64,000 nt of DNA, taken from Ceratotherium simum simum (taxonomy: Eukaryota > Chordata > Mammalia > Perissodactyla > Rhinocerotidae). Positions 1-64,000 of this stretch are shown here, piece by piece; position 1 is the first letter of the stretch, and every line of letters starts with the position of its first letter. Position numbers and translations under genes: made by a program. The stretch lies in the NCBI RefSeq assembly GCF_000283155.1, contig NW_004454207.1:4966399-5030398 (forward strand), given 5' to 3'. Below the pieces are notes generated by a model. That model was not told the origin of the DNA and made no database searches. It saw only the letters and a program-made list of their open reading frames with translations.

Positions 1-974
1 ATCAGGATCGTTAATTGAAAAAGACAAACTACCTCAAACATTTTATTTTAAATTAAAGTGTAAATGTGCATTCATTTGCCAATTTTTAGAAAAAGAGTCA
101 ACATAGGCCTGCTGATTGGATTGAAGCACAGTCTTTCTTTATAAAGCATACGCGTAGCGCACCACGGAAGTCCTTTTAGATTATTACAGTTTCCCTCAAT
201 CTTTTACTCTCATTTCTCCCCTACTAATTCAAGGCTTTTCTTTAGCAATTCACTTTTACAAAGCATTTGACTTAGTTAGTCTAGAAATACCAACTCTCTT
301 TTCACACTTATTCCATTAACTTACATATTATTTAATTAAATTGTATAATTGCAAGTACTGGTGCAAGAGGCATAAACAGATTTGAGAGCAATCACAACTG
401 CCTTTAAGTCCACTTCAACTCAGCTGGAGGGAGTAGCAATGGGCAGGTAGATCAGGGAGCTGATCATCCTGGGTGTTCAGGCACCTCACTCAACGTATTC
501 ACCATGGAATGAAGAGCACTGGTTTATCCAACTCATTTTGGGTAAGTGGAGGTCAATTTGGAGGGCTTCTAGTGTATTTCCTCAACTTTATTGAGATCCA
601 GGGGCCATGTCAAACTTCTTAATACTACCCAGAACCAGAAGCAAATGGTTGAGCACAAAGTAAGCATGAATAATTACTTATTTAAATAAGTTTGAAACAT
701 TTTACCACCTGTATAAGCCAGTTAGCTGTCATTTCAATAACCACAGACAAATATTTTTACATTTCTAAATATATTTTCTAAGCCCCAAAAGTATATTTGA
801 TAATGGTCCTTCAAGGGGACTAGCATCTAAGCCGATAAACTGTCCCAAGCTTCAAGGATACAGGATCTAAACTCTTCTACCCTTCTGATCTCCGTGTTAA
901 TGTGTCATGTCATTTTCATCTCAGCTGCAGGGAAGGGGTTCAGTGCTAGTATCCTTGTGATCTATTGGTTTTCT

Positions 975-1172
975 TTTTTATTTATTTATTTTTCCCCCAA
1001 AGCCCCAGTAGATAGTTGTATGTCATAGCTGCACATCCTTCTAGTTGCTGTATGTGGGACATGGCCTCACCATGGCCAGAGAAGCGGTGTGTTGGTGCAC
1101 GCCCGGGATCCGAACCCAGGTCGCCAGCAGCGGAGTGCGCGCACTTAACCGCTAAGCCACGGGGCTGGCCCC
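975..1172 (-). mobile_element. ERE SINE (tRNA-derived), reverse orientation
   Basis: The reversed head, with CGCCCGGGATCCGAACCCAGG and CTTAACCGCTAAGCCACGGG, is the tRNA-like 5' part with degenerate Pol III box B. The rest is the ERE body with AGTAGATAGTTGTATGTCAT. It is flanked by an exact 14-bp target-site duplication, TCTATTGGTTTTCT at 961-974 and 1173-1186. The A-rich tail appears as a T-rich run at the low-coordinate end. Small ORFs across it are artefacts. Confidence 0.95.
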
Positions 1173-2489
1173 TCTATTGGTTTTCTGACCACATAGTTTT
1201 TATTTTCTTTTGATTTTTTTATCATACACTGCACAGATTTCGGCTGAGGGCTGGTCAAAGAACTTGCTGCCTCAGTAAAGGATTGCTGTCAAGATGTCTC
1301 TCTCTCCTGCACAATTTTTAAAGCTACTATTCAACAGTCAGCTTAGAAGGCTTGAAAAACACCAATGTATGAAAAAATTAATCCTGGCAAAGCAGAAAAC
1401 ATCTCAAATAGGTACTTTTTAAAAAAAGAAAGTGCTAACTCCACTTGTCTTATTTTAGTTCTGTTAACTCTTCTTCTTCAGGGTATCACTAGAGGGCAAT
1501 TACACGACTTCACGGTACTCACCTTGCACTTTAAAATGTCTGACTACCTTAGACAACTAGTTAATGTCCAGCATTTTCTAACATTCAAAACTATACCTGT
1601 CTATACTCAAACTAAATCTACCAACGTTCATATTTTAAGCACTTCCTGCATCAATTAATATTTTTTAATAGTCCTCCTAAATCTCCATTTTAAGGAATCT
1701 CCCCAGATTACTTTTTCAACCCAAACTGCTATCTATTTATTCCAGCCCAATACACAAAGTATATATATTTATAACGTCTATTTCAACAGAACGGAGGTGC
1801 TTGACACTTTGAAAAAGAAATTACTTGCTTATCAGTTCCTGCCATCAGTGGTTGGCTGGTGCCACCCTGGTTTTATAAGCAAGATAAAATTGAGGCAGTA
1901 AAGGCAGAAAGCACTCTCTATATAGATTTTATAGGTCAGTATATATTCAATAGCTATTTCTGCTTTGTCATTTCTTTTTCTCTGGTGATTTGCTCTTGAC
2001 CTTTTGTTTTTCTCATTAACATCTCTATTAGGGGGAGGGTAGGAGGAAGGGAAGGAGATAAAATTCAAATAAGGTCATCTGGCTAGTCACTCATTGGCTA
2101 AAGCAGAGTCCCAAGAGGCCAGTTTTGTGAGCTGGATTCTCTCCATGGTCCAGTTTACTCTGGACAGATGCAAGTTCACTCCAGCGCTACAGACTGCGAC
2201 CCATTTCCTGCCAGATGTTCTGCTCTTGTGGCCCATGGTCACGAGGGGGGAACCAGGCCAGAGAGTAGAGATGACTCAGGAAAATCCTGCCTCACTTCGA
2301 GAAAAACAAGTGGCTATATAAGTCATCCTTACTCCACAAATTGTTGAGCTTTTCACTTGTTAAATCTTGGACTAAAGGTCTGTCAGGAAACAAGGCTGTA
2401 ACTACTAATTAAAACAGTTTTTAAGATTATTTGTTGATTTTTCTCCTCTGCATTCTCTACAACACCACTTAAACCAAAACCAAATGTGA

Positions 2490-2772
2490 GCTTTTGTAGA
2501 GCCCACAAGCTAAGAAACGTTTTTACACTTTTAAATGGTTGAAAAAAATCAAGAGTAGTATGTATTTCACGACATATGAAAAATATATGAAATTCACATC
2601 TCAGTGGCCAGAAATAAAGCTGTATTGGAACAGCCACGCCAATTGTTGATGTATTACCTGTAGCTGCTTTTGTGCTACAAAGGCAGGAATGAGTCATTTC
2701 AACTGAAACTGTATGGCCCCAGTGATGAAAATATTTGCTATCTGTCCTTTTACAGAAAGCTTGCTGCCCCTG
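2490..2772 (-). mobile_element. hAT-like (Charlie group) element
   Basis: AATAAAGCTGTATTGGAACA, TGTAGCTGCTTTTGTGCTAC and the end TTACAGAAAGCTTGCTGCCCCTG match a common mammalian non-autonomous hAT element. It is homologous to the copy at 44087-44305. The left limit is approximate. Confidence 0.7.
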
Positions 2773-3517
2773 TTTTTCCTCATTCTACACAAACATTTCT
2801 GGTTTCCTTACCACCTTAGAATTCGTGTGCTTTCTTTATTACTTTCCATTTGTGCAAATTATTTTGTTTCTCTTAAAATCATAAGCCAGTGATGATACCT
2901 CCATAAAAATGGTTCTTACTCTCCATTTTTACTTAAGATTTTCAAATATCATAAAAACAAATGATGCTTCATCTTTTCCAGATGGTTAATGTAGTTTAAT
3001 GTGTGTGCACACGGACTTGAGATACTACTAATTTTTTTCACACTTTCTCAAATGCTAAAATAAATGAATTTTGCCTCTGACCCATAATTGAAATGCTATG
3101 TAGTGAAAGAGGAGCTAAGCCCATTTCTACTGTATAAAATCAAAACACATGGGTTTGTGTTACCATTGTTTTCCAGAAGAATAATTTCAGGCAGTTGAAC
3201 ACCCCTTTTGGAGAATATAAAAAGTGGTTTAAATAGCTTTGGGTGTGGCCTTCAAACTCTGAGCAGATGTTATCAGTAAGCCAGCTGTCTGGGGCTGGGA
3301 GTGTACTGCCCAAGGTGGTGGCCATGTTAGGGCCCCAGGAAGTTCATCGCTGAGGAGGCTAGCCTGCAGGAGGCGGGTGGAGAGCACTCAACCCCAGAGG
3401 GTCTGAGGAATGTGATTCTTGGCCTGCACCTTGGAGCAGTCAAATGCTCTGCCCCACGCCCCCATCACTATCCATGAGGGCCAGGGAAGGAGAGAGGACA
3501 GGCTGGTTCACTTACTT

Positions 3518-4080
3518 TAGGTTTTCCGGAAGCACAACCTGAGACGCACATTTGAGTGCAAGGAGTTTATCTGGGAGGCGATCCCAGGAAACAACAGTCC
3601 AGAAATCCGGAAAGTTAGGAAAGGAAAGGCAGAGGATGAAAGGTACACTCCCAGTGTGGGCAGCTTGAACAATCCCATGGGGAAACTCTAGGAAAAGGCC
3701 TCACACACAGGCCTCAGAGTTATCCCACCTGAGGAGTGAGGAAGCTTCTGGGAATATTAATTCCCCAGCACTTTCCTCCTGTCCTGACTGGGGCAGAGCA
3801 GCCTTCCCAGGTTTCAGAGACAGCCTCAGGCCAAGAGACACAGACACCACTGGCGATTGGAAGTTGGTCAGTGGGCACTGAGGAGCTAAGGCCTCAGGGG
3901 TGTGGGCAGGGCACCAACAGCATCTGCTACAGTGGTTTTCTGTCAATCCTACAGAGAGACTTTTCCTGGCACCCAGGCTGCTTCTGGGAGGATGAAGAGG
4001 GTGGGAGTAGATGTGGGCAGGAGCCAGCCTGCTCTACAATCTCCACTCCCTTGCCACTCCTGGCTCTTCTGCTGCTGGGT
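3518..4080 (+). repeat. Unnamed dispersed repeat, copy A
   Basis: TTCCGGAAGCACAACCTGAG and GTGCAAGGAGTTTATCTGGG resemble a mammalian interspersed repeat I cannot name. A diverged relative lies at 43265-43650. The ORFs inside (up to 121 codons) have no recognisable domain and are probably by-products of GC-richer repeat sequence. Confidence 0.45.
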
Positions 4081-4149
4081 TGGCTAAAGGGCTTAGACTA
4101 GAAAAGACAAGCTAGATGGTGTGGTCCCTACTTTGTCATCGTACAGAGA

Positions 4150-4320
4150 ATATGGGGTGGGGCATGGGGAGCGGGATTGAGGAGCCCTTGGTTCTGGTCC
4201 CAGATTGACTGATGCATCATCCTGGCAAGTTAAATAACTTTCTTTAGACTTTCCTTTCCTCACGTATAAAAAGAGAGTTGGTTGGCTCTCAAACATTCCT
4301 TCTAGACTAGACTCAACAAG
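4150..4320 (+). mobile_element. MIR fragment
   Basis: CCTGGCAAGTTAAATAACTT followed by CTTTCCTCACGTATAAAAAG matches the MIR core. Confidence 0.65.
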
Positions 4321-4787
4321 TGACACATATACAACCCTTGGAATAAGAGAAAACCAACTTTGAGATTTCTCAGAGTCACCTGGGACTGAAAATTCACCTC
4401 TTTCCACCTCCCAGGAGCTAGATCCTGCTCCCCTGAGAGCCCCTTAGAGCTCCATCTCTTGATAAGTACAGAGGTTGTCAATATTTTAGCAAGGTATCCA
4501 CCCACATAATCGTGCCTGGATCTTACATCTGCACACAGGCCACAGTAAAACGGCTGCTGTCATGACTGGTGCTCATATTCTCCTCCCTCAGCAAACATGC
4601 GGGAAGCTGAGAGGTGCCCTGCCTTGGGCATACCAGGATATACTAGGATGTAGAGAGAGCTGGTGTCAGACAGGAGGAGGCGTAGTATTCAATTACATGA
4701 AAGGTTTCATCTTACCTTTTCTCCTCTTCAGTAGGAGAATTGCAATTTTATTGCAATTGAACCCCAGAGAATATACTCATCACTTAC

Positions 4788-4832
4788 CAATATACACATT
4801 TCCAGATATGGTATAAATGAAGCTTGTCCACC
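4788..4832 (-). CDS. PIR: PIR micro-exon, about residues 189-204
   Basis: This 45-bp exon starts with two bases that complete the glycine codon left by the exon at 17229-17313, then encodes WTSFIYTISGNVYI and the first base of Gly204. The acceptor is CCCTTTTCAG and the donor is TTG|GTAAGT, the strongest donor in the set. The length is divisible by three, so skipping it would keep the frame and delete a beta-strand pair of the C-terminal cupin. Residue 200 is Asn here, Asp in human as I recall. The codon order joins the preceding exon without a gap or overlap, which supports the assignment despite the small size. Confidence 0.94.
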
Positions 4833-5385
4833 CTGAAAAGGGACCAGTGACATTAAAAAGTTAGTGTCCATAATGCCACAATGAACAAAGATATAACAAC
4901 ATATTTAACAAATCTCTCTATATATGAAATAAAAATATATAAATTTATATGACAGATATAAAAGATAAATTTGGAGATGAAATCCTTTATTTTCTTTTAG
5001 ATATATATTTAAAAATTTAAGTTCTGTGAGCTGTTTAAAACATACTCACACTCCCACGTGCACACATGCACACACATACCCCTAAACCTAAATGACGTGC
5101 CCCCAAATGTTTTAGAGCCACCCAAGCAGACAGTGTACAATACACTTGGCTTATATGTCTACATGCCAACAGTTGTATTAACAAACTGTTTCTTCCAATT
5201 CCAACATCATGCTAATAACTGTGACACACCAGTCTGGCTTATCTTCAGTTCGTTGTGCCTCCAGGTACTTTTAAGTGTGAAGAGAATGCTAGAAAGATGC
5301 TTTTCTTTACTTAGTTGCATTTTATCCAGTGAACTCACTCCTTTTTATCTATCCTAAAACACAGCATCCGTTTCAGGGATGCAGG

Positions 5386-5546
5386 GATGCATAATCTTCG
5401 GGGTATAAATGGGCTTCGGATGGCCTATGCACTCCCTGGAATTGTCCACGCAATTTTTCAAGTGTGTACACTTTTCTGGGAAGAGGGTACATAGCAGACA
5501 CCAGATTCCTACTGAGACCCGTGGGGCCAAGAGCTCAGAACCATGG
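5386..5546. mobile_element. hAT-Tip100 (Arthur-like) element, ancient
   Basis: AATGGGCTTCGGATGGCCTA, TTTTCTGGGAAGAGGGTACATAG and CAGAACCATGG follow the order of an ancient Arthur-like non-autonomous hAT. The match is by remembered consensus and is diverged. Confidence 0.5.
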
Positions 5547-6469
5547 ACCACCTGCCATTTGCTCTTTCAGCACCGGCACTGGATTCTCATGGCTATTTAT
5601 GTGTTGCACCCGTGGCCCAGAAGAGATGCTGTGGTGCCACTGTGAGGCATGAACCTAGAAACAACAAGCTCAAAACGGAATTAGGACATCATCCCGTCTG
5701 CCTTCAGTGGAAAAGAGAGAAGATCTGGGAAGGGAATGCAGGGCAGAGTTCAAGGTGGAAAGGCAGGGCCCAGACTGGAGTCTATGTGACAGTCAACCTG
5801 GTAACAGAGTAAACAAAACAAAGGCAGGCGTGGAAGCATCATGGAGGACAAAATATACTCTAGAGATGTGGATGTGACGGCAGGTGGGTTGAAATGTGCA
5901 AGAGAGGTACAAAAGAAAAGGTATAACTGACAAAACTTAACATAAATTGAGTCCTGGTTAAGAAAATCCAAAGGAAGGCAAAACAAACAAAGACATCTGG
6001 GCGGATGCCAGACGATATTCTTTCACCCTCCTATTTCAGTTTTCCCTCTCTGCAATTTTGCTCGAATAAGTTTAAGGCCTCTGGAAGAAACGCTATTTGC
6101 TCATAGCTCACTCACACGTTTTTCTCCCTTATTGAGCCACTCGCTCAGTCTTCCAAGCTCAGTCTACCATCACGTAGGGAACATTTACCACTCACGTGCA
6201 TGCACTGTGGATGGAGACATGAAGATGAATAAGGCGCAGCCAGGTTTTCAAGTTGTGTAACTTCGGGGAGGGAGGTTTGTGGTAGATACTCAAAACACAT
6301 GCTAACAATTCACAGCCCAATTCCACATGTCTTATCCATCCAGATGGGCTGGCTCTACTAGAGCACTTCTTTCTCTCTTTCTAATGGGTGTGAAGCTTCC
6401 TGAGTCCTATTTAGCCTGATTTATAATAAAACTCTGCAACAAAACCCCTTTCTAAGCTGCTTTTTAAAA

Positions 6470-6890
6470 AAATCTCACCATTGAAAATAGTTTAAATTTC
6501 TTTTTCAAAGTGCAAATGTCCTTACTGGTTTTTTCTTATTATAAAACAGTAATATACGACCATTTAAAAGATATTTTAAGACTGTGAAAGTGTGCAATGT
6601 CACCTCAACTGAAAACCCCTGTGCAATCTTCATACTCACTCAGACATAAATATTGTTAGCAATTTGGTATTTGAGCTTTCCGTTTCTTCTTTCTTTTATG
6701 TGCCATATAGTATTTGCTTAAAGACTAAAACAAACTCAATGTTCTATTTTGGACACCTTTCCATATCAAAACACAGAGAAACAACTCATCCTTGGGAAAG
6801 ACTGCAAAGCATTCCATTGTAAGAATGTCGTAATTTATATCACCAATCCCGTCTTCATGGTTGCTAGGTATTAAAAAATTAATGGTTTCC
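6470..6890. mobile_element. Possible L1 segment
   Basis: GCATTCCATTGTAAGAATGT near the right end and the preceding layout resemble the L1 segment at 29880-30700, strongly diverged. Confidence 0.4.
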
Positions 6891-7045
6891 AAGTCTGACA
6901 GAACCTCAAAGCTCTCAACTGCTCAATTAGGTTTTCATTTGGGATTATTTTGATTGTTCTAATCTCATTTCTCTTCCGCCCCCTTTGCCTCACTCCTACT
7001 CACCCTCCAAGCAGAAAACTAGTCCACACATAATTGCCTACGTCT

Positions 7046-7236
7046 GTTTTTTTGTTTTTTTGCTGAGGAAGATTTGCCCTGAGCTAACATCTGTGCCACT
7101 CTTCTTCTATTTTGTATGTGGATCACTGACACAACATGGCCGCCAATGAGTGGTGTAGGTCCGTGCCCAGGAACCAAATCCGGGCTGCCAAAGCAGAGTG
7201 CGGGGAACTTAATCACTAGGCCACGGGGCCAGCCTC
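7046..7236 (-). mobile_element. ERE-type SINE, diverged, reverse orientation
   Basis: It starts with TGCTGAGGAAGATTTGCCCT, the reversed ERE tail, and ends with the reversed head (AATCACTAGGCCACGGGGCC). It carries more substitutions than the other copies, and the BamHI-like box reads CAAATCCGGG, so it is an older insertion of the ERE2/3 type. I could not fix the target-site duplication because both flanks are T-rich. Confidence 0.85.
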
Positions 7237-8123
7237 CTTTTTTTTATCTTTTTTACACGATCTAGAAGGATCAAACATTTGCTTAAAGGAATGGCGAGGT
7301 CAATTTACTCAGTGCATTCACCTATTCTTGTGCCATGAAAAAGTCTTCTCTTAGGATTTGGACGCCATCTTTACCAGTAATAACACAATTCATGTCACTG
7401 TTGGAAGGCACAAAGTGTTACAGGGAATGGAATAGGAACAGGGGGCAATTTCCTTTTTTCTTCTTTTTAACATGTTGTCCTCTGCACTTGCTTCTATTAA
7501 ACCTTGTTTAATTTCCATTAAGCATTGTTTCTTAAAGCTACAGCAAAACAAGAGCCAAATTGTGTGAATGCCTACTATATGTTTAAGAACCATCCCATTT
7601 TAGTAGAATTCCTTCTCTGCTAAGAGCAGAAGTGCATCAGCAAGGAGCTCTCTTGTGAGATTTTCAGGTGCTTCTCATCTTTCTAGCTTCCTCCACCTTT
7701 CCTCCCACTCTTATGTTCTGCCCCAGGAACTGATACCATCCTGGCATTTTTATTGCTCTGTCAGAGGTCACAGGTCCTATATTTTCCTTTCTTCTACAAA
7801 TGTGGTTTCCAAGCTACTGGCTCTTTGCAGCTGGGAAGCCCTTCCCTTCCCTGGGGCAATGACAAAGAAAATGAGTCGGGACGGAGGTCACATTTTGCCT
7901 CTGGTCCTGTAGGAAGGTTTAATCAGCAACACATTTAAGTCAGACATCCTTTAGTCAAACACAAAAAATGTAAAACTTGTCTTTTAAATATGTAAATCAT
8001 TTTCTGTGGCATTTGCTCTCATTTCCAGGGAGGTTCCCAATTCTTGCAAATGTTCCTAGTGAGAGCTTTTTTTGCCCTACATTTCCTGCCTTACCCCGGC
8101 TCACTTTTCTCCTGCCTCAGTCT

Positions 8124-8150
8124 TAAAGTTCATTATTTCAATGAACTTTA
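8124..8150. repeat. Perfect 11-bp hairpin
   Basis: TAAAGTTCATT and AATGAACTTTA flank the 5-nt loop ATTTC. Confidence 0.9.
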
Positions 8151-8463
8151 CAACTACTCCTCACACATGTATGTTTAAAGAAAGTAAAAAAATATGGTTT
8201 GGTGACACACCAAGTCCCTGACAAAGGTCAGCTCTGGGGAAGGAAGGAGAGAGGGGAATGGGGCCAAGGAGAGAATGAACCTCTCTCCAAACTCTGCATC
8301 ACACTGGTTGCCAGACCCCAAAGCAGTGCTGGTTCATAAGTGCCTTCCCCAGATGTCCCTGCGTTCAGCTTGGGCAGGCAGCCCCCTCACGTGGACCTCA
8401 TGCCTGGCCTCCCAGGACAGGAGGCAGACCCACCTGGTCCTCTCCTCTCCCTCCTCCCTCCAC

Positions 8464-9060
8464 AAAATTATTTTTTTAATTTTTATTTTGAAATAATTTC
8501 AGATACACAGAAAAGTTACAAAAATAGTACAGAGAATTGCCATACACCATTCACCCAGATTCTCCAAAAGCTAACATGTTGTCACATATGCTTTATCATT
8601 CTTCTCCCTAGAAATATATACCATTCTTTTTTTTCTGAAATATTTGAGAGTAAACTTGTAGACATGATACCCCTTTACCTTGAAATAATTTTCAGTATAT
8701 ATTTCCTAAACACAAGGATATTTTCCTATATAACCATAGTATATTATAAATATTATGAAATTGATAGAATATCAATGAAAAAATTATGACCATTAATACA
8801 ATACTATTATTTATGTACATATATTCAAATTGTGCCAGTTGTCCCAGTAATGCCCTTTATGGCAAAAAGAAAAAATTTCCAGGCCAGGATCTAATCTGGG
8901 TTCACATGCTGCATTCATTTGTCATGTCTAACCTCCTTTCATCTGAGGCAATTTCTCAGTCTTTTTCTTTCATTAAAAGTACAGACCAATTATTTTACAG
9001 AATGCCCCTCAGTTTGGGTTTGTCCGATGTCTCCTCATCATTAGACCAAATTGTTGGTTA
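8464..9060. mobile_element. L1M-type 3' UTR segment
   Basis: TTTGAAATAATTTCAGATAC, GAGAATTGCCATACACCATT, GTTGTCCCAGTAATGCCCTT and CCTCAGTTTGGGTTTGTCCG match a common old L1 3' UTR by memory. Orientation is not certain. Three small overlapping ORFs are by-products. Confidence 0.6.
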
Positions 9061-9274
9061 ATCCCTTTCCCTCTCAACTTTAGAGAAGAGACTATACTTA
9101 TTTTCAATACTTTAATTTTTTAAATTCATAACAGCACAAAGGATGAAATAACATATATGTTGCCATATTTATTTCATATCTCTCTTTTCTTTTACAGATG
9201 AAATCATATTGGTGAGAGAAATGTTCCCTAACTGGTTGCCTCCAAACCATTTTCTACACACAGTGCATGTGACC

Positions 9275-9420
9275 TTTCTAGAAGCCTCACTTAAAACCCT
9301 TCAATGGCTCCCTGGTCTCCCAGGACAAGCCTACACCCTTGACCCTAGCAGACAGACTCTTCTCAGTCTGGTCCTACACTTTTTCCCCAGCATCATCCCT
9401 TCTCTGCCTGTCCCACCTCC
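9275..9420 (+). mobile_element. L2 fragment
   Basis: CTTAAAACCCTTCAATGGCTCCC is the conserved L2 3'-region block; the following pyrimidine-rich sequence fits its continuation. Confidence 0.6.
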
Positions 9421-9624
9421 ATAGTGAATTCTAACCCAGCAACCCCTCTGGGGAAAGGAGAAAGGAGAAGGCAACAGCAAACCTTACAGGGACCTCTGGT
9501 GCCGTGGAAAACAAACCAACTAAGTAACAATAAAACAGCAATAAAACGAACACAGACAATTACAGGCAAAAAGTACAGGTTTAACAATCAGCAAATGACC
9601 CCTAGGGAGATCTAGGACTAGACT

Positions 9625-9817
9625 CCTAACCTCTTTGAGCCTGTTTCCTGGTTTGTAAAATAAGGAAATAATATGTACAACACACAACTGTTGTGAGGAT
9701 CAAGTGGCACTGTATATCTGTACATACATATATATGTACACGGACATAAGTGTGTGTTAAGTTTTTAACATTATCTACACAATGTCTGGTACTTAGTAGG
9801 CATTTAACAAATATCAG
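9625..9817 (+). mobile_element. MIR fragment
   Basis: CTAACCTCTTTGAGCCTGTTTCC and TGGTACTTAGTAGGCATTTAAC mark the core and the end. Confidence 0.75.
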
Positions 9818-11117
9818 TTCCCTTTCCTGCCCCTTCCTTCTCTTTCTACTCTCCTCCAACTTTATGCAGGTCAGGGTTGCAGTGGCTGCTCTCTACGCTT
9901 CTGATGAGCTGTGATCCAGGCCAGAGAAGGGTCATCACCACAGAGATGGCCCCATGTGCCCCAGTGCACCCCGCTCAACTCTAAGCCAACTGGTCTCCTC
10001 ATGGACTGCACTATGTACTGAGCAAAGCTCGGCAGGGTCTGTTTCCCAAAATGTAGAGAACGGATCCTTGCTGTCCTTGTCAAGAACCTTGTGGCACTTA
10101 AGATGCTGTCTGTGTCCCAGCAAACATTGCAGCATAGAATTGGTGACATAAGTGGGCTTTCTGATGGTACAGCTACTAACAGCTCACCGTAAGAGCTCTA
10201 AGCTTGCCAAGAACAGGCATTTAGCCCCCATTTTATAACCAAACATAAACAGCAAGAGAGAAGTGTCAACTTCGTAGCACTGCAATCTCAAAAAGAGATA
10301 GTTTATTATATGACCTTATGGGAATTTCATCAAAAGAAAACAAGAGAATGCCCATTTTACCAAATTTGGTGAGTGACATCAATAATAAAATGCCCAACAA
10401 CATTGCATAGAATGATATACACATAAAGACACTTGAGACAACTGGCTTTCCAGAGTAAAATATACTCAGAATGTGTTTCAGACATTCCAGAATGATCATA
10501 CTATGGTCTGTGTTTATAAGCCACGGGCATATAACATTAACAGCCATCTCTAAAGATCCTATATTTTAAACAAGAACAATTGCAACCTACAAGAAGACCT
10601 TCCCCAATGGTTTGGTCAACATTGATAATACTGAATATTCATTGGATCAGAGGCTAACAGAAAACTAAGAAATAAATGAAATTTAACATTTTGGATGAGA
10701 ATTGTATTAGCAATGTAAGCTCTTTGGAATGTAAGCTCTCAGAAGGCAGCCTTCTGTGTGCCAAGAATGGAGCCTAGCCCTCTGGAGGACAAACTCTGCT
10801 GATTATTTTCTCGCTAATAAAATAGCAAGAAAAAATGTATTAGAATCTCCTGGAAGCTTATCTTGCTCCTTAGAGACTAAGTCTATACTGAAGTTTTCCC
10901 ATCTACAAGACATTTAATGTGATCATTTTAACTAAAATAATACATTCTACCATTATCTCTTGGTTTTATTTGAACCACCTTTTATTTGAGACCTTTTCTC
11001 CTCTTCAAATATACAGTATTTACAATTGGTTTTTAATTGCTCAGAAAAATTCAGGAAATAATTCAAATATGTAGTTATAATCATAAAACTATATTTAGGG
11101 TTGTAAAATAGAAACTA

Positions 11118-11327
11118 TAGTCATGCATTGCTTAAAGACAGGGACACGTTCTGAGAACTGTGTCGTTAGACGATTTCATCATTGTGCAAACATCACAGAG
11201 TGTACTTACACAAACCTAGATGGTATGGCCTACTACACACCTAGGCTGTATGGTACTAATCTTATAAGAGCACTGTCATATATGTGGTCCATCATTGACC
11301 AAAATGTCGTTATGTGGTACACGACTA
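11118..11327 (+). mobile_element. Tigger-like MITE, copy 1 (210 bp)
   Basis: It is flanked by TA dinucleotides (11116-11117 and 11328-11329), with imperfect inverted termini TAGTCATGCATTG and reversed GTACACGACTA. The internal ACACAAACCTAGATGGTATG and the TATGGTACTAATCTTAT junction are shared with the copies at 30277 and 49571. TA target sites and CAGTCATG-like ends fit the Tc1/mariner Tigger group. It has no coding capacity. Confidence 0.85.
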
Positions 11328-11818
11328 TATTTTAGGCATTTGAACTTAGATTGAAGCCAAGTTTATAGATAATTAAGAACTAAAATATATAGAACTTTAA
11401 GGATTAAATAAAGGTTCAGAAAACAATAGAAACTTGAAATAAGTAGAGAGTGTCATAAATACCCCTAAGATTATTGTTGGGCATATTTAGACACCTGGCT
11501 CTTTTTAAGAGAAAAAGATTTTTAAGTAGTACCTGGAAAAGATGGAAAAAAATACATCCTTGTCAAAATTAAGATGTGTTTAAATTCTCAGAATAGTTTC
11601 TTACTTTACATTGACCATCACTTTAATCTGTTCTCTCTTAAAGATGACATATTAGAAAAACACAATACAATTTTCAAACTGGTGAGATTATTCATTTAAA
11701 AATTTTCAAAAATAGTCATTTTTTTAACCTATCTGCAAAATCTTGGGCTTCTTTTCCAATATGCCCAAGGCACTACCAGCAGTGTATTAGTCACTAAAGG
11801 TCCATTGTTTTGTCTGGA

Positions 11819-12078
11819 ACTTAGTGGTTAAGAGTCATGGTGAAAATCAGACTGCGTGGGTTAGAATCTCAGCCCCAATACTCACTAGCTGGTTGACCTT
11901 GAGTAAGTTACTTAACCTCCTTGTATCTCAGTTTCCTCAACTGAAAAACGGGATAATCACACTCCTTACCTCATGGACTTACAAGGATCACAGGTGTTAA
12001 TACAGGGGAATTTCTTAGAGCCGTTTCTGGCAAACAGTAGGCACTTAATAAATGTTAGCTATGACTATTACTATCACT
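11819..12078 (+). mobile_element. MIR SINE, nearly complete
   Basis: The tRNA-like start TAGTGGTTAAGAGTCATGG, the core TTGACCTTGAGTAAGTTACTTAACC and the end CTTAATAAATGTTAGCTAT are all present. Confidence 0.9.
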
Positions 12079-12179
12079 ATAGGATGATTCAATGAAGTGT
12101 GAGCTCCCAAAAATGTACATGATATTCTCCATCATGGATTTTTACCAATTTTTTTCTCTTTTTCAAAACCACATTTAAA

Positions 12180-12545
12180 GAAATGCAATTGTACCTCACC
12201 ACACATGAAAATCAATTCCAGGTGTACATAAATCAGTATGAAAGGCAAAACAACAAAGCATCTATAATAGAACATTCTCATGATCTTGGGTTAGGGAAAG
12301 ATTATTAAAGAAGCTACAGAGAGCACTAACCATTAAGGAACAGATTGATACATTTAAGGAGTTTTTATTTACTAAAATGTAGGAAAATATAATAGTATAG
12401 CAGAATGAAAAACAAGGAAAAAGGGAGAATATATTTGCAACACAAATAACTGACAATGACTAGTACAGAGAATACGTAAAGAGCTCCTACAAAGCAATAT
12501 GAAAAAGAAAGACAACCCACCCAAAGGAAAATGACATGAAGCTTC
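12180..12545 (+). mobile_element. L1 ORF2 3' part, decayed
   Basis: CATGATCTTGGGTTAGGGAA, CTAACCATTAAGGAACAGAT and ACGTAAAGAGCTCCTACAAA are conserved landmarks near the end of L1 ORF2. Stops and indels abound. Confidence 0.7.
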
Positions 12546-13011
12546 TCGCTAGATAATTTTATATTTCAAGCTCTGGTTCATGTTCACTACTGCTCTGAAG
12601 ACTTACTGATTAATGTCCATAACTGTTAGGAGTATATTCTAAATATGAGGGGAACTGTGATTGAATATTCTAATATACTACTGGTAAGCAGAAAGCTTTG
12701 CAAAAACTACCCACGAATTAAATCATATATTCTGTGTAGTGAACAGAACCAGCTTTTGCTCTCTCTATGAAAACACCTGAAAATCTAAAATTCCATATGA
12801 ATCATTCATGTTTGTGGCATTCTCCTTTAAAAAGTAGATAATGACTATGAAAAGACATTTAGGCAGGAACTCCAAGGAGAACTCACCACGTATTTCTCCA
12901 GGCTCACTCAAACAAAGAAAAAATCACAAGCAGGAGAAAAAAACCACTACTTCATTTTTGAGTCACTGATCATGTGGAAAAATGTGTGGTACTCTGAACC
13001 AAGATCATAAG

Positions 13012-13539
13012 CTTGGCAAGTTGACTCTAAGACTCCCTCTGACTTCTGGTATTCATGCCCTGTGTATCCCTTCTTCTCTGAGTGTGGGATGCACCTAGTG
13101 ACTTGGTTCTAACCAGTAGAATAAGGCAAAAGTGATGGGCTGTCACTTTTCAGATTAGGTTACACAGAGACTCTGGCTTCCATCTTGCTCATCCTCTTTT
13201 GCTCACTCACTTGCCAGCTCTGAAGAAGCCAGCGGCCATGTTGTGAGCTGCCCTATGGAAAGGCCCATGTGGCAATGAACTGACAGTGGACTCCAGGCAA
13301 CAACCCTTGAGAAACTGAATGCTGCCAATGACCACATGGGTGTGAGCTTGGAAATGCATCCTTCCCAGGGGAGCCCAGGGATGACTGCAGCCCCGGCTGA
13401 CACCTCAATTGCAGCCTTGCAAGAGTTCCTGAGCCAGAGGACACAGATAAACTGGGAGACACTGTAAGATAAAAAATGCTGTTTAAAGCCACTAAGTTTT
13501 GGGGTGATTGGTTATGCAGCAATATAAATAACTAATACA
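13012..13539 (+). mobile_element. Solo LTR, MLT1-like (MaLR)
   Basis: The 3' end AAGCCACTAAGTTTTGGGGT ... AACTAATACA is typical of MaLR LTRs. ATAAG occurs directly before (13007-13011) and after (13540-13544), consistent with a 5-bp target-site duplication, although the expected TG start is eroded. ORFs across it are spurious. Confidence 0.65.
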
Positions 13540-13639
13540 ATAAGATTTATTTAAACACATCCTAATGTGATTTACTGAGTAGCTACTGTATGCATGGGAT
13601 TAAAATCTACTTTTTAAAGAAGTGCTATAAACCATTTAT

Positions 13640-13680
13640 TTCTTTTTTTATCCAGCTTTATTGAGATATAATTGATGTGG
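13640..13680 (-). mobile_element. Tiny L1 3' tip
   Basis: CCAGCTTTATTGAGATATAA is the reversed terminal block of many mammalian L1s. It is severely truncated. Confidence 0.5.
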
Positions 13681-13749
13681 CTCCTTTCCTTTTTTTTCCC
13701 CTGGAACATAAATACAGAGGCAAAACTATATTGGCAATATTTAAGAGGG

Positions 13750-14253
13750 TGTATTAGTATCCTATTGCTGCTGTAACAAATTACCAGAAACTTGGTGGCT
13801 TAAAACACAAAAATTTACTATCTTACAGTTCTGGAGGGTAGAAGTCCAAAAATGAGTCTCAAGGGTCTAAAATCAAGATATCGGCAGGGTAGGGTTCCTT
13901 CTGGGGGCTCTAGGGGAGAATTAGTTTCCTTGAATTTTCCAGCTTCTAGAGGCTGCCCCTATTTCTTGGCTTGTGGTCATCTTGCATTCTCAAACCAGCA
14001 ATTACATCACTCTGACCTCTGCTTCTATTGTCACATCTCTTTCTCTTACTCTGCCTCCTCTCTCCCTCTTTCATTTATACAGCTCCTTATGATTATTTTG
14101 GGCCCACCTGGATTATTCAGGGTACTCTCTCCATCTCAAGATCCTTAATTTCATCACATTTGCAACCTCCCCTTTACCATGTAAGGTCACATATTCACAG
14201 GTTCTCGGGATTAGGGCATGGACATCTTTGCAAGGCCATTATTCTGCTAGCCA
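13750..14253 (-). mobile_element. Solo LTR, MLT1-like (MaLR), reverse orientation
   Basis: It starts TGTATTAGTATCCTATTGCT and continues GTGGCTTAAAACACAAAAAT and GTTCTGGAGGGTAGAAGTCC, the reversed 3' half of an MLT1-type LTR. The order CTCAAGATCCTTAATTTCAT then AAGGTCACATATTCACAGG supports near-full length. It lies 210 bp from the plus-oriented LTR at 13012-13539. Confidence 0.8.
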
Positions 14254-15578
14254 GAGAAGAGTAAGCTATATGTTCCCCAAAGAAATTTTGTTGATTGACA
14301 TACATATACTGTAAAGAAAAGTTAAAAGTTGAGGGAAGCAAAAAAAGCTTAACAAAATTAAATTTTTCCATACCATAACAATCCTTCATTTTTAACATTC
14401 CAGATCATGCTTTTAAACACCTAGTAGCAGAGATGCTGTGAAGGAAGATGGGAAAATAAACAGAGTGGCTGTTGAAGACCAAATTGGAATGCAGTCAGTC
14501 AGAAGTACAAAGGGGACGTGACGACCAGAAGGCACAAGTTTCTTGGAAAAGATTGATATTTTCCTAGAAATACAGATTTATGTTGTTCTCAATGAATGAT
14601 AACAAACAGTGTTATCTGTATATCAGTTTACAGCAAGGAAAATCAGGTTGCTTTGTAAGAGATGGCAAAAGTCACTGCAAAACAAAAACTACTTATTCTT
14701 ATTTCAGCCAAGAGCTAACATGAAAAACGTGTGGCCGATGTGAAAGGAATCTGGTACTGTCAGAGACTCGACAAATCGGATTCTTTATAAGTGATGCACT
14801 GTTCAGCTCAATTCCTGATATCAAGTGCCTCCCAAGTAATCACTGCATGAACCATCTGTTTTCTGCAAGGTTAGTACAACTCCACAGAAACGTGCCTTGC
14901 CCGAAGGAAACAGAGAGATGGTAAAAATCGATTCCAATACTATTTATGGGAAGGAATTCAGATAAAGCCTAGTCTGGTTCACAAGCCATGTTTCCAGTCT
15001 CCCTTAACTAGATGTCCCTTTGGGAAAGATGCATTTCCTGGTATCCGGGATGGGATGGTAGCAGTGTCTGCCTCTATTTCTATCCCATTACTTTGGTGGT
15101 GATACAATGAAGTCAACAGTCATTTAGTTAGATTGCAAAGCTTATGCCAAAAGCCAAACATAACCCAGACATCCATGTCAAATCCCTTTACCATGAGTAA
15201 CAAAACAATCAAAATGTTATAAACAAAACATGCCCAGGACCCAGCCAATAACCCACACATTTCAAGGAATATTTGATGCAGCAAAGCACTCAGATAAAAT
15301 GAATTTAGACAGTTCTTGGATTTTATAATGGAATTTGACCTGGAAAGGTAGTTTAAAAAAAATAGACAAAGAGTGACCTTGACTTGAATGGCTTGATGAT
15401 AAAATTTATACAGCATAATTTTACCAGCCAATATGACTGATGACAGGCAGCCAGAACTATCAAATCTGTAAATAATAAGTGCTATATAATATCTGAATTG
15501 TTTGTCTGGCACTGGACAGGGAAGCCTAAAACTTGGGATTTGCCACCTAATGCAATGCAAGCACGGATGAGTGAGTGA

Positions 15579-15627
15579 GCATGTGTATGTGTGTGTGTGT
15601 GTAAGAGAAGGAGAGAGAGAGAGAGAA
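15579..15627. repeat. (TG)n / (GA)n microsatellite
   Basis: A short TG run is followed by a GA run. The 170-codon ORF crossing it on the minus strand starts with a repeat-encoded Ser-Leu/Thr-His stretch and is not a gene. Confidence 0.9.
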
Positions 15628-15919
15628 CACACTAAAACTGGAAGTCATGTACTGGAAAAGACAGGTTCTTCTGCTTCATAGCTGGGTTTATAACACTTGT
15701 TTCAAGTGGGTTTACAGTGACTCAATGATAAATGTGCATTTCTAAGCTACCTGCTTTTGTACCTCTCCAAAAAATGTTTTTGAAAACTAACCTCAGGTTT
15801 AAAATTCGTAATGACAAAATAATATAAAAGTACAGCTTTGTAAATTGGCAGATACACATTCTCTCATGAGGCAATAAAGGGTCGTGGCTAAGTATAGAGC
15901 AAAAAGTAACATGAACCAT

Positions 15920-16665
15920 ACACAGCACTGGTGGGGGCATGGAGAAACCGGTACTCTCACACACTCCTGATGGAAAGTGTGATTGCCTTTTTGGATTGTA
16001 ATCTGACGATGTCTTTTAAAATTAAACCTGCATATACCTTGTGACCATCCTAGAAACCTGTCACATCAAAATAAGTCCCCATATGGAACGACATGTGTAC
16101 AAGGATGTGCATTGCTGACAAGTGTGCAGTAGGCAAGCACCAGGAACAAAGGCAGTGCCTGTTGACGGGAAAGGGCTAAATGCATTGTAGACAACCCAAG
16201 GCATAGAATGCCGCCATTAAAGAGAACCATACGAGTAGATTGGAAGGGATTTCCATGAGGTATTGTTCAGTCAAAAAAGCAAGATGCAAAAATGTATTTC
16301 CAATATGATTCCATTCTAGTAAAACAATGACAAAATAACCCTGTATATGTGTATATTTACACGCACATATATGTCAGCGTAGAAACGTGAGTACGGAGAA
16401 AAATACAGCAAGATCTAATTCAAGGATATATCTGGGATTTATCCTAGATTTGGGATATATAGAGAGGGCGCTGCTATAGGTAGATAAGGGATTGGAGGGA
16501 AGCAAACTCAAAAGTAAAACAAAGCACTGCACTAGAAGTTCAAGCATAGATGTTTTCACACTTATTGTTATAAAATTATGTAAAAGCGTAGGCATATGTT
16601 AAAGTGAATTAATCTAAAATTTTTTCATGTACTTGAAAATAGCCAGAATGAAAAAACCAAAGAGG
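15920..16665 (+). mobile_element. Ancient L1 3' region
   Basis: CCGGTACTCTCACACACTCC, CTGATGGAAAGTGTGATTG and AATATGATTCCATTCTAGTA are in L1 order. Strongly diverged. Confidence 0.7.
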
Positions 16666-16889
16666 AAAATAATGGGTGGGAGGTTGATGTCTAATGACCT
16701 CAGGTGCGACCATTTTTTAAAATGAAATTGGTCTTAAATACTTGGAAGTTTTCTAATTATTATTTAGATCTAAATGTCAACTTAAAGGTAAGTCCTCCAT
16801 AACAATACCTTTATCTGGAGATACCTCTATCTCAGTCAAGGATGCACTTGTTCGTAAGTAACAAGGTTGGAATTTCCTCCAGGAACATT

Positions 16890-17050
16890 GCGAGTCAATA
16901 GTGGCCCAGAAGTCAGGGGACATGGGTAAAAGTCCTGCCTTGTCCGGCAACTCTTTATGTGGCCTTGAACAAGTAACTAATCTGTTGGACCTTCGAGTTC
17001 ACATTTGTAAAATGAGGGAGGGGCCTGGACAGTCCAGCCCTAATAGTTCA
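16890..17050 (+). mobile_element. MIR fragment
   Basis: ATGTGGCCTTGAACAAGTAAC and CATTTGTAAAATGAGGGAGG are MIR core blocks. It lies about 180 bp from the PIR exon at 17229. Confidence 0.7.
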
Positions 17051-17228
17051 TGAATTCTTCCTGATTTTCTTAACTTGAAAGGCCTCAGCAGCATTTGCTA
17101 ATTTTAAACATAATTAAACATAAAGTTCATAGAACTTTGTACTGAGGTTCAGAAACAAGCACATTCCAGAGCAAGTGGCCCCCTTTTTTTCCCCTGAAAT
17201 TATCACTAAACCCCAGAACCCATCATAC

Positions 17229-17313
17229 CTTTAGGAATAGGCTGGGAATGCTTTGCTCCTTGGTCCAATTTGAAGTCCAAATATAAGGTGGGTGTGCGAG
17301 TGTAAATCTTGGA
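17229..17313 (-). CDS. PIR: PIR coding exon, about residues 161-188
   Basis: This 85-bp exon encodes 28 codons plus the first base of a glycine codon. It begins SKIYTRTPTLYLDFKLDQG and ends QPIPK, spanning the linker into the C-terminal cupin domain. The acceptor is a strong pyrimidine tract ending in TTTTCAG and the donor is AAAG|GTATGA. It starts in phase 0, matching the preceding exon, and ends in phase 1, matching the next. Differences from human pirin as I remember it are V163I and P178Q. It is too short to appear as an ORF and was recognised by translating the minus strand between splice sites. Confidence 0.95.
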
Positions 17314-18049
17314 CTGAAAAGAAAAGGAAACCATCAGCATCTTTCCAAGAATAAGGTTCTTTACTTCAGCGGGGCCCTTCTGTGATGGGCCTGGGGCCTG
17401 GATCCATTATATTTACAATTCCTCCTTGGGAAGTGCTGTTAAAGTGGGGAGAGGGGCTGCCAATACAGCCCCTTCTTAAGGGTCTTGGTCTAAAAGTTAG
17501 CCCTCCTAGCTTTACAATTTGGTTGACAAGCTAATTTCAGGATGACAGCTGTCTCCCTACAGCCATTTCTCAAATATGGTCTGATGTTAATAGTTCATTG
17601 GCCAAATAGTTGCTCCAACTTTCTCACTTCCAGTCTTCCACTTGATACAGTAGGTTACCTCATATCCAAATGTATGTTTTTTTTCTCCAGGTCTCAATAA
17701 AGCCATGTCCATTTTGACATTCAAAAAAAGTGGTCTGTCAATATTTTTATTTGTTCTAACTTGGCCCTCTTGCAAAAAAAAAAAGGTGGTCCACCACTCC
17801 TGGCTTGAAAAAGTCACAACTCCAAATATAAGAAAGGCAAACTTTTGTAGGATTTTCTATTGTGAACAGTGGCTTTGATTCCATCAACAGTTAAGCAGAG
17901 TTTGTAATTCAATATGACACCATTCTGAATCATTGGCATAGACTAAAATCCAAGGGATTATCACTGTTGCTATAAACCTTATGATGTCTCATTGTTTATC
18001 AAAAAGCCCAAGTGGTTCTGTTCTACTTTTAAAAAAAAAAAAATTAAAA

Positions 18050-18740
18050 TACACACAAAAATGAAAAAGCACATAATATCAAATTTGGGAAGGATGTAGA
18101 GTAACTGGAACTTTCATACACTACTAATGGGACTATAACATGGCACAAACACTTTAGAAAACTGCTCGGTAGTATGTAGTACAGATGTTAACATGCATAA
18201 TCTATGACCCACCATTCCAACTCAAAGGTGTATCCCTAACAGAAATGTTTGCCTAAAGATATGTACACAAATCTTGATAGTGACACTGTCAGTAATAGCC
18301 AAAAACTAGAAATATTCCAAATGTCTTTAATGATAGAATGGATAAGTGAATTGCAATACACTTATACAATGGAATACTATACAGCAAGGAGAATGAATGA
18401 ACCCAACTATGTGCAACAACTCAGATGAATCTCACAAGCACAATATTGAGCAAATGAAGGCAGACACAGAAGATCACATACCACATGATTCCATTTCTAT
18501 AAAGTTCAAAACAAGGCAAAACTAATCTAGGGTGTCAGAAGTCAGAAAAGTGGTTATCTTGGGAAGGTTAATAACTGGAAGGGGTTAAAAAGGGGGCTTT
18601 TGGGGCCTGGCAATATTCTGCTCCCTGAACTGGCTTCCAGTTTCATGGGTGTATTCACCTGGTGAAAATTCTCTGAGCTGTACACTTGATTTGTATACTT
18701 TTCTGTATATATGTTGTATCCTAATAAAAAGCTTACATTT
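18050..18740 (+). mobile_element. Ancient L1 3' end
   Basis: CACTACTAATGGGACTATAA, CAATACACTTATACAATGGA, ATGATTCCATTTCTATAAAG and GAGCTGTACACTTGATTTGT follow the usual L1M 3' region, ending at AATAAAAAGC (18722). Confidence 0.85.
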
Positions 18741-18889
18741 GTTAAAAACATGCATGTGTAAATAGACCAAAAGAGAGAATCCAGAGCCCATAATTATTTA
18801 CTATCTTTGATAAAGGCATCATTTTGCAGAGAATAATTATGTAAACTCTAAGAAGAATGGATATTTCTGCCTTTTTCACCTAGGGCCAA

Positions 18890-18942
18890 CCCACAGTGCC
18901 TGTCACATAGTAGGCGTTCAATAAATATTTACTGAATAATGT
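18890..18942 (+). mobile_element. MIR/L2 3' tail block
   Basis: GTGCCTGTCACATAGTAGGCGTTCAATAAAT is the shared MIR/L2 tail; the parent family cannot be decided from this length. Confidence 0.6.
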
Positions 18943-20486
18943 TTCATAATAGAAAATCCCATGTATAACAATAAATTTATTTACAATATACATAGGGTAT
19001 TCATCAATATCTTTACCTACATGTAGCAAAATGCCTCTCTTCAGGACAGCAAAATGATCTGGTATGGTCAAAGTGTGAGTTTGCACATTAAATTCTGGAA
19101 TAGAGGATTGTAAATAATGCTATCAGAAGACTGTTCCCTTTCCTATGAATGTCTCATGTATTGAAGCTTTGGGCTTTAAATGGTCTGGTAGGTGGTTTTA
19201 CACAGCTTAAAAGGTCAAGCTGCATCAATACAGCTTCAAAGACTGGAAAAGCAAATTCCCCTGGGCATACATAAATGAAACCAGAAGGACCTGTGACATC
19301 AAGTGCAACCTGAGGCCAAAGAGTCACAATCAATCTGAAGAGCTTGAAACATACATAAAACAAGGGCAGCACCCGTGGGACACAGGGTCTGATTCTCTAG
19401 TATCGTTAGGTATATAATGCACCATCTGGAAAGGATCTGGTTTTGTCTGATGAAGACTTCTAAAATTACCTCTAAAAAGATCAAGGGTAAGCTTCACCTA
19501 ATATCAGATGACTCCTCTTCTCGGGCAATATTTTGCTCTCTTCCAGAAAAAGAATCCCTGTTTGGTTGAAGCATCTTTCCTAACCTCTGCCTCAGTGGCA
19601 GATGCAGTATCCCTGCCTGAAAAGAGATGAATCACAAAAGGCTCTTGGTTTAATTTTTACTAGAATTCTCCCAGAATGTAGTCATAAAAATAATCTTGAA
19701 CTGGAAACCAGGAGTCTTTGATGCTAGCGTTGCTTTTCCTGCTGACTAACGAAGCACTTATCTTCTTCTGGGCTTAGTTCACTCATCTGAAAATCTCGTG
19801 TTGGGACTCACTGATATTTAAGTCTATTTCTGGTTCTGAAATTCTGAGTCAGAAAATTAATATTTTCCTCTATGTTTTAATTTTTTAAATTCCCTTCTGA
19901 TTTCTCAGACTAGAGCTGTAGAGAAGTAAGAATGTGGCTGGGGCAAGGGAGAGCAACTAGGGCTGCGGGGAGTAAGCAGGGAGCAGCTAGTTAACTCGCT
20001 CTGTTTTGCCCTCAACCTCAGCCATCAATCCTGCCCTCCTGGCTAGCTCTTCCTCTTTTCTTCCTGCCTCCAGCTTCTCAACCTAATCCGTATTGTCCAA
20101 AAAATCGTAATCTCTCTCTCTATGACTGCAACTACACAGACACATGTGGGCACACACACTAACGCACATGGAACTCTTATGTATTTATTTACAAAATTTT
20201 AAACTGAAACCAAGGAGAGACATTATAAAGTCACAAATATATCCTGTTGTCTGACAGTGTTAAAAGGGATAAAGGGAAATTTTTAATTCATTTTGAAGGT
20301 GTTTTTTACATCTATTGCCTAGAACAGAATTCCGATTCTAATATCCGTTTTGTACTGAAAAACGGATCCTTGAAGGTTTCAACATAACACATGTCTTAAA
20401 TAACCAACTACCCAAAACCTAAATGTATATTATTCTATTTCAGTTAATCCATAACGGAATAAAACTCAATTTGGAAGCTGTTCCCA

Positions 20487-20526
20487 TATATATATATATA
20501 TACACACAAACGTACACACACACACA
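20487..20526. repeat. (TA)n-(CA)n compound microsatellite
   Basis: An alternating TA run passes into ACACACAAACGTACACACAC, a typical compound dinucleotide repeat. Confidence 0.9.
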
Positions 20527-22854
20527 GTTTTTGTAAAGCAGGTAGGTTTTGCTTCTTTATTTTTGATCTTCCATGGTAACTCTGTTGAAATAGCAAATAT
20601 AAATTATGTTTATTTAACTCAAAGATGATAACACCAGCCTCGAATGAACTTTGAGCAAACCTGGATTTAATTTTTCTATTACACACACTGCTGATTTGCA
20701 GCCATAAAGAAATATCACCATTAGGCACATTCTTTCCTGTGTTCTGTTTTGCTTATTTTTATGTATAGTATTAAACTATTAATAGACCCTCAAAATAGAA
20801 CGAGAATTTAATTAAACAAATCATTCTCTTTTTGGTTTAAACTTAGCTATCAATGTATCTATTTCCACAGGATTAAAATAAATTGGTTCATGACAACCTA
20901 AAATAAAACATTCCTCTACAAATCTGTTTCAGCATGAACAGAACTAATGCACTTAAATTCCATCAGTAAAATTGTTTTCTTTTTCCTTTTCTCTGTTTGG
21001 TCCTGATTAATAGTACCTGCACAGGTACTAAAATCCAAAGCTATTTCTCTTTTGTCTTTCTTCTCATTTTATAATTCTCTATTAAAAGTATTTATAAAAG
21101 TTATCTTTAAATGTTTTAGTCTGTATTTGAAAAGCCTAGTGGCTTAAAATCTTACAGTTCAAATATCATGTAGGCAAAGCTTCTAGAAGGTAAGTAACGT
21201 AACTCTTCATAAGAGGTTAAGGGTAAATTTTGGCTAACCTGTAACAACAGGGGTGTTACCAAATCCAGACAAGCCTCGTCTCTCTTTCTCTATAAATATG
21301 TCAGAATTAAACCCTTAATGAGCCTAAGACAGCACTCCAATAATGACTGCAAAACAACCAAGACAAAACAAGGTCTACAAAACCACTTCCTTCCGAAACC
21401 CCAACTCCCTTCATCTTGTAGCCTTCAAAGACTTCCCGCTTACCCTCGTAAGGGTATGATACCTTTGTCAAGCTGGCTTCCTTCCTCTGCTTTCATTCAT
21501 AAATGTGATCTTAATTAGGAGATGAAATCACTTCCACATGGAAGCCATGTGGCTTTAAAATGTCTTCCCAAGAAAAAGAAAAGAGCATGCTATGTTGGTT
21601 GCCATGTATGAGCATGGCAAAGGAAATATCTTTCATTTTGCCACTGCTCCTTTCACAGAAAACTCCCACCCATTTATCCCTGAATGCTGCTAATTTTGCC
21701 ACTGTGCTAGCCCTCCCTAAAAGCAAGTGGCAGCAATTTGTCACATATCAGAACTGTAATAAACACTTTCACATTTCTTTTTGGGAACTATTTCAAAGAC
21801 CCTTTATTATGGTTTAGTGATTTTTCAGGAAATTTACTCAACTTCTCAATCTTACTATATGTTGTTTAAGCAAATTAAGTAACTCTACTAACAAGTGCAA
21901 ATCCTCAATATCCTAAATGAGAAAGAAATAGTGTTTCTACCTACCTATTCCTGGACCCTCACCCTCATGTTGGATCATCCCTCTAACGTCAGACATTATG
22001 TTTTATGGGATTTTTTTTTGCATCACTGTTAACTTTTGATGAATATATTTGCATATAAATCTTTGACCACATTCTATTTTGTTTCCTTCACAGTGAAATT
22101 TTGGGTCTAAAAGTCTAGACATTTTAAAGGCTCTTGATACATCTGTAGGTTTATGGCTAAATGCAATGTGGCCAAAAGCAAACTGGTCAACATGATCATG
22201 TGATTAAACAACAATTTGCTGAACACGTCTACTGTTAGTCATTGGTTTTTCTAGTCTTGGTAATTTTGCTACACCACAAGTCAGTTTTTCAACTCATTAT
22301 GTGCTCTAACTATTGTTTTTTTCCCCATCTAATCCCCTACTGTTAGAATGTTAACTCATTCCAACAAATCTCCTATTGTTGCACATTTAGATTTTTTTCG
22401 CAATATATCAGTCACAAACAGAGAAGGGAAGGATTAATTGCTGGAAAAAAAAAAGAAAAGGAAAAGGAAAAACACCTGAAAATCTTTGAAAAACTGGACA
22501 AAAAGAAAAAATAAGGAAAAAAGCTTAACCTAAAAAAAATTTTAAAGGCATCACTTCCATAGTACAAGTACCAATATTTGAATGACCAGTGTCTAGCAGC
22601 ATTTGTTTTTGAACAAAAAATCATTTTGATCAATTGTTATACTAACTGAATTGCTTTCATCCAAATTATTTTTGTCAAATCACTTGGTAACTACCTAAAA
22701 AAGTGCCCATCTCATCAAAATGTTAACCGTCTCATTTTTTTAAATCTTAGCTAAGTTAAGAAGCAGAAATTGATATCTCCTTACTCTTTTAATTTGACTA
22801 TTAGTTTGGGTGATATTATTATTTTTAATTTAACAAATACTATTAAATATTATT

Positions 22855-22965
22855 AATATAAGAATAACAGTAGCTAACTACATTAAGGGCTTAGTATGTA
22901 CCAGGCACTACTATTCTAGGTGCTTCATGTGTATTCATTAGGCCACTTGTATTTCCCTTTTTATA
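22855..22965 (-). mobile_element. MIR fragment
   Basis: AGGGCTTAGTATGTACCAGGCAC is the reversed MIR 3' block. Confidence 0.65.
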
Positions 22966-22994
22966 AAATATCTGCTCATTAACCTATTTAAGTT

Positions 22995-24400
22995 TTCATT
23001 CTTTCATTAATTAGCTCCCTCATTCAAGAAATACTGATGGAGAGCCTATAGTGTGCTAGTCATTGGATATGCATATTGGTGAATAACAGATCTGCTCAGC
23101 CTTTGTGGAGCTTACTTTCTAGTGAGGAAGATAATTTAACAAATTAAACATAAAATTACACATGCTGTAAAAGAAATAAATAGGGTATATAGAGAGAAAA
23201 TAAAATGGGGGAGTAATGGAAGGCCTTGAATGAAAAAAGTTGGGGGTAAGAGGTTTCTGGGCAGAGAAAGGAGCACAGCACGTGCAAAGGCCTTGAGGCA
23301 GGACAGAGCTTGGAGGATTGAGAAACTGAGAGGATAGCAATATGCAGACACAAAGAGGCAGCTGGAGGAAATGGCATGAGAGGAGTTTAGGGAGTTAGAA
23401 AAGATCCAGTCAGGTGTAGTCCACAGTAAAGTTTTTAGCATTTCTTTAAAAGTACAATGGGAACACATTGATCCAATTTTCACCTTAAAGATAAAAATCT
23501 TGAGCTACTATGTGGAGAACTGGAAGAGAATAAGAACAAGAGAGAGGAGCACCCCTGAAGAGGCTGCTGTGGTGGGCCTGGCCAGGGCTGGGCAGGGGAT
23601 GGGAGAGATGTAGATAGATTTAAAATATACTTTGGAAATAGAAAGGTTTTGCTAATGGACTGGATGTGGGTAGGGGAGGAGAAGGAAGAAGGATGACCAC
23701 CATGTTTCTACTGTGAGCAGTGAGTGATAGTACCATTCATTCATGAAGATGGAAAAGACGGGAAGGGAAATGAGTTTTCATTTGTTTGTTGTCCAGACAG
23801 GTGGGGGCAGGGGGAATAAGATTTCAACTTTTGCTATTTTAAATTTGACATGCCTGGGAACATGCAAATGGAGAAGTCAAGTAGGTAGCTGAATACGTGA
23901 GGACACAGAGCTCAGAGGTGAGGTTTGTGCTGTGAAGATAAATGTGGGAGTTGTAAGACAACAAATGGCATCTAAATCCATGGGATGGATAAGGCTACCT
24001 AGGGAGATGATGTTCAATGAGAGAGAGGACTCAGGCCTGAGATCTAGGGAACCTAAGCATTTAGGGAGCTTGTAGAGGAAAAGGTACCTACTTGAGAAAG
24101 GAAACTGAAGCAGCAAGGAGCATCCAGAGACACAAGAATGTATTATCTCAGAGGCCAAAGAAAGGAGAGAGGGTGTGGAAAAGGAGGAAGCGTTGAACCC
24201 ATGGAAAGGAAGAGTTAACGTGAGGAAGAAAAAAAAAGACCTCTGGGTTTGGCCACATGGAAGGCAGTGGTGATTCAATGCACTAATGGGGGTGGATGCC
24301 AGCTTGAGAGCATGGAGGAAGTGCACATGACATGTGCAGACAAATATTCTGGAAAGTATGACTCTCAGAGGGAGCAGAGAATTGGGGGGTGTGAGGTCAA
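22995..24400 (-). mobile_element. L2 LINE remnant with decayed reverse-transcriptase region
   Basis: It opens with the reversed L2 3' end (TCATTCAAGAAATACTGATGG) and the reversed GCAAAGGCCTTGAGGCAGGA block, and extends about 1.4 kb upstream in L2 order. Minus-strand frames between about 24330 and 23870 retain fragments of the L2/CR1 reverse transcriptase around the YADD region, interrupted by frameshifts. The 149-codon ORF at 23877-24326 is a chance open stretch across these fragments. Confidence 0.8.
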
Positions 24401-24439
24401 GGGAGTTTGGTGCTTCTCTTATTAATTTATACGAGAGAT

Positions 24440-24845
24440 GTTTTTTCTTAGTAAATTAAGACTATTAGCCTCTAATAATATTTGTTGTAAAAATCTCCCA
24501 GTTTGTTTTTGGCCTTTAATTTCATTTATGGCATTTCTGACATGGGTCAGATCTATCAATCTTTTCCTTTCAATGCTTTTAAACTTAGAAAGTCTTTCCC
24601 CATCCAAACATCACATAAATGTTTTCCTATATTTTTCTAGCTCAAAATTTTTAACATTTAAATCTTTAATCTATGTTGAACTTATTTTACTATGGGGTGT
24701 GAGATCATGGGCTAACCTGTTTTCTTTTTATGAATGGTTAACCAATTGTCCCAGTTGACTTATTCTTCTCTTTTTTTCCCCAATTGATGATAACCTTCTT
24801 TATCATTATTAAGTTTGCAAATATACTTGGGTCTATTTCAGGTAG
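24440..24845 (-). mobile_element. L1 fragment, reverse orientation
   Basis: GATCTATCAATCTTTTCCTTT, ATTTAAATCTTTAATCTATG and CTTGGGTCTATTTCAGG are the reversed L1 ORF2 landmarks. Confidence 0.75.
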
Positions 24846-26539
24846 GTTCTCTTTCTGCCAATCACAAGGAAGAGCCTCAATGGGGAAAACTTCACTAGCT
24901 AGCTTAGAAGCCCCAACTAATAGAAGGAAGATCTGCTCCACAGGAGTTCTCGTCATCATCTCACACATCTCCCACGGTGCTTCCCAATCTCCTCATCTTC
25001 CTTCCACCACTGGGTCACTTGCATGGTCTGCTGGACTTTGCACTGGGGAGAAAACCCATCAGCAAAGACCCATTCTCTCCACCACTTTATACCTTCACAC
25101 ACACTCAAGAAACTCACTGCCAGACCCCTTCGCCCCTATGTGGAGAAACAGACCTTCCCCTTTCTCCTTGAGATCTTAAGGCTTTGAGGAATGCCTTGAG
25201 TAATGAAAAGCAGATTTACCCCATTATTTCAAACAAACTTCCAACTCTTGTTGTCTAGAATAGGCGGATGCCCTTCAATGAAAGGATAAGTCTTCTGTCC
25301 CCAATCCAAAGCACTATGATTTCTGAATTCTTGATTATTTTAAAGAATTCTGATGAGTGGGAGAGATTAGTTTCCATCCTCAGTGCTAAAGGTATCATGG
25401 GAAGGATTAAAACTCTGTAATCATATTTTGACATATACATGAAGGGCTACACAAAGAGAAGACAAGGAACTCTTAGGCAAAATGCCAATGACTCTGTATA
25501 GGGTGAGAGTTAGAGAGGGCCAGACTACATTTTTAACTTCTATCAACCATAGAGGACTGTGGAAAATCTTGAGCATCAAGCTGTCCAGCTGACCAAGAAT
25601 TTTGGACATAGCCAAATTATCCTACTGGGATAGAAAAAGTCTCTATATAATCCTTTTTCAAGCAGCGCTTTAATCAATAGTAACACTCTAGTCCCTCTCC
25701 TTCCCACCTTTTATTTAGGGGATGGGTAGTGAGGAGAGAAGAGCTGAAGGGGAAAGGAATAAAGATGCTGACAGGACTCACAGCCCTGAAATTTAACCAG
25801 AGACATGTTAATTGTGAAACTGGACTTTGATTTCTTCACCCTTTGAGTCAGCATTCTTTCCTAAAATTGGGTTACAGATGTTCTAATTTTTGGAAAATTA
25901 AAACCAGAGAAAGAACAAATGCCCATCTCTTATATGAACAATCCATCCATGCTCCTACAAAGACAACAGTACAATAAAGCCACCAATGACCCCCAAATAC
26001 GCCAGGAGGGAGCCTTGCTATCCCTTATCTCTCATCCATGGTTAATGTGTTCCAAGGTTGAGTCAGCAAATCTATTATCCGATGCTAGAATATTTCTCAC
26101 AGGCCTTTATATTTTTAATCTCTATTAGTTACATTTGGTATTTACTAAGATGTTTTTAAGAGTTTTTGCAAGAAAGTGCATCGAGATGGGAAGCTATTTG
26201 GCAAAGATAAGGTTTCATAGAGCTCTGGGGACTCATACCTTCCTTTGTGTAGATATGAACTTTCAATTTTATGATTAAGGGGGAACTTATTATGGCATAG
26301 GACTTCTCCTATGTGATCGTTTGCAGGACATTCTGACATAGTCAGGGGTGTCTGTACAGACATGTGCCTGAAGGTACCCTTTTGGTGTAGAAAGAGAGAG
26401 AGGATCATTCTGAAGCTTCCTTCCATGAAAATGAGCTAAGGCATTCCCAAACTGGAGAGAGACACACTCAGCAAGCTTATGTACAAGGGTAGAATGGTGT
26501 GATAAGGCAGGGGTACTGTGCAAATAAAACGGGGCAAAA

Positions 26540-26700
26540 TTCAGGAAACCTGAGTTTGGGTCTAGATTCCTTTCACAATGAGCTGTGTGACCTTGGGAAA
26601 GACTTTTTGCCTAGTTGAGTTGCAGCGTTCTCATCTACAAAGTGGTGGAGTGGGAGAGCTGATCTCTCATATCTACCGCTGCCTGACATTCTGATTCCAT
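26540..26700 (+). mobile_element. MIR fragment
   Basis: GAGCTGTGTGACCTTGGGAAAG and CATCTACAAAGTGGTGGAG follow the MIR core. Confidence 0.75.
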
Positions 26701-26859
26701 TGGAAGTGCCAGAAGAAAAAGGACGAGTAGGTCTTGGTTGGCTCTGAAAAGCCTCTCATACTGTCAGGAATTCTAGACTCTAGCTGCCCTGAGAACTTCA
26801 TTCAGATCCTAATACCCCATTACAGCAATGAAAGAGGTTGAGTGAATGGAAAGTTTCCT

Positions 26860-27430
26860 GTCCAACTATTATATAAATGGGCCTGAGATGGCCTCTGTGT
26901 ATTAGGCAAAAATGGTCCCCACATTGTTTACTTCTTCATAGCAGACTAGCTCCTTTAGCCCAAAGCCCGCTAGAGCCCAACTCAAATTCTTACACATCTG
27001 ATTGCTTTAAATATATTCCAAATAAACATATTTTTATCCATTTAGAGCCTACTTACTTTACATACCCTGCAAACTGCACCCAACATCTGCTAGCCATAAA
27101 TAAAGACAAACTCTGCAGCTATAAAAGTCCCCAAACTGCTGCTGCCCTTTGGAGCTCTCTGAGCCAGAGGCCCTCCATCTTGTTGCTGAGCGACATCACC
27201 TGGACACATAAGCCCTTCTCTGATTTCCCCTACTGCTCCCAGGAGATCCCTTGCCCTGTTCCCCTTCTGGGTAGTAGTCTCGCACCACTGTCTCCAGAAG
27301 GTCTCCAACTGCAAGGGACTTCCCCTTCTCAGGCAACTCTATCCAAGCACCACCCAAATAAAGCTTGTGTGTTACTGCCTCTCATGAACCTGTCTCTTCC
27401 TTGACCAACCACCAAAATCCCAAACTTACT
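26860..27430 (+). mobile_element. Possible endogenous-retrovirus-like LTR
   Basis: A TATA-like CTATAAAAG at about 27120 is followed about 235 bp later by AATAAAGC (27357), a spacing like the U3-R-U5 layout of an LTR, and then by a pyrimidine-rich segment. The GC-rich stretch between them (CCCTCCATCTTGTTGCTGAG) is LTR-like. Ends and duplication were not determined. The 175-codon ORF here shows no known domain. Confidence 0.4.
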
Positions 27431-27837
27431 ACATCAACCCATCTAAATAAAGTAAGTATACAGAGAGGCTCCAAAAGTATTGAATATGGCCTCCCATCTA
27501 TCCACAAACAAGAAAGGAAGTTCCCTACTATTCAGCAACAGCTCTGAGAAATTGAAGAGTTGACAAATCTGCTGAAGGGCTAGAGACCTATGGAAGGGGT
27601 CAGTACTTATCCCCCATCCAGGGCAGGGGTGTGTTCACGAATTCCTGGGCAAGTAAGACGTGGCCAGATCCTTAGCAAAATTAAAGATGGGTCAAGGATT
27701 TCTTCTGAACCCTTCAACATCCATCTCTCCTCTTAGGCCCTCTCCGTCTTTAAAGCTTCTGTGGATAAAAACCTGCTCTCAGCAAAAGATCTGATTTATA
27801 TTGGGTTGTGCCAAACTGGTAAGGACCTGTGTAAGCT

Positions 27838-28000
27838 TGTGGTTAAGATCACAAACTCGGAGCCAGATACCCAGTTAGAATGCCAACTCTGTCACTTACT
27901 AGATGCATAACTCTGGGCAAGTTGCTAAACTCGCTATGCCTCAGTTCCCTCTGTCACTAGGTTGTTGTGAGAATTTAACTGGACACATTTTATGTGCCTC
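27838..28000 (+). mobile_element. MIR fragment
   Basis: TGTGGTTAAGATCACAAACTC, TGTCACTTACTAGATGCATAAC and CTAGGTTGTTGTGAGAATT are present. Confidence 0.8.
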
Positions 28001-28589
28001 CTTAGTCTCTCCGCCTCACTAACTCCTGAGCCCTTGGCCACGTATGAGACCTCTGAGTGTCACTGCTCTTACTACTGTTGACATCTTCAGCTGCCCTGGC
28101 CCCTCTTGTCTGACTGCCAAGTTCTCAATGGCTTGATTGCACCACAGTGGTGGGAGCTCCAGCAGCTCCAGAGCTCCTGGGCTTGGCCTGACAGACCTAC
28201 TGAGGCTCTGGATCCTCCCTCCATGCCCAGACAGGAATGAAGATCCAAGCTACCAGATGTGGTATGTAGCTTTCTCAGAGGCTGCCTGAAGGGGCTAAGT
28301 GACACAATCCAGAAGAGCAGAAGATTAGCCCCCAAGGGGCAGACTGTGGCCAAAGAGGGATGGAAGATGTGGGATGACAGAAAAATTCTTCCTCTTTCTT
28401 CCTCCATTAGGAAGTCCTGAGGTACAGTTTTCTGAACAGGCGTCCTGCACCGCCAAGTATCTGTCTCACTTTCCTTCTCCCTCACTTTACAGCCCTGGGA
28501 GTGCACATAAGACCTGCCTTAGGCTCTGTTTTCCAGAGAACTCAAGGTAAATCAGGAGAAAAAGAATTGATACATGTACAGCACTCAGA

Positions 28590-28900
28590 ACCTCACTGTC
28601 CAATACAGCCACCATGAGCCGCATGTGGCTACTGAGCACAGGAAATGCGGCCAGTGTGAATCAAGATGTGCTCTAAGTGAAAAATACACACAGCATTTCA
28701 AAGAGTTGGTACAAAAAGTGTAAAATATCTCATTATAATTTTATAGTGATTATATATGTTGAAATGATAATATTTTGGATAACTGGGTAAAAATACATTA
28801 TTAATTTCACCTTTTTTTTTTTACTTTTTAAATTCTGTCTACTGAAAATTTTAAATTACATGTTGCTTCCCTTCTATTTTTATTGGACAGCTCTGACTTA
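28590..28900. mobile_element. hAT-Charlie-like element with GTCCAATA termini
   Basis: It starts CACTGTCCAATACAGCCACC and ends TATTGGACAGCTCTGAC, giving imperfect inverted ends, with the GCATGTGGCTACTGAGCAC block inside. The middle is AT-rich. Ends are assigned by terminal symmetry. Confidence 0.7.
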
Positions 28901-29035
28901 GAATTTAGTACCTCATAAGCCCACAAAAGATGTTAGCCATTTTCATTTCCCTTCCCAAGAAGTTCTAGAGATTTGCTGTCAGTAAAGCCTAACGATAAAA
29001 GGGAATGTGGGAGCAGAAAGGGAGACAGATAAAGG

Positions 29036-29560
29036 AAAAGGGAACAAACATTTATTAAGTACCCTCTATGTTGCCAGGCACATTACATATCTTACAAACA
29101 ACTCAAAGACTATTCGTTACCATCCCCATTTGGCAGATAAGGAAATAAAGGCTCAAAAATAATTTTCCCGGGGGCCGGCCCCGTGGCTTAGCGGTTAAGT
29201 GTGCGTGTTCCACTACTGGCAGCCTGGGTTCGGATCCCGGGCGCGCACCGACGCACCGCTCATCCGGCCACGCTAAGGCGGCGTCCCGCATACAGCAACT
29301 AGAAGGACGTGCAACTATGACATACACCTATCTACCAGGGCTTTGGGGAGAAAAAGGAGGAGGATTGGCAATAGATGTTATCTCAGAGCCGGTCTTCCTC
29401 AGCAAAAAGAGGAGGATTGGCATGGATGTTAGCTCAGGGCTGATCTTCCTCACAAAAAATAATAATAATAATAATAATAATTTTCCCAAAGCCACAGAAG
29501 TATTAAACAACAGAGCTGAAATTCGGACCCAGGTCTGCTTGACTCCACAGTCCATGCTCT
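29036..29560 (-). mobile_element. MIR split by an ERE
   Basis: The left part runs from AACATTTATTAAGTACCCTC through GCAGATAAGGAAATAAAGGC. After the ERE it continues with AAAGCCACAGAAGTATTAAAC and CGGACCCAGGTCTGCTTGAC. The order is a single reversed MIR. Confidence 0.9.
29170..29475 (+). mobile_element. ERE SINE, full length, inserted in a MIR
   Basis: The head GGGGCCGGCCCCGTGGCTTA is followed by box B-like GGTTCGGATCCCGGGCGCGC, the ERE body, and a duplicated tail module (GGATTGGC...TGTTAGCTCAGGGCTGATC) ending in (AAT)n. The target-site duplication AATAATTTTCCC is at 29158-29169 and 29476-29487. The flanks are two halves of one minus-strand MIR. Confidence 0.95.
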
Positions 29561-29879
29561 TTTCAATCTATCATACTGTCAAAGGATTGACTCTCTAATG
29601 GTATAGTTCTGATAAGTAACTGAGGTTTTTGGCATGTATTAGGGCTTCCTAGAATCCCTTAAGTCACCCACACAGGAGGTCAACTACACTAACCAAGTTA
29701 AAAGCTGTTACTGGGCACAAACCAATCTCTCTCCCTCCCCTAGGATGCGTGGAATGGAATTCAATTGGTCATACATCATGGTCCGTGGCACATGGTCATC
29801 ATATACATCCATGAGAGCCCCTCTTGTTTTGAATTTTTTCCCCATCATCCCCCATCTTAGTTCCATTCCCTCACTGGGT

Positions 29880-30700
29880 CTCAATCATGTAATGAACATC
29901 CTTCCAATCAACCCTTTGTATGTTTATTTAGATAGATAGGTGTCCTTGAAAAATAAGTAGCATTATGTGCAAAACTGCTCTCTCATTCTAATTTATTCTA
30001 CATTATTTCCTGAGATCTAATAATATAGATATAAGTAAATATAGTCCATTGTTTCCAACTGCTACATTGTATTCCATCATATGTAATCACCATATTTTAC
30101 TTATCCATTCCCTAAGTGGTGAACACCTACATCATCTCTGACTCCTTTCTCCATGATGCTGAGATAACCACTGTCATATGTCTACTTGGTGAAGTCTTGC
30201 TGGAGTAAATATCCAAGAGCGGAATTGCTGGGGCATACTCTATATGCAGTGTTAGCTTCACTGAGTAACTTAAGTACAGTCATGTACCACATAATAACAT
30301 TTAGATCAACAACAAATCACATATACAACAGTGGTCCCATAAGGTTAGTACTATATAGCCCAGGTGTGTAGTAGGCTATACCATCTAGGTTTGTGTAAGT
30401 ACACTCTATGATGTTCGCACAATGATGAAATCGCTTAACAACACATTTCTCAGAATGTGTCCCCATCGTTAAGCTATGCATGACTGTAATGCCAGCTTGC
30501 TCTCCACAATGAATACAGTTATACTTTCCTGCCATGCATGAAGTTTCTATTTCTTCCCATCCTTGCCGGCACTTGACAATATTCAGCTTGCTAACTTTCG
30601 CAAACCTGAAAAGTGTCAAGTGGTACCATATTATTTGAATTCACATTTCTCTGTATATTGGTCAGAAGAACATCTCTTCATATTCTTATCAACCTTCAAT
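29880..30700. mobile_element. Ancient L1 segment, split by a MITE
   Basis: GCTACATTGTATTCCATCAT, AGAGCGGAATTGCTGGGGCA and, beyond the MITE, CTTCCCATCCTTGCCGGCAC are consecutive landmarks of an L1 3' region. Confidence 0.65.
30277..30486 (-). mobile_element. Tigger-like MITE, copy 2 (210 bp), in an L1
   Basis: It starts CAGTCATGTACC and ends GCATGACTG, flanked by TA at 30275-30276 and 30487-30488. It has exactly the length of copy 1 and is in reverse orientation. The sequence on both sides belongs to one ancient L1 segment. The ORF crossing its far end has no meaning. Confidence 0.88.
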
Positions 30701-31775
30701 AGTTAGGTGGAGGATTTTCTTAAGACCTGGTGCCTAGAGTTGCCAACAACACAAGCATCTAACCTTTCAAGAAGGCAGGAATGTTTCACCTCAGAGGGTA
30801 GACGCACCATGGGTACATGGCTTTGTTCTCCCAGCTATGTTAATGCTCTGGTCTGATCACATACATCAATTTTCTGCAGATATAGCTGCTCTAGGGCTTG
30901 GAGATTTGCTTGTGCAGTGAAATCTCACAGATCTAGGGCTGGTATTGTGATAAATGTGTCTCATTACCTTTGGGGACTATTTTTAAAGTGAGATAAGTGA
31001 AAATTTTGGTAGAATGAATTCAAGTTTGGCAGTTCTGATGGAACCACATCCAGACCAGGGGAGGCAACTCACGCTATGGTGCTCATAAACAGAAAGAAAA
31101 TCTGTATTCTACCCAAGCAAAGTAGAATTACAATTGGGTAAGGATGCTTTGGGATTTTATTTAGAATGTAATTTTTAATCATAATTTTTCAACTTGGTTT
31201 ATAAGGGCAAGGAGTTTTAGATCAGGGGTTTAGATTTATTCTTAGAAATTTGATGATGGGAGAGATTTATGTTCACATTTGGGATATTTTAATATTTAGA
31301 TAATTTTTTATGCTGCTCCTTGGGCGTCTCACACACTCTCAACATGATTGGGAATAATTTGACAGGGAAATAAAATCAGGAGGGAATGTGCGGCCTAGAA
31401 TATGGATGTGCCTTGGTGTTAATTTAATGAAAACACTCTCAGTACTCATTTCAGACCCTTCTGGGGGTAAAATTTATCCCAGAGAGAAGTTAGTTTTGGT
31501 GGGAGGAGATCCACAGTGATAAACTTCTCCTCTCCTTCCCTGAGGGGGTCAGTCACTGCTAAGTGTCAAATCCAATAGGTTACTAGAACAAAATGCTGAG
31601 GAATATTGGGGGAGCCTCCAGACCCCTCCATAACGTCCCCATGAGGCAACAGCCAGCTGTTCTCTGCCGCCCTCACTCATCCCTGGGGGTGGAGGGGAGA
31701 GGGAAGGATGGGATCCGGTTGGTGAGGGTAATTCAAGGAACTGAGCATGCTCAGCTCACACCCTGCTGGGCTATA

Positions 31776-31816
31776 TTCCTTCTCTCTTTCTCTTTCTCTC
31801 TCTTTATTTCTTCTTC
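31776..31816. repeat. (CTTTCT)n pyrimidine tract
   Basis: TTCTCTCTTTCTCTTTCTCT-type simple sequence, all pyrimidine for about 40 bp. Confidence 0.8.
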
Positions 31817-33329
31817 TGCCACAAAGTAATAAGCTTGCCTCTGAAAATGATGCCTAAGACTGTACAGCTCCGCCTGGACATGTTTAATGAAGTGGGGGAA
31901 GTATTAAGAAGCCTAAAAGGTCTCAGGTACAAGTCGTGCTCTTATCCAGATTGTACTGGTAATAAAGATGATATTTGGATCTCCATCTGGCCAACTCCTC
32001 AGACTCTACCTCTCAATTCATCCTAAACTTGAGAGGGGAAGAAAGGATAATTATCCTTTGGTCTTCTCCTCCACTTCAACTCCCTACACTTGACTTCTAC
32101 CCAATTCTAAGTCCTCTTCTGCTTTTGTCTGGCTGACAAACTCTTGTCAATTAAAATCTATGAAAATATTTAATCACAGTCACCAGGAACTCTTGTTCAA
32201 AACTTCTTTTGGACTGCTCAGTAACAGATTGCCTTAAATCAGTATCCGATGCTGGGAAAATCCACCAGCCAAGTTTCGGTAGTTACTCAGAGGCACTCAA
32301 AGTCTCCAAGGTGGACACAGACGTAGGTGGGTACTGACTCCTGACAAGCAGAGCTTCCACAGCCAGGAGTGGAAGCTGTTGGGGACAAGAATCTGCCCAG
32401 GAGAACTCAACTGGCAGACCCTCTAATTGGTGGTGGTGACAGAGTGGCGGGGGTTGGGTGGTCTACAGGAAAACACTCTGGTGGAGAAAAGATGGAAAGG
32501 CACAAAAATCAACACTAAAGGAACCAAGATGGAGGAGAAAAGGTGTCAGGTGATTTTTCTTCCTCCTTTTCACAGCCCAGCTCTCCCTCCCTCTCTCTTG
32601 TGGGTCGCTTCTTATAATCAGAGAGCAGAAGGGGGCAGGGGAAGCCAGCACTGTTCTCAGAGTCTAGAGATGAGAGGAGAACTGACCAGAGGCAGGTGTT
32701 TGAAGGTAGTAGGAAACGAGAGCCTTGTTCTGGATTTCAGAATGGTTTCCTCTAAAAGGAAGCATTTACATTTCTGCAGTTGCTATTTATAGTTGGACCA
32801 GGAAAGAAAAATTTTGGCCATCATGGTTTCCTTCTGTAATGACCATCTATATGGGAGCAAAGAGAACAAGGGGGCTTTAAGGTTTCATGAAAAAGAGGCA
32901 AATTATCATTATTTTATTCTTCAATGAACCTGGATGAGCTGGACCTTAATCAACTCATGTTGTGTTCCAAATGTAATGGTTATACTCTCAACATGGATGA
33001 CTCCCATAGATAGTGACAGGACAGCATTGTGTCTTTGGAATTTTGCACTGTTTTAGTTTTGATCACTCAGAGACAGAGATAAAAGGCAGAGGAGTTAGAA
33101 GAGCAATTACTCCAGGTGAAACATTATTGGTTTCACCAATTCAAGATATATCTAAAGACAAAAGAGAATGAAATTGAAAAGTTAAAAAAAAAACCCAGGA
33201 GAGAGAGAAATTACCAGAAAAGTTTTACATGGTAGAGATAACTTTTTCAATTTTCATGCTTAAGACAATAAGCGTATGTTTTGAAGGTCTTCTAAAAGCA
33301 CTGAGTCATTCACTGGACACTTCCACACC

Positions 33330-33652
33330 TCTAGGCAAAAACACTGTCTCCTTTGCACTGTCTAGACTCTTTCCATCCTTATTTGCCTGGTCAGTTGGCT
33401 CCTTTAGACTTAGGCCTGCTTTTCCTGAACCTCCAGATTGGGCTGGGCCTCCTGTCTCTTCTGCCTTCCCCTAATTCCACCACGTTTACTAGTCTGGTGA
33501 CTCCCCACAGTACACCAGTGTTAACAGTTGATGTGTCCATCCTTGGACTGTGCCCTTCCAGGTCCCTGATTTTTTTTCATCTCTTTCCCTCACACCTTCA
33601 CAGAGTCTTGCACACAGTTGGCCCTCAATACATATTTGCTGAGCTCAACTGA
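33330..33652 (+). mobile_element. L2 3' end fragment
   Basis: It closes with TTGGCCCTCAATACATATTTGCTGAG, the L2 terminal block; the upstream part is less certain. Confidence 0.5.
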
Positions 33653-35314
33653 CCTATAATGGCACAGACACCTTTCTGGGAAATCCTTCCAATTCCCCCT
33701 GGCCAGTGTGGAAGTCCTTCCAGGAATGGCAGGATCTGACAGTTTCCTCATCTCATTTTACTAAGCCCAGGGAATATGGAACAGCCCATGGACCTGCAAT
33801 GATGGTGAAAAGGATTCTCAACATGCTCCTCTTTTAATAGAGTAATCCCTGTCAATGATTTAGAGCCCATTTGAGTTGAAATTTTTAAATTCTTGTCTAC
33901 CTTGGAGTACCTATACCTGTCCACAGGAGCAGAATTCTTAATAAAGCTTTAAGTAATTAGAATTATATTTGACAGCAATTTTTCTCATCACATTTTAGTG
34001 TGAGTTTGTTCAAAAGCTACATGATCCCAAGGATTTGTGCTTCAGTCAAAATAAAGCACTGTGTTTGCAACTATGAAAAGCATAGCTTTATATATGCCAA
34101 TACCAGTCTTTAAAATACTGACATCTACCTTATTTATAGGCACAAGAGCTCAGATTTTAATGCAACACGCAAGAACCTCTGAAGCTGTCTTATATTTTTC
34201 ACAGTGGTTAGAAAAAATATGTAGTATGTTCCTAGGAAAGACTTATCATATCTGAACAGTGCAAGCCTTGACAGCCATAGAAGTGATTACAATGATACGT
34301 AAAGTGTCCACTCACCTTTATTGAAGGTGACACCTTGGTTTTTTATAGCTTTCATCATGCTCTTAGTCTAAACTTCCTTACTAATTTGTAACCCTGATTA
34401 CTTAGGCCAATGATGTATGAATGGCACAGGATGTAACTTCTGGTTTAAAAGTACACCTATCCATTCTTCATTTACTGGCAGAAGAGGGCTTGTTGATACC
34501 ACTGGAATGTACTTCCTAGGGGATTAGGTCAGCAGGGACATCTTGAAGAAATAAGAACATCTGGCACCCTTTGTGCACACCAAGAATGGTCTTTTTGGGG
34601 TGAGTGGGCTGCCCTGGGCAAAAGCAACCTTTTGTACAGCTGATTTGAGCAGATCCTGACCACTGTTTACTTGAACATTCCAAACTGCAAATTAAGTGCC
34701 AACTATGGCTGCCTATCACACAACAAGTCTTTGAGGTTGCTGGGTGCATTTCCTTGGTGTCTCCCTATTTACTAAACAAGACTAACAGACCTAATCATGC
34801 CTATTCTCAACACTGAATGAGAACCAAGTTTTGCACTTGTCTGTGGAATGACGCTGATCATCAGCTCAGGCTGCATAGTCTGTGTTGGGCAGGTCCTAGA
34901 GAATGAACTGCTTTGTGAAATTTGAGATGAGACAGGACTGCACACAGCACTCCATGCTACCTTAACCTCAAACCATGCTATCGAAAACTGTGGGAGAGAG
35001 GGACGCAGGAATATACATACAACCAAGGTCAGCCTTAGGCAAAATCCAGGAGTAGACAAACTTGGTCTTGAATTTCCCTCCAGCCCAATATTTTGCATCA
35101 TTTCTTTTTGCCCTGTCGAAATCCCACCAGGATCTGGTTGCCTATGCAGCCCCCCATCATGATCCCCAAATAGTTATTGCACTCCTACTACCCAAGTCTT
35201 TTATACAAATCATTGTAAGACACGATCCCTGTCCCCCTCTCTTCTTCCTTTCCCTCCCTCCATCCACGCAAGCAAAATCAATTCCCACTCCTCCGGACTA
35301 GCCTGGAAGTTTTA

Positions 35315-35485
35315 CATACTGCTGTTTTAGTGTTTCTCCTGTCACATTATACTTCTGATGTGTGCCAGTTTCTCTCCCCAGCTACACTGTGACTTTATTT
35401 GAGGACAGTTGTTGTCCTCATCGTATCTCCAGGACACTGCACGATGTGTACACGCAGGTGCCTAATGACCAAATGAATGGAGATC
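35315..35485 (+). mobile_element. L2-like 3' end fragment
   Basis: CTACACTGTGACTTTATTTGAGGACAG, then TCTCCAGGACACTGCACGAT and CCAAATGAATGG are in the order of the L2 3' end, diverged. Confidence 0.5.
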
Positions 35486-37934
35486 ATAGAGAAATGGGAC
35501 ACATGAATTAAATGACAACTGTCAGTCCAAAATTCTCATGGGTTGTGAAGACAGACAGCTGTGTGGATGTAGGGTAGCCCAGACGGCTTCACCGAAGAGA
35601 GGGGACGTAGGTTGGACCTTGGTTAATAGTAGCAAGGGGACAGAGATGGTGAAATCCTCAACTGCACATTTCTACAGGACTTTGCACTTTACAAAATCCT
35701 CTTCCCCCAAATGCTCTGTCTCCTCCCTGTCCTGTGTCAGAGGGAGACCAGAAGGCTCTCTGCCTTACGCTGAGATTTCCTTTCCTCTCTCCCTACACCC
35801 ACCCATTAAAATACATCCATTTATGGTCTCAAAAGGGAAATTCAGCCAGAATTCATTTGGGTGATTGTAAATTTCACAGGTGGGACTTTTTTTTAGGATT
35901 CCGCATAGTATCTAATTAAACATGGACCATAAAAGAAAAATCAATGGAAATAAAAACTAGAGGAAAATGAAATTGTTATCAGAAAGAGACATGGGTCATT
36001 GTCTCATTAAAAATCTTAGATTCTTAAAATGATCAAATCATATTAGGTTTCCAGAAACTGCCTCATAGAGATCATGGCTATCCATTTTTTTAAATGCCCA
36101 TTTAATGTTTAATGTAACATTGAATATTACATCATTTTTCTTAGCTCTTTTCTTTTATATTTGTACCTATTTTTCTTACACTGAAAATCTTGATTCCTAA
36201 AAATATTAACAAATTTACTCATTTGTTTTATTTCACAATATACACAAAACTGTTTTAAAATTGTAATGCCAACACTAACAATAAAACAATGGAGTGAAGA
36301 TGAAAGTTTTTGTGCCATTCTTTTTGTCTTTAGAATGTATCCCACTAAAAATGTACAGTCAAAGAACTAGGTTTAAAAGTCCTTAAAATAAATGTTTTCT
36401 CTGTGTGGTTATGTTGCTGATACCTTTACACAAATTTTAAGTTCTTCATTTGTTTCCATTTGTTTTTAATTTTAAGATTTGTTTTTTTTTCTTTTTCTGG
36501 TTTAACTGGATGTTTTAAATATGTAAACATTTACAGCTTTCAAATTTCAAAATAAAAAGACATAATGGAGAGAAGTCTCAGGTCCATCCTTATCCTCCCC
36601 ACCCTCACCCCAAAGGGAACATTTTTTTTAAATATCCAGTTTTAAGTGCATCACAGAGCGCTCTGATTTATAAATAAAATAAATTAACAGACAGGCCTTT
36701 GGAAGGGACGATTCCTTCTGAGCACGTGTTGTTTGCCTCTGCTCGCTCTCCGGGACAGCTGGAGGCCATTACCTCAGGCTCCCTCTGTCAGAAACCCACT
36801 GTCCCACTTACAACCTCTGCCATGAGGAGAATATCCGCCATTCTTTTTTGAGCTAAACCCATGAACTCGCTGGAATACTTCAAAGGCAAAAAAAGAAAAA
36901 AAAAAATTATGTGCCTGTGTTACCTGTTTTCATGATTTAATAGTTTTTAAATGCTACTTTAAGAAGTTGTTCTTCTGAGCTTGGGAAGGAAAGAGAGCCT
37001 TCTGTGGATGGGAGTGGGGGGCCATCCAGCCTCCCCACATCACAAAGTGAACAGAAGCAAACTCAGAAAGGCAGGTGAGGGGAGGAAATGAGAATTTGGG
37101 GTCAACTGTAAAGTTGGCAAGATCCATTTAAAACGTGCCAGATACAATCAAAGAATTCAAATGTCCCCTGAAATAGAGAAATGGGTATAATGCAAAAATG
37201 TCCTAAGTTTACTGTCTAGTATTATGATTGCCAAAAACCCACTGCCATTTGGACATGCTATAAAAGTGTTTCCTGGAAAGCCACATAAACTATATATTTT
37301 TTAATCAAACTAAAGTAGAAGGGATACTGACAAAATTGTGTATTGGTGATAAAGTGTTTCAAATGACATTCTGCCCTTAGAGTTCCTTGGATGAAAACAA
37401 AAGCTGGAAAATGTGGTGGGTAGCTGTTGCTCTCTAGTTCTGGTATAGGAAATAGGGGGTGTGCACCAATGGCCTGCCACAGCCCAGAGACTCCAGCAGC
37501 TCTCCAAATCAGAGGTGATAATCGCAGGCTTGGTTATAAATCACGTGCCAACCCATGACCAACCCAGGTTGATCAGTGGGCAGGTTGCTTTTTGGCTGGG
37601 AGAGAATTGCCCAAGGGACACGGGGTCTTCCAATGCCTGCCGGAGCTAAACCAGGCGAGGAAGGGGACATACCCAGCAGGGACACATTGAAAGCTGCTAA
37701 TTAAATATTTCCTGATTGTCTTGTTATGTATCAGGCACTGTTTCAGGTCCTGGGGGCACAGTGGTAGCAAGATCTGAGCGAATTACATGGAATGCTTGGC
37801 AAACTCTTGGAGACTGAATTTTTATAATTTTGGTTATCATCCAATACATGAATATATATAGTCTGTCCATCAGAAGGAAGATTCTTTTCGTTATGTCTGT
37901 ACGCAAACACTGTACAAAGCTTTTGCAAAGAAGT

Positions 37935-38170
37935 GAAAGCAGCAACCACTTATAGAGCAACCACTTATAGAGGGCTTATCCCGCACCAGGTATTACTCTA
38001 AGTTCTTTACACATAGTAAGCAATTTCATACTTCCGATGACCCTCTGAGTCATGTAATTATCTCCATTTTACAGATGAGAACACTGAGGCCCAGCAGGCT
38101 TAAGTGACTTCTCTAAAGTTAGTCAGTGGTAGAGCTGGCCTTGAACCCAGGCAATCTGGCTCCGGATTGT
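37935..38170 (-). mobile_element. MIR with an internal 15-bp tandem duplication
   Basis: ATTTTACAGATGAGAACACTGAG and GGCCTTGAACCCAGGCAATC are reversed MIR landmarks. AGCAACCACTTATAG occurs twice in tandem at 37941-37955 and 37956-37970. Confidence 0.85.
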
Positions 38171-38604
38171 CTTTTTCTGACCCTAGTGGGGCTGAGGCCT
38201 CCTTAAGGTTTGCTTCTGACATTATGGAATTTAAAACAGCAGGAGGCAAGTACAGGCGTTTGTTGGAAAAGAAACATGTTCCAGAGAGAACTGGCAATAA
38301 ATATTACTGATTGGCTGCCTGATAAAGATGGAATGGGGTTTGGAGAATTTCATACTTTCATGAAATAAACATGTGATTTTGACCTTCCAGAAGTGAGAGA
38401 AACTATTCAAAGTATCCCATTTTTATCTTTTCCCCTTTTCAGCCTTCACTTTAGACCGTGCTGTCCTGGCAGAATCTTGCTCAAAATCAGCTGTGGCTTC
38501 CCAAGGGCTGAGACACACACAACCTGGGAAATGGGGACACATTTACCTTTGGGAACAGCAGAAGGACAGCTGTGTTGCTTGCCAAAGCTTATAATATCTT
38601 GCAC

Positions 38605-38700
38605 AAAAGCTCCTCACCTTTTTTGTGGACAGAGGAACTGAAATCCAGAGAGGTTACATAAGATTTGCCAAAAGCCCCAGAGCTGGACCTTAACATCTTC
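38605..38700 (-). mobile_element. MIR core fragment
   Basis: GAACTGAAATCCAGAGAGGTTAC and the following CCAGAGCTGGACC are the reversed MIR core. Confidence 0.55.
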
Positions 38701-38777
38701 TATAGGCGCCTAATCAAACTGTTCCTGGATGAGGAAACCTCCATGTCTGGGATCCTATGGTCATTACACATATTGCC

Positions 38778-38935
38778 AACAATGGTCCCCGGACCACAGC
38801 ATCGGCATCAACTGGGAGCCAGTTAGAAATGCAGACTCTCAGACCTTACCCAGACCCGCTGAATCAGAGTCTGCATTTTAACAAGACCCCCGGGTAATCC
38901 ATATGAATATTAAAGTTGGAGAAGCACTGGAATGG
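38778..38935 (+). mobile_element. MER20-like hAT element
   Basis: GGTCCCCGGACCACAGCATC, CAGTTAGAAATGCAGACTCT and the end AAGTTGGAGAAGCACTGG follow the MER20 pattern of a short non-autonomous hAT-Charlie transposon. The start is eroded. Confidence 0.75.
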
Positions 38936-39354
38936 TCACTAATCCCATTTTCTAAATATATCAGTTGCGGAGAGGCGAGTTGTTGACTCTATATTGGTTA
39001 TAAGCACATCAGTCTCTTGAAATGTATATTCTCATCCTCACCTTGTAATTTAACTTAAAAATATCTTACCAATGAAAAACCATCTTCAGTTGTTTTTATG
39101 GTACATCTAGACTTTTTAAGATCTAGTCATTCCTTGGTGAGCAGACAAGACTTCAGATGTACAAAACTATACTTCTTATGAGACCCAGAACAAAATGGCC
39201 AATAGTCCCCCCATCTTTACAATGACTCACGCTGGTGTCTTTTCTTCAGAGCAGGTTAATTACCTTTCCCAAATCCCAGCAAGCCCCTTTAGCAGAGACA
39301 GCAAACATAAATCTCAGCCCAGCTCCTGCCCAAGTTAACACAAGGTAATCAAAT

Positions 39355-39595
39355 AATAATAGGAATAGCAACTGCTTATGTGGTGCTCACAATGTGTCTG
39401 GCGCTGTTTTGATAGCTTAATGTATAAAACACTCGCTTAACTTTCATAGCAACCCTATTTTATGGATGAAGACACTGAAGCACAGAGAGGTTAAGTGGCT
39501 TGCCCAAGGCCACACAGCTAGTTCACGGCGGGGATTCTAATCCAGGCCTTCTGTCTCTAGAGTCCATGCTGGTAACCACAGCACCACATTGCCTC
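39355..39595 (-). mobile_element. MIR, nearly complete
   Basis: ATGGATGAAGACACTGAAGC, GGCTTGCCCAAGGCCACACA and GGATTCTAATCCAGGCCTTC are well preserved. Confidence 0.9.
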
Positions 39596-40459
39596 TCAAA
39601 ATTCTAATTCATGCTGCCCAAGGTGCCAAGAGCCCCTTATTAAAATTCTCTCATAATAAAGACTGATCATTTACTTAGGAGAACGTAATTCACTTCAGAG
39701 ATTTTACTCAACAAAGAGAAAAAGGAGAGGCCAGCAGCTACTAAGACATTATTTTACAAAGTTAAAACATTACCTATGGTCTCTAATTCTTGGTAGTGAT
39801 TGCAAGACCATGCGGTCTGCTGCTTGGAAGTGTTTTAAAATGTCCTGCCTATAACTGGAAGCAGCTCCAACATCAAAATTGCATTGTGTTTCTATAAATG
39901 AGAAGCAGTTGTGAACTCTAAGGATTCGTGATATTGCTGGCTTCGCTTATCTATCAAATCAGTGGTCTAATTTCTCTTTTTAGCTGCAAACAGTTGAACT
40001 CTTTTTCTAAATGAAATCTTAAGGACAATTCCAATACACATGACTGGGCAAAGTCTTGTGCTTTGGTTGAAGTGGAGAGGGGAAAATCTCTTGATCTCCA
40101 CCATCCACTTCAGTATGCCCTGAAGGCGTGTCCCTAGAACCCTATAGTCCTGGAAACACAGAATGATAAACACTAAAGGAAACAGAGTGAGCCGCCCCTC
40201 GTCTGCACTAATCCAGCTCTCCTTAGGCCTCCCTGCCTGATTCTACACACAGCAGTGTCCTTTGCCTTATACCAGGAAGGCCTCACAGGATCTGAATTCT
40301 CCTCTGTGGAGCTGAAGGGAAGAAAACTCTTGACATACAGTTGAAAAGGGCACTGATCAATGTTTGGCAAAACAGAAACGGGTCACAGAAACACGATGAA
40401 GGGTCACGTGTCCAACTGCAAAGTAAGCCGTAGGCCTGCCAGGGGTACAGACAGCAGTC

Positions 40460-40478
40460 AGATATATATATATATATG
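40460..40478. repeat. (TA)n microsatellite
   Basis: An uninterrupted TA run follows CAGTCAGA; likely length-variable. Confidence 0.85.
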
Positions 40479-41139
40479 CTTAATAGGGAGCAAATTTTGA
40501 TTGTTTTTTCCTTCAGTTACTTCTGTTTGCACTGGAAACACAAAGCAAAATAATGCATACACCTAGGCATGGTACAGGTAAAGAACTGTGGTTATAGAGC
40601 AGAAAATATAAAAACCAGTAAGTCCCAACCAATAATCACAACCAACCTGTTCACCATGACATGCATCCCACTGAATGGTTGGCTAGTAGCCACTGCCAAG
40701 CCATTATCGCTGTGGGTGCATATCAACAAAATTTAAATTTATATAAATTAGTGTTTAAACTAGTTTTAAGTGCTGGTTGCCCACAGGGAGAATGGCCAAG
40801 TGGTTCCCAATATGTTGATGCTCTCAACTCCAGGTGGCATGTGTGGAACTGGATGTCAGGGCCTCTCCCAGATCCCCTTGGATCCTCTTTAACCATTTCT
40901 GTGCCCCCTACCCCAAACTCAATGGCCATAAGTAACGACTTGGGGTAAGGGAGCATGAAAGCCCAGCTCCCTTGCCCAGGGTGGGTCGGGACAACTTGGA
41001 GGCAGACAGATCCTCCAGAGTCTCCATCCTCTTTGGGACTTTGCCTGAGATGGCACCCTTGCTTGGTTCCCTTCCATTCCCTGTCCTGGCTCCTTTTTCT
41101 GTGCCCCTAGGGGTGCTTCCTTTAAAATCACTTGCACAT

Positions 41140-41401
41140 AGGGGCCGGCCTGGTGGCACAAGCGGTTAAGTGCGTGCGCTCCGCTGCGGCGGCCCGGGGT
41201 TCGCCTGTTCGGATCCCGGGCGCGCACTGACGCACTGCTTGGCAAGCCATGCTGCGGTGGCGTCACATATAAAGTGGAGGAAGATGGGCACGGATGTTAG
41301 CCCAGGGCCAGCCTTCCTCAGGAAAAAAAAAAAAAAGAGGATTGGCAGATGTTAGCCCAGGGCTGATCTCCTCACAAAAAAAATAAATAAATAAAATAAA
41401 A
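41140..41401 (+). mobile_element. ERE SINE, ERE2-like, young
   Basis: The intact head GGGGCCGGCCTGGTGGCACA and the GGATCCCGGGCGCGCACTGA box are followed by the tail module and an A-rich (AAATA)n end. An exact 17-bp target-site duplication, TAAAATCACTTGCACAT, lies at 41123-41139 and 41402-41418. It lies about 770 bp from the PIR exon at 42169-42375, on the opposite strand. Confidence 0.95.
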
Positions 41402-42168
41402 TAAAATCACTTGCACATGAATTCTTATCTCGGGGTCTGCCTCTGGGAAACCCTACCCAAGAAACCATGCTACCCAGCTGGCTAGTACCTCGAATCGTCT
41501 CGCATGAGGAACTCTGCCTCCCCAGCAGCAGTTCTGGTGTGCAATTAACACAGTACTTGCCATATCCTTTTCCTACCACAAATCTGTCCATCATCTTTAG
41601 CTTAAATTGTTCTTACTTGATTAAACAGATGGGACTCTAAATATAAAGTCTCAGTTGAGAAGAATGTACAGGGCATGGAGTCTATGGGTTAAATAAATGT
41701 TCAAGTTAATTTTTTTAAAAAAACTTTCTATGATGTAGTTGTGTGGTTTCCACACTTACTAAGTTGGGCATAAATAATTTAAATAAATTTTCAGGCAGTG
41801 GAGTTGGTTTTGTTTTTTGTTTGTTTCTTAAATGTGGCAATCTGGCAGTACCAAGGAGCTATAAAATTGCACTATAAGCAAAAAGAAATAGGCTACATCT
41901 GTACACATATTAAGATATATCTGGAAAATTGCTTTTTGACTAGGTTTTTTATATGAGCGTGCTTTCTTGTAATTTTCCTAACTCTATGGGTTTGTATGTG
42001 GCAAAAAATTTCTGGGTTCCCTTAGGTTCCACTTATTCTGACACCTATGAAGCAAGTCCACCCCACGGGACATGAACTGTGATAAACCCAGTGAGAGTTG
42101 CTGACCCAGGTGGAACCAGCCTATGTCACTACATACCTCCATTTTCACAAACACATAACACTGCTTAC

Positions 42169-42375
42169 CTTTATTCCCAGGGCTTCTCCAGAAATGACAG
42201 CAACTGTTACACCATCCTTACTGGGTTTAGGGATTTCTCTACTTTTCAGTTCCTGGTACCGAGGCTCCACCATCTTCTCTGAGCTCCTCAAATTAACCCA
42301 CAGTTGGAGGCCATGGGCTGGCTCCTCTGAGCAAGGCATCTCGGCGTGCAGAATGCCCCGGCCCGCGGTCATCCA
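42169..42375 (-). CDS. PIR: PIR coding exon, about residues 92-160, carries two iron ligands
   Basis: This 207-bp exon encodes 69 codons, beginning WMTAGRGILHAEMPCSEEP and ending VAVISGEALGIK. It is the core of the N-terminal cupin domain. The HAE motif supplies His101 (codon at 42348-42346, CAC) and Glu103 (42342-42340, GAG), two of the four protein ligands of the iron centre in human pirin; both are intact. The acceptor is GTTTGCAG after a pyrimidine-rich tract, the donor is AAG|GTAAGC, and both borders are phase 0. Intron readthrough gives extra residues at both ends of the raw ORF, including a chance LQ upstream, so the exon is trimmed to the splice sites. Residues 130 and 137 are Arg here, against Gln and Glu in human as I recall it. 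Confidence 0.97.
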
Positions 42376-43264
42376 CTGCAAACACCAGACCAACAAGAAG
42401 GAAATGTAACTCCATCTATAACAAAAGTCTGCAGGTGGGACTATTATGACACGGTAACTAAGTTAGACACCTTACAAGTGCTGCTTTCAGAGTCCCTGGC
42501 GTCATGAGGAATAAGAAAACAATCATGACAACTGCTGAAGCCCTTCCCAGTTTCCCAAACGCTTCCCATGCTTCCTTATTTGAAATCAAAGTGTCAGATC
42601 TGAAATTCACACAAACAGAAGAATCCTCTCTTTGGTACCCCTGAGTCTTCAACGGGGCTCTGAGTTGGGGAGGTGCAGGCAGATAGTGTATCGGGGAGTG
42701 CTCTCGGGAGATACTCCTTCAGAAGTGAACAAAGCAGGATTGGGCAGGGGGGAGAAGCCAAGCAGCAATGCAGCTACAACAGAGGGCTTAGCCAATCCAG
42801 CGGGGAGCTCTAGCGATGGATGAAACTTCCGAATTGTCCCACATTGAGGTGAGGTGGCTGAGCTTTCCTACCCCCACATCAGGAAACCACTGACTGTAGG
42901 CCACCCCTCGGTCGGGAGCACAACCTTGAGAGAGGCAGTTCCTGCTGCAGAGGGCAGTGCCCAGAGTAGGATGCAGCTGAGAGCCATCAGCAGCTCAAGG
43001 ATACAGGCATGGGCCTAAAGACACACGCAGAGGCCCACAGTGTCCACTACACCACGGATGGCTGACTTGAGTCTCTGCTTGTTCAATTCTGGTAATGGAG
43101 CCCTCACTACCTAGAGAAACAGTTATTGCCTCCACTGCTGTGCAGATTCTTCAAGCATGTGTTTGTTTCTTTATTAAGAGTATATTAGGGGCCAGCCTCA
43201 GACACTAACCTTGAGATCGGAGGATGAAGAGATAGAACACAATAGATGGGATTCCTGCCTAAAT

Positions 43265-43650
43265 TAGCTTGGGTTCTCCCACAGAAGATCCTGAGACAAG
43301 GACTTAAGTGCAGGTAGTTTATTTGGAAAGTGATACAGAAAACATAAGTAGGGAAGAGTGAGCTAGGTAAGTGAGAAAGCCAAAAAGGAGTGTTAATCAG
43401 TGGGCTACATCTGTGGGCACCTGGGGCACAATTCCCCTGGGAACCACGCAGCTGTACTTGAGAATTGCTGCCTGGAGGGAATGGGAAGCTAGAGTGTTTA
43501 TCCACCAACTCTCATTCCTCACTGACAAGAGCTCCCCCAGGGGTGGTAAATCCAGGACACATCTGGGCACATCCGGGCTGTGGGCTGACAGTACTGGGCT
43601 GGAGAAAGCCCTCGGGCAGAGTAGCAGCACTTGAGGTGGGGAGCCATGCA
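43265..43650 (+). repeat. Unnamed dispersed repeat, copy B
   Basis: GTGCAGGTAGTTTATTTGG and the following GTGGGCACCTGGGGCACAAT blocks parallel copy A at 3518-4080, in the same order and orientation. Family unknown; the relationship is seen by eye only. Confidence 0.45.
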
Positions 43651-44086
43651 CACACAGGCAGACTGTGACCACCTGAACTCAGAGGTGGGTCAAAGGGCTA
43701 TGGGGCAGGCCATCAACAGCATCTTCCACATGGCCCCCCCTAGGGAGAAAAATCCTTAAACAATTACACAAATAATTATTGATCTTAGGACTGTGCTTGG
43801 CGCTGTGGAGAATGATAGGCTTCTGTGAGAGCAAATGAAATGCCTCCTTGTTCAAGGCAGCAACCTTCAGTCTGAGACCCAAACAAGGAGCAAGAATTGA
43901 CCAGGGGAAGGGGAAGAGATTCCATACAAAGGGAACAGCATGTGAAAAGACTGAGACAAGAATGAGCATTTCAAGGATCCAAAAGAAGGCCAGCACATAT
44001 TTGAGAGCTTTCTTTCTTTCTTTCACTGAATCTAAAGAGATTTCCCTCTATCTTCCACTTTATAAGGCTGATTAAATCTTCTGGTA

Positions 44087-44305
44087 TAGAGGTCTGCAAC
44101 CTACAGCCCAAGGGCCAAATCCCTCCTGCCACTTGATTTTGTACATAAAGTTTTACTGGCACACAGACACGCCCATTCATTGACATACTGTCTGGCTGCT
44201 TTCCTGCTGTAAAGGCAGAGTTGAGTAGTTGCAACAGACCATATGACCCACAAAGCCTAAAATATTCACTATCTGGCCATTACAGAAAACATTTGCTGAC
44301 CCCTG
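44087..44305 (-). mobile_element. hAT-like (Charlie group) element, same family as 2490-2772
   Basis: The termini TAGAGGTCTGCAACC and reversed TTTGCTGACCCCTG form imperfect inverted repeats. The body (AAAGTTTTACTGGCACACAG, GGCTGCTTTCCTGCTGTAAAG) aligns with the copy at 2490-2772. No convincing 8-bp duplication remains. Confidence 0.8.
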
Positions 44306-44631
44306 ATCTAATGCAATATAAAGTAAACCTAAACACCCTCCCACGCTGCACTTCTTCCACCTGACGATAGCTACTGGTCTTCCTCAGGCTTGTCTTCTTA
44401 TTTTTAAGCATTTTCCTGTTCTGTTAACAGTTCATCTCTCCATACTTTCACTCTGCCTTTCATACCTTGGTTTTCCCTTTTTAGATATCACCTAGCTTGG
44501 CAATACCTTTTTCTAAATGGCTCACCCATTGGATTTGGAGGGGGAGAACAGGGTTCTCTTTCCAGCCTCATCATTTACTACCTCTGAAGCCATGGACACC
44601 TTTTTTTGACATCTTTAAATCCCCATTCTCT

Positions 44632-44861
44632 GGATTGGTGGTTACCAGAGGGGAAGGGGGGAGGGAGGAGGCCAAAAGGGATGATTAGGCACATGTGTGT
44701 GGTGATGGATTGTAATTAGTATTTGGGTGGTGAACATGAGAACATGATGTAATCCATGCAGAAACAGAAGTATAATGATGTACACCTGAAATTTATACAA
44801 TGTTATAAACCAATGTTACCGCAACAAACAAACAAAAAAAGCAAGAAAATAAATAAATAAA
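44632..44861 (+). mobile_element. 5'-truncated young L1 (3' end only)
   Basis: About 230 bp of L1 3' UTR (GGATTGGTGGTTACCAGAGG to AATGTTACCGCAACAAAC) end in an (AAAT)n tail. An exact 16-bp duplication, TAAATCCCCATTCTCT, flanks it at 44616-44631 and 44862-44877. The clean duplication and low decay point to a comparatively recent L1 insertion inside the 3.5-kb PIR intron. Confidence 0.9.
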
Positions 44862-45429
44862 TAAATCCCCATTCTCTCACTTTTAGAATGACATGAAAAA
44901 AAATACTTACCTTAGAGAGATAATGCGTATGGAAACACCGAATAAACAGACAGACATGATGCAATCATTAGTCTAATCAAACGTGAAATTCTAATGGTAG
45001 AAGAGGTGTTGACCAGCACCTAACATGTACAACTGCAGAGGCAGCCCGATGGTGAGGGAATCACTACCGACTTGGTCAGGACACACCAGTCACCACATCT
45101 ACCTCTCTAGGCAGCCTCTACTTCATGTTCTTCTCCAGTGAAGGATACTATTGACTTTTGGCCACAACTCTTTGTTGGTTCGCTTTTCTGTCTTTTAAGT
45201 TTACGTTTATTGAAACACTATGATTCAAATATTTGCAGTTTTCATTCCACAAAATATGTAAATGATCCCAGAAAGTATCTGATATAGAGCTCAGATTTAC
45301 AAAATCAGCAAAGATGACCCAAGCATTTCCTGGGGATTTTAATTGTAACACGACTCAGATGAGACTAGGATGGTGGTAGGGTTTGGCTCATTGTCTAAAG
45401 TGACAACACATACCCCTACAAATCAGTTG

Positions 45430-45830
45430 GAAGATAACTAGTAAATTGTCTCAAATGCAGTAAAAAGATGAGGACTGAAACTGGTGCAATGAATTTGGCA
45501 ATTGGGACATCATGAGTGACCATTACATGAACAGTTTCAGTAAAGGTTTGGGGGTTGCTGAGGGGCCAACACTGATTTCAGTGAGTGGAGGATGAAATGG
45601 AAGATAAGGAAGTTGAGACAGTCACTCTTGATTACTCTTTTAAGAAATGTAAGAAGAAGACTAGCTGGGAGCTAAAAAGTGATTGAGGGGGTCAAGGAAA
45701 GTGTGAGAGAGGAATATAAGAGAGCTGTGCAGGTTTCCAGGCTGAGTGGAAGGATCCACAGAAAGGGAGAGGTCAAGGATATAATAGAGGGAGGGAGGCA
45801 AGCATGAATGTGCTGGAAGTGGGTGAGATA
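45430..45830 (-). mobile_element. L2 remnant (reverse-transcriptase part) next to a PIR exon
   Basis: AGATGAGGACTGAAACTGG and the CATCATGAGTGACC-type block follow the reversed L2 reverse-transcriptase region. It ends about 60 bp from the PIR exon at 45887-45970. Recognition is by remembered consensus. Confidence 0.5.
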
Positions 45831-45886
45831 AGCACGCACACCCAAAGACTATTAAACCATCAGCAATTCCTTGTCCTTGGCCATAC

Positions 45887-45970
45887 CTGCAGGTCTCCTG
45901 GGTCCATCTGACCAACGTGCCCACAGAAATCTTCATGGGCCATGCTGCCCCCTTCCAGGAGGTAAGATAC
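45887..45970 (-). CDS. PIR: PIR coding exon, about residues 64-91
   Basis: This 84-bp exon encodes 28 codons, beginning VSYLLEGGSMAHEDFCG and ending QMDPGDLQ. It is the part of the N-terminal cupin barrel just after the first metal-ligand pair. The acceptor is a pyrimidine-rich tract ending in CAAAG and the donor is CAG|GTATGG, both on the minus strand, and both borders are phase 0. Compared with human pirin as I remember it, residues 82, 84 and 86 differ (T to V, K to Q, N to D), all in a short surface loop, while the core SYLLEGGSMAHEDFCG is unchanged. The open frame and conserved core argue against a pseudogene. A 187-codon ORF overlaps this exon in another frame and is spurious. Confidence 0.95.
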
Positions 45971-46565
45971 CTTTGAAAAAACAAGCAGAAGAAAAAGTAG
46001 GTGTTGGGTGGCTGTGAAGAGTTGTTCACTTTTTGCACAGAAAATGTGTTGAGGAAAGTGTCAGGAGCAACTAAGCCAGAAAGGCAAGCTGAGGGAATGA
46101 ATCTCAGTGAAAGGGCCGTGCTAGCCCATACAATGTCTCTCAAGACATACAATATCTTTGAGAGAATTTCAAATAGGAGCCCCTTCCTTTGGGCAGATGC
46201 AGCCCTGAGCGCACCAGAGCTCACAGCTGGGTGAGAGGAGCCCCTGCTTATCTCCTCAGCCTGGCAGGCAATGGTGCTGCCATGGGTCCTGGAGCTCAGG
46301 GTGAAAGAGAGGCAGCTCCTGTTGAAACAGCAGGAGCGCTGTTACCAAGGCCATGTTCACCTAGTGTGTAGGATGACAGATCTCAAGTCTCCACATCTCC
46401 CCCCAACAGCTGATTGAAGAAATCCAAAGGAAACATATTTCCGACACCAGGCACACAAACTCACTAGGTGCCCAATAAATGCTGGTGACATGTCAAATGA
46501 ATTCATATAAATTAAAGTCAACTTTTCCAGGGGCATGTCCATACTAAATCCAGAAGTGGAAAGAA

Positions 46566-46785
46566 ATGTTGTGTTGTCCAATAGAGTAGCCACTAGCCAC
46601 ATGTGGCTGTTTAAGTTTCAATTAATTAAAATTAAACAAAATTAAAACTTCAGCTCCTTGGTTGCACTAGCCACATTTAAGCGCTCAATAGCCCCATGGA
46701 GCTAGTGGCTGCCATAGTGGACAGCGCAGATTATAGAACATTTCCATCTTTACAGAAAATTCTATTTGACAATGCTGATCTAGAT
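46566..46785. mobile_element. hAT-Charlie-like element with inverted arms
   Basis: TTGTCCAATAGAGTAGCCAC at the left and reversed CATAGTGGACAGCGCAGATT at the right surround a palindromic core around an AT-rich centre, with GCCACATGTGGCTG near the left. It is related to the element at 28590-28900 and is followed by another end-like block, TATTTGACAATGCTGATCT. Confidence 0.7.
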
Positions 46786-48039
46786 AAATAAATTTGAAAA
46801 TCAGCAGTCAGCTCTGGTAAGCATGTTGTGTGGGTAGCAAAACCTTCCCAGGACCATCTGCAATCACAGTACCTCTTGATAGAACGAGATGTCACCAACT
46901 CTGAAGAGCAGAAGAAAATCCAGCCCTTCTTGTTTCACTATTTTACTAAAAGGAAAAATTAAGCAACTCTAAAATTCTCATTTTTAAAGCTATTGTGATT
47001 ATCCTAACAAAGATTAAAAAGATACCCAAATACTTAAAAAGAATTTTCAACTACCCCAGGAAAATGGTAACACTGTTATTTGAAATATACAATTTAATAC
47101 TTAAAGCTTAAAATGTTGTATGTGTGTCAGGGTAGGGGCTCTCTCTGTACAACTCTATTTAGATTCGACCATCCATCTTGCTCATTTTGTACACATTTAT
47201 GAAATTCATCTGCAATTCCAACAAGAAATACCAATCAGCCTAAGCAGATCTGAAAGGTGTGTGCAAAACCATGTTTATCTGTAAATCACACATGGCTCCC
47301 CACGTCAGGCTTATGGGTGACAACTTTGAACATTTATGTTACTGGATGAAGTTTTCATATTCTAGCTATCCCAATGTTTTCTTTAAAGCCTAATGTGTTT
47401 ATCCTTTTTAATCCTGGAAATTTCACTTCAAAATTCTATTTAACCATTATTAAATGAGTGAACAAGAAAATGCAGTCTGCAATTAAAATCCCAACATCTC
47501 TTGTAATTATGTAAGCCAGATCGAATTTTCATTCAAAGACCCATTCAACCAAATATAATAATTTAAATCAGTACTTAAAAAGAATAAATAATGCTTCTTA
47601 CCTATAAATCACAAGTCTCTAACACCACAAAAAGAAACAGAGTAGAAATATTATTATATTTAAACAAGAAAGAAAAACAAAACAAAAAAATTTACCTAAG
47701 ACATAAGAGAAGAGAAAATATTTATGAAGTTCTCAGCATATACATCAGACACTGCTGTTTTCATGAGTAAAATTGTTACTTCCTCCTCCATACCAGAACC
47801 CATTATATATGTCTAGGCCAGATTGCTTTTGTAGTCTATGTTTTTGCTTTATCCTAAGATACAAAAAGTAGACCTAACTAATCTTTTTAATACGAAAATT
47901 TAAAAAGTTGTTTTATAAATCATAAGTGGCAGTGGGTTTTTGATCATTTTTCCTATACATTGTGTATTTGGAAATAGCCAAAAGATGATCAATTCACAGA
48001 TATAAAACCTATGACAGAATAATTTTAAAATAGTAAATT

Positions 48040-48450
48040 AGGAAGGTAAGTTCACGAACAGCATTCATTTATGAATTCATTGAACAAATAGTCATTGAGG
48101 TCTTACAATGGAGAAGACAGATACAGTAATTGTCTTCATGAAGCTTGTATTCTCATACGGAAGACAGAGAGTGATTGGGAATAAAATAATCAGTGTCCTG
48201 CTGGGTAAGTAGAGGGTACCGTGAGGAGCACAGGAAGGTATTTAATTCACACTTGTATACAAGGTGAAGCTTCTCAGAGGAAGTGAGACCTAAAGGAGGG
48301 ATGGGAGTAAGCTAGACAAAAAAAGATGGTGGTGAAAGCAGCCCAGAAGTGTATTCTAGGCATATGTGAAGACCTAGAAGTGAGAGAGAAGCATGACTCA
48401 TTCAAGGAATGGGAATGGCAAGAGAGAAGCCTAGAGAGATGACAAGGGGC
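48040..48450 (-). mobile_element. L2 remnant
   Basis: TTCATTGAACAAATAGTCATTG followed by CATGAAGCTTGTATTCTCAT and AGCTTCTCAGAGGAAGTGAG parallels the reversed L2 3' end. Confidence 0.65.
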
Positions 48451-48479
48451 CAAGAAATAAAACCAATCATAGCGCTATA

Positions 48480-49000
48480 CTAGATTTAGTCATGACCTTG
48501 CCCTCCCACAGCCATGTCCTGACCTACATCACGTGACCCCTGCTCCATCAGCCGAGGCTGATTAAACCAGGGCAAGACCTTCCACAAAGTGTTAGGAAAA
48601 CCCTCCACTGCCCTTTTTGATATATCCTTCCCCATGGAGGGTACTCCATTAACATGAACACTCCTTGCTTCTTGCTGTACTTCGCCCAGCCTTCCTTAGT
48701 GGGAAGAGAACAACTTAATCTGATTGGTGGACTTGAAGGAAGAAATTGCACTTGCATAGCCAAACTCCTTCCTCTCCGGGAATCAGCCCATCCACAGAAA
48801 GCAAGTGTCCCCTTTTGCTCTTTGCCTCTGTGAGAGGGCCCAGCCCCCATGGTGGTGGCCTGCAGGGGTGCAGCAGAGCCAGCAAGATCTGAATAAAGTC
48901 TGCCTAAGTTTCAGGTACAATATTTGGAAGCCTAGCCAGCTGCAGATATAAGCCACATTCTCTAACATCAGCTTTATTGGAAATAAAGGTATATTTTTCT
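48480..49000 (+). mobile_element. Weak LTR-like candidate
   Basis: AATAAAGTCTGCC (about 48891) follows a GC-richer stretch with GAGAGGGCCCAGCCCCCATG, resembling the R-U5 part of an ERV1-type LTR. No ends, TATA box or duplication could be fixed, so this is only a candidate. Confidence 0.25.
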
Positions 49001-49374
49001 CTGCCATCTTTCTTCCTTTTATCTTCTCAACTGATTCAGAATTCAGGCTGGGCCATCATCTATTATGGCTTCTCATACTCCAAACTAAGGGCAATTAAAG
49101 ACCTGTTACTGTCATGCTGTTGAAATCCTATATTGTAGCCTTATAACAAACCCATCTCTTCTTGAGCTAACTTTATTTGGTGCCAGTTCTTGAAATCAAA
49201 TATTTATAGAACTCTTACTACAGTGCAAATCAGGGCTGGCTGACATAAGGATTCTCCATATTTCATCCTGCGGGACAATGTCATTGAGGTGTACTATGTA
49301 CAGAATGGCCTCGGCAACAACCTTTACCCCAGCAGGTGATAGGCAGATGGCTACAGAAATCGGAGGTTCTAGGT

Positions 49375-49879
49375 TGTGATGGTTAATTTTATGTGTCAAC
49401 TTGACTGGGCTATGGGATGCCTAGATAGCTGGCAAAACCTTATTTCTGGGTGCGTCTGTGAAGGTGTTTCTGGAAGAGATTACCATTTGAATCTGCAGAC
49501 TGAGTAAAGAATATGGCCATCACCATGCATAAAACAAAATGGCAAAGGAAAGGCAAATTCACTCTCTATGCCATAAGATTAGTACCATACAGCCTAGGTG
49601 CGTAGTAGGCTATACCATCTAGGTTTGTGTAAATACACTCTATGATGTTCACACAAGGACAAAACTGCCTAATGATGCATTTCTCAGAATGAGTCCCCGG
49701 CGTTACGTGATGCATGACCGTATACTACCAGTTTTCCTGATTCTCCAGCTTGCAGGTGGCAGATCCTGAGATTTCTCAGCCTCCATAACCTCGTGAGCCA
49801 ATTCCTAAAATAAATCTCCTCTTAAATATATATCTATATATATTCTCTTGGTTCTGTTTCTCTGGAGAACGCTAATACA
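49375..49879 (+). mobile_element. Solo LTR, ERVL/MaLR-type, split by a MITE
   Basis: It begins TGTGATGGTTAATTTTATGT and ends GAACGCTAATACA, so it has TG...CA ends. Near the end is AAATAAATCTCC, a poly(A)-signal region, followed by a TA-rich run. The five-base flanks TAGGT (49370-49374) and CAGGT (49880-49884) match at 4 of 5. The MITE at 49571-49720 interrupts it. The family is assigned from memory of mammalian apparent LTRs. No internal retroviral sequence is present. Confidence 0.75.
49571..49720 (-). mobile_element. Tigger-like MITE, copy 3, end-truncated, in a solo LTR
   Basis: It ends GCATGACCG followed by TA and carries the same internal junction (AAGATTAGTACCATACAGCC) as the other two copies. 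About 60 bp of the other end is missing, starting directly at CCATAAG. It interrupts the LTR at 49375-49879. Confidence 0.85.
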
Positions 49880-49979
49880 CAGGTTTTAAGTCTAAAACCC
49901 CCACCTGGGAACTTTCTATAGTAACGGCAACATTGCAACATTGGCATAGGACTAGAAGAGACCGATTTGTATGGGAAAT

Positions 49980-50890
49980 TAATATATGATGACAGCAATT
50001 TCAAAGCAGTGGGGCAAGGATGCATTTTCCAATAAATGATATTGGAACAATCTACTGACCATATGAGAAAAGACAGTAAGCCCCCACTATATACAGAAAC
50101 GTGTTCCAAATGGATTACAGATTCAAATGTAAAAAAGAAACTTCTAAGATTTAAATCTAAGGAGACAATAAGAATACAAAGTGTCTGCACAAATCTATCT
50201 TTGCAATGTTCATTATAATAGCAAAAAGACAGGAACAATCTGGATGATGGGTTAATAGGGTAACAGCTAAATTATGGTATAGCTAGAAAAGAGAATATTA
50301 TACAACTGTTAAAAAGTGATATACATCTTTATTTACTGACACAGAAAAATGAAATATTATTTAATCAAAAAAAGCAGGTTAGGAGTCAGCCCATTGGCGT
50401 AGGGGTTAAGTTTGCGTGCTCCATTTCAGAGGCCCGGGGTTGGCAGGTTGAGACTCCAGGCGTGCACCTACGCATCGCTTATCAAGCCATGCTGTGGCAG
50501 GCATCCCACATATAAAGTAGAGGAAGATGAACACGGATGTCAGCCCAAGGCCAATCTTCCTCAGCAAAAAGAGGAGGATTGGCAATGGATGTTAGCTCAG
50601 GGCTAATCTTCCTCACAAAAAAAAAAAAAAAAAGCAAGTTACAGAACAGCAATTTTATTTAGAGAGGTCAAATGCAAGGATTCATTTACATGGGTTCATT
50701 TAAATAAAATTGTATCCAGTCGTGTTAGGGTATGCGTGGAGGTGCCTGGATGGATATACACCAAAATGTGAACAGTGGTCATCTCCAGATGGTGGAATTG
50801 CAGGTACGTTTTTGTTATCTTCTTGCCACTTTTCTGATAGTTTGGGTTTTCTGGAATGAGCAGTTTACTTTTTTATAATGGAAACAATTT
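49980..50890 (+). mobile_element. Ancient L1, split by an ERE
   Basis: GTGTTCCAAATGGATTACAG and GACAGGAACAATCTGGATGA lie left of the ERE at 50382-50626. TGAACAGTGGTCATCTCCAG, an L1 3' block, lies right of it. Confidence 0.7.
50382..50626 (+). mobile_element. ERE SINE inserted in an ancient L1
   Basis: The head (GGAGTCAGCCCATTGGCGTA) is more diverged than in the other plus copies, but the body and poly(A) tail are typical. The near-exact duplication AAAAAAAGCAGGTTA at 50367-50381 and AAAAAAAGCAAGTTA at 50627-50641 bounds it. Both sides read as the same old L1 3' region. Confidence 0.9.
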
Positions 50891-53029
50891 TTTTACCTCA
50901 GAAAATATAAAAATGCTGCCGTTAATCAGTGAATGAAAATAAGTGAGATGCTTTATTCTGCATAGAAGCTGGTGAATATTTGTTCCCTGTTTAGGCGAAC
51001 TGGGCTGGATAGGAAGGCAGTGAGACATAAGGAAGACACCAAGAATCAGAAGAAAACCTCTGTATTACGTGTAAGGACAACATAGCTAGCCCTGACTTTA
51101 ATATGTTACCAGGTGGAAGAGACCTGGAATTATAGACGGCACTCACGCCAGAGTAGGAATTAAGCACTTGGGACCCCATACAAAGCTTAAAAACTTAAGA
51201 GGACAAATAAAAAGCTTCCAAATGGCGAAGAAACAGAGGAACTACAAGGAGCAGTGTCTAGAACTGCTTTCCTTTTCCTGTGACGCATGCATTTTTAATT
51301 AAAATAACTGCATAATAAAGGCAATTTTCATTCTGTTTGGGCTGAAGCTCCCCTTGGGTTCTCAAAAGAGTCTCTTTCAAATCATACTCTTTTCCATTCC
51401 CAAATATTTTTCAACTGTCCAAGCCTAGGGGCTTTCAAGTTGTTAATCATCTAAAAATATGTCAGGCAACTTTAAAAAGTAAATTGTGGCGAGCATGACT
51501 CATACAAAGATGAAAATTTACGGACACTAGGAGAGGGTTTGTTTTTATTTTTTTGCAAATTTTACTTTAGAGAACAATTCCAACACTGTTTCTAAAGGAC
51601 TGAGAAGACAGTTACCTCCCCTTTTCCTCTACTTTTGTAGTGTGGATGTCCTCTTTTCTCTGGTAATATAAAAGTAAACATCATTTCTCCCATCCTAGAT
51701 ACTATAAAATGTGAATTAGATAAGTCTGGTAAATGAAGCTTTACTGAGTCCATAATGCCTACCTTTTGTTACTTAAAGCAAAAACCATACTTTTAGCCTT
51801 TGGGAAAAAAATAATAAACCAAGGAAACCACTGACCTTTTATTTATTATTATCTTTTATTTTATTTATTTATTTTTGCTAAGTGCTGAAAATGCTACACT
51901 GAGACCTTAAGTATAAATTAATGCTTGCAGATGGATTTTTTAAAAACTCAAACAGTACTTCTGAGAGTTGACACAATCCAGATGATTTTTGGGGACATTA
52001 CATAATGGCAAACACCTGGAGAACTGCCGTGGGTGGTTGAGGGAATTGTGGGTGCTATGTTTAAACTCAAGAGTTGTGTGTATCTAATTAAGTAAGAAAT
52101 CCGTAATCTGAAACAGGTGTTTTCTTAAAGACTTGCCATGCTTCCTGGCCCTGCTTTGTCCTTTCCTCCTTCTAGTCCTCAACTTTCCATGGGTCTTTAC
52201 CAAATACTTTTGCTTCCTCGTCAGTTTTTATTTCCTTGTGTGCTTCTATTTGGGAGGAGGACACAAACCCACAACAGTAATACAAGAGAAGTGTCACTAG
52301 CAATGTGAAATTTAGGAAAGATGTACCCCAAGGAGCTATAAATTAATTCTGAAGAATTACAGCACAAGATAGAATATAGTTTGTTCTTTCTTTCTGGCCA
52401 GTATTTAGAAGGGAGAGTGTGATGACTTCCTTCAATGTTATAGATGCAAGACTTATTCTTTAAAACAAAATGTTTATATTAGGGGGAATAAAACCCTACG
52501 GTTTCTTTTAATTTCCATCTGCCCTAAATTGGTGGCTTTTTTTCTATTGGTAGCTGAGTAGGAAAAAGAGAAAAACAAAACAAAAACAGGAGTTGAGGTC
52601 ATGGCTGATGAGAGAGGCCAGCAAGGAACATATTGCATAACAGAAGCTGCTAACTGGTCTTCAAGGATAGAAACATAAGGTTTGAATCCATACAGTTAAG
52701 GACCCAAGTTATTTTACAAAAATGTTTTAATAACTTGGCAATCACTGAGAAATCTAGAAAATCACCCCCACTAAATTGGCTCATCCAATCTCGACCCCAC
52801 ATAAACAAACACCTTCACAAGTGCCAAAAGGTGGTTTTAACAAAAAGGAAAAGATAACCAATATGGTTTAGGTATTCAGCCAGTGGGCAAATCCAAATAT
52901 TTTAAAGCTCTACTGGGCCCTGCCTCGACATTTCCTGCCACAACCCTGCAGAGGCACCAACGCTTCAGGGACTCCCGCCGCACTGCCCCCTGCTGGCGTG
53001 GCCATGCCTCGGAGAACCACTCAGGCCTT

Positions 53030-53220
53030 GGGGCCCTGGTTGGAATCTCAGGTTTGCCAGTGACCAGGTGTGCAATGTGGGGTGACGTCCTTTAACTTCT
53101 TGGAGGCTCAGTTTCTCCCTGTACAACATGGAACTAGGAGGTGAGCTCACTGACTGTGGTGACAACTAAATGAGGTAATGTGTGCAAAGCGCCTGGCACA
53201 TAACAAGTGTTGGTAAGTTC
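53030..53220 (+). mobile_element. MIR fragment
   Basis: CCAGTGACCAGGTGTGCAAT, AACTTCTTGGAGGCTCAGTTTC and GCGCCTGGCACATAACAAGTG are in MIR order. Confidence 0.8.
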
Positions 53221-53284
53221 TAGAACTAGCACGTCTGCCACACTTCCTCGGGCAGAGACCCCGTTCTAGGTCCTCTCTCGTGCT

Positions 53285-53845
53285 TCCTGGAATGTATTTC
53301 CCCCGATATTCTCATGGTTCGCTTCCTCACTTCATTCAGGCCTCTGTTCAAATGTCACTGCCTAAGAGAGGCCACCCCCCACCCACCCATCTAACTGATC
53401 AATCTACTCTTTTTTTTTAATAATTTTATTTATTTATTCCGCCCCCTCCCAAAGTCCCAGTAGATAGTTGTATGTCACAGCTGCACATCCTTCTAGTTGC
53501 TGTACATGGGACACAGCCTCAGCATGGCCAGAGAAGCGGTGCGTCGGTGCGCGCCCGGGATCCGAACCCGGGCCGCCAGCAGTGGAGCGTGTGCACTTAA
53601 CCGCTAAGCCATGGGGCCGGCCCTGATCAGTCTACTCTTTATCCTCCTACCCTATGTGTTTCTTCTTCCTAGCTTTTTCACTATGGGACACTATATTATT
53701 TAATTATTTGGTTATTCTTTTATTGTCTGTCTTCCCTAAGAGAATGTAACCTCCCTGAAGGCAGAGACTTTTTTTTTTCCCGACTCATCCGGAACAGTGC
53801 CTAGCCAGCACTGAAGACCTGTTGAATGAATGAACGAATGAATGA
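53285..53845 (+). mobile_element. L2 3' end, split by an ERE
   Basis: TCACTTCATTCAGGCCTCTG, TTCAAATGTCACTGCCTAAG and, after the ERE, TATTGTCTGTCTTCCCTAAG and the terminal (GAAT)n at 53824-53848 are in L2 order. The ERE at 53413-53623 interrupts it. Confidence 0.88.
53413..53623 (-). mobile_element. ERE SINE inserted in an L2
   Basis: A reverse-oriented copy closely related to the one at 975-1172, with the intact reversed box CGCGCCCGGGATCCGAACCC. The duplication TGATCAATCTACTCTTT (53396-53412) and TGATCAGTCTACTCTTT (53624-53640) differs at one base. The flanking sequence is one L2 3' end split by the insertion. Confidence 0.95.
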
Positions 53846-53849
53846 ATAG

Positions 53850-53995
53850 CAGCATCTTGTATTTGCACAGAATTTCGGCGTATAAAAAGCATCTGATTCT
53901 GGGAATATATTATTATCTACATGCTATCGATGACAACACTGTGGCTCAGCGTGATTAAGGTCACACTTTTAATAATAGCAGAGCAAGGACCTAAA
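53850..53995 (-). mobile_element. MIR-like fragment
   Basis: ACACTGTGGCTCAGCGTGATTAAGG and GCAGAGCAAGGACCTAAAATT resemble the reversed MIR core; diverged. Confidence 0.5.
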
Positions 53996-56329
53996 ATTAG
54001 CATTTTCTATCTCTGAGAATAAACCTATTTTCACCTCCCATGTTGCTTCAACAAATGCTGATGCTGTCTTGGCAATAATGTACATGTTGTGAGCAAAGTG
54101 CTTGCCTTTGAGGAGAGATCTGATGAGAGTTGCAAGAGCAGCCAGGACTGCCAACTGCAAGGGCTTGAGGCGAACTGGCTATCTCTGGCAAAGACAGGGT
54201 CCTTGGGCTATTGTACACAAAGCTCAAAATAGGCCTCACGGTTCCTGGGTGAAGCGCAGAGGAAGCTGATGGAGGGACAGGGAGCCACAGGATCCTGAGA
54301 TGACGTGATCACGGGATCCTTTGGTGTGGACGTTGAAGAGTTCTACCCAACGACGTCTAACTACAGAGAAAAGAACAACTGACTTAAAAGCAATTTTCCT
54401 TTTATATTTTTATGTTGCCTTCATTCTCAAAAGTCTCCCAAATCTACTAATTTTCCTTTCACTCTGAGTAATATTTCTGACACACACATCAAGGTTCTAT
54501 GATGATCATATTCTCAAATCTGGCTACTCAGATGAGCTGAATTACAGACTCCCTCAGAATCTTCCAGCTGCTTCTAGAACCCCAGGGTCAGGAATGCCCT
54601 TCCTCTTCAAACCCCACTCAGGATTCAACCTTTTGGGGAATCTCTTCAGACAAACTACCCCTGGCTCCCCATGTAATCATCAGGCCAGCTTCTTAACTGA
54701 TACCACCTACATCTTGTAAAACTGTGGTCAAGGTGTTCACATCCATTGTTTTATCTCCCATATTATATTGAAGAGGCCTTAAGGGAATGGTTTGCCAACT
54801 TCTATGATTACTCAAATATCCCACATACAAAAGTGTTGTGTCTGCACCCAGGGGGGAAAGTGAGTAGTCTGAGGTATTGTTGCTTAAGAGTGCCCTCTGC
54901 TGATCCTAACGATGTGTGCTCACTGTTTTTCTAAAATCAGTCCTCACCAAACCAGGGATATGTCGTGTTAATAGATCCACTGATCATTAAGTATGTATTC
55001 TAGCACATGCACATTGCCTCTGCTTCAAGACCATGTGTCCCTGCGGCAGGCTGCCATCTAGTCATCAAGGGATGAGCTATGTTGTGGTGTAGAGGGAAGT
55101 TTTTCTGCTCAGCAGTCTCCAGTAATAAGCTGTCAAGGCAGACATCTAAGAATGAAGTGCCTGAAAACGCTCCTTTGCACACATGGTCCTAGGCATGTTT
55201 GGGCTCACAGTGCTCTTACAGAGAGAGAGATTTAAGGGAATCGTGTCAATTTCCCTCTCGTTTTACTATTTTGTTAAAATTTCATTATAATAATATTTAA
55301 TTTAATTAAGCAGCTGACACCTTTTGATGGGTGCATTATTATTATTATTCCCTGATTCAATTCATTGTAAGGATTTAAATTCTCAAACTTTTAGTGAATG
55401 TGATCATTGTATTTGATGTTATTGGGCCAAGTTCTCAGGATTCTGGACTTCAAGAAGCAATAAAATGTTTTCTATTAAGGGAGTCTGACATAGGGATGCC
55501 AATTTTTTTGTCTTTTTTTAGTAAATTTTTAATTTTGAAATAATTTTTAATCTCTCTCTCTTGTCCTTTCATTTCGCCCTGCACAGGGGAAAATCTCATC
55601 ACAAACTCATAAATAGGAAGTAGAAATCTCCCAAGAGGAACAAAATGATAATTCCTTCCCTACCTCAGGGAGCTGCCACTCTAGCAGGGGACAACCTACC
55701 AAAATACGCAGATAAGAGGAGTGAAAGCTAAAGAGAAGGACAATTAGTCCCAGTGGAAACACTGATGAAATTCTGATGAGGAAGAATCTGGAGGCATGGA
55801 GGAGTAATTCACGGAGGAGGCAGCCCCCCAGCTGGTCCTTAAAGATTGAAATATTGGGGAAAAGCTAGGGTGGGTGGGGCAAAAAGGTATATAGAAGGAG
55901 GAGAAGAATTTTTAGGCTGTAATAAAAGGTCATAAGCAATTAAAGCATGATTTGGTTAATTACCATGTTATTACTTGATCATGAATGGTCTCCTTGTGGC
56001 TGCAAGAAGTTAAATGATTGTCCTTAAATATCCAGGCAGTCAACCAACCTAATCCATTTCCTCATTATACCAGAAGTTCAGAGGAGAAGCGAGAGCATTA
56101 CTTTGCACTTATAGGTAGGAAAATTTGGATCCCTGAACAATGAAAGCATCGGGTCCCACAGTAAGTGAGTAGCAGAGGGAATATAAGCTGCGCACAGTTT
56201 TGGGATCTGTGTCACCCGTGCAATCTCATTTCTAATGGTATTAAAAATCTTTTAATCATCTGAACATGTCAATGTATTGAGACATCAGATGTATAGAAAG
56301 GGAACTTTGTTCCAGAAGGAGTGGTAGCA

Positions 56330-56520
56330 TGGAGGAGTGGACAAGTGTGGGCCTGGGATCAGATGGGCCTGTTGAATCCTGCCCTGTATGGCCTGTGTGA
56401 GCTTGACAAGTCACCACTTCTCTGAGCCTCTGTTTCCTCCTCTGTAAAATGAGAGGCTAACAAATCCTACTTTTCAGGGTGACATGGGAAGCTTCTCACA
56501 AAACTGGTAGCTAATATTAT
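56330..56520 (+). mobile_element. MIR
   Basis: GTGGGCCTGGGATCAGATGG, TCTGAGCCTCTGTTTCCTCC and CTGTAAAATGAGAGGCTAAC are MIR landmarks. Confidence 0.85.
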
Positions 56521-56967
56521 TGCCTGGCAAATTTCCTTCGGGTTTAATCCTGTATGGTCAGGCATTCCATTTAAAAGAGTCTATTGATGGATAACTCCGA
56601 AGCAGTTTTGCTAACAGTGTGGAAGATCTGCAAGAAGCTTTTTATCATGTAATGATCTACGTTAATTTATTTTGGACTTATTTTTAGTCTCAACTTAAAA
56701 AGCATTATTTTATGTGTGACATAAAAGAATGTTTAATGACTGGTTTATAGTCTTCATTACATCCCTCCCCTCCCCCATTTGTCTACTTAAGAACTCTAGG
56801 AATGTAGTCTCTCAGACACGAATGGTTTCTGTTTATAATCGTAAAGGGGGGGGGTGGGGCAGATGGGGAAATTTGTGGGGAATTTATTTGGATTACTTTC
56901 GAAGACTATTTCAGTTAAACTACTACTTTCCCTCATGTGACCTATGCTTGTTGACATAGACTAGGGT

Positions 56968-57139
56968 TTAATTCTTTGCTCTGGGAGCCTGTCCTGTGCA
57001 CTCTAGGATGTTCGGCAGCATTCCTGGCCTCTACCCACTAGATGGCAGTAACACTCCCTAGTTGGGATAACCAGAAATATCTCCAGAAATTGTCAGAAGA
57101 TCCCATGTGGGCAAAATTTCCCCCAGTTGAGAAACATGG
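56968..57139 (-). mobile_element. MER5A (hAT-Charlie) fragment
   Basis: The reversed MER5A consensus is recognisable through CCTGGCCTCTACCCACTAGA and the terminal CCCCCAGTTGAGAAACATGG. It is homologous to the plus-strand copy at 58916-59137. A perfect hairpin lies directly after its end at 57148-57172. Confidence 0.88.
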
Positions 57140-57147
57140 ATATAGAA

Positions 57148-57172
57148 AGTCTAAAAGCCGGACTTTTAGACT
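57148..57172. repeat. Perfect 10-bp hairpin next to MER5A
   Basis: AGTCTAAAAG and CTTTTAGACT flank a 5-nt CCGGA loop. It lies 9 bp beyond the MER5A end. Confidence 0.9.
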
Positions 57173-58139
57173 AAAGATGGTTCTAACTTAACATGATCGC
57201 ATTAACTTGGGAGTTTCAGGATATAAAATACTGGCCATTCATTCATAGAGATTGAGTTCTGCCTTGAAGGCATTCCCCAATAATGGCCCAACCTACAGCT
57301 TTAGATCCCACCCCCACACACATCCAATTTTTAAGTCTGACTAAACTACTCACCATTTCTAATATCTCTCCACACTAAGCCCTCTACCCTTTCCCCCACT
57401 GTCCAGACAGTCATATCTAACTTAATCCTTAAGGTTTTACTAAGTGGCCAAATTTTCCCTAACACCTTCCCAGACGTTCTGTTAGAAGAGCTAGCTTCTC
57501 CCTAAGAACATGAAACTTCTTCAACTGGATCTCTCTTGTTCCTCCTTAATCATTTTCTAACCTTCTTGCAAACTATAAGTCCTCTGTCTCACTTCCACAC
57601 ATACGCACACAATTTTAATTTCTTTTCAGCCAGAAAACATGTTGAAGAGGAGAAAGTTATGCTTTTAAATTGAAGCAGTCTTTTCAATTTCATGGGAACC
57701 TCTAACGGGACACAAAAATTTCTCAGAGGAAGCTGTGCCTAGGTCATCCTCCCCATTAGCACTGGCATATATTATTAGCTTCTCTGGTTGACTGGAATAG
57801 AACACATACCAGGCTGATTTTATGTGGAGGGGGCAGACCAGGTCAAATGCCTCAGCAAGAGTTCCTGGAGAGCAAGTAAGCATCAGGAGCTTCGCCAACC
57901 ATGAGAACACTGTTTGTCTTCAAATATGGCGTGTGAAGAGGGAATTTTGAAAATATTGATATTTTAATTAATCAATACACATAGTTCAAAATTCTAAAGG
58001 TACGAAGAGAAAAAGAGGGTTAAAGTGAAAATTAACTCTCTTTCCTACTCCCCCTCACTGAGGAACCTTCCCTGGAAGGACCATTTCCAGTTTCTTGGGT
58101 GTCCTTTCAGAGATCATCTAGGCATCCCCAAGAATCAAG

Positions 58140-58530
58140 GTATAAGTGGAAATAACCCAAGTGTCCATCAACAGATGACTAGATGAACAAAATGTGGTCT
58201 ATCCATACAATGGAATATTACTCAGCCATAAAAAGGAATGAAGTACTAATAAATCCTACCACATGGATGAATCTTGAAAACATTGTGCTAAGTGAAAAAA
58301 GCCAGACACAAAAGACCACATATCGTACGATTCCTTTTATATGAAATCTTCAGAATAGGCAGATCCATAGAGACAGAAAGTGTGGTTGCTGGAAGCTGGG
58401 GAAAGTGGGACTGGGAAGTGACCGTTAATGGGTACAGGCTTTCTTTTTAGGGTGATGAAAATGTTCTGGAATCAATGACGATAGTTGCACAATCTTATGA
58501 ACATACTAAAAACCACCAAATTTTTAAAAA
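58140..58530 (+). mobile_element. Ancient L1 3' end
   Basis: AACCCAAGTGTCCATCAACA, CCATACAATGGAATATTACTC and ATAGTTGCACAATCTTATGA mark the L1 3' end, close to the one at 18050-18740. Confidence 0.85.
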
Positions 58531-58915
58531 AGCTTTGTGAATATATATTTGTATCTGTCATTATGTGTTTGTTTTCTCTCTAAGCACCATCTTCTTTTGG
58601 TATTGAAACATGTATTTTGTAATTTCATTTTCTTCGCATCAATGTAGTCTGTGGAAGTAATCATTCATTAAAATAGTTCCTCTTACCCACAATAAAATTG
58701 ATAATAAACCATTAAAAAAGAATAAAGGTATAGTCTTGTTATACTTTTATATTCACTTTTTAAACCAATCCTACACTCTGCCATAACAATTCTGTACCTT
58801 GCCTCTGTCACTTTCCAGCTACCATGGAGCTTGTTCCATATTAGGACATATCAAGCTGTGACATTCTTCTTAATGGCTATACAGTATGCCATTGTATGGA
58901 CACACATATTTAAAC

Positions 58916-59137
58916 CACTAGTTCTCAACTGGGGGCAATTTGATGGCCCCACGGAGAACAGTTGGCAATGTCTGGAGACATTTTTTGTTGTCACAATTGG
59001 AGGTAATGGGGTGCTCCTGGCATCTAGTGGGTAGAGGCCAGGGATTCTGCTAAACATCCTACAGTGCACAGGACAGCCCCCACAGCAAAGAATGATCCTG
59101 CCCTAAATGTCAATAGTGCTGGGGCTGAGAAACTTTG
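58916..59137 (+). mobile_element. MER5A (hAT-Charlie), near full length
   Basis: It begins CACTAGTTCTCAACTGGGGG and ends GGGGCTGAGAAACTTTG, with CTGGCATCTAGTGGGTAGAG inside. The 8-bp flanks ATTTAAAC (58908-58915) and ATTTAACG (59138-59145) match at 6 of 8 positions, as expected for an aged hAT target-site duplication. The element splits an old L1 segment. Confidence 0.92.
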
Positions 59138-60585
59138 ATTTAACGGCATAAAATTCCATCTTCCAGATATATATTAATATCTTTATATATAACTTCCAGA
59201 TATATAATCATTTCCTTATTATTTTGGATACTTTGTACCTTTTTTTTCAACTTTTTAAAATTGGAATAAACATTTGTATAATAAGCTTTTGTTCCTACCT
59301 CGGGTTTTTTTCCAGTAATTTATTGGATTCCTAGAAGTAGGATTACTAGGTTAATGGGGAATAACTTTTCCCTCTGGAATTACGTGGGGCTTTTATGCTA
59401 TTGTGACTGTTTCCTCTACTATATCTGGTTATTGCTTTTATGCAGGAAAGTGGGTGATTTTTGCACAGTTATTTAATATCCAGCCATTTACTAAGAGGTT
59501 TTGGTTGATATTCTTAGCACGGTGGTGCCAAGGGGTGTCTTGGGGGTGAGGGTGGCTTTAGCCTCCTTCCTATAATCTGTTAGCTTCACCCCCAAAATCA
59601 TTCCAAATAACTGTATAAGCTAAAATCCACGTGCTTGCCCTGTAACCACAGCTTAAGGACAAGTCCTGTGTCCTCGGTCCTCTTCTAATCACATCATGGC
59701 CCAAAGCTGGACGCAGCCACTGTGGGGTTTTTATTTGCATATTACCTACAAATAAACAGTTTTTCCTCCTCCTTTCCAATAGCTGTAACTCTTATTAATA
59801 GCTTCAAAGCTTCCAGAACCACATTAAATCATAACGGTGCTGGTAGACATTCTTGTCTTTTTTTCTCAAATTAACAGGAGTATGTCTAATATCTCAGTGT
59901 TAGATAGGACATAGGATGTTCACTGAACAGTAGACAGTGTTTATGATGTTGAGAAAGTATCCTTCTTTCCTAGTTTTCCTAGAGTATATTTTTTTCTTTC
60001 CAAAATAGATTTTGAACTTAATCAAGCTTTTTTTTCCTCCAGCCTTGATTCAACAATGGTATGGTTTGGTTTTGAAAGTGCACGGCAAGCTAGAAAAAGC
60101 AGGCTGTGTGGGAGCTGGGAGGGGAGCCGGGAGGTTTGAATCCAGCTGTAAGTTCTAGGTGTGAATCACCAGGACCCTTCCCTTCCTCTCCAGGATACTG
60201 TTCAGGCATTGCATGCAAATGCTGCTGGCTGCCAGCCAGTAAATATGAGTGTGGCTTTTCTGATGCACACGCCCTTGGAAACAGGGTGGGTCTGTTCTCC
60301 TGAACAAAATCAAAGAACCTGCTGAGGCATGCAGGGAAAAACTGTAAAAAACCTTTGTGAGCCCCAACCAAGAACATAATTGACAAGACCATCTTAAAAT
60401 GTCCCTGCGAAGCAGGCATGATGGTTTACTCCTAACAGTTCTTAAATGTAACTAAGCAGCAGTGACCAACCACGTTGGTTTCCGCAGGGCTGAGGGGTTC
60501 CCAGGAACACAAGACTTCCAGTGCTGAAGCCTGGAAAGTCGCGAGGCTGTAACTTAAAGGATTATTTTGAAAGGCACAAAATACA

Positions 60586-60617
60586 TTTCTTCTCAGGGTG
60601 CTTTCTTCTCAGGGTGC
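60586..60617. repeat. Exact 16-bp tandem duplication
   Basis: TTTCTTCTCAGGGTGC occurs twice without a gap at 60586-60601 and 60602-60617. Confidence 0.95.
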
Positions 60618-61068
60618 GTGAAGGGTTCATCAACAATGTGTGAAGTTTTTCAAGCTAAACTAAACTTTGGCAGGGCATGGATTTTCCAGATTGTTCTTTG
60701 TTTCTGATCATTTATAGCTGCCCTAAACAAATCAAGATATCAGGCCTGACTAGAAATAGGTAACTGCAAAATTATTCCACCCTTTACCACTCAGGCCTTT
60801 TGAAAACAATGCTTCCCAGAGTCCAAACTCCTGGCAGGAAATACTGAATGCATTTTTTCCTTTGTCTTGTGACCACCAGCTGTGCCTCCTTCTCCAGGGC
60901 ATTCCTTCTTCCTCAGTTTTCAGGCAAATTTTTAATAGAAAATATATAGCTATCCAAACCGAAGAGTTAAGTTTAAAAAAATGATCAACAATTAACTCAG
61001 TAAAATCAGGTTCTCATTCTTATCTCACAGAACTATAACATTTCTGGTTTGGGAGGTCATCTAGACAG

Positions 61069-61180
61069 GCACTTCTCAAATTTTTATGTGCATATCAATC
61101 ACTCAAGGATGGTGTTGAAATACAGACTCGGACTCTGTACATCAGAGGTGGAGCCGAAGATTCCAGGTGGTACCACTGCT
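61069..61180 (+). mobile_element. Short hAT-like (MER20/MER3-type) fragment
   Basis: It starts CACTTCTCAAATTTTTATGTG and carries the ATCAATCACTC-like and GTGGAGCC-like blocks of small hAT elements. The second half is poorly conserved, so the family is uncertain. Confidence 0.5.
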
Positions 61181-61674
61181 GGTTCACAGATCAGACTTGA
61201 GGTAATAGAAACTTTGTAGAATAATATTCTCCATATTTCTTCGATCACGTGTCACTATCAGTTTAAAAGTGTGAGCATGCACTCTAAATATGTGTATTTA
61301 TTTATATTCATGTGTTAGTACAGCATAATTTCATTTTTATTTAAAAAAAATAAATGTGAGCTCTAATATTTTATTCCTGCACAGCATTGACTCATCTCAT
61401 ACTCAGCCTATTTTGAGGACCGCCAATCCTGATAATACATCCATTATGTTAACATTCAGTGCATGCTTATATTTCTCCAGGCATAAGAAAATCACTTTGA
61501 TCCAGGGAGCCTATTCTATCCTTGCATAATGAATTGTTAGAAAGTTCTTCCTTCTATTGGTTTGTATCTATGCTTTGTATCCAAAGGTTTACCCTTAGGA
61601 GCGTGCAAAACAAGCCCAATCCCTCTTAATGCTATTGCAACTCCTATCACTATCACTGAAAAGGGCCTATCACT

Positions 61675-62240
61675 GAAAAAGGCCTGATTTCCTTAATATA
61701 TAAAGAGCTTCTGTAAAACAATAAGAATAATACCAGCAATCCAACAGAAAAAAAATAGGCCAAGGATATAAATATGCATGGTGAACAAATGTTTAAAAAT
61801 GAAAAGATAATCAACTTCATTCAGATAAGAGAAATGCAAATTAAAACTATGCTGAGACATTATTTTTCACTTGCCAAAATGGCAAAGAAAGAAAAGTTGG
61901 GTAAATATATTGTGTTGGTAATGCTAAGGGAAAACAGGTACCCTCACACATTGCTGTGGTAATGGCAGTTGGTACAACCTTCATGGCAGATGCTTAATGA
62001 AGCCAGGAAAGATTAGTCTTTTGAAGAACACTGGGAAAATGCTAACAGTATAATGTTAACTAAAAAAAAAAAAAAAAAAAAAAGACTCAAAACATATACA
62101 GCGTAATACCAGAAAAAAAGTACTGGATGAAAATACATCAAAACAATAACAATACAATTTCTGGATGGTAAGATAACATAACAGGTGATTCTAACTTTGT
62201 TCTTTACACTAATTAGCATTTTTAAAACTTATAATAAGCC
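61675..62240 (+). mobile_element. L1 ORF2 3' part, decayed
   Basis: TATATAAAGAGCTTCTGTAAA, GAGAAATGCAAATTAAAACT and CTCACACATTGCTGTGGTAA are L1 ORF2-end landmarks. It includes a 22-A run at about 62061-62082. Confidence 0.75.
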
Positions 62241-62371
62241 CGTAGAAAATGCTCCAGAAAGGAGGTAATGAGAGCCTACAAGTGGACTTGATTTTAAATT
62301 GCACTTTTAAAGTTCATTATTAAGAGAGAGCTGAGTCCTTGGCTTACCTACACTCCTGGGGAAAACTGATA

Positions 62372-62997
62372 CATTCGAGTCTAGTTATTTGCAGCAGTTC
62401 TGTTCTATAAAGTTGACATGATCATGGAATTTGCGAACACTGAAGCATTGCTCCTGGGGAAATACAGGGTTGGGTCCCTGCGAGCCTCTGCTCACAACAT
62501 TTTTGTCCACTGATCAATACATAACATTGCTTTATGTTTGTTTCTGTTTAAAGACACCTTATTTAATATATATTACTGATTTATTAACAGTGAACTCACA
62601 GACAGCAGCACTGTAATTCATGCCTGAAGGCAGCTGATCTGACATGTATTTTCTCTATGAGGCACCTCACAGCCTTCTTGCACTGAGGAACACTAGACAG
62701 CGCTTCTGTACTATGGTATGGGGCCATTTTTAACAGAGACACCACTAACAAAAAGCACCAAAATGTGGCACTAAATAGACCTCAAGAAGGACACTTGTTT
62801 ACAGTAGGAGAGCTGGAACAAGAAGACAGAGCGTGGCCTTGCTCATCCTCAGCTGGGAACGTGCACGTTGGGCTGCTCTGCACATGACCACAAATGATGA
62901 CACAAGCACCACAAGTATTGATTTTGGGGTTACAAATAAATTTTAGTGAGTTGGTGAATTCATGAATACAGAATCCACAAATAATGGGGATTGACTG
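62372..62997 (-). mobile_element. Tigger-type DNA transposon remnant with vestigial transposase start
   Basis: It is 626 bp, flanked by TA (62370-62371 and 62998-62999), with degenerate inverted termini (CATTCGAGTCT and reversed GGGGATTGACTG). On the minus strand, around 62740-62610, a decayed frame matches the start of a pogo/Tigger transposase: a basic stretch followed by the beginning of the CENP-B-like helix-turn-helix. The frame is broken and no catalytic region remains, so this is an internally deleted, dead copy. Confidence 0.8.
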
Positions 62998-63098
62998 TAA
63001 TTATAACTACAGTTTTAAGGAAAATTCTTATTCAAAAGTGAAGAGCCAAATAGCAATATTCTACAGCCGAACTCCCTCACAGAGCAAAGTTGAGTACC

Positions 63099-63118
63099 TT
63101 ACAATTTATAAATTGTAA
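63099..63118. repeat. Perfect 20-bp AT-rich palindrome
   Basis: TTACAATTTATAAATTGTAA is its own reverse complement, directly followed by a partial repeat of TTTATAAA. Confidence 0.9.
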
Positions 63119-64000
63119 TTTATAAAGGAAATTAAATTGCCTCTCCATAATGGAAAGGAAAGCAATGCATTTCACCATTTTATTTAATATATTCATTGTC
63201 TTCAGCAAAAACTCTCTTTTTATTGTCCAATTAAATTCAGCCAGTAGTTACTGAGTATCTCCACCTGGAGAACATGGAGAGGTGTGGGAATATCGCAGCT
63301 GAAGCAATTTACAGTCCTCTTGGCCGAAGGAGGGGCGGTTGTGGCAATCTCTAACTCGAATACAAGACAGAATATGATCAAGGCCACCCTAAAGGTCTAA
63401 TGTGAATGAGACTGGTAAAAATATAATGAAGGAGAAAGTGCATCCTCTTGGGATTGTCTGCAAAACTTGATGGAGACAGTGACATCTGGAAAGACGCTGA
63501 AGGATTAGTAAAATGGTAACCGGAGCTATGGGATGGAGTGGCGAGAACGTCCTGATAACAGAAGCAGAAGAGCACAGCGGGGAGACAAGTTCCGCGAACC
63601 AGGTCAGAATCCAGCACGAGTATAGGGGAGGTGAAAGGAATATTCTATTACTGCTGAAGCAAGGCACAATGCCCCTCAAAGCGCTAGCAGAGAAGAGAAC
63701 TGGAAGGCAAATGGCTAAGTGAGGAAGGGAGACTGGTCCAACTACCTTGATCCTTCATACTGTTCCCAGAAGCTTCTTCATTTATTCCACCTTTACAGTG
63801 CAGTGGTTAACTCTTGACCTGTCTGTCTTTCACCTCCTTAACTACACTGCATACTGGAGGCAAGCAGGGGTCACGCCTCATTCTTCACTAGCCTCCATCC
63901 CTCTGCCTTCTGCCCACACTCCCCAACACACCACTCTAACATACAAAAGACCACCCGACACCAACACCTGCATGTCGCCAGCCTTCAATAAATACTTACT

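Follow-up and report, generated by a model that had tools for sequence, protein, structure and literature searches.

We assign four short coding exons on the minus strand of a 64,000-nucleotide stretch of white rhinoceros DNA to exons 3 to 6 of the nine coding exons of PIR, in what is, from sequence comparison, almost certainly an intact gene and the only intact copy found in one search of the genome. The whole stretch that was analyzed, referred to here as the window, corresponds to positions 4966399-5030398 of contig C52 (C52:4966399-5030398) in an assembly of 2.45 Gb and 339 contigs. The preliminary description of this DNA had placed four PIR exons on the minus strand, and all four of its coordinate pairs proved exact, with AG just before and GT just after each exon (4/4). 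In window coordinates and in coding order, these exons are as follows:

45887..45970, minus strand, PIR coding exon 3 of 9: 84 bp, phase 0/0, residues 64-91, AG/GT borders, tblastn 4.4e-13
42169..42375, minus strand, PIR coding exon 4 of 9: 207 bp, phase 0/0, residues 92-160, AG/GT borders, tblastn 4.7e-41, genome match 1.6e-38 (best in genome)
17229..17313, minus strand, PIR coding exon 5 of 9: 85 bp, phase 0/1, residues 161-188, AG/GT borders, genome match 5.7e-10
4788..4832, minus strand, PIR coding exon 6 of 9: 45 bp, phase 1/1, residues 189-203, AG/GT borders, tblastn 2.7e-5

For exon 5, the tblastn value of 7.7e-14 belongs to a longer gapped match that contains the exon, while exon 6, the single exon that had been described as only 45 bp long, gives by itself a genome match of only 2.75. 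Joined in order, exons 3 to 6 comprise 421 nt with 0 stops and encode 140 residues in a single frame, and the phases listed above agree at every junction, as had been claimed. It had further been proposed that ORF length would reveal none of the four. This also held, as the in-frame stop-to-stop segments containing exons 3, 4, 5, and 6 have lengths of 66, 105, 66, and 26 codons, which place them 196th, 34th, 202nd, and 1578th among those of the window; a nuance is the ATG ORF of the 207-bp exon, which has 75 codons and ranks 36th of 1784. Exon 3 is overlaid by a 187-amino-acid ORF in a different frame, and the acceptor of exon 4 has a mediocre pyrimidine tract (0.59).

The 140 joined residues align without a gap to residues 64-203 of PDB entry 1j1l, which we take to be human pirin, with an E value of 1.8e-89 and 300 bits (phmmer). 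Over this span, 132 of 140 residues are equal to the human sequence. Each of the 8 that differ is shared at its column with 3 or more of the 120 highest-ranking of 7,982 pirins above threshold, a comparison set clustered at 90% identity (NCBI/UniRef) in which the named sequences come from vertebrates and some are nameless. When human pirin was compared to the window by tblastn, the four exons took the top four places (37.0 to 143 bits), the next place having an E value of 0.59; shuffled pirin (n=100, same window) reached a maximum of 29.3 bits. The preliminary description had named better alignment to a different gene as evidence that would count against PIR. We found instead that the top PDB matches of the joined exons are seven distinct sequences, all named Pirin, and that both Pfam pirin domains lie above their cut-offs in the full gene model: Pirin (PF02678) with 104.4 bits (66.5 bits for the window part; cut-off, 26.1) and Pirin_C (PF05726) with 117 bits (cut-off, 27). 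The window part alone scores 26.6 for PF05726, just under the cut-off, because this domain runs on outside the window.

An open join could also arise as a chance combination of AG..GT intervals, and when intervals of the same four lengths were drawn at random and joined in order 20,000 times, 19 of the joins were likewise unbroken. Unbroken phase by itself is therefore suggestive, moderate evidence (about one in a thousand) and weaker than had been implied. Only the top three of the 19 unbroken random joins, however, scored appreciably against pirin (140-146 bits by blastp, versus 17.7 bits for the next and the 300 bits given above, by phmmer, for the true join); from their scores, we infer that these three had drawn the true 207-bp exon. 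Similarity to pirin rules out a chance join, the probability of which we consider essentially nil, and it is this similarity, rather than phase agreement alone, that settles the identity of the exons.

The remaining five coding exons were located by searching the whole genome with human pirin, and all occur, in order, on contig C52 and the minus strand, <17 kb from the window. Their borders were placed by eye, as follows:

C52:5038894-5038989, minus strand, PIR coding exon 1 of 9: 96 bp
C52:5031214-5031306, minus strand, PIR coding exon 2 of 9: 93 bp, residues 33-63
C52:4962660-4962742, minus strand, PIR coding exon 7 of 9: 83 bp
C52:4955862-4955928, minus strand, PIR coding exon 8 of 9: 67 bp
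C52:4950278-4950393, minus strand, PIR coding exon 9 of 9: 116 bp including the stop

The near edge of exon 2 falls at window coordinate 64816, just beyond the right edge, which is why this exon could not be seen in the preliminary description. Within the window, residues 1-63 and 204-290 left no sign: weak scattered matches were all that word comparisons produced, whether with 16-residue words sharing 8 or more identities or with 8-residue words sharing 6 or more. The eight introns measure, in order, 7,587, 18,845, 3,511, 24,855, 12,396, 8,443, 6,731, and 5,468 bp, the third to fifth of which (3,511, 24,855, and 12,396 bp) lie within the window, and all eight have GT-AG ends (8/8). Spliced together, the nine exons form 876 nt in a single open frame with one terminal stop, encoding 291 amino acids, and the coding part of PIR extends over 88.7 kb. 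The earlier identification of the locus as PIR is supported. In a scan of the flank by kilobase, C52:5040000-5040999, 1 kb upstream of the PIR start codon, has a GC content of 0.59 and a CpG ratio of 0.73, and this kilobase is likely the PIR promoter island; two other flank kilobases, with GC contents of 0.45 and 0.39, pass by CpG ratio only.

At E values up to 10, the genome search returned 10 matches among 11 scored candidates (the best of a first-pass scan): one from each of the nine PIR exons and a tenth from a decayed copy. This last match bears on the possibility that the parts in the window come from a processed or duplicated PIR pseudogene, since it places a degenerate pirin sequence at C35:467560-468051, with four stops and 31% protein identity, that crosses the exon borders with no intron. 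When the spliced PIR coding sequence was compared at the DNA level with this copy (around 467563-468300), the two longest matches were 71% and 75% identical, and some of the shorter ones were in the opposite orientation. We read the C35 copy as an old processed pseudogene. It sits, however, on a different contig from the window exons, which are themselves kilobases apart, have canonical splice sites and no stop, and share 132 of their 140 residues with human pirin. The window exons also carry on into the other five, and the complete nine-exon frame refutes a pseudogene for the window, making such an origin extremely improbable. A processed copy had been anticipated as an objection in the preliminary description; the kilobase introns and the five further exons in order, set against a lone intronless copy that is decayed and on another contig, answer that objection in favor of an intact PIR gene.

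The exon borders were also compared to insertions and deletions in pirins of other species. Counting internal insertions and deletions that span 12 or more residues, the best 120 of 7,982 pirins contain 49, a number to be read with the knowledge that clustering at 90% identity over-represents unusual isoforms. Scored against five borders (63/64, 91/92, 160/161, 188/189, and 203/204), 70 of the 74 indel edges between residues 60 and 206 fall within one residue of a border, compared to 7.6 expected if the edges were uniform; the four edges off the borders are from P0023, P0042 (two), and P0048. Exact losses of a segment in these best 120 sequences involve residues 64-91 in 9 cases, 33-63 in 3, 92-160 in 1, and 189-203, the segment encoded by the 45-bp exon, in 16, among them sequences of lizard, tortoise, platypus, marsupials, ruminants, and rodents. 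Pirin isoforms X1-X3 and similar thus gain or lose segments at the same borders as the window exons. Such edges support the borders, although many are annotation predictions from related species and hence are not independent events.

Intronic sequence was examined by means of 15 isoform-specific inserts, 10 of which have a match (E values up to 0.05) in the expected intron, on the minus strand; two of these are identical and two nearly so, leaving 8 that are distinct or nearly so. Three insert matches (E values of 0.01-0.046) fall in the wrong place, and five of the 15 inserts are without a match in the expected place, two of these five belonging outside the window. The matches suggest that the intron DNA is also orthologous to the PIR introns of other species. 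Stops occur within the parts of the window matched by the inserts of P0008, P0009, and P0077. One match, at 9559-9645, is similar to a segment present in orangutan and marmoset isoforms (tblastn, 1.2e-8 and 9.8e-10) and, extended to AG/GT, delimits a candidate exon:

9558..9647, minus strand, candidate alternative exon within the exon 5-exon 6 intron: open over 90 bp, phase 1/1, with flanking AG and GT

If included, this segment would add 30 residues in frame between exons 5 and 6. It may resemble an antisense MIR element. Exon 6 is phase symmetric, so that the reading frame would be kept if it were skipped. The exons may thus be right while the main transcript differs, for example, with the 45-bp exon usually skipped or an extra intronic exon included, which would refine rather than exclude the intact PIR gene. 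The 16 losses of residues 189-203 and the open, AG/GT-flanked homologue of the primate-type insert are consistent with such a transcript, but residues 189-203 are kept in all seven (7/7) distinct PDB sequences named Pirin, and isoforms are over-represented in the comparison set for the reason given above; we consider a different main transcript very unlikely. Skipping of the 45-bp exon might be an old regulated pirin isoform common to vertebrates, and the 90-bp segment may also be used here as an exon shared with primates, a reading that we regard as unlikely; such skipping would shorten the beginning of the C-terminal cupin half by 15 residues. In the literature searched, no paper combined the PIR gene, exons, and intron, and none among the matches listed dealt with pirin splicing.

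The rest of the window was surveyed for other features. No RNA families (at Rfam's own thresholds) or tRNAs were found in the window, and when all 84 of its stop-to-stop segments with 85 or more codons were scanned against Pfam at E values up to 0.01, one matched Pirin, one matched DUF7773 (0.0015), and the rest gave no match. Ere-type short interspersed elements (SINEs) are present at 29349-29459, 41207-41363, and 50447-50622, with a tail unit repeated at a spacing of about 50 bp. A 17-base word, which we take to be the Ere SINE tail motif, occurs with up to 3 mismatches at seven places in the window (0.16 expected), and the tail repeat shows a spacing of 51-52 bp in two of the three regions examined; the motif was not met as text in the literature searched. 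These SINEs make Perissodactyla the likely order of origin, and to that level they support the equine setting of the preliminary description. Two dispersed repeat pairs were also observed, 996-1171 with 53448-53623 (90% identical) and 30337-30488 with 49571-49722 (84% identical).

For a PIR orthologue, BMX and ACE2 would be expected as conserved neighbors, on the X chromosome. Compared to human pirin, the full rhinoceros product is identical at 275 of 290 positions, differing by 15 substitutions and one extra C-terminal glycine. The window exons encode the last portion of the iron-binding N-terminal cupin half, followed by the linker and the beginning of the C-terminal cupin half. According to PMC7915911, pirin is a member of the cupin superfamily whose N-terminal domain binds one iron, and PMC11304471 gives the ligands as His56, His58, His101, and Glu103. 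All four are kept as in human pirin, His101 and Glu103 in the 207-bp exon and His56 and His58 in exon 2, just beyond the window edge. The cellular role of pirin is debated, with quercetinase activity confirmed and p65 binding not found in a 2024 preprint (PMC11642861); the window sequence has no bearing on that debate. As an intact orthologue of the already well-known PIR, the gene is ordinary. The identity of the locus is fixed, and the preliminary description correctly recognized exons down to 45 bp in raw sequence over 41 kb. In the white rhinoceros, PIR would be transcribed and spliced as modeled here, and its product would be an iron-dependent pirin like the human one.
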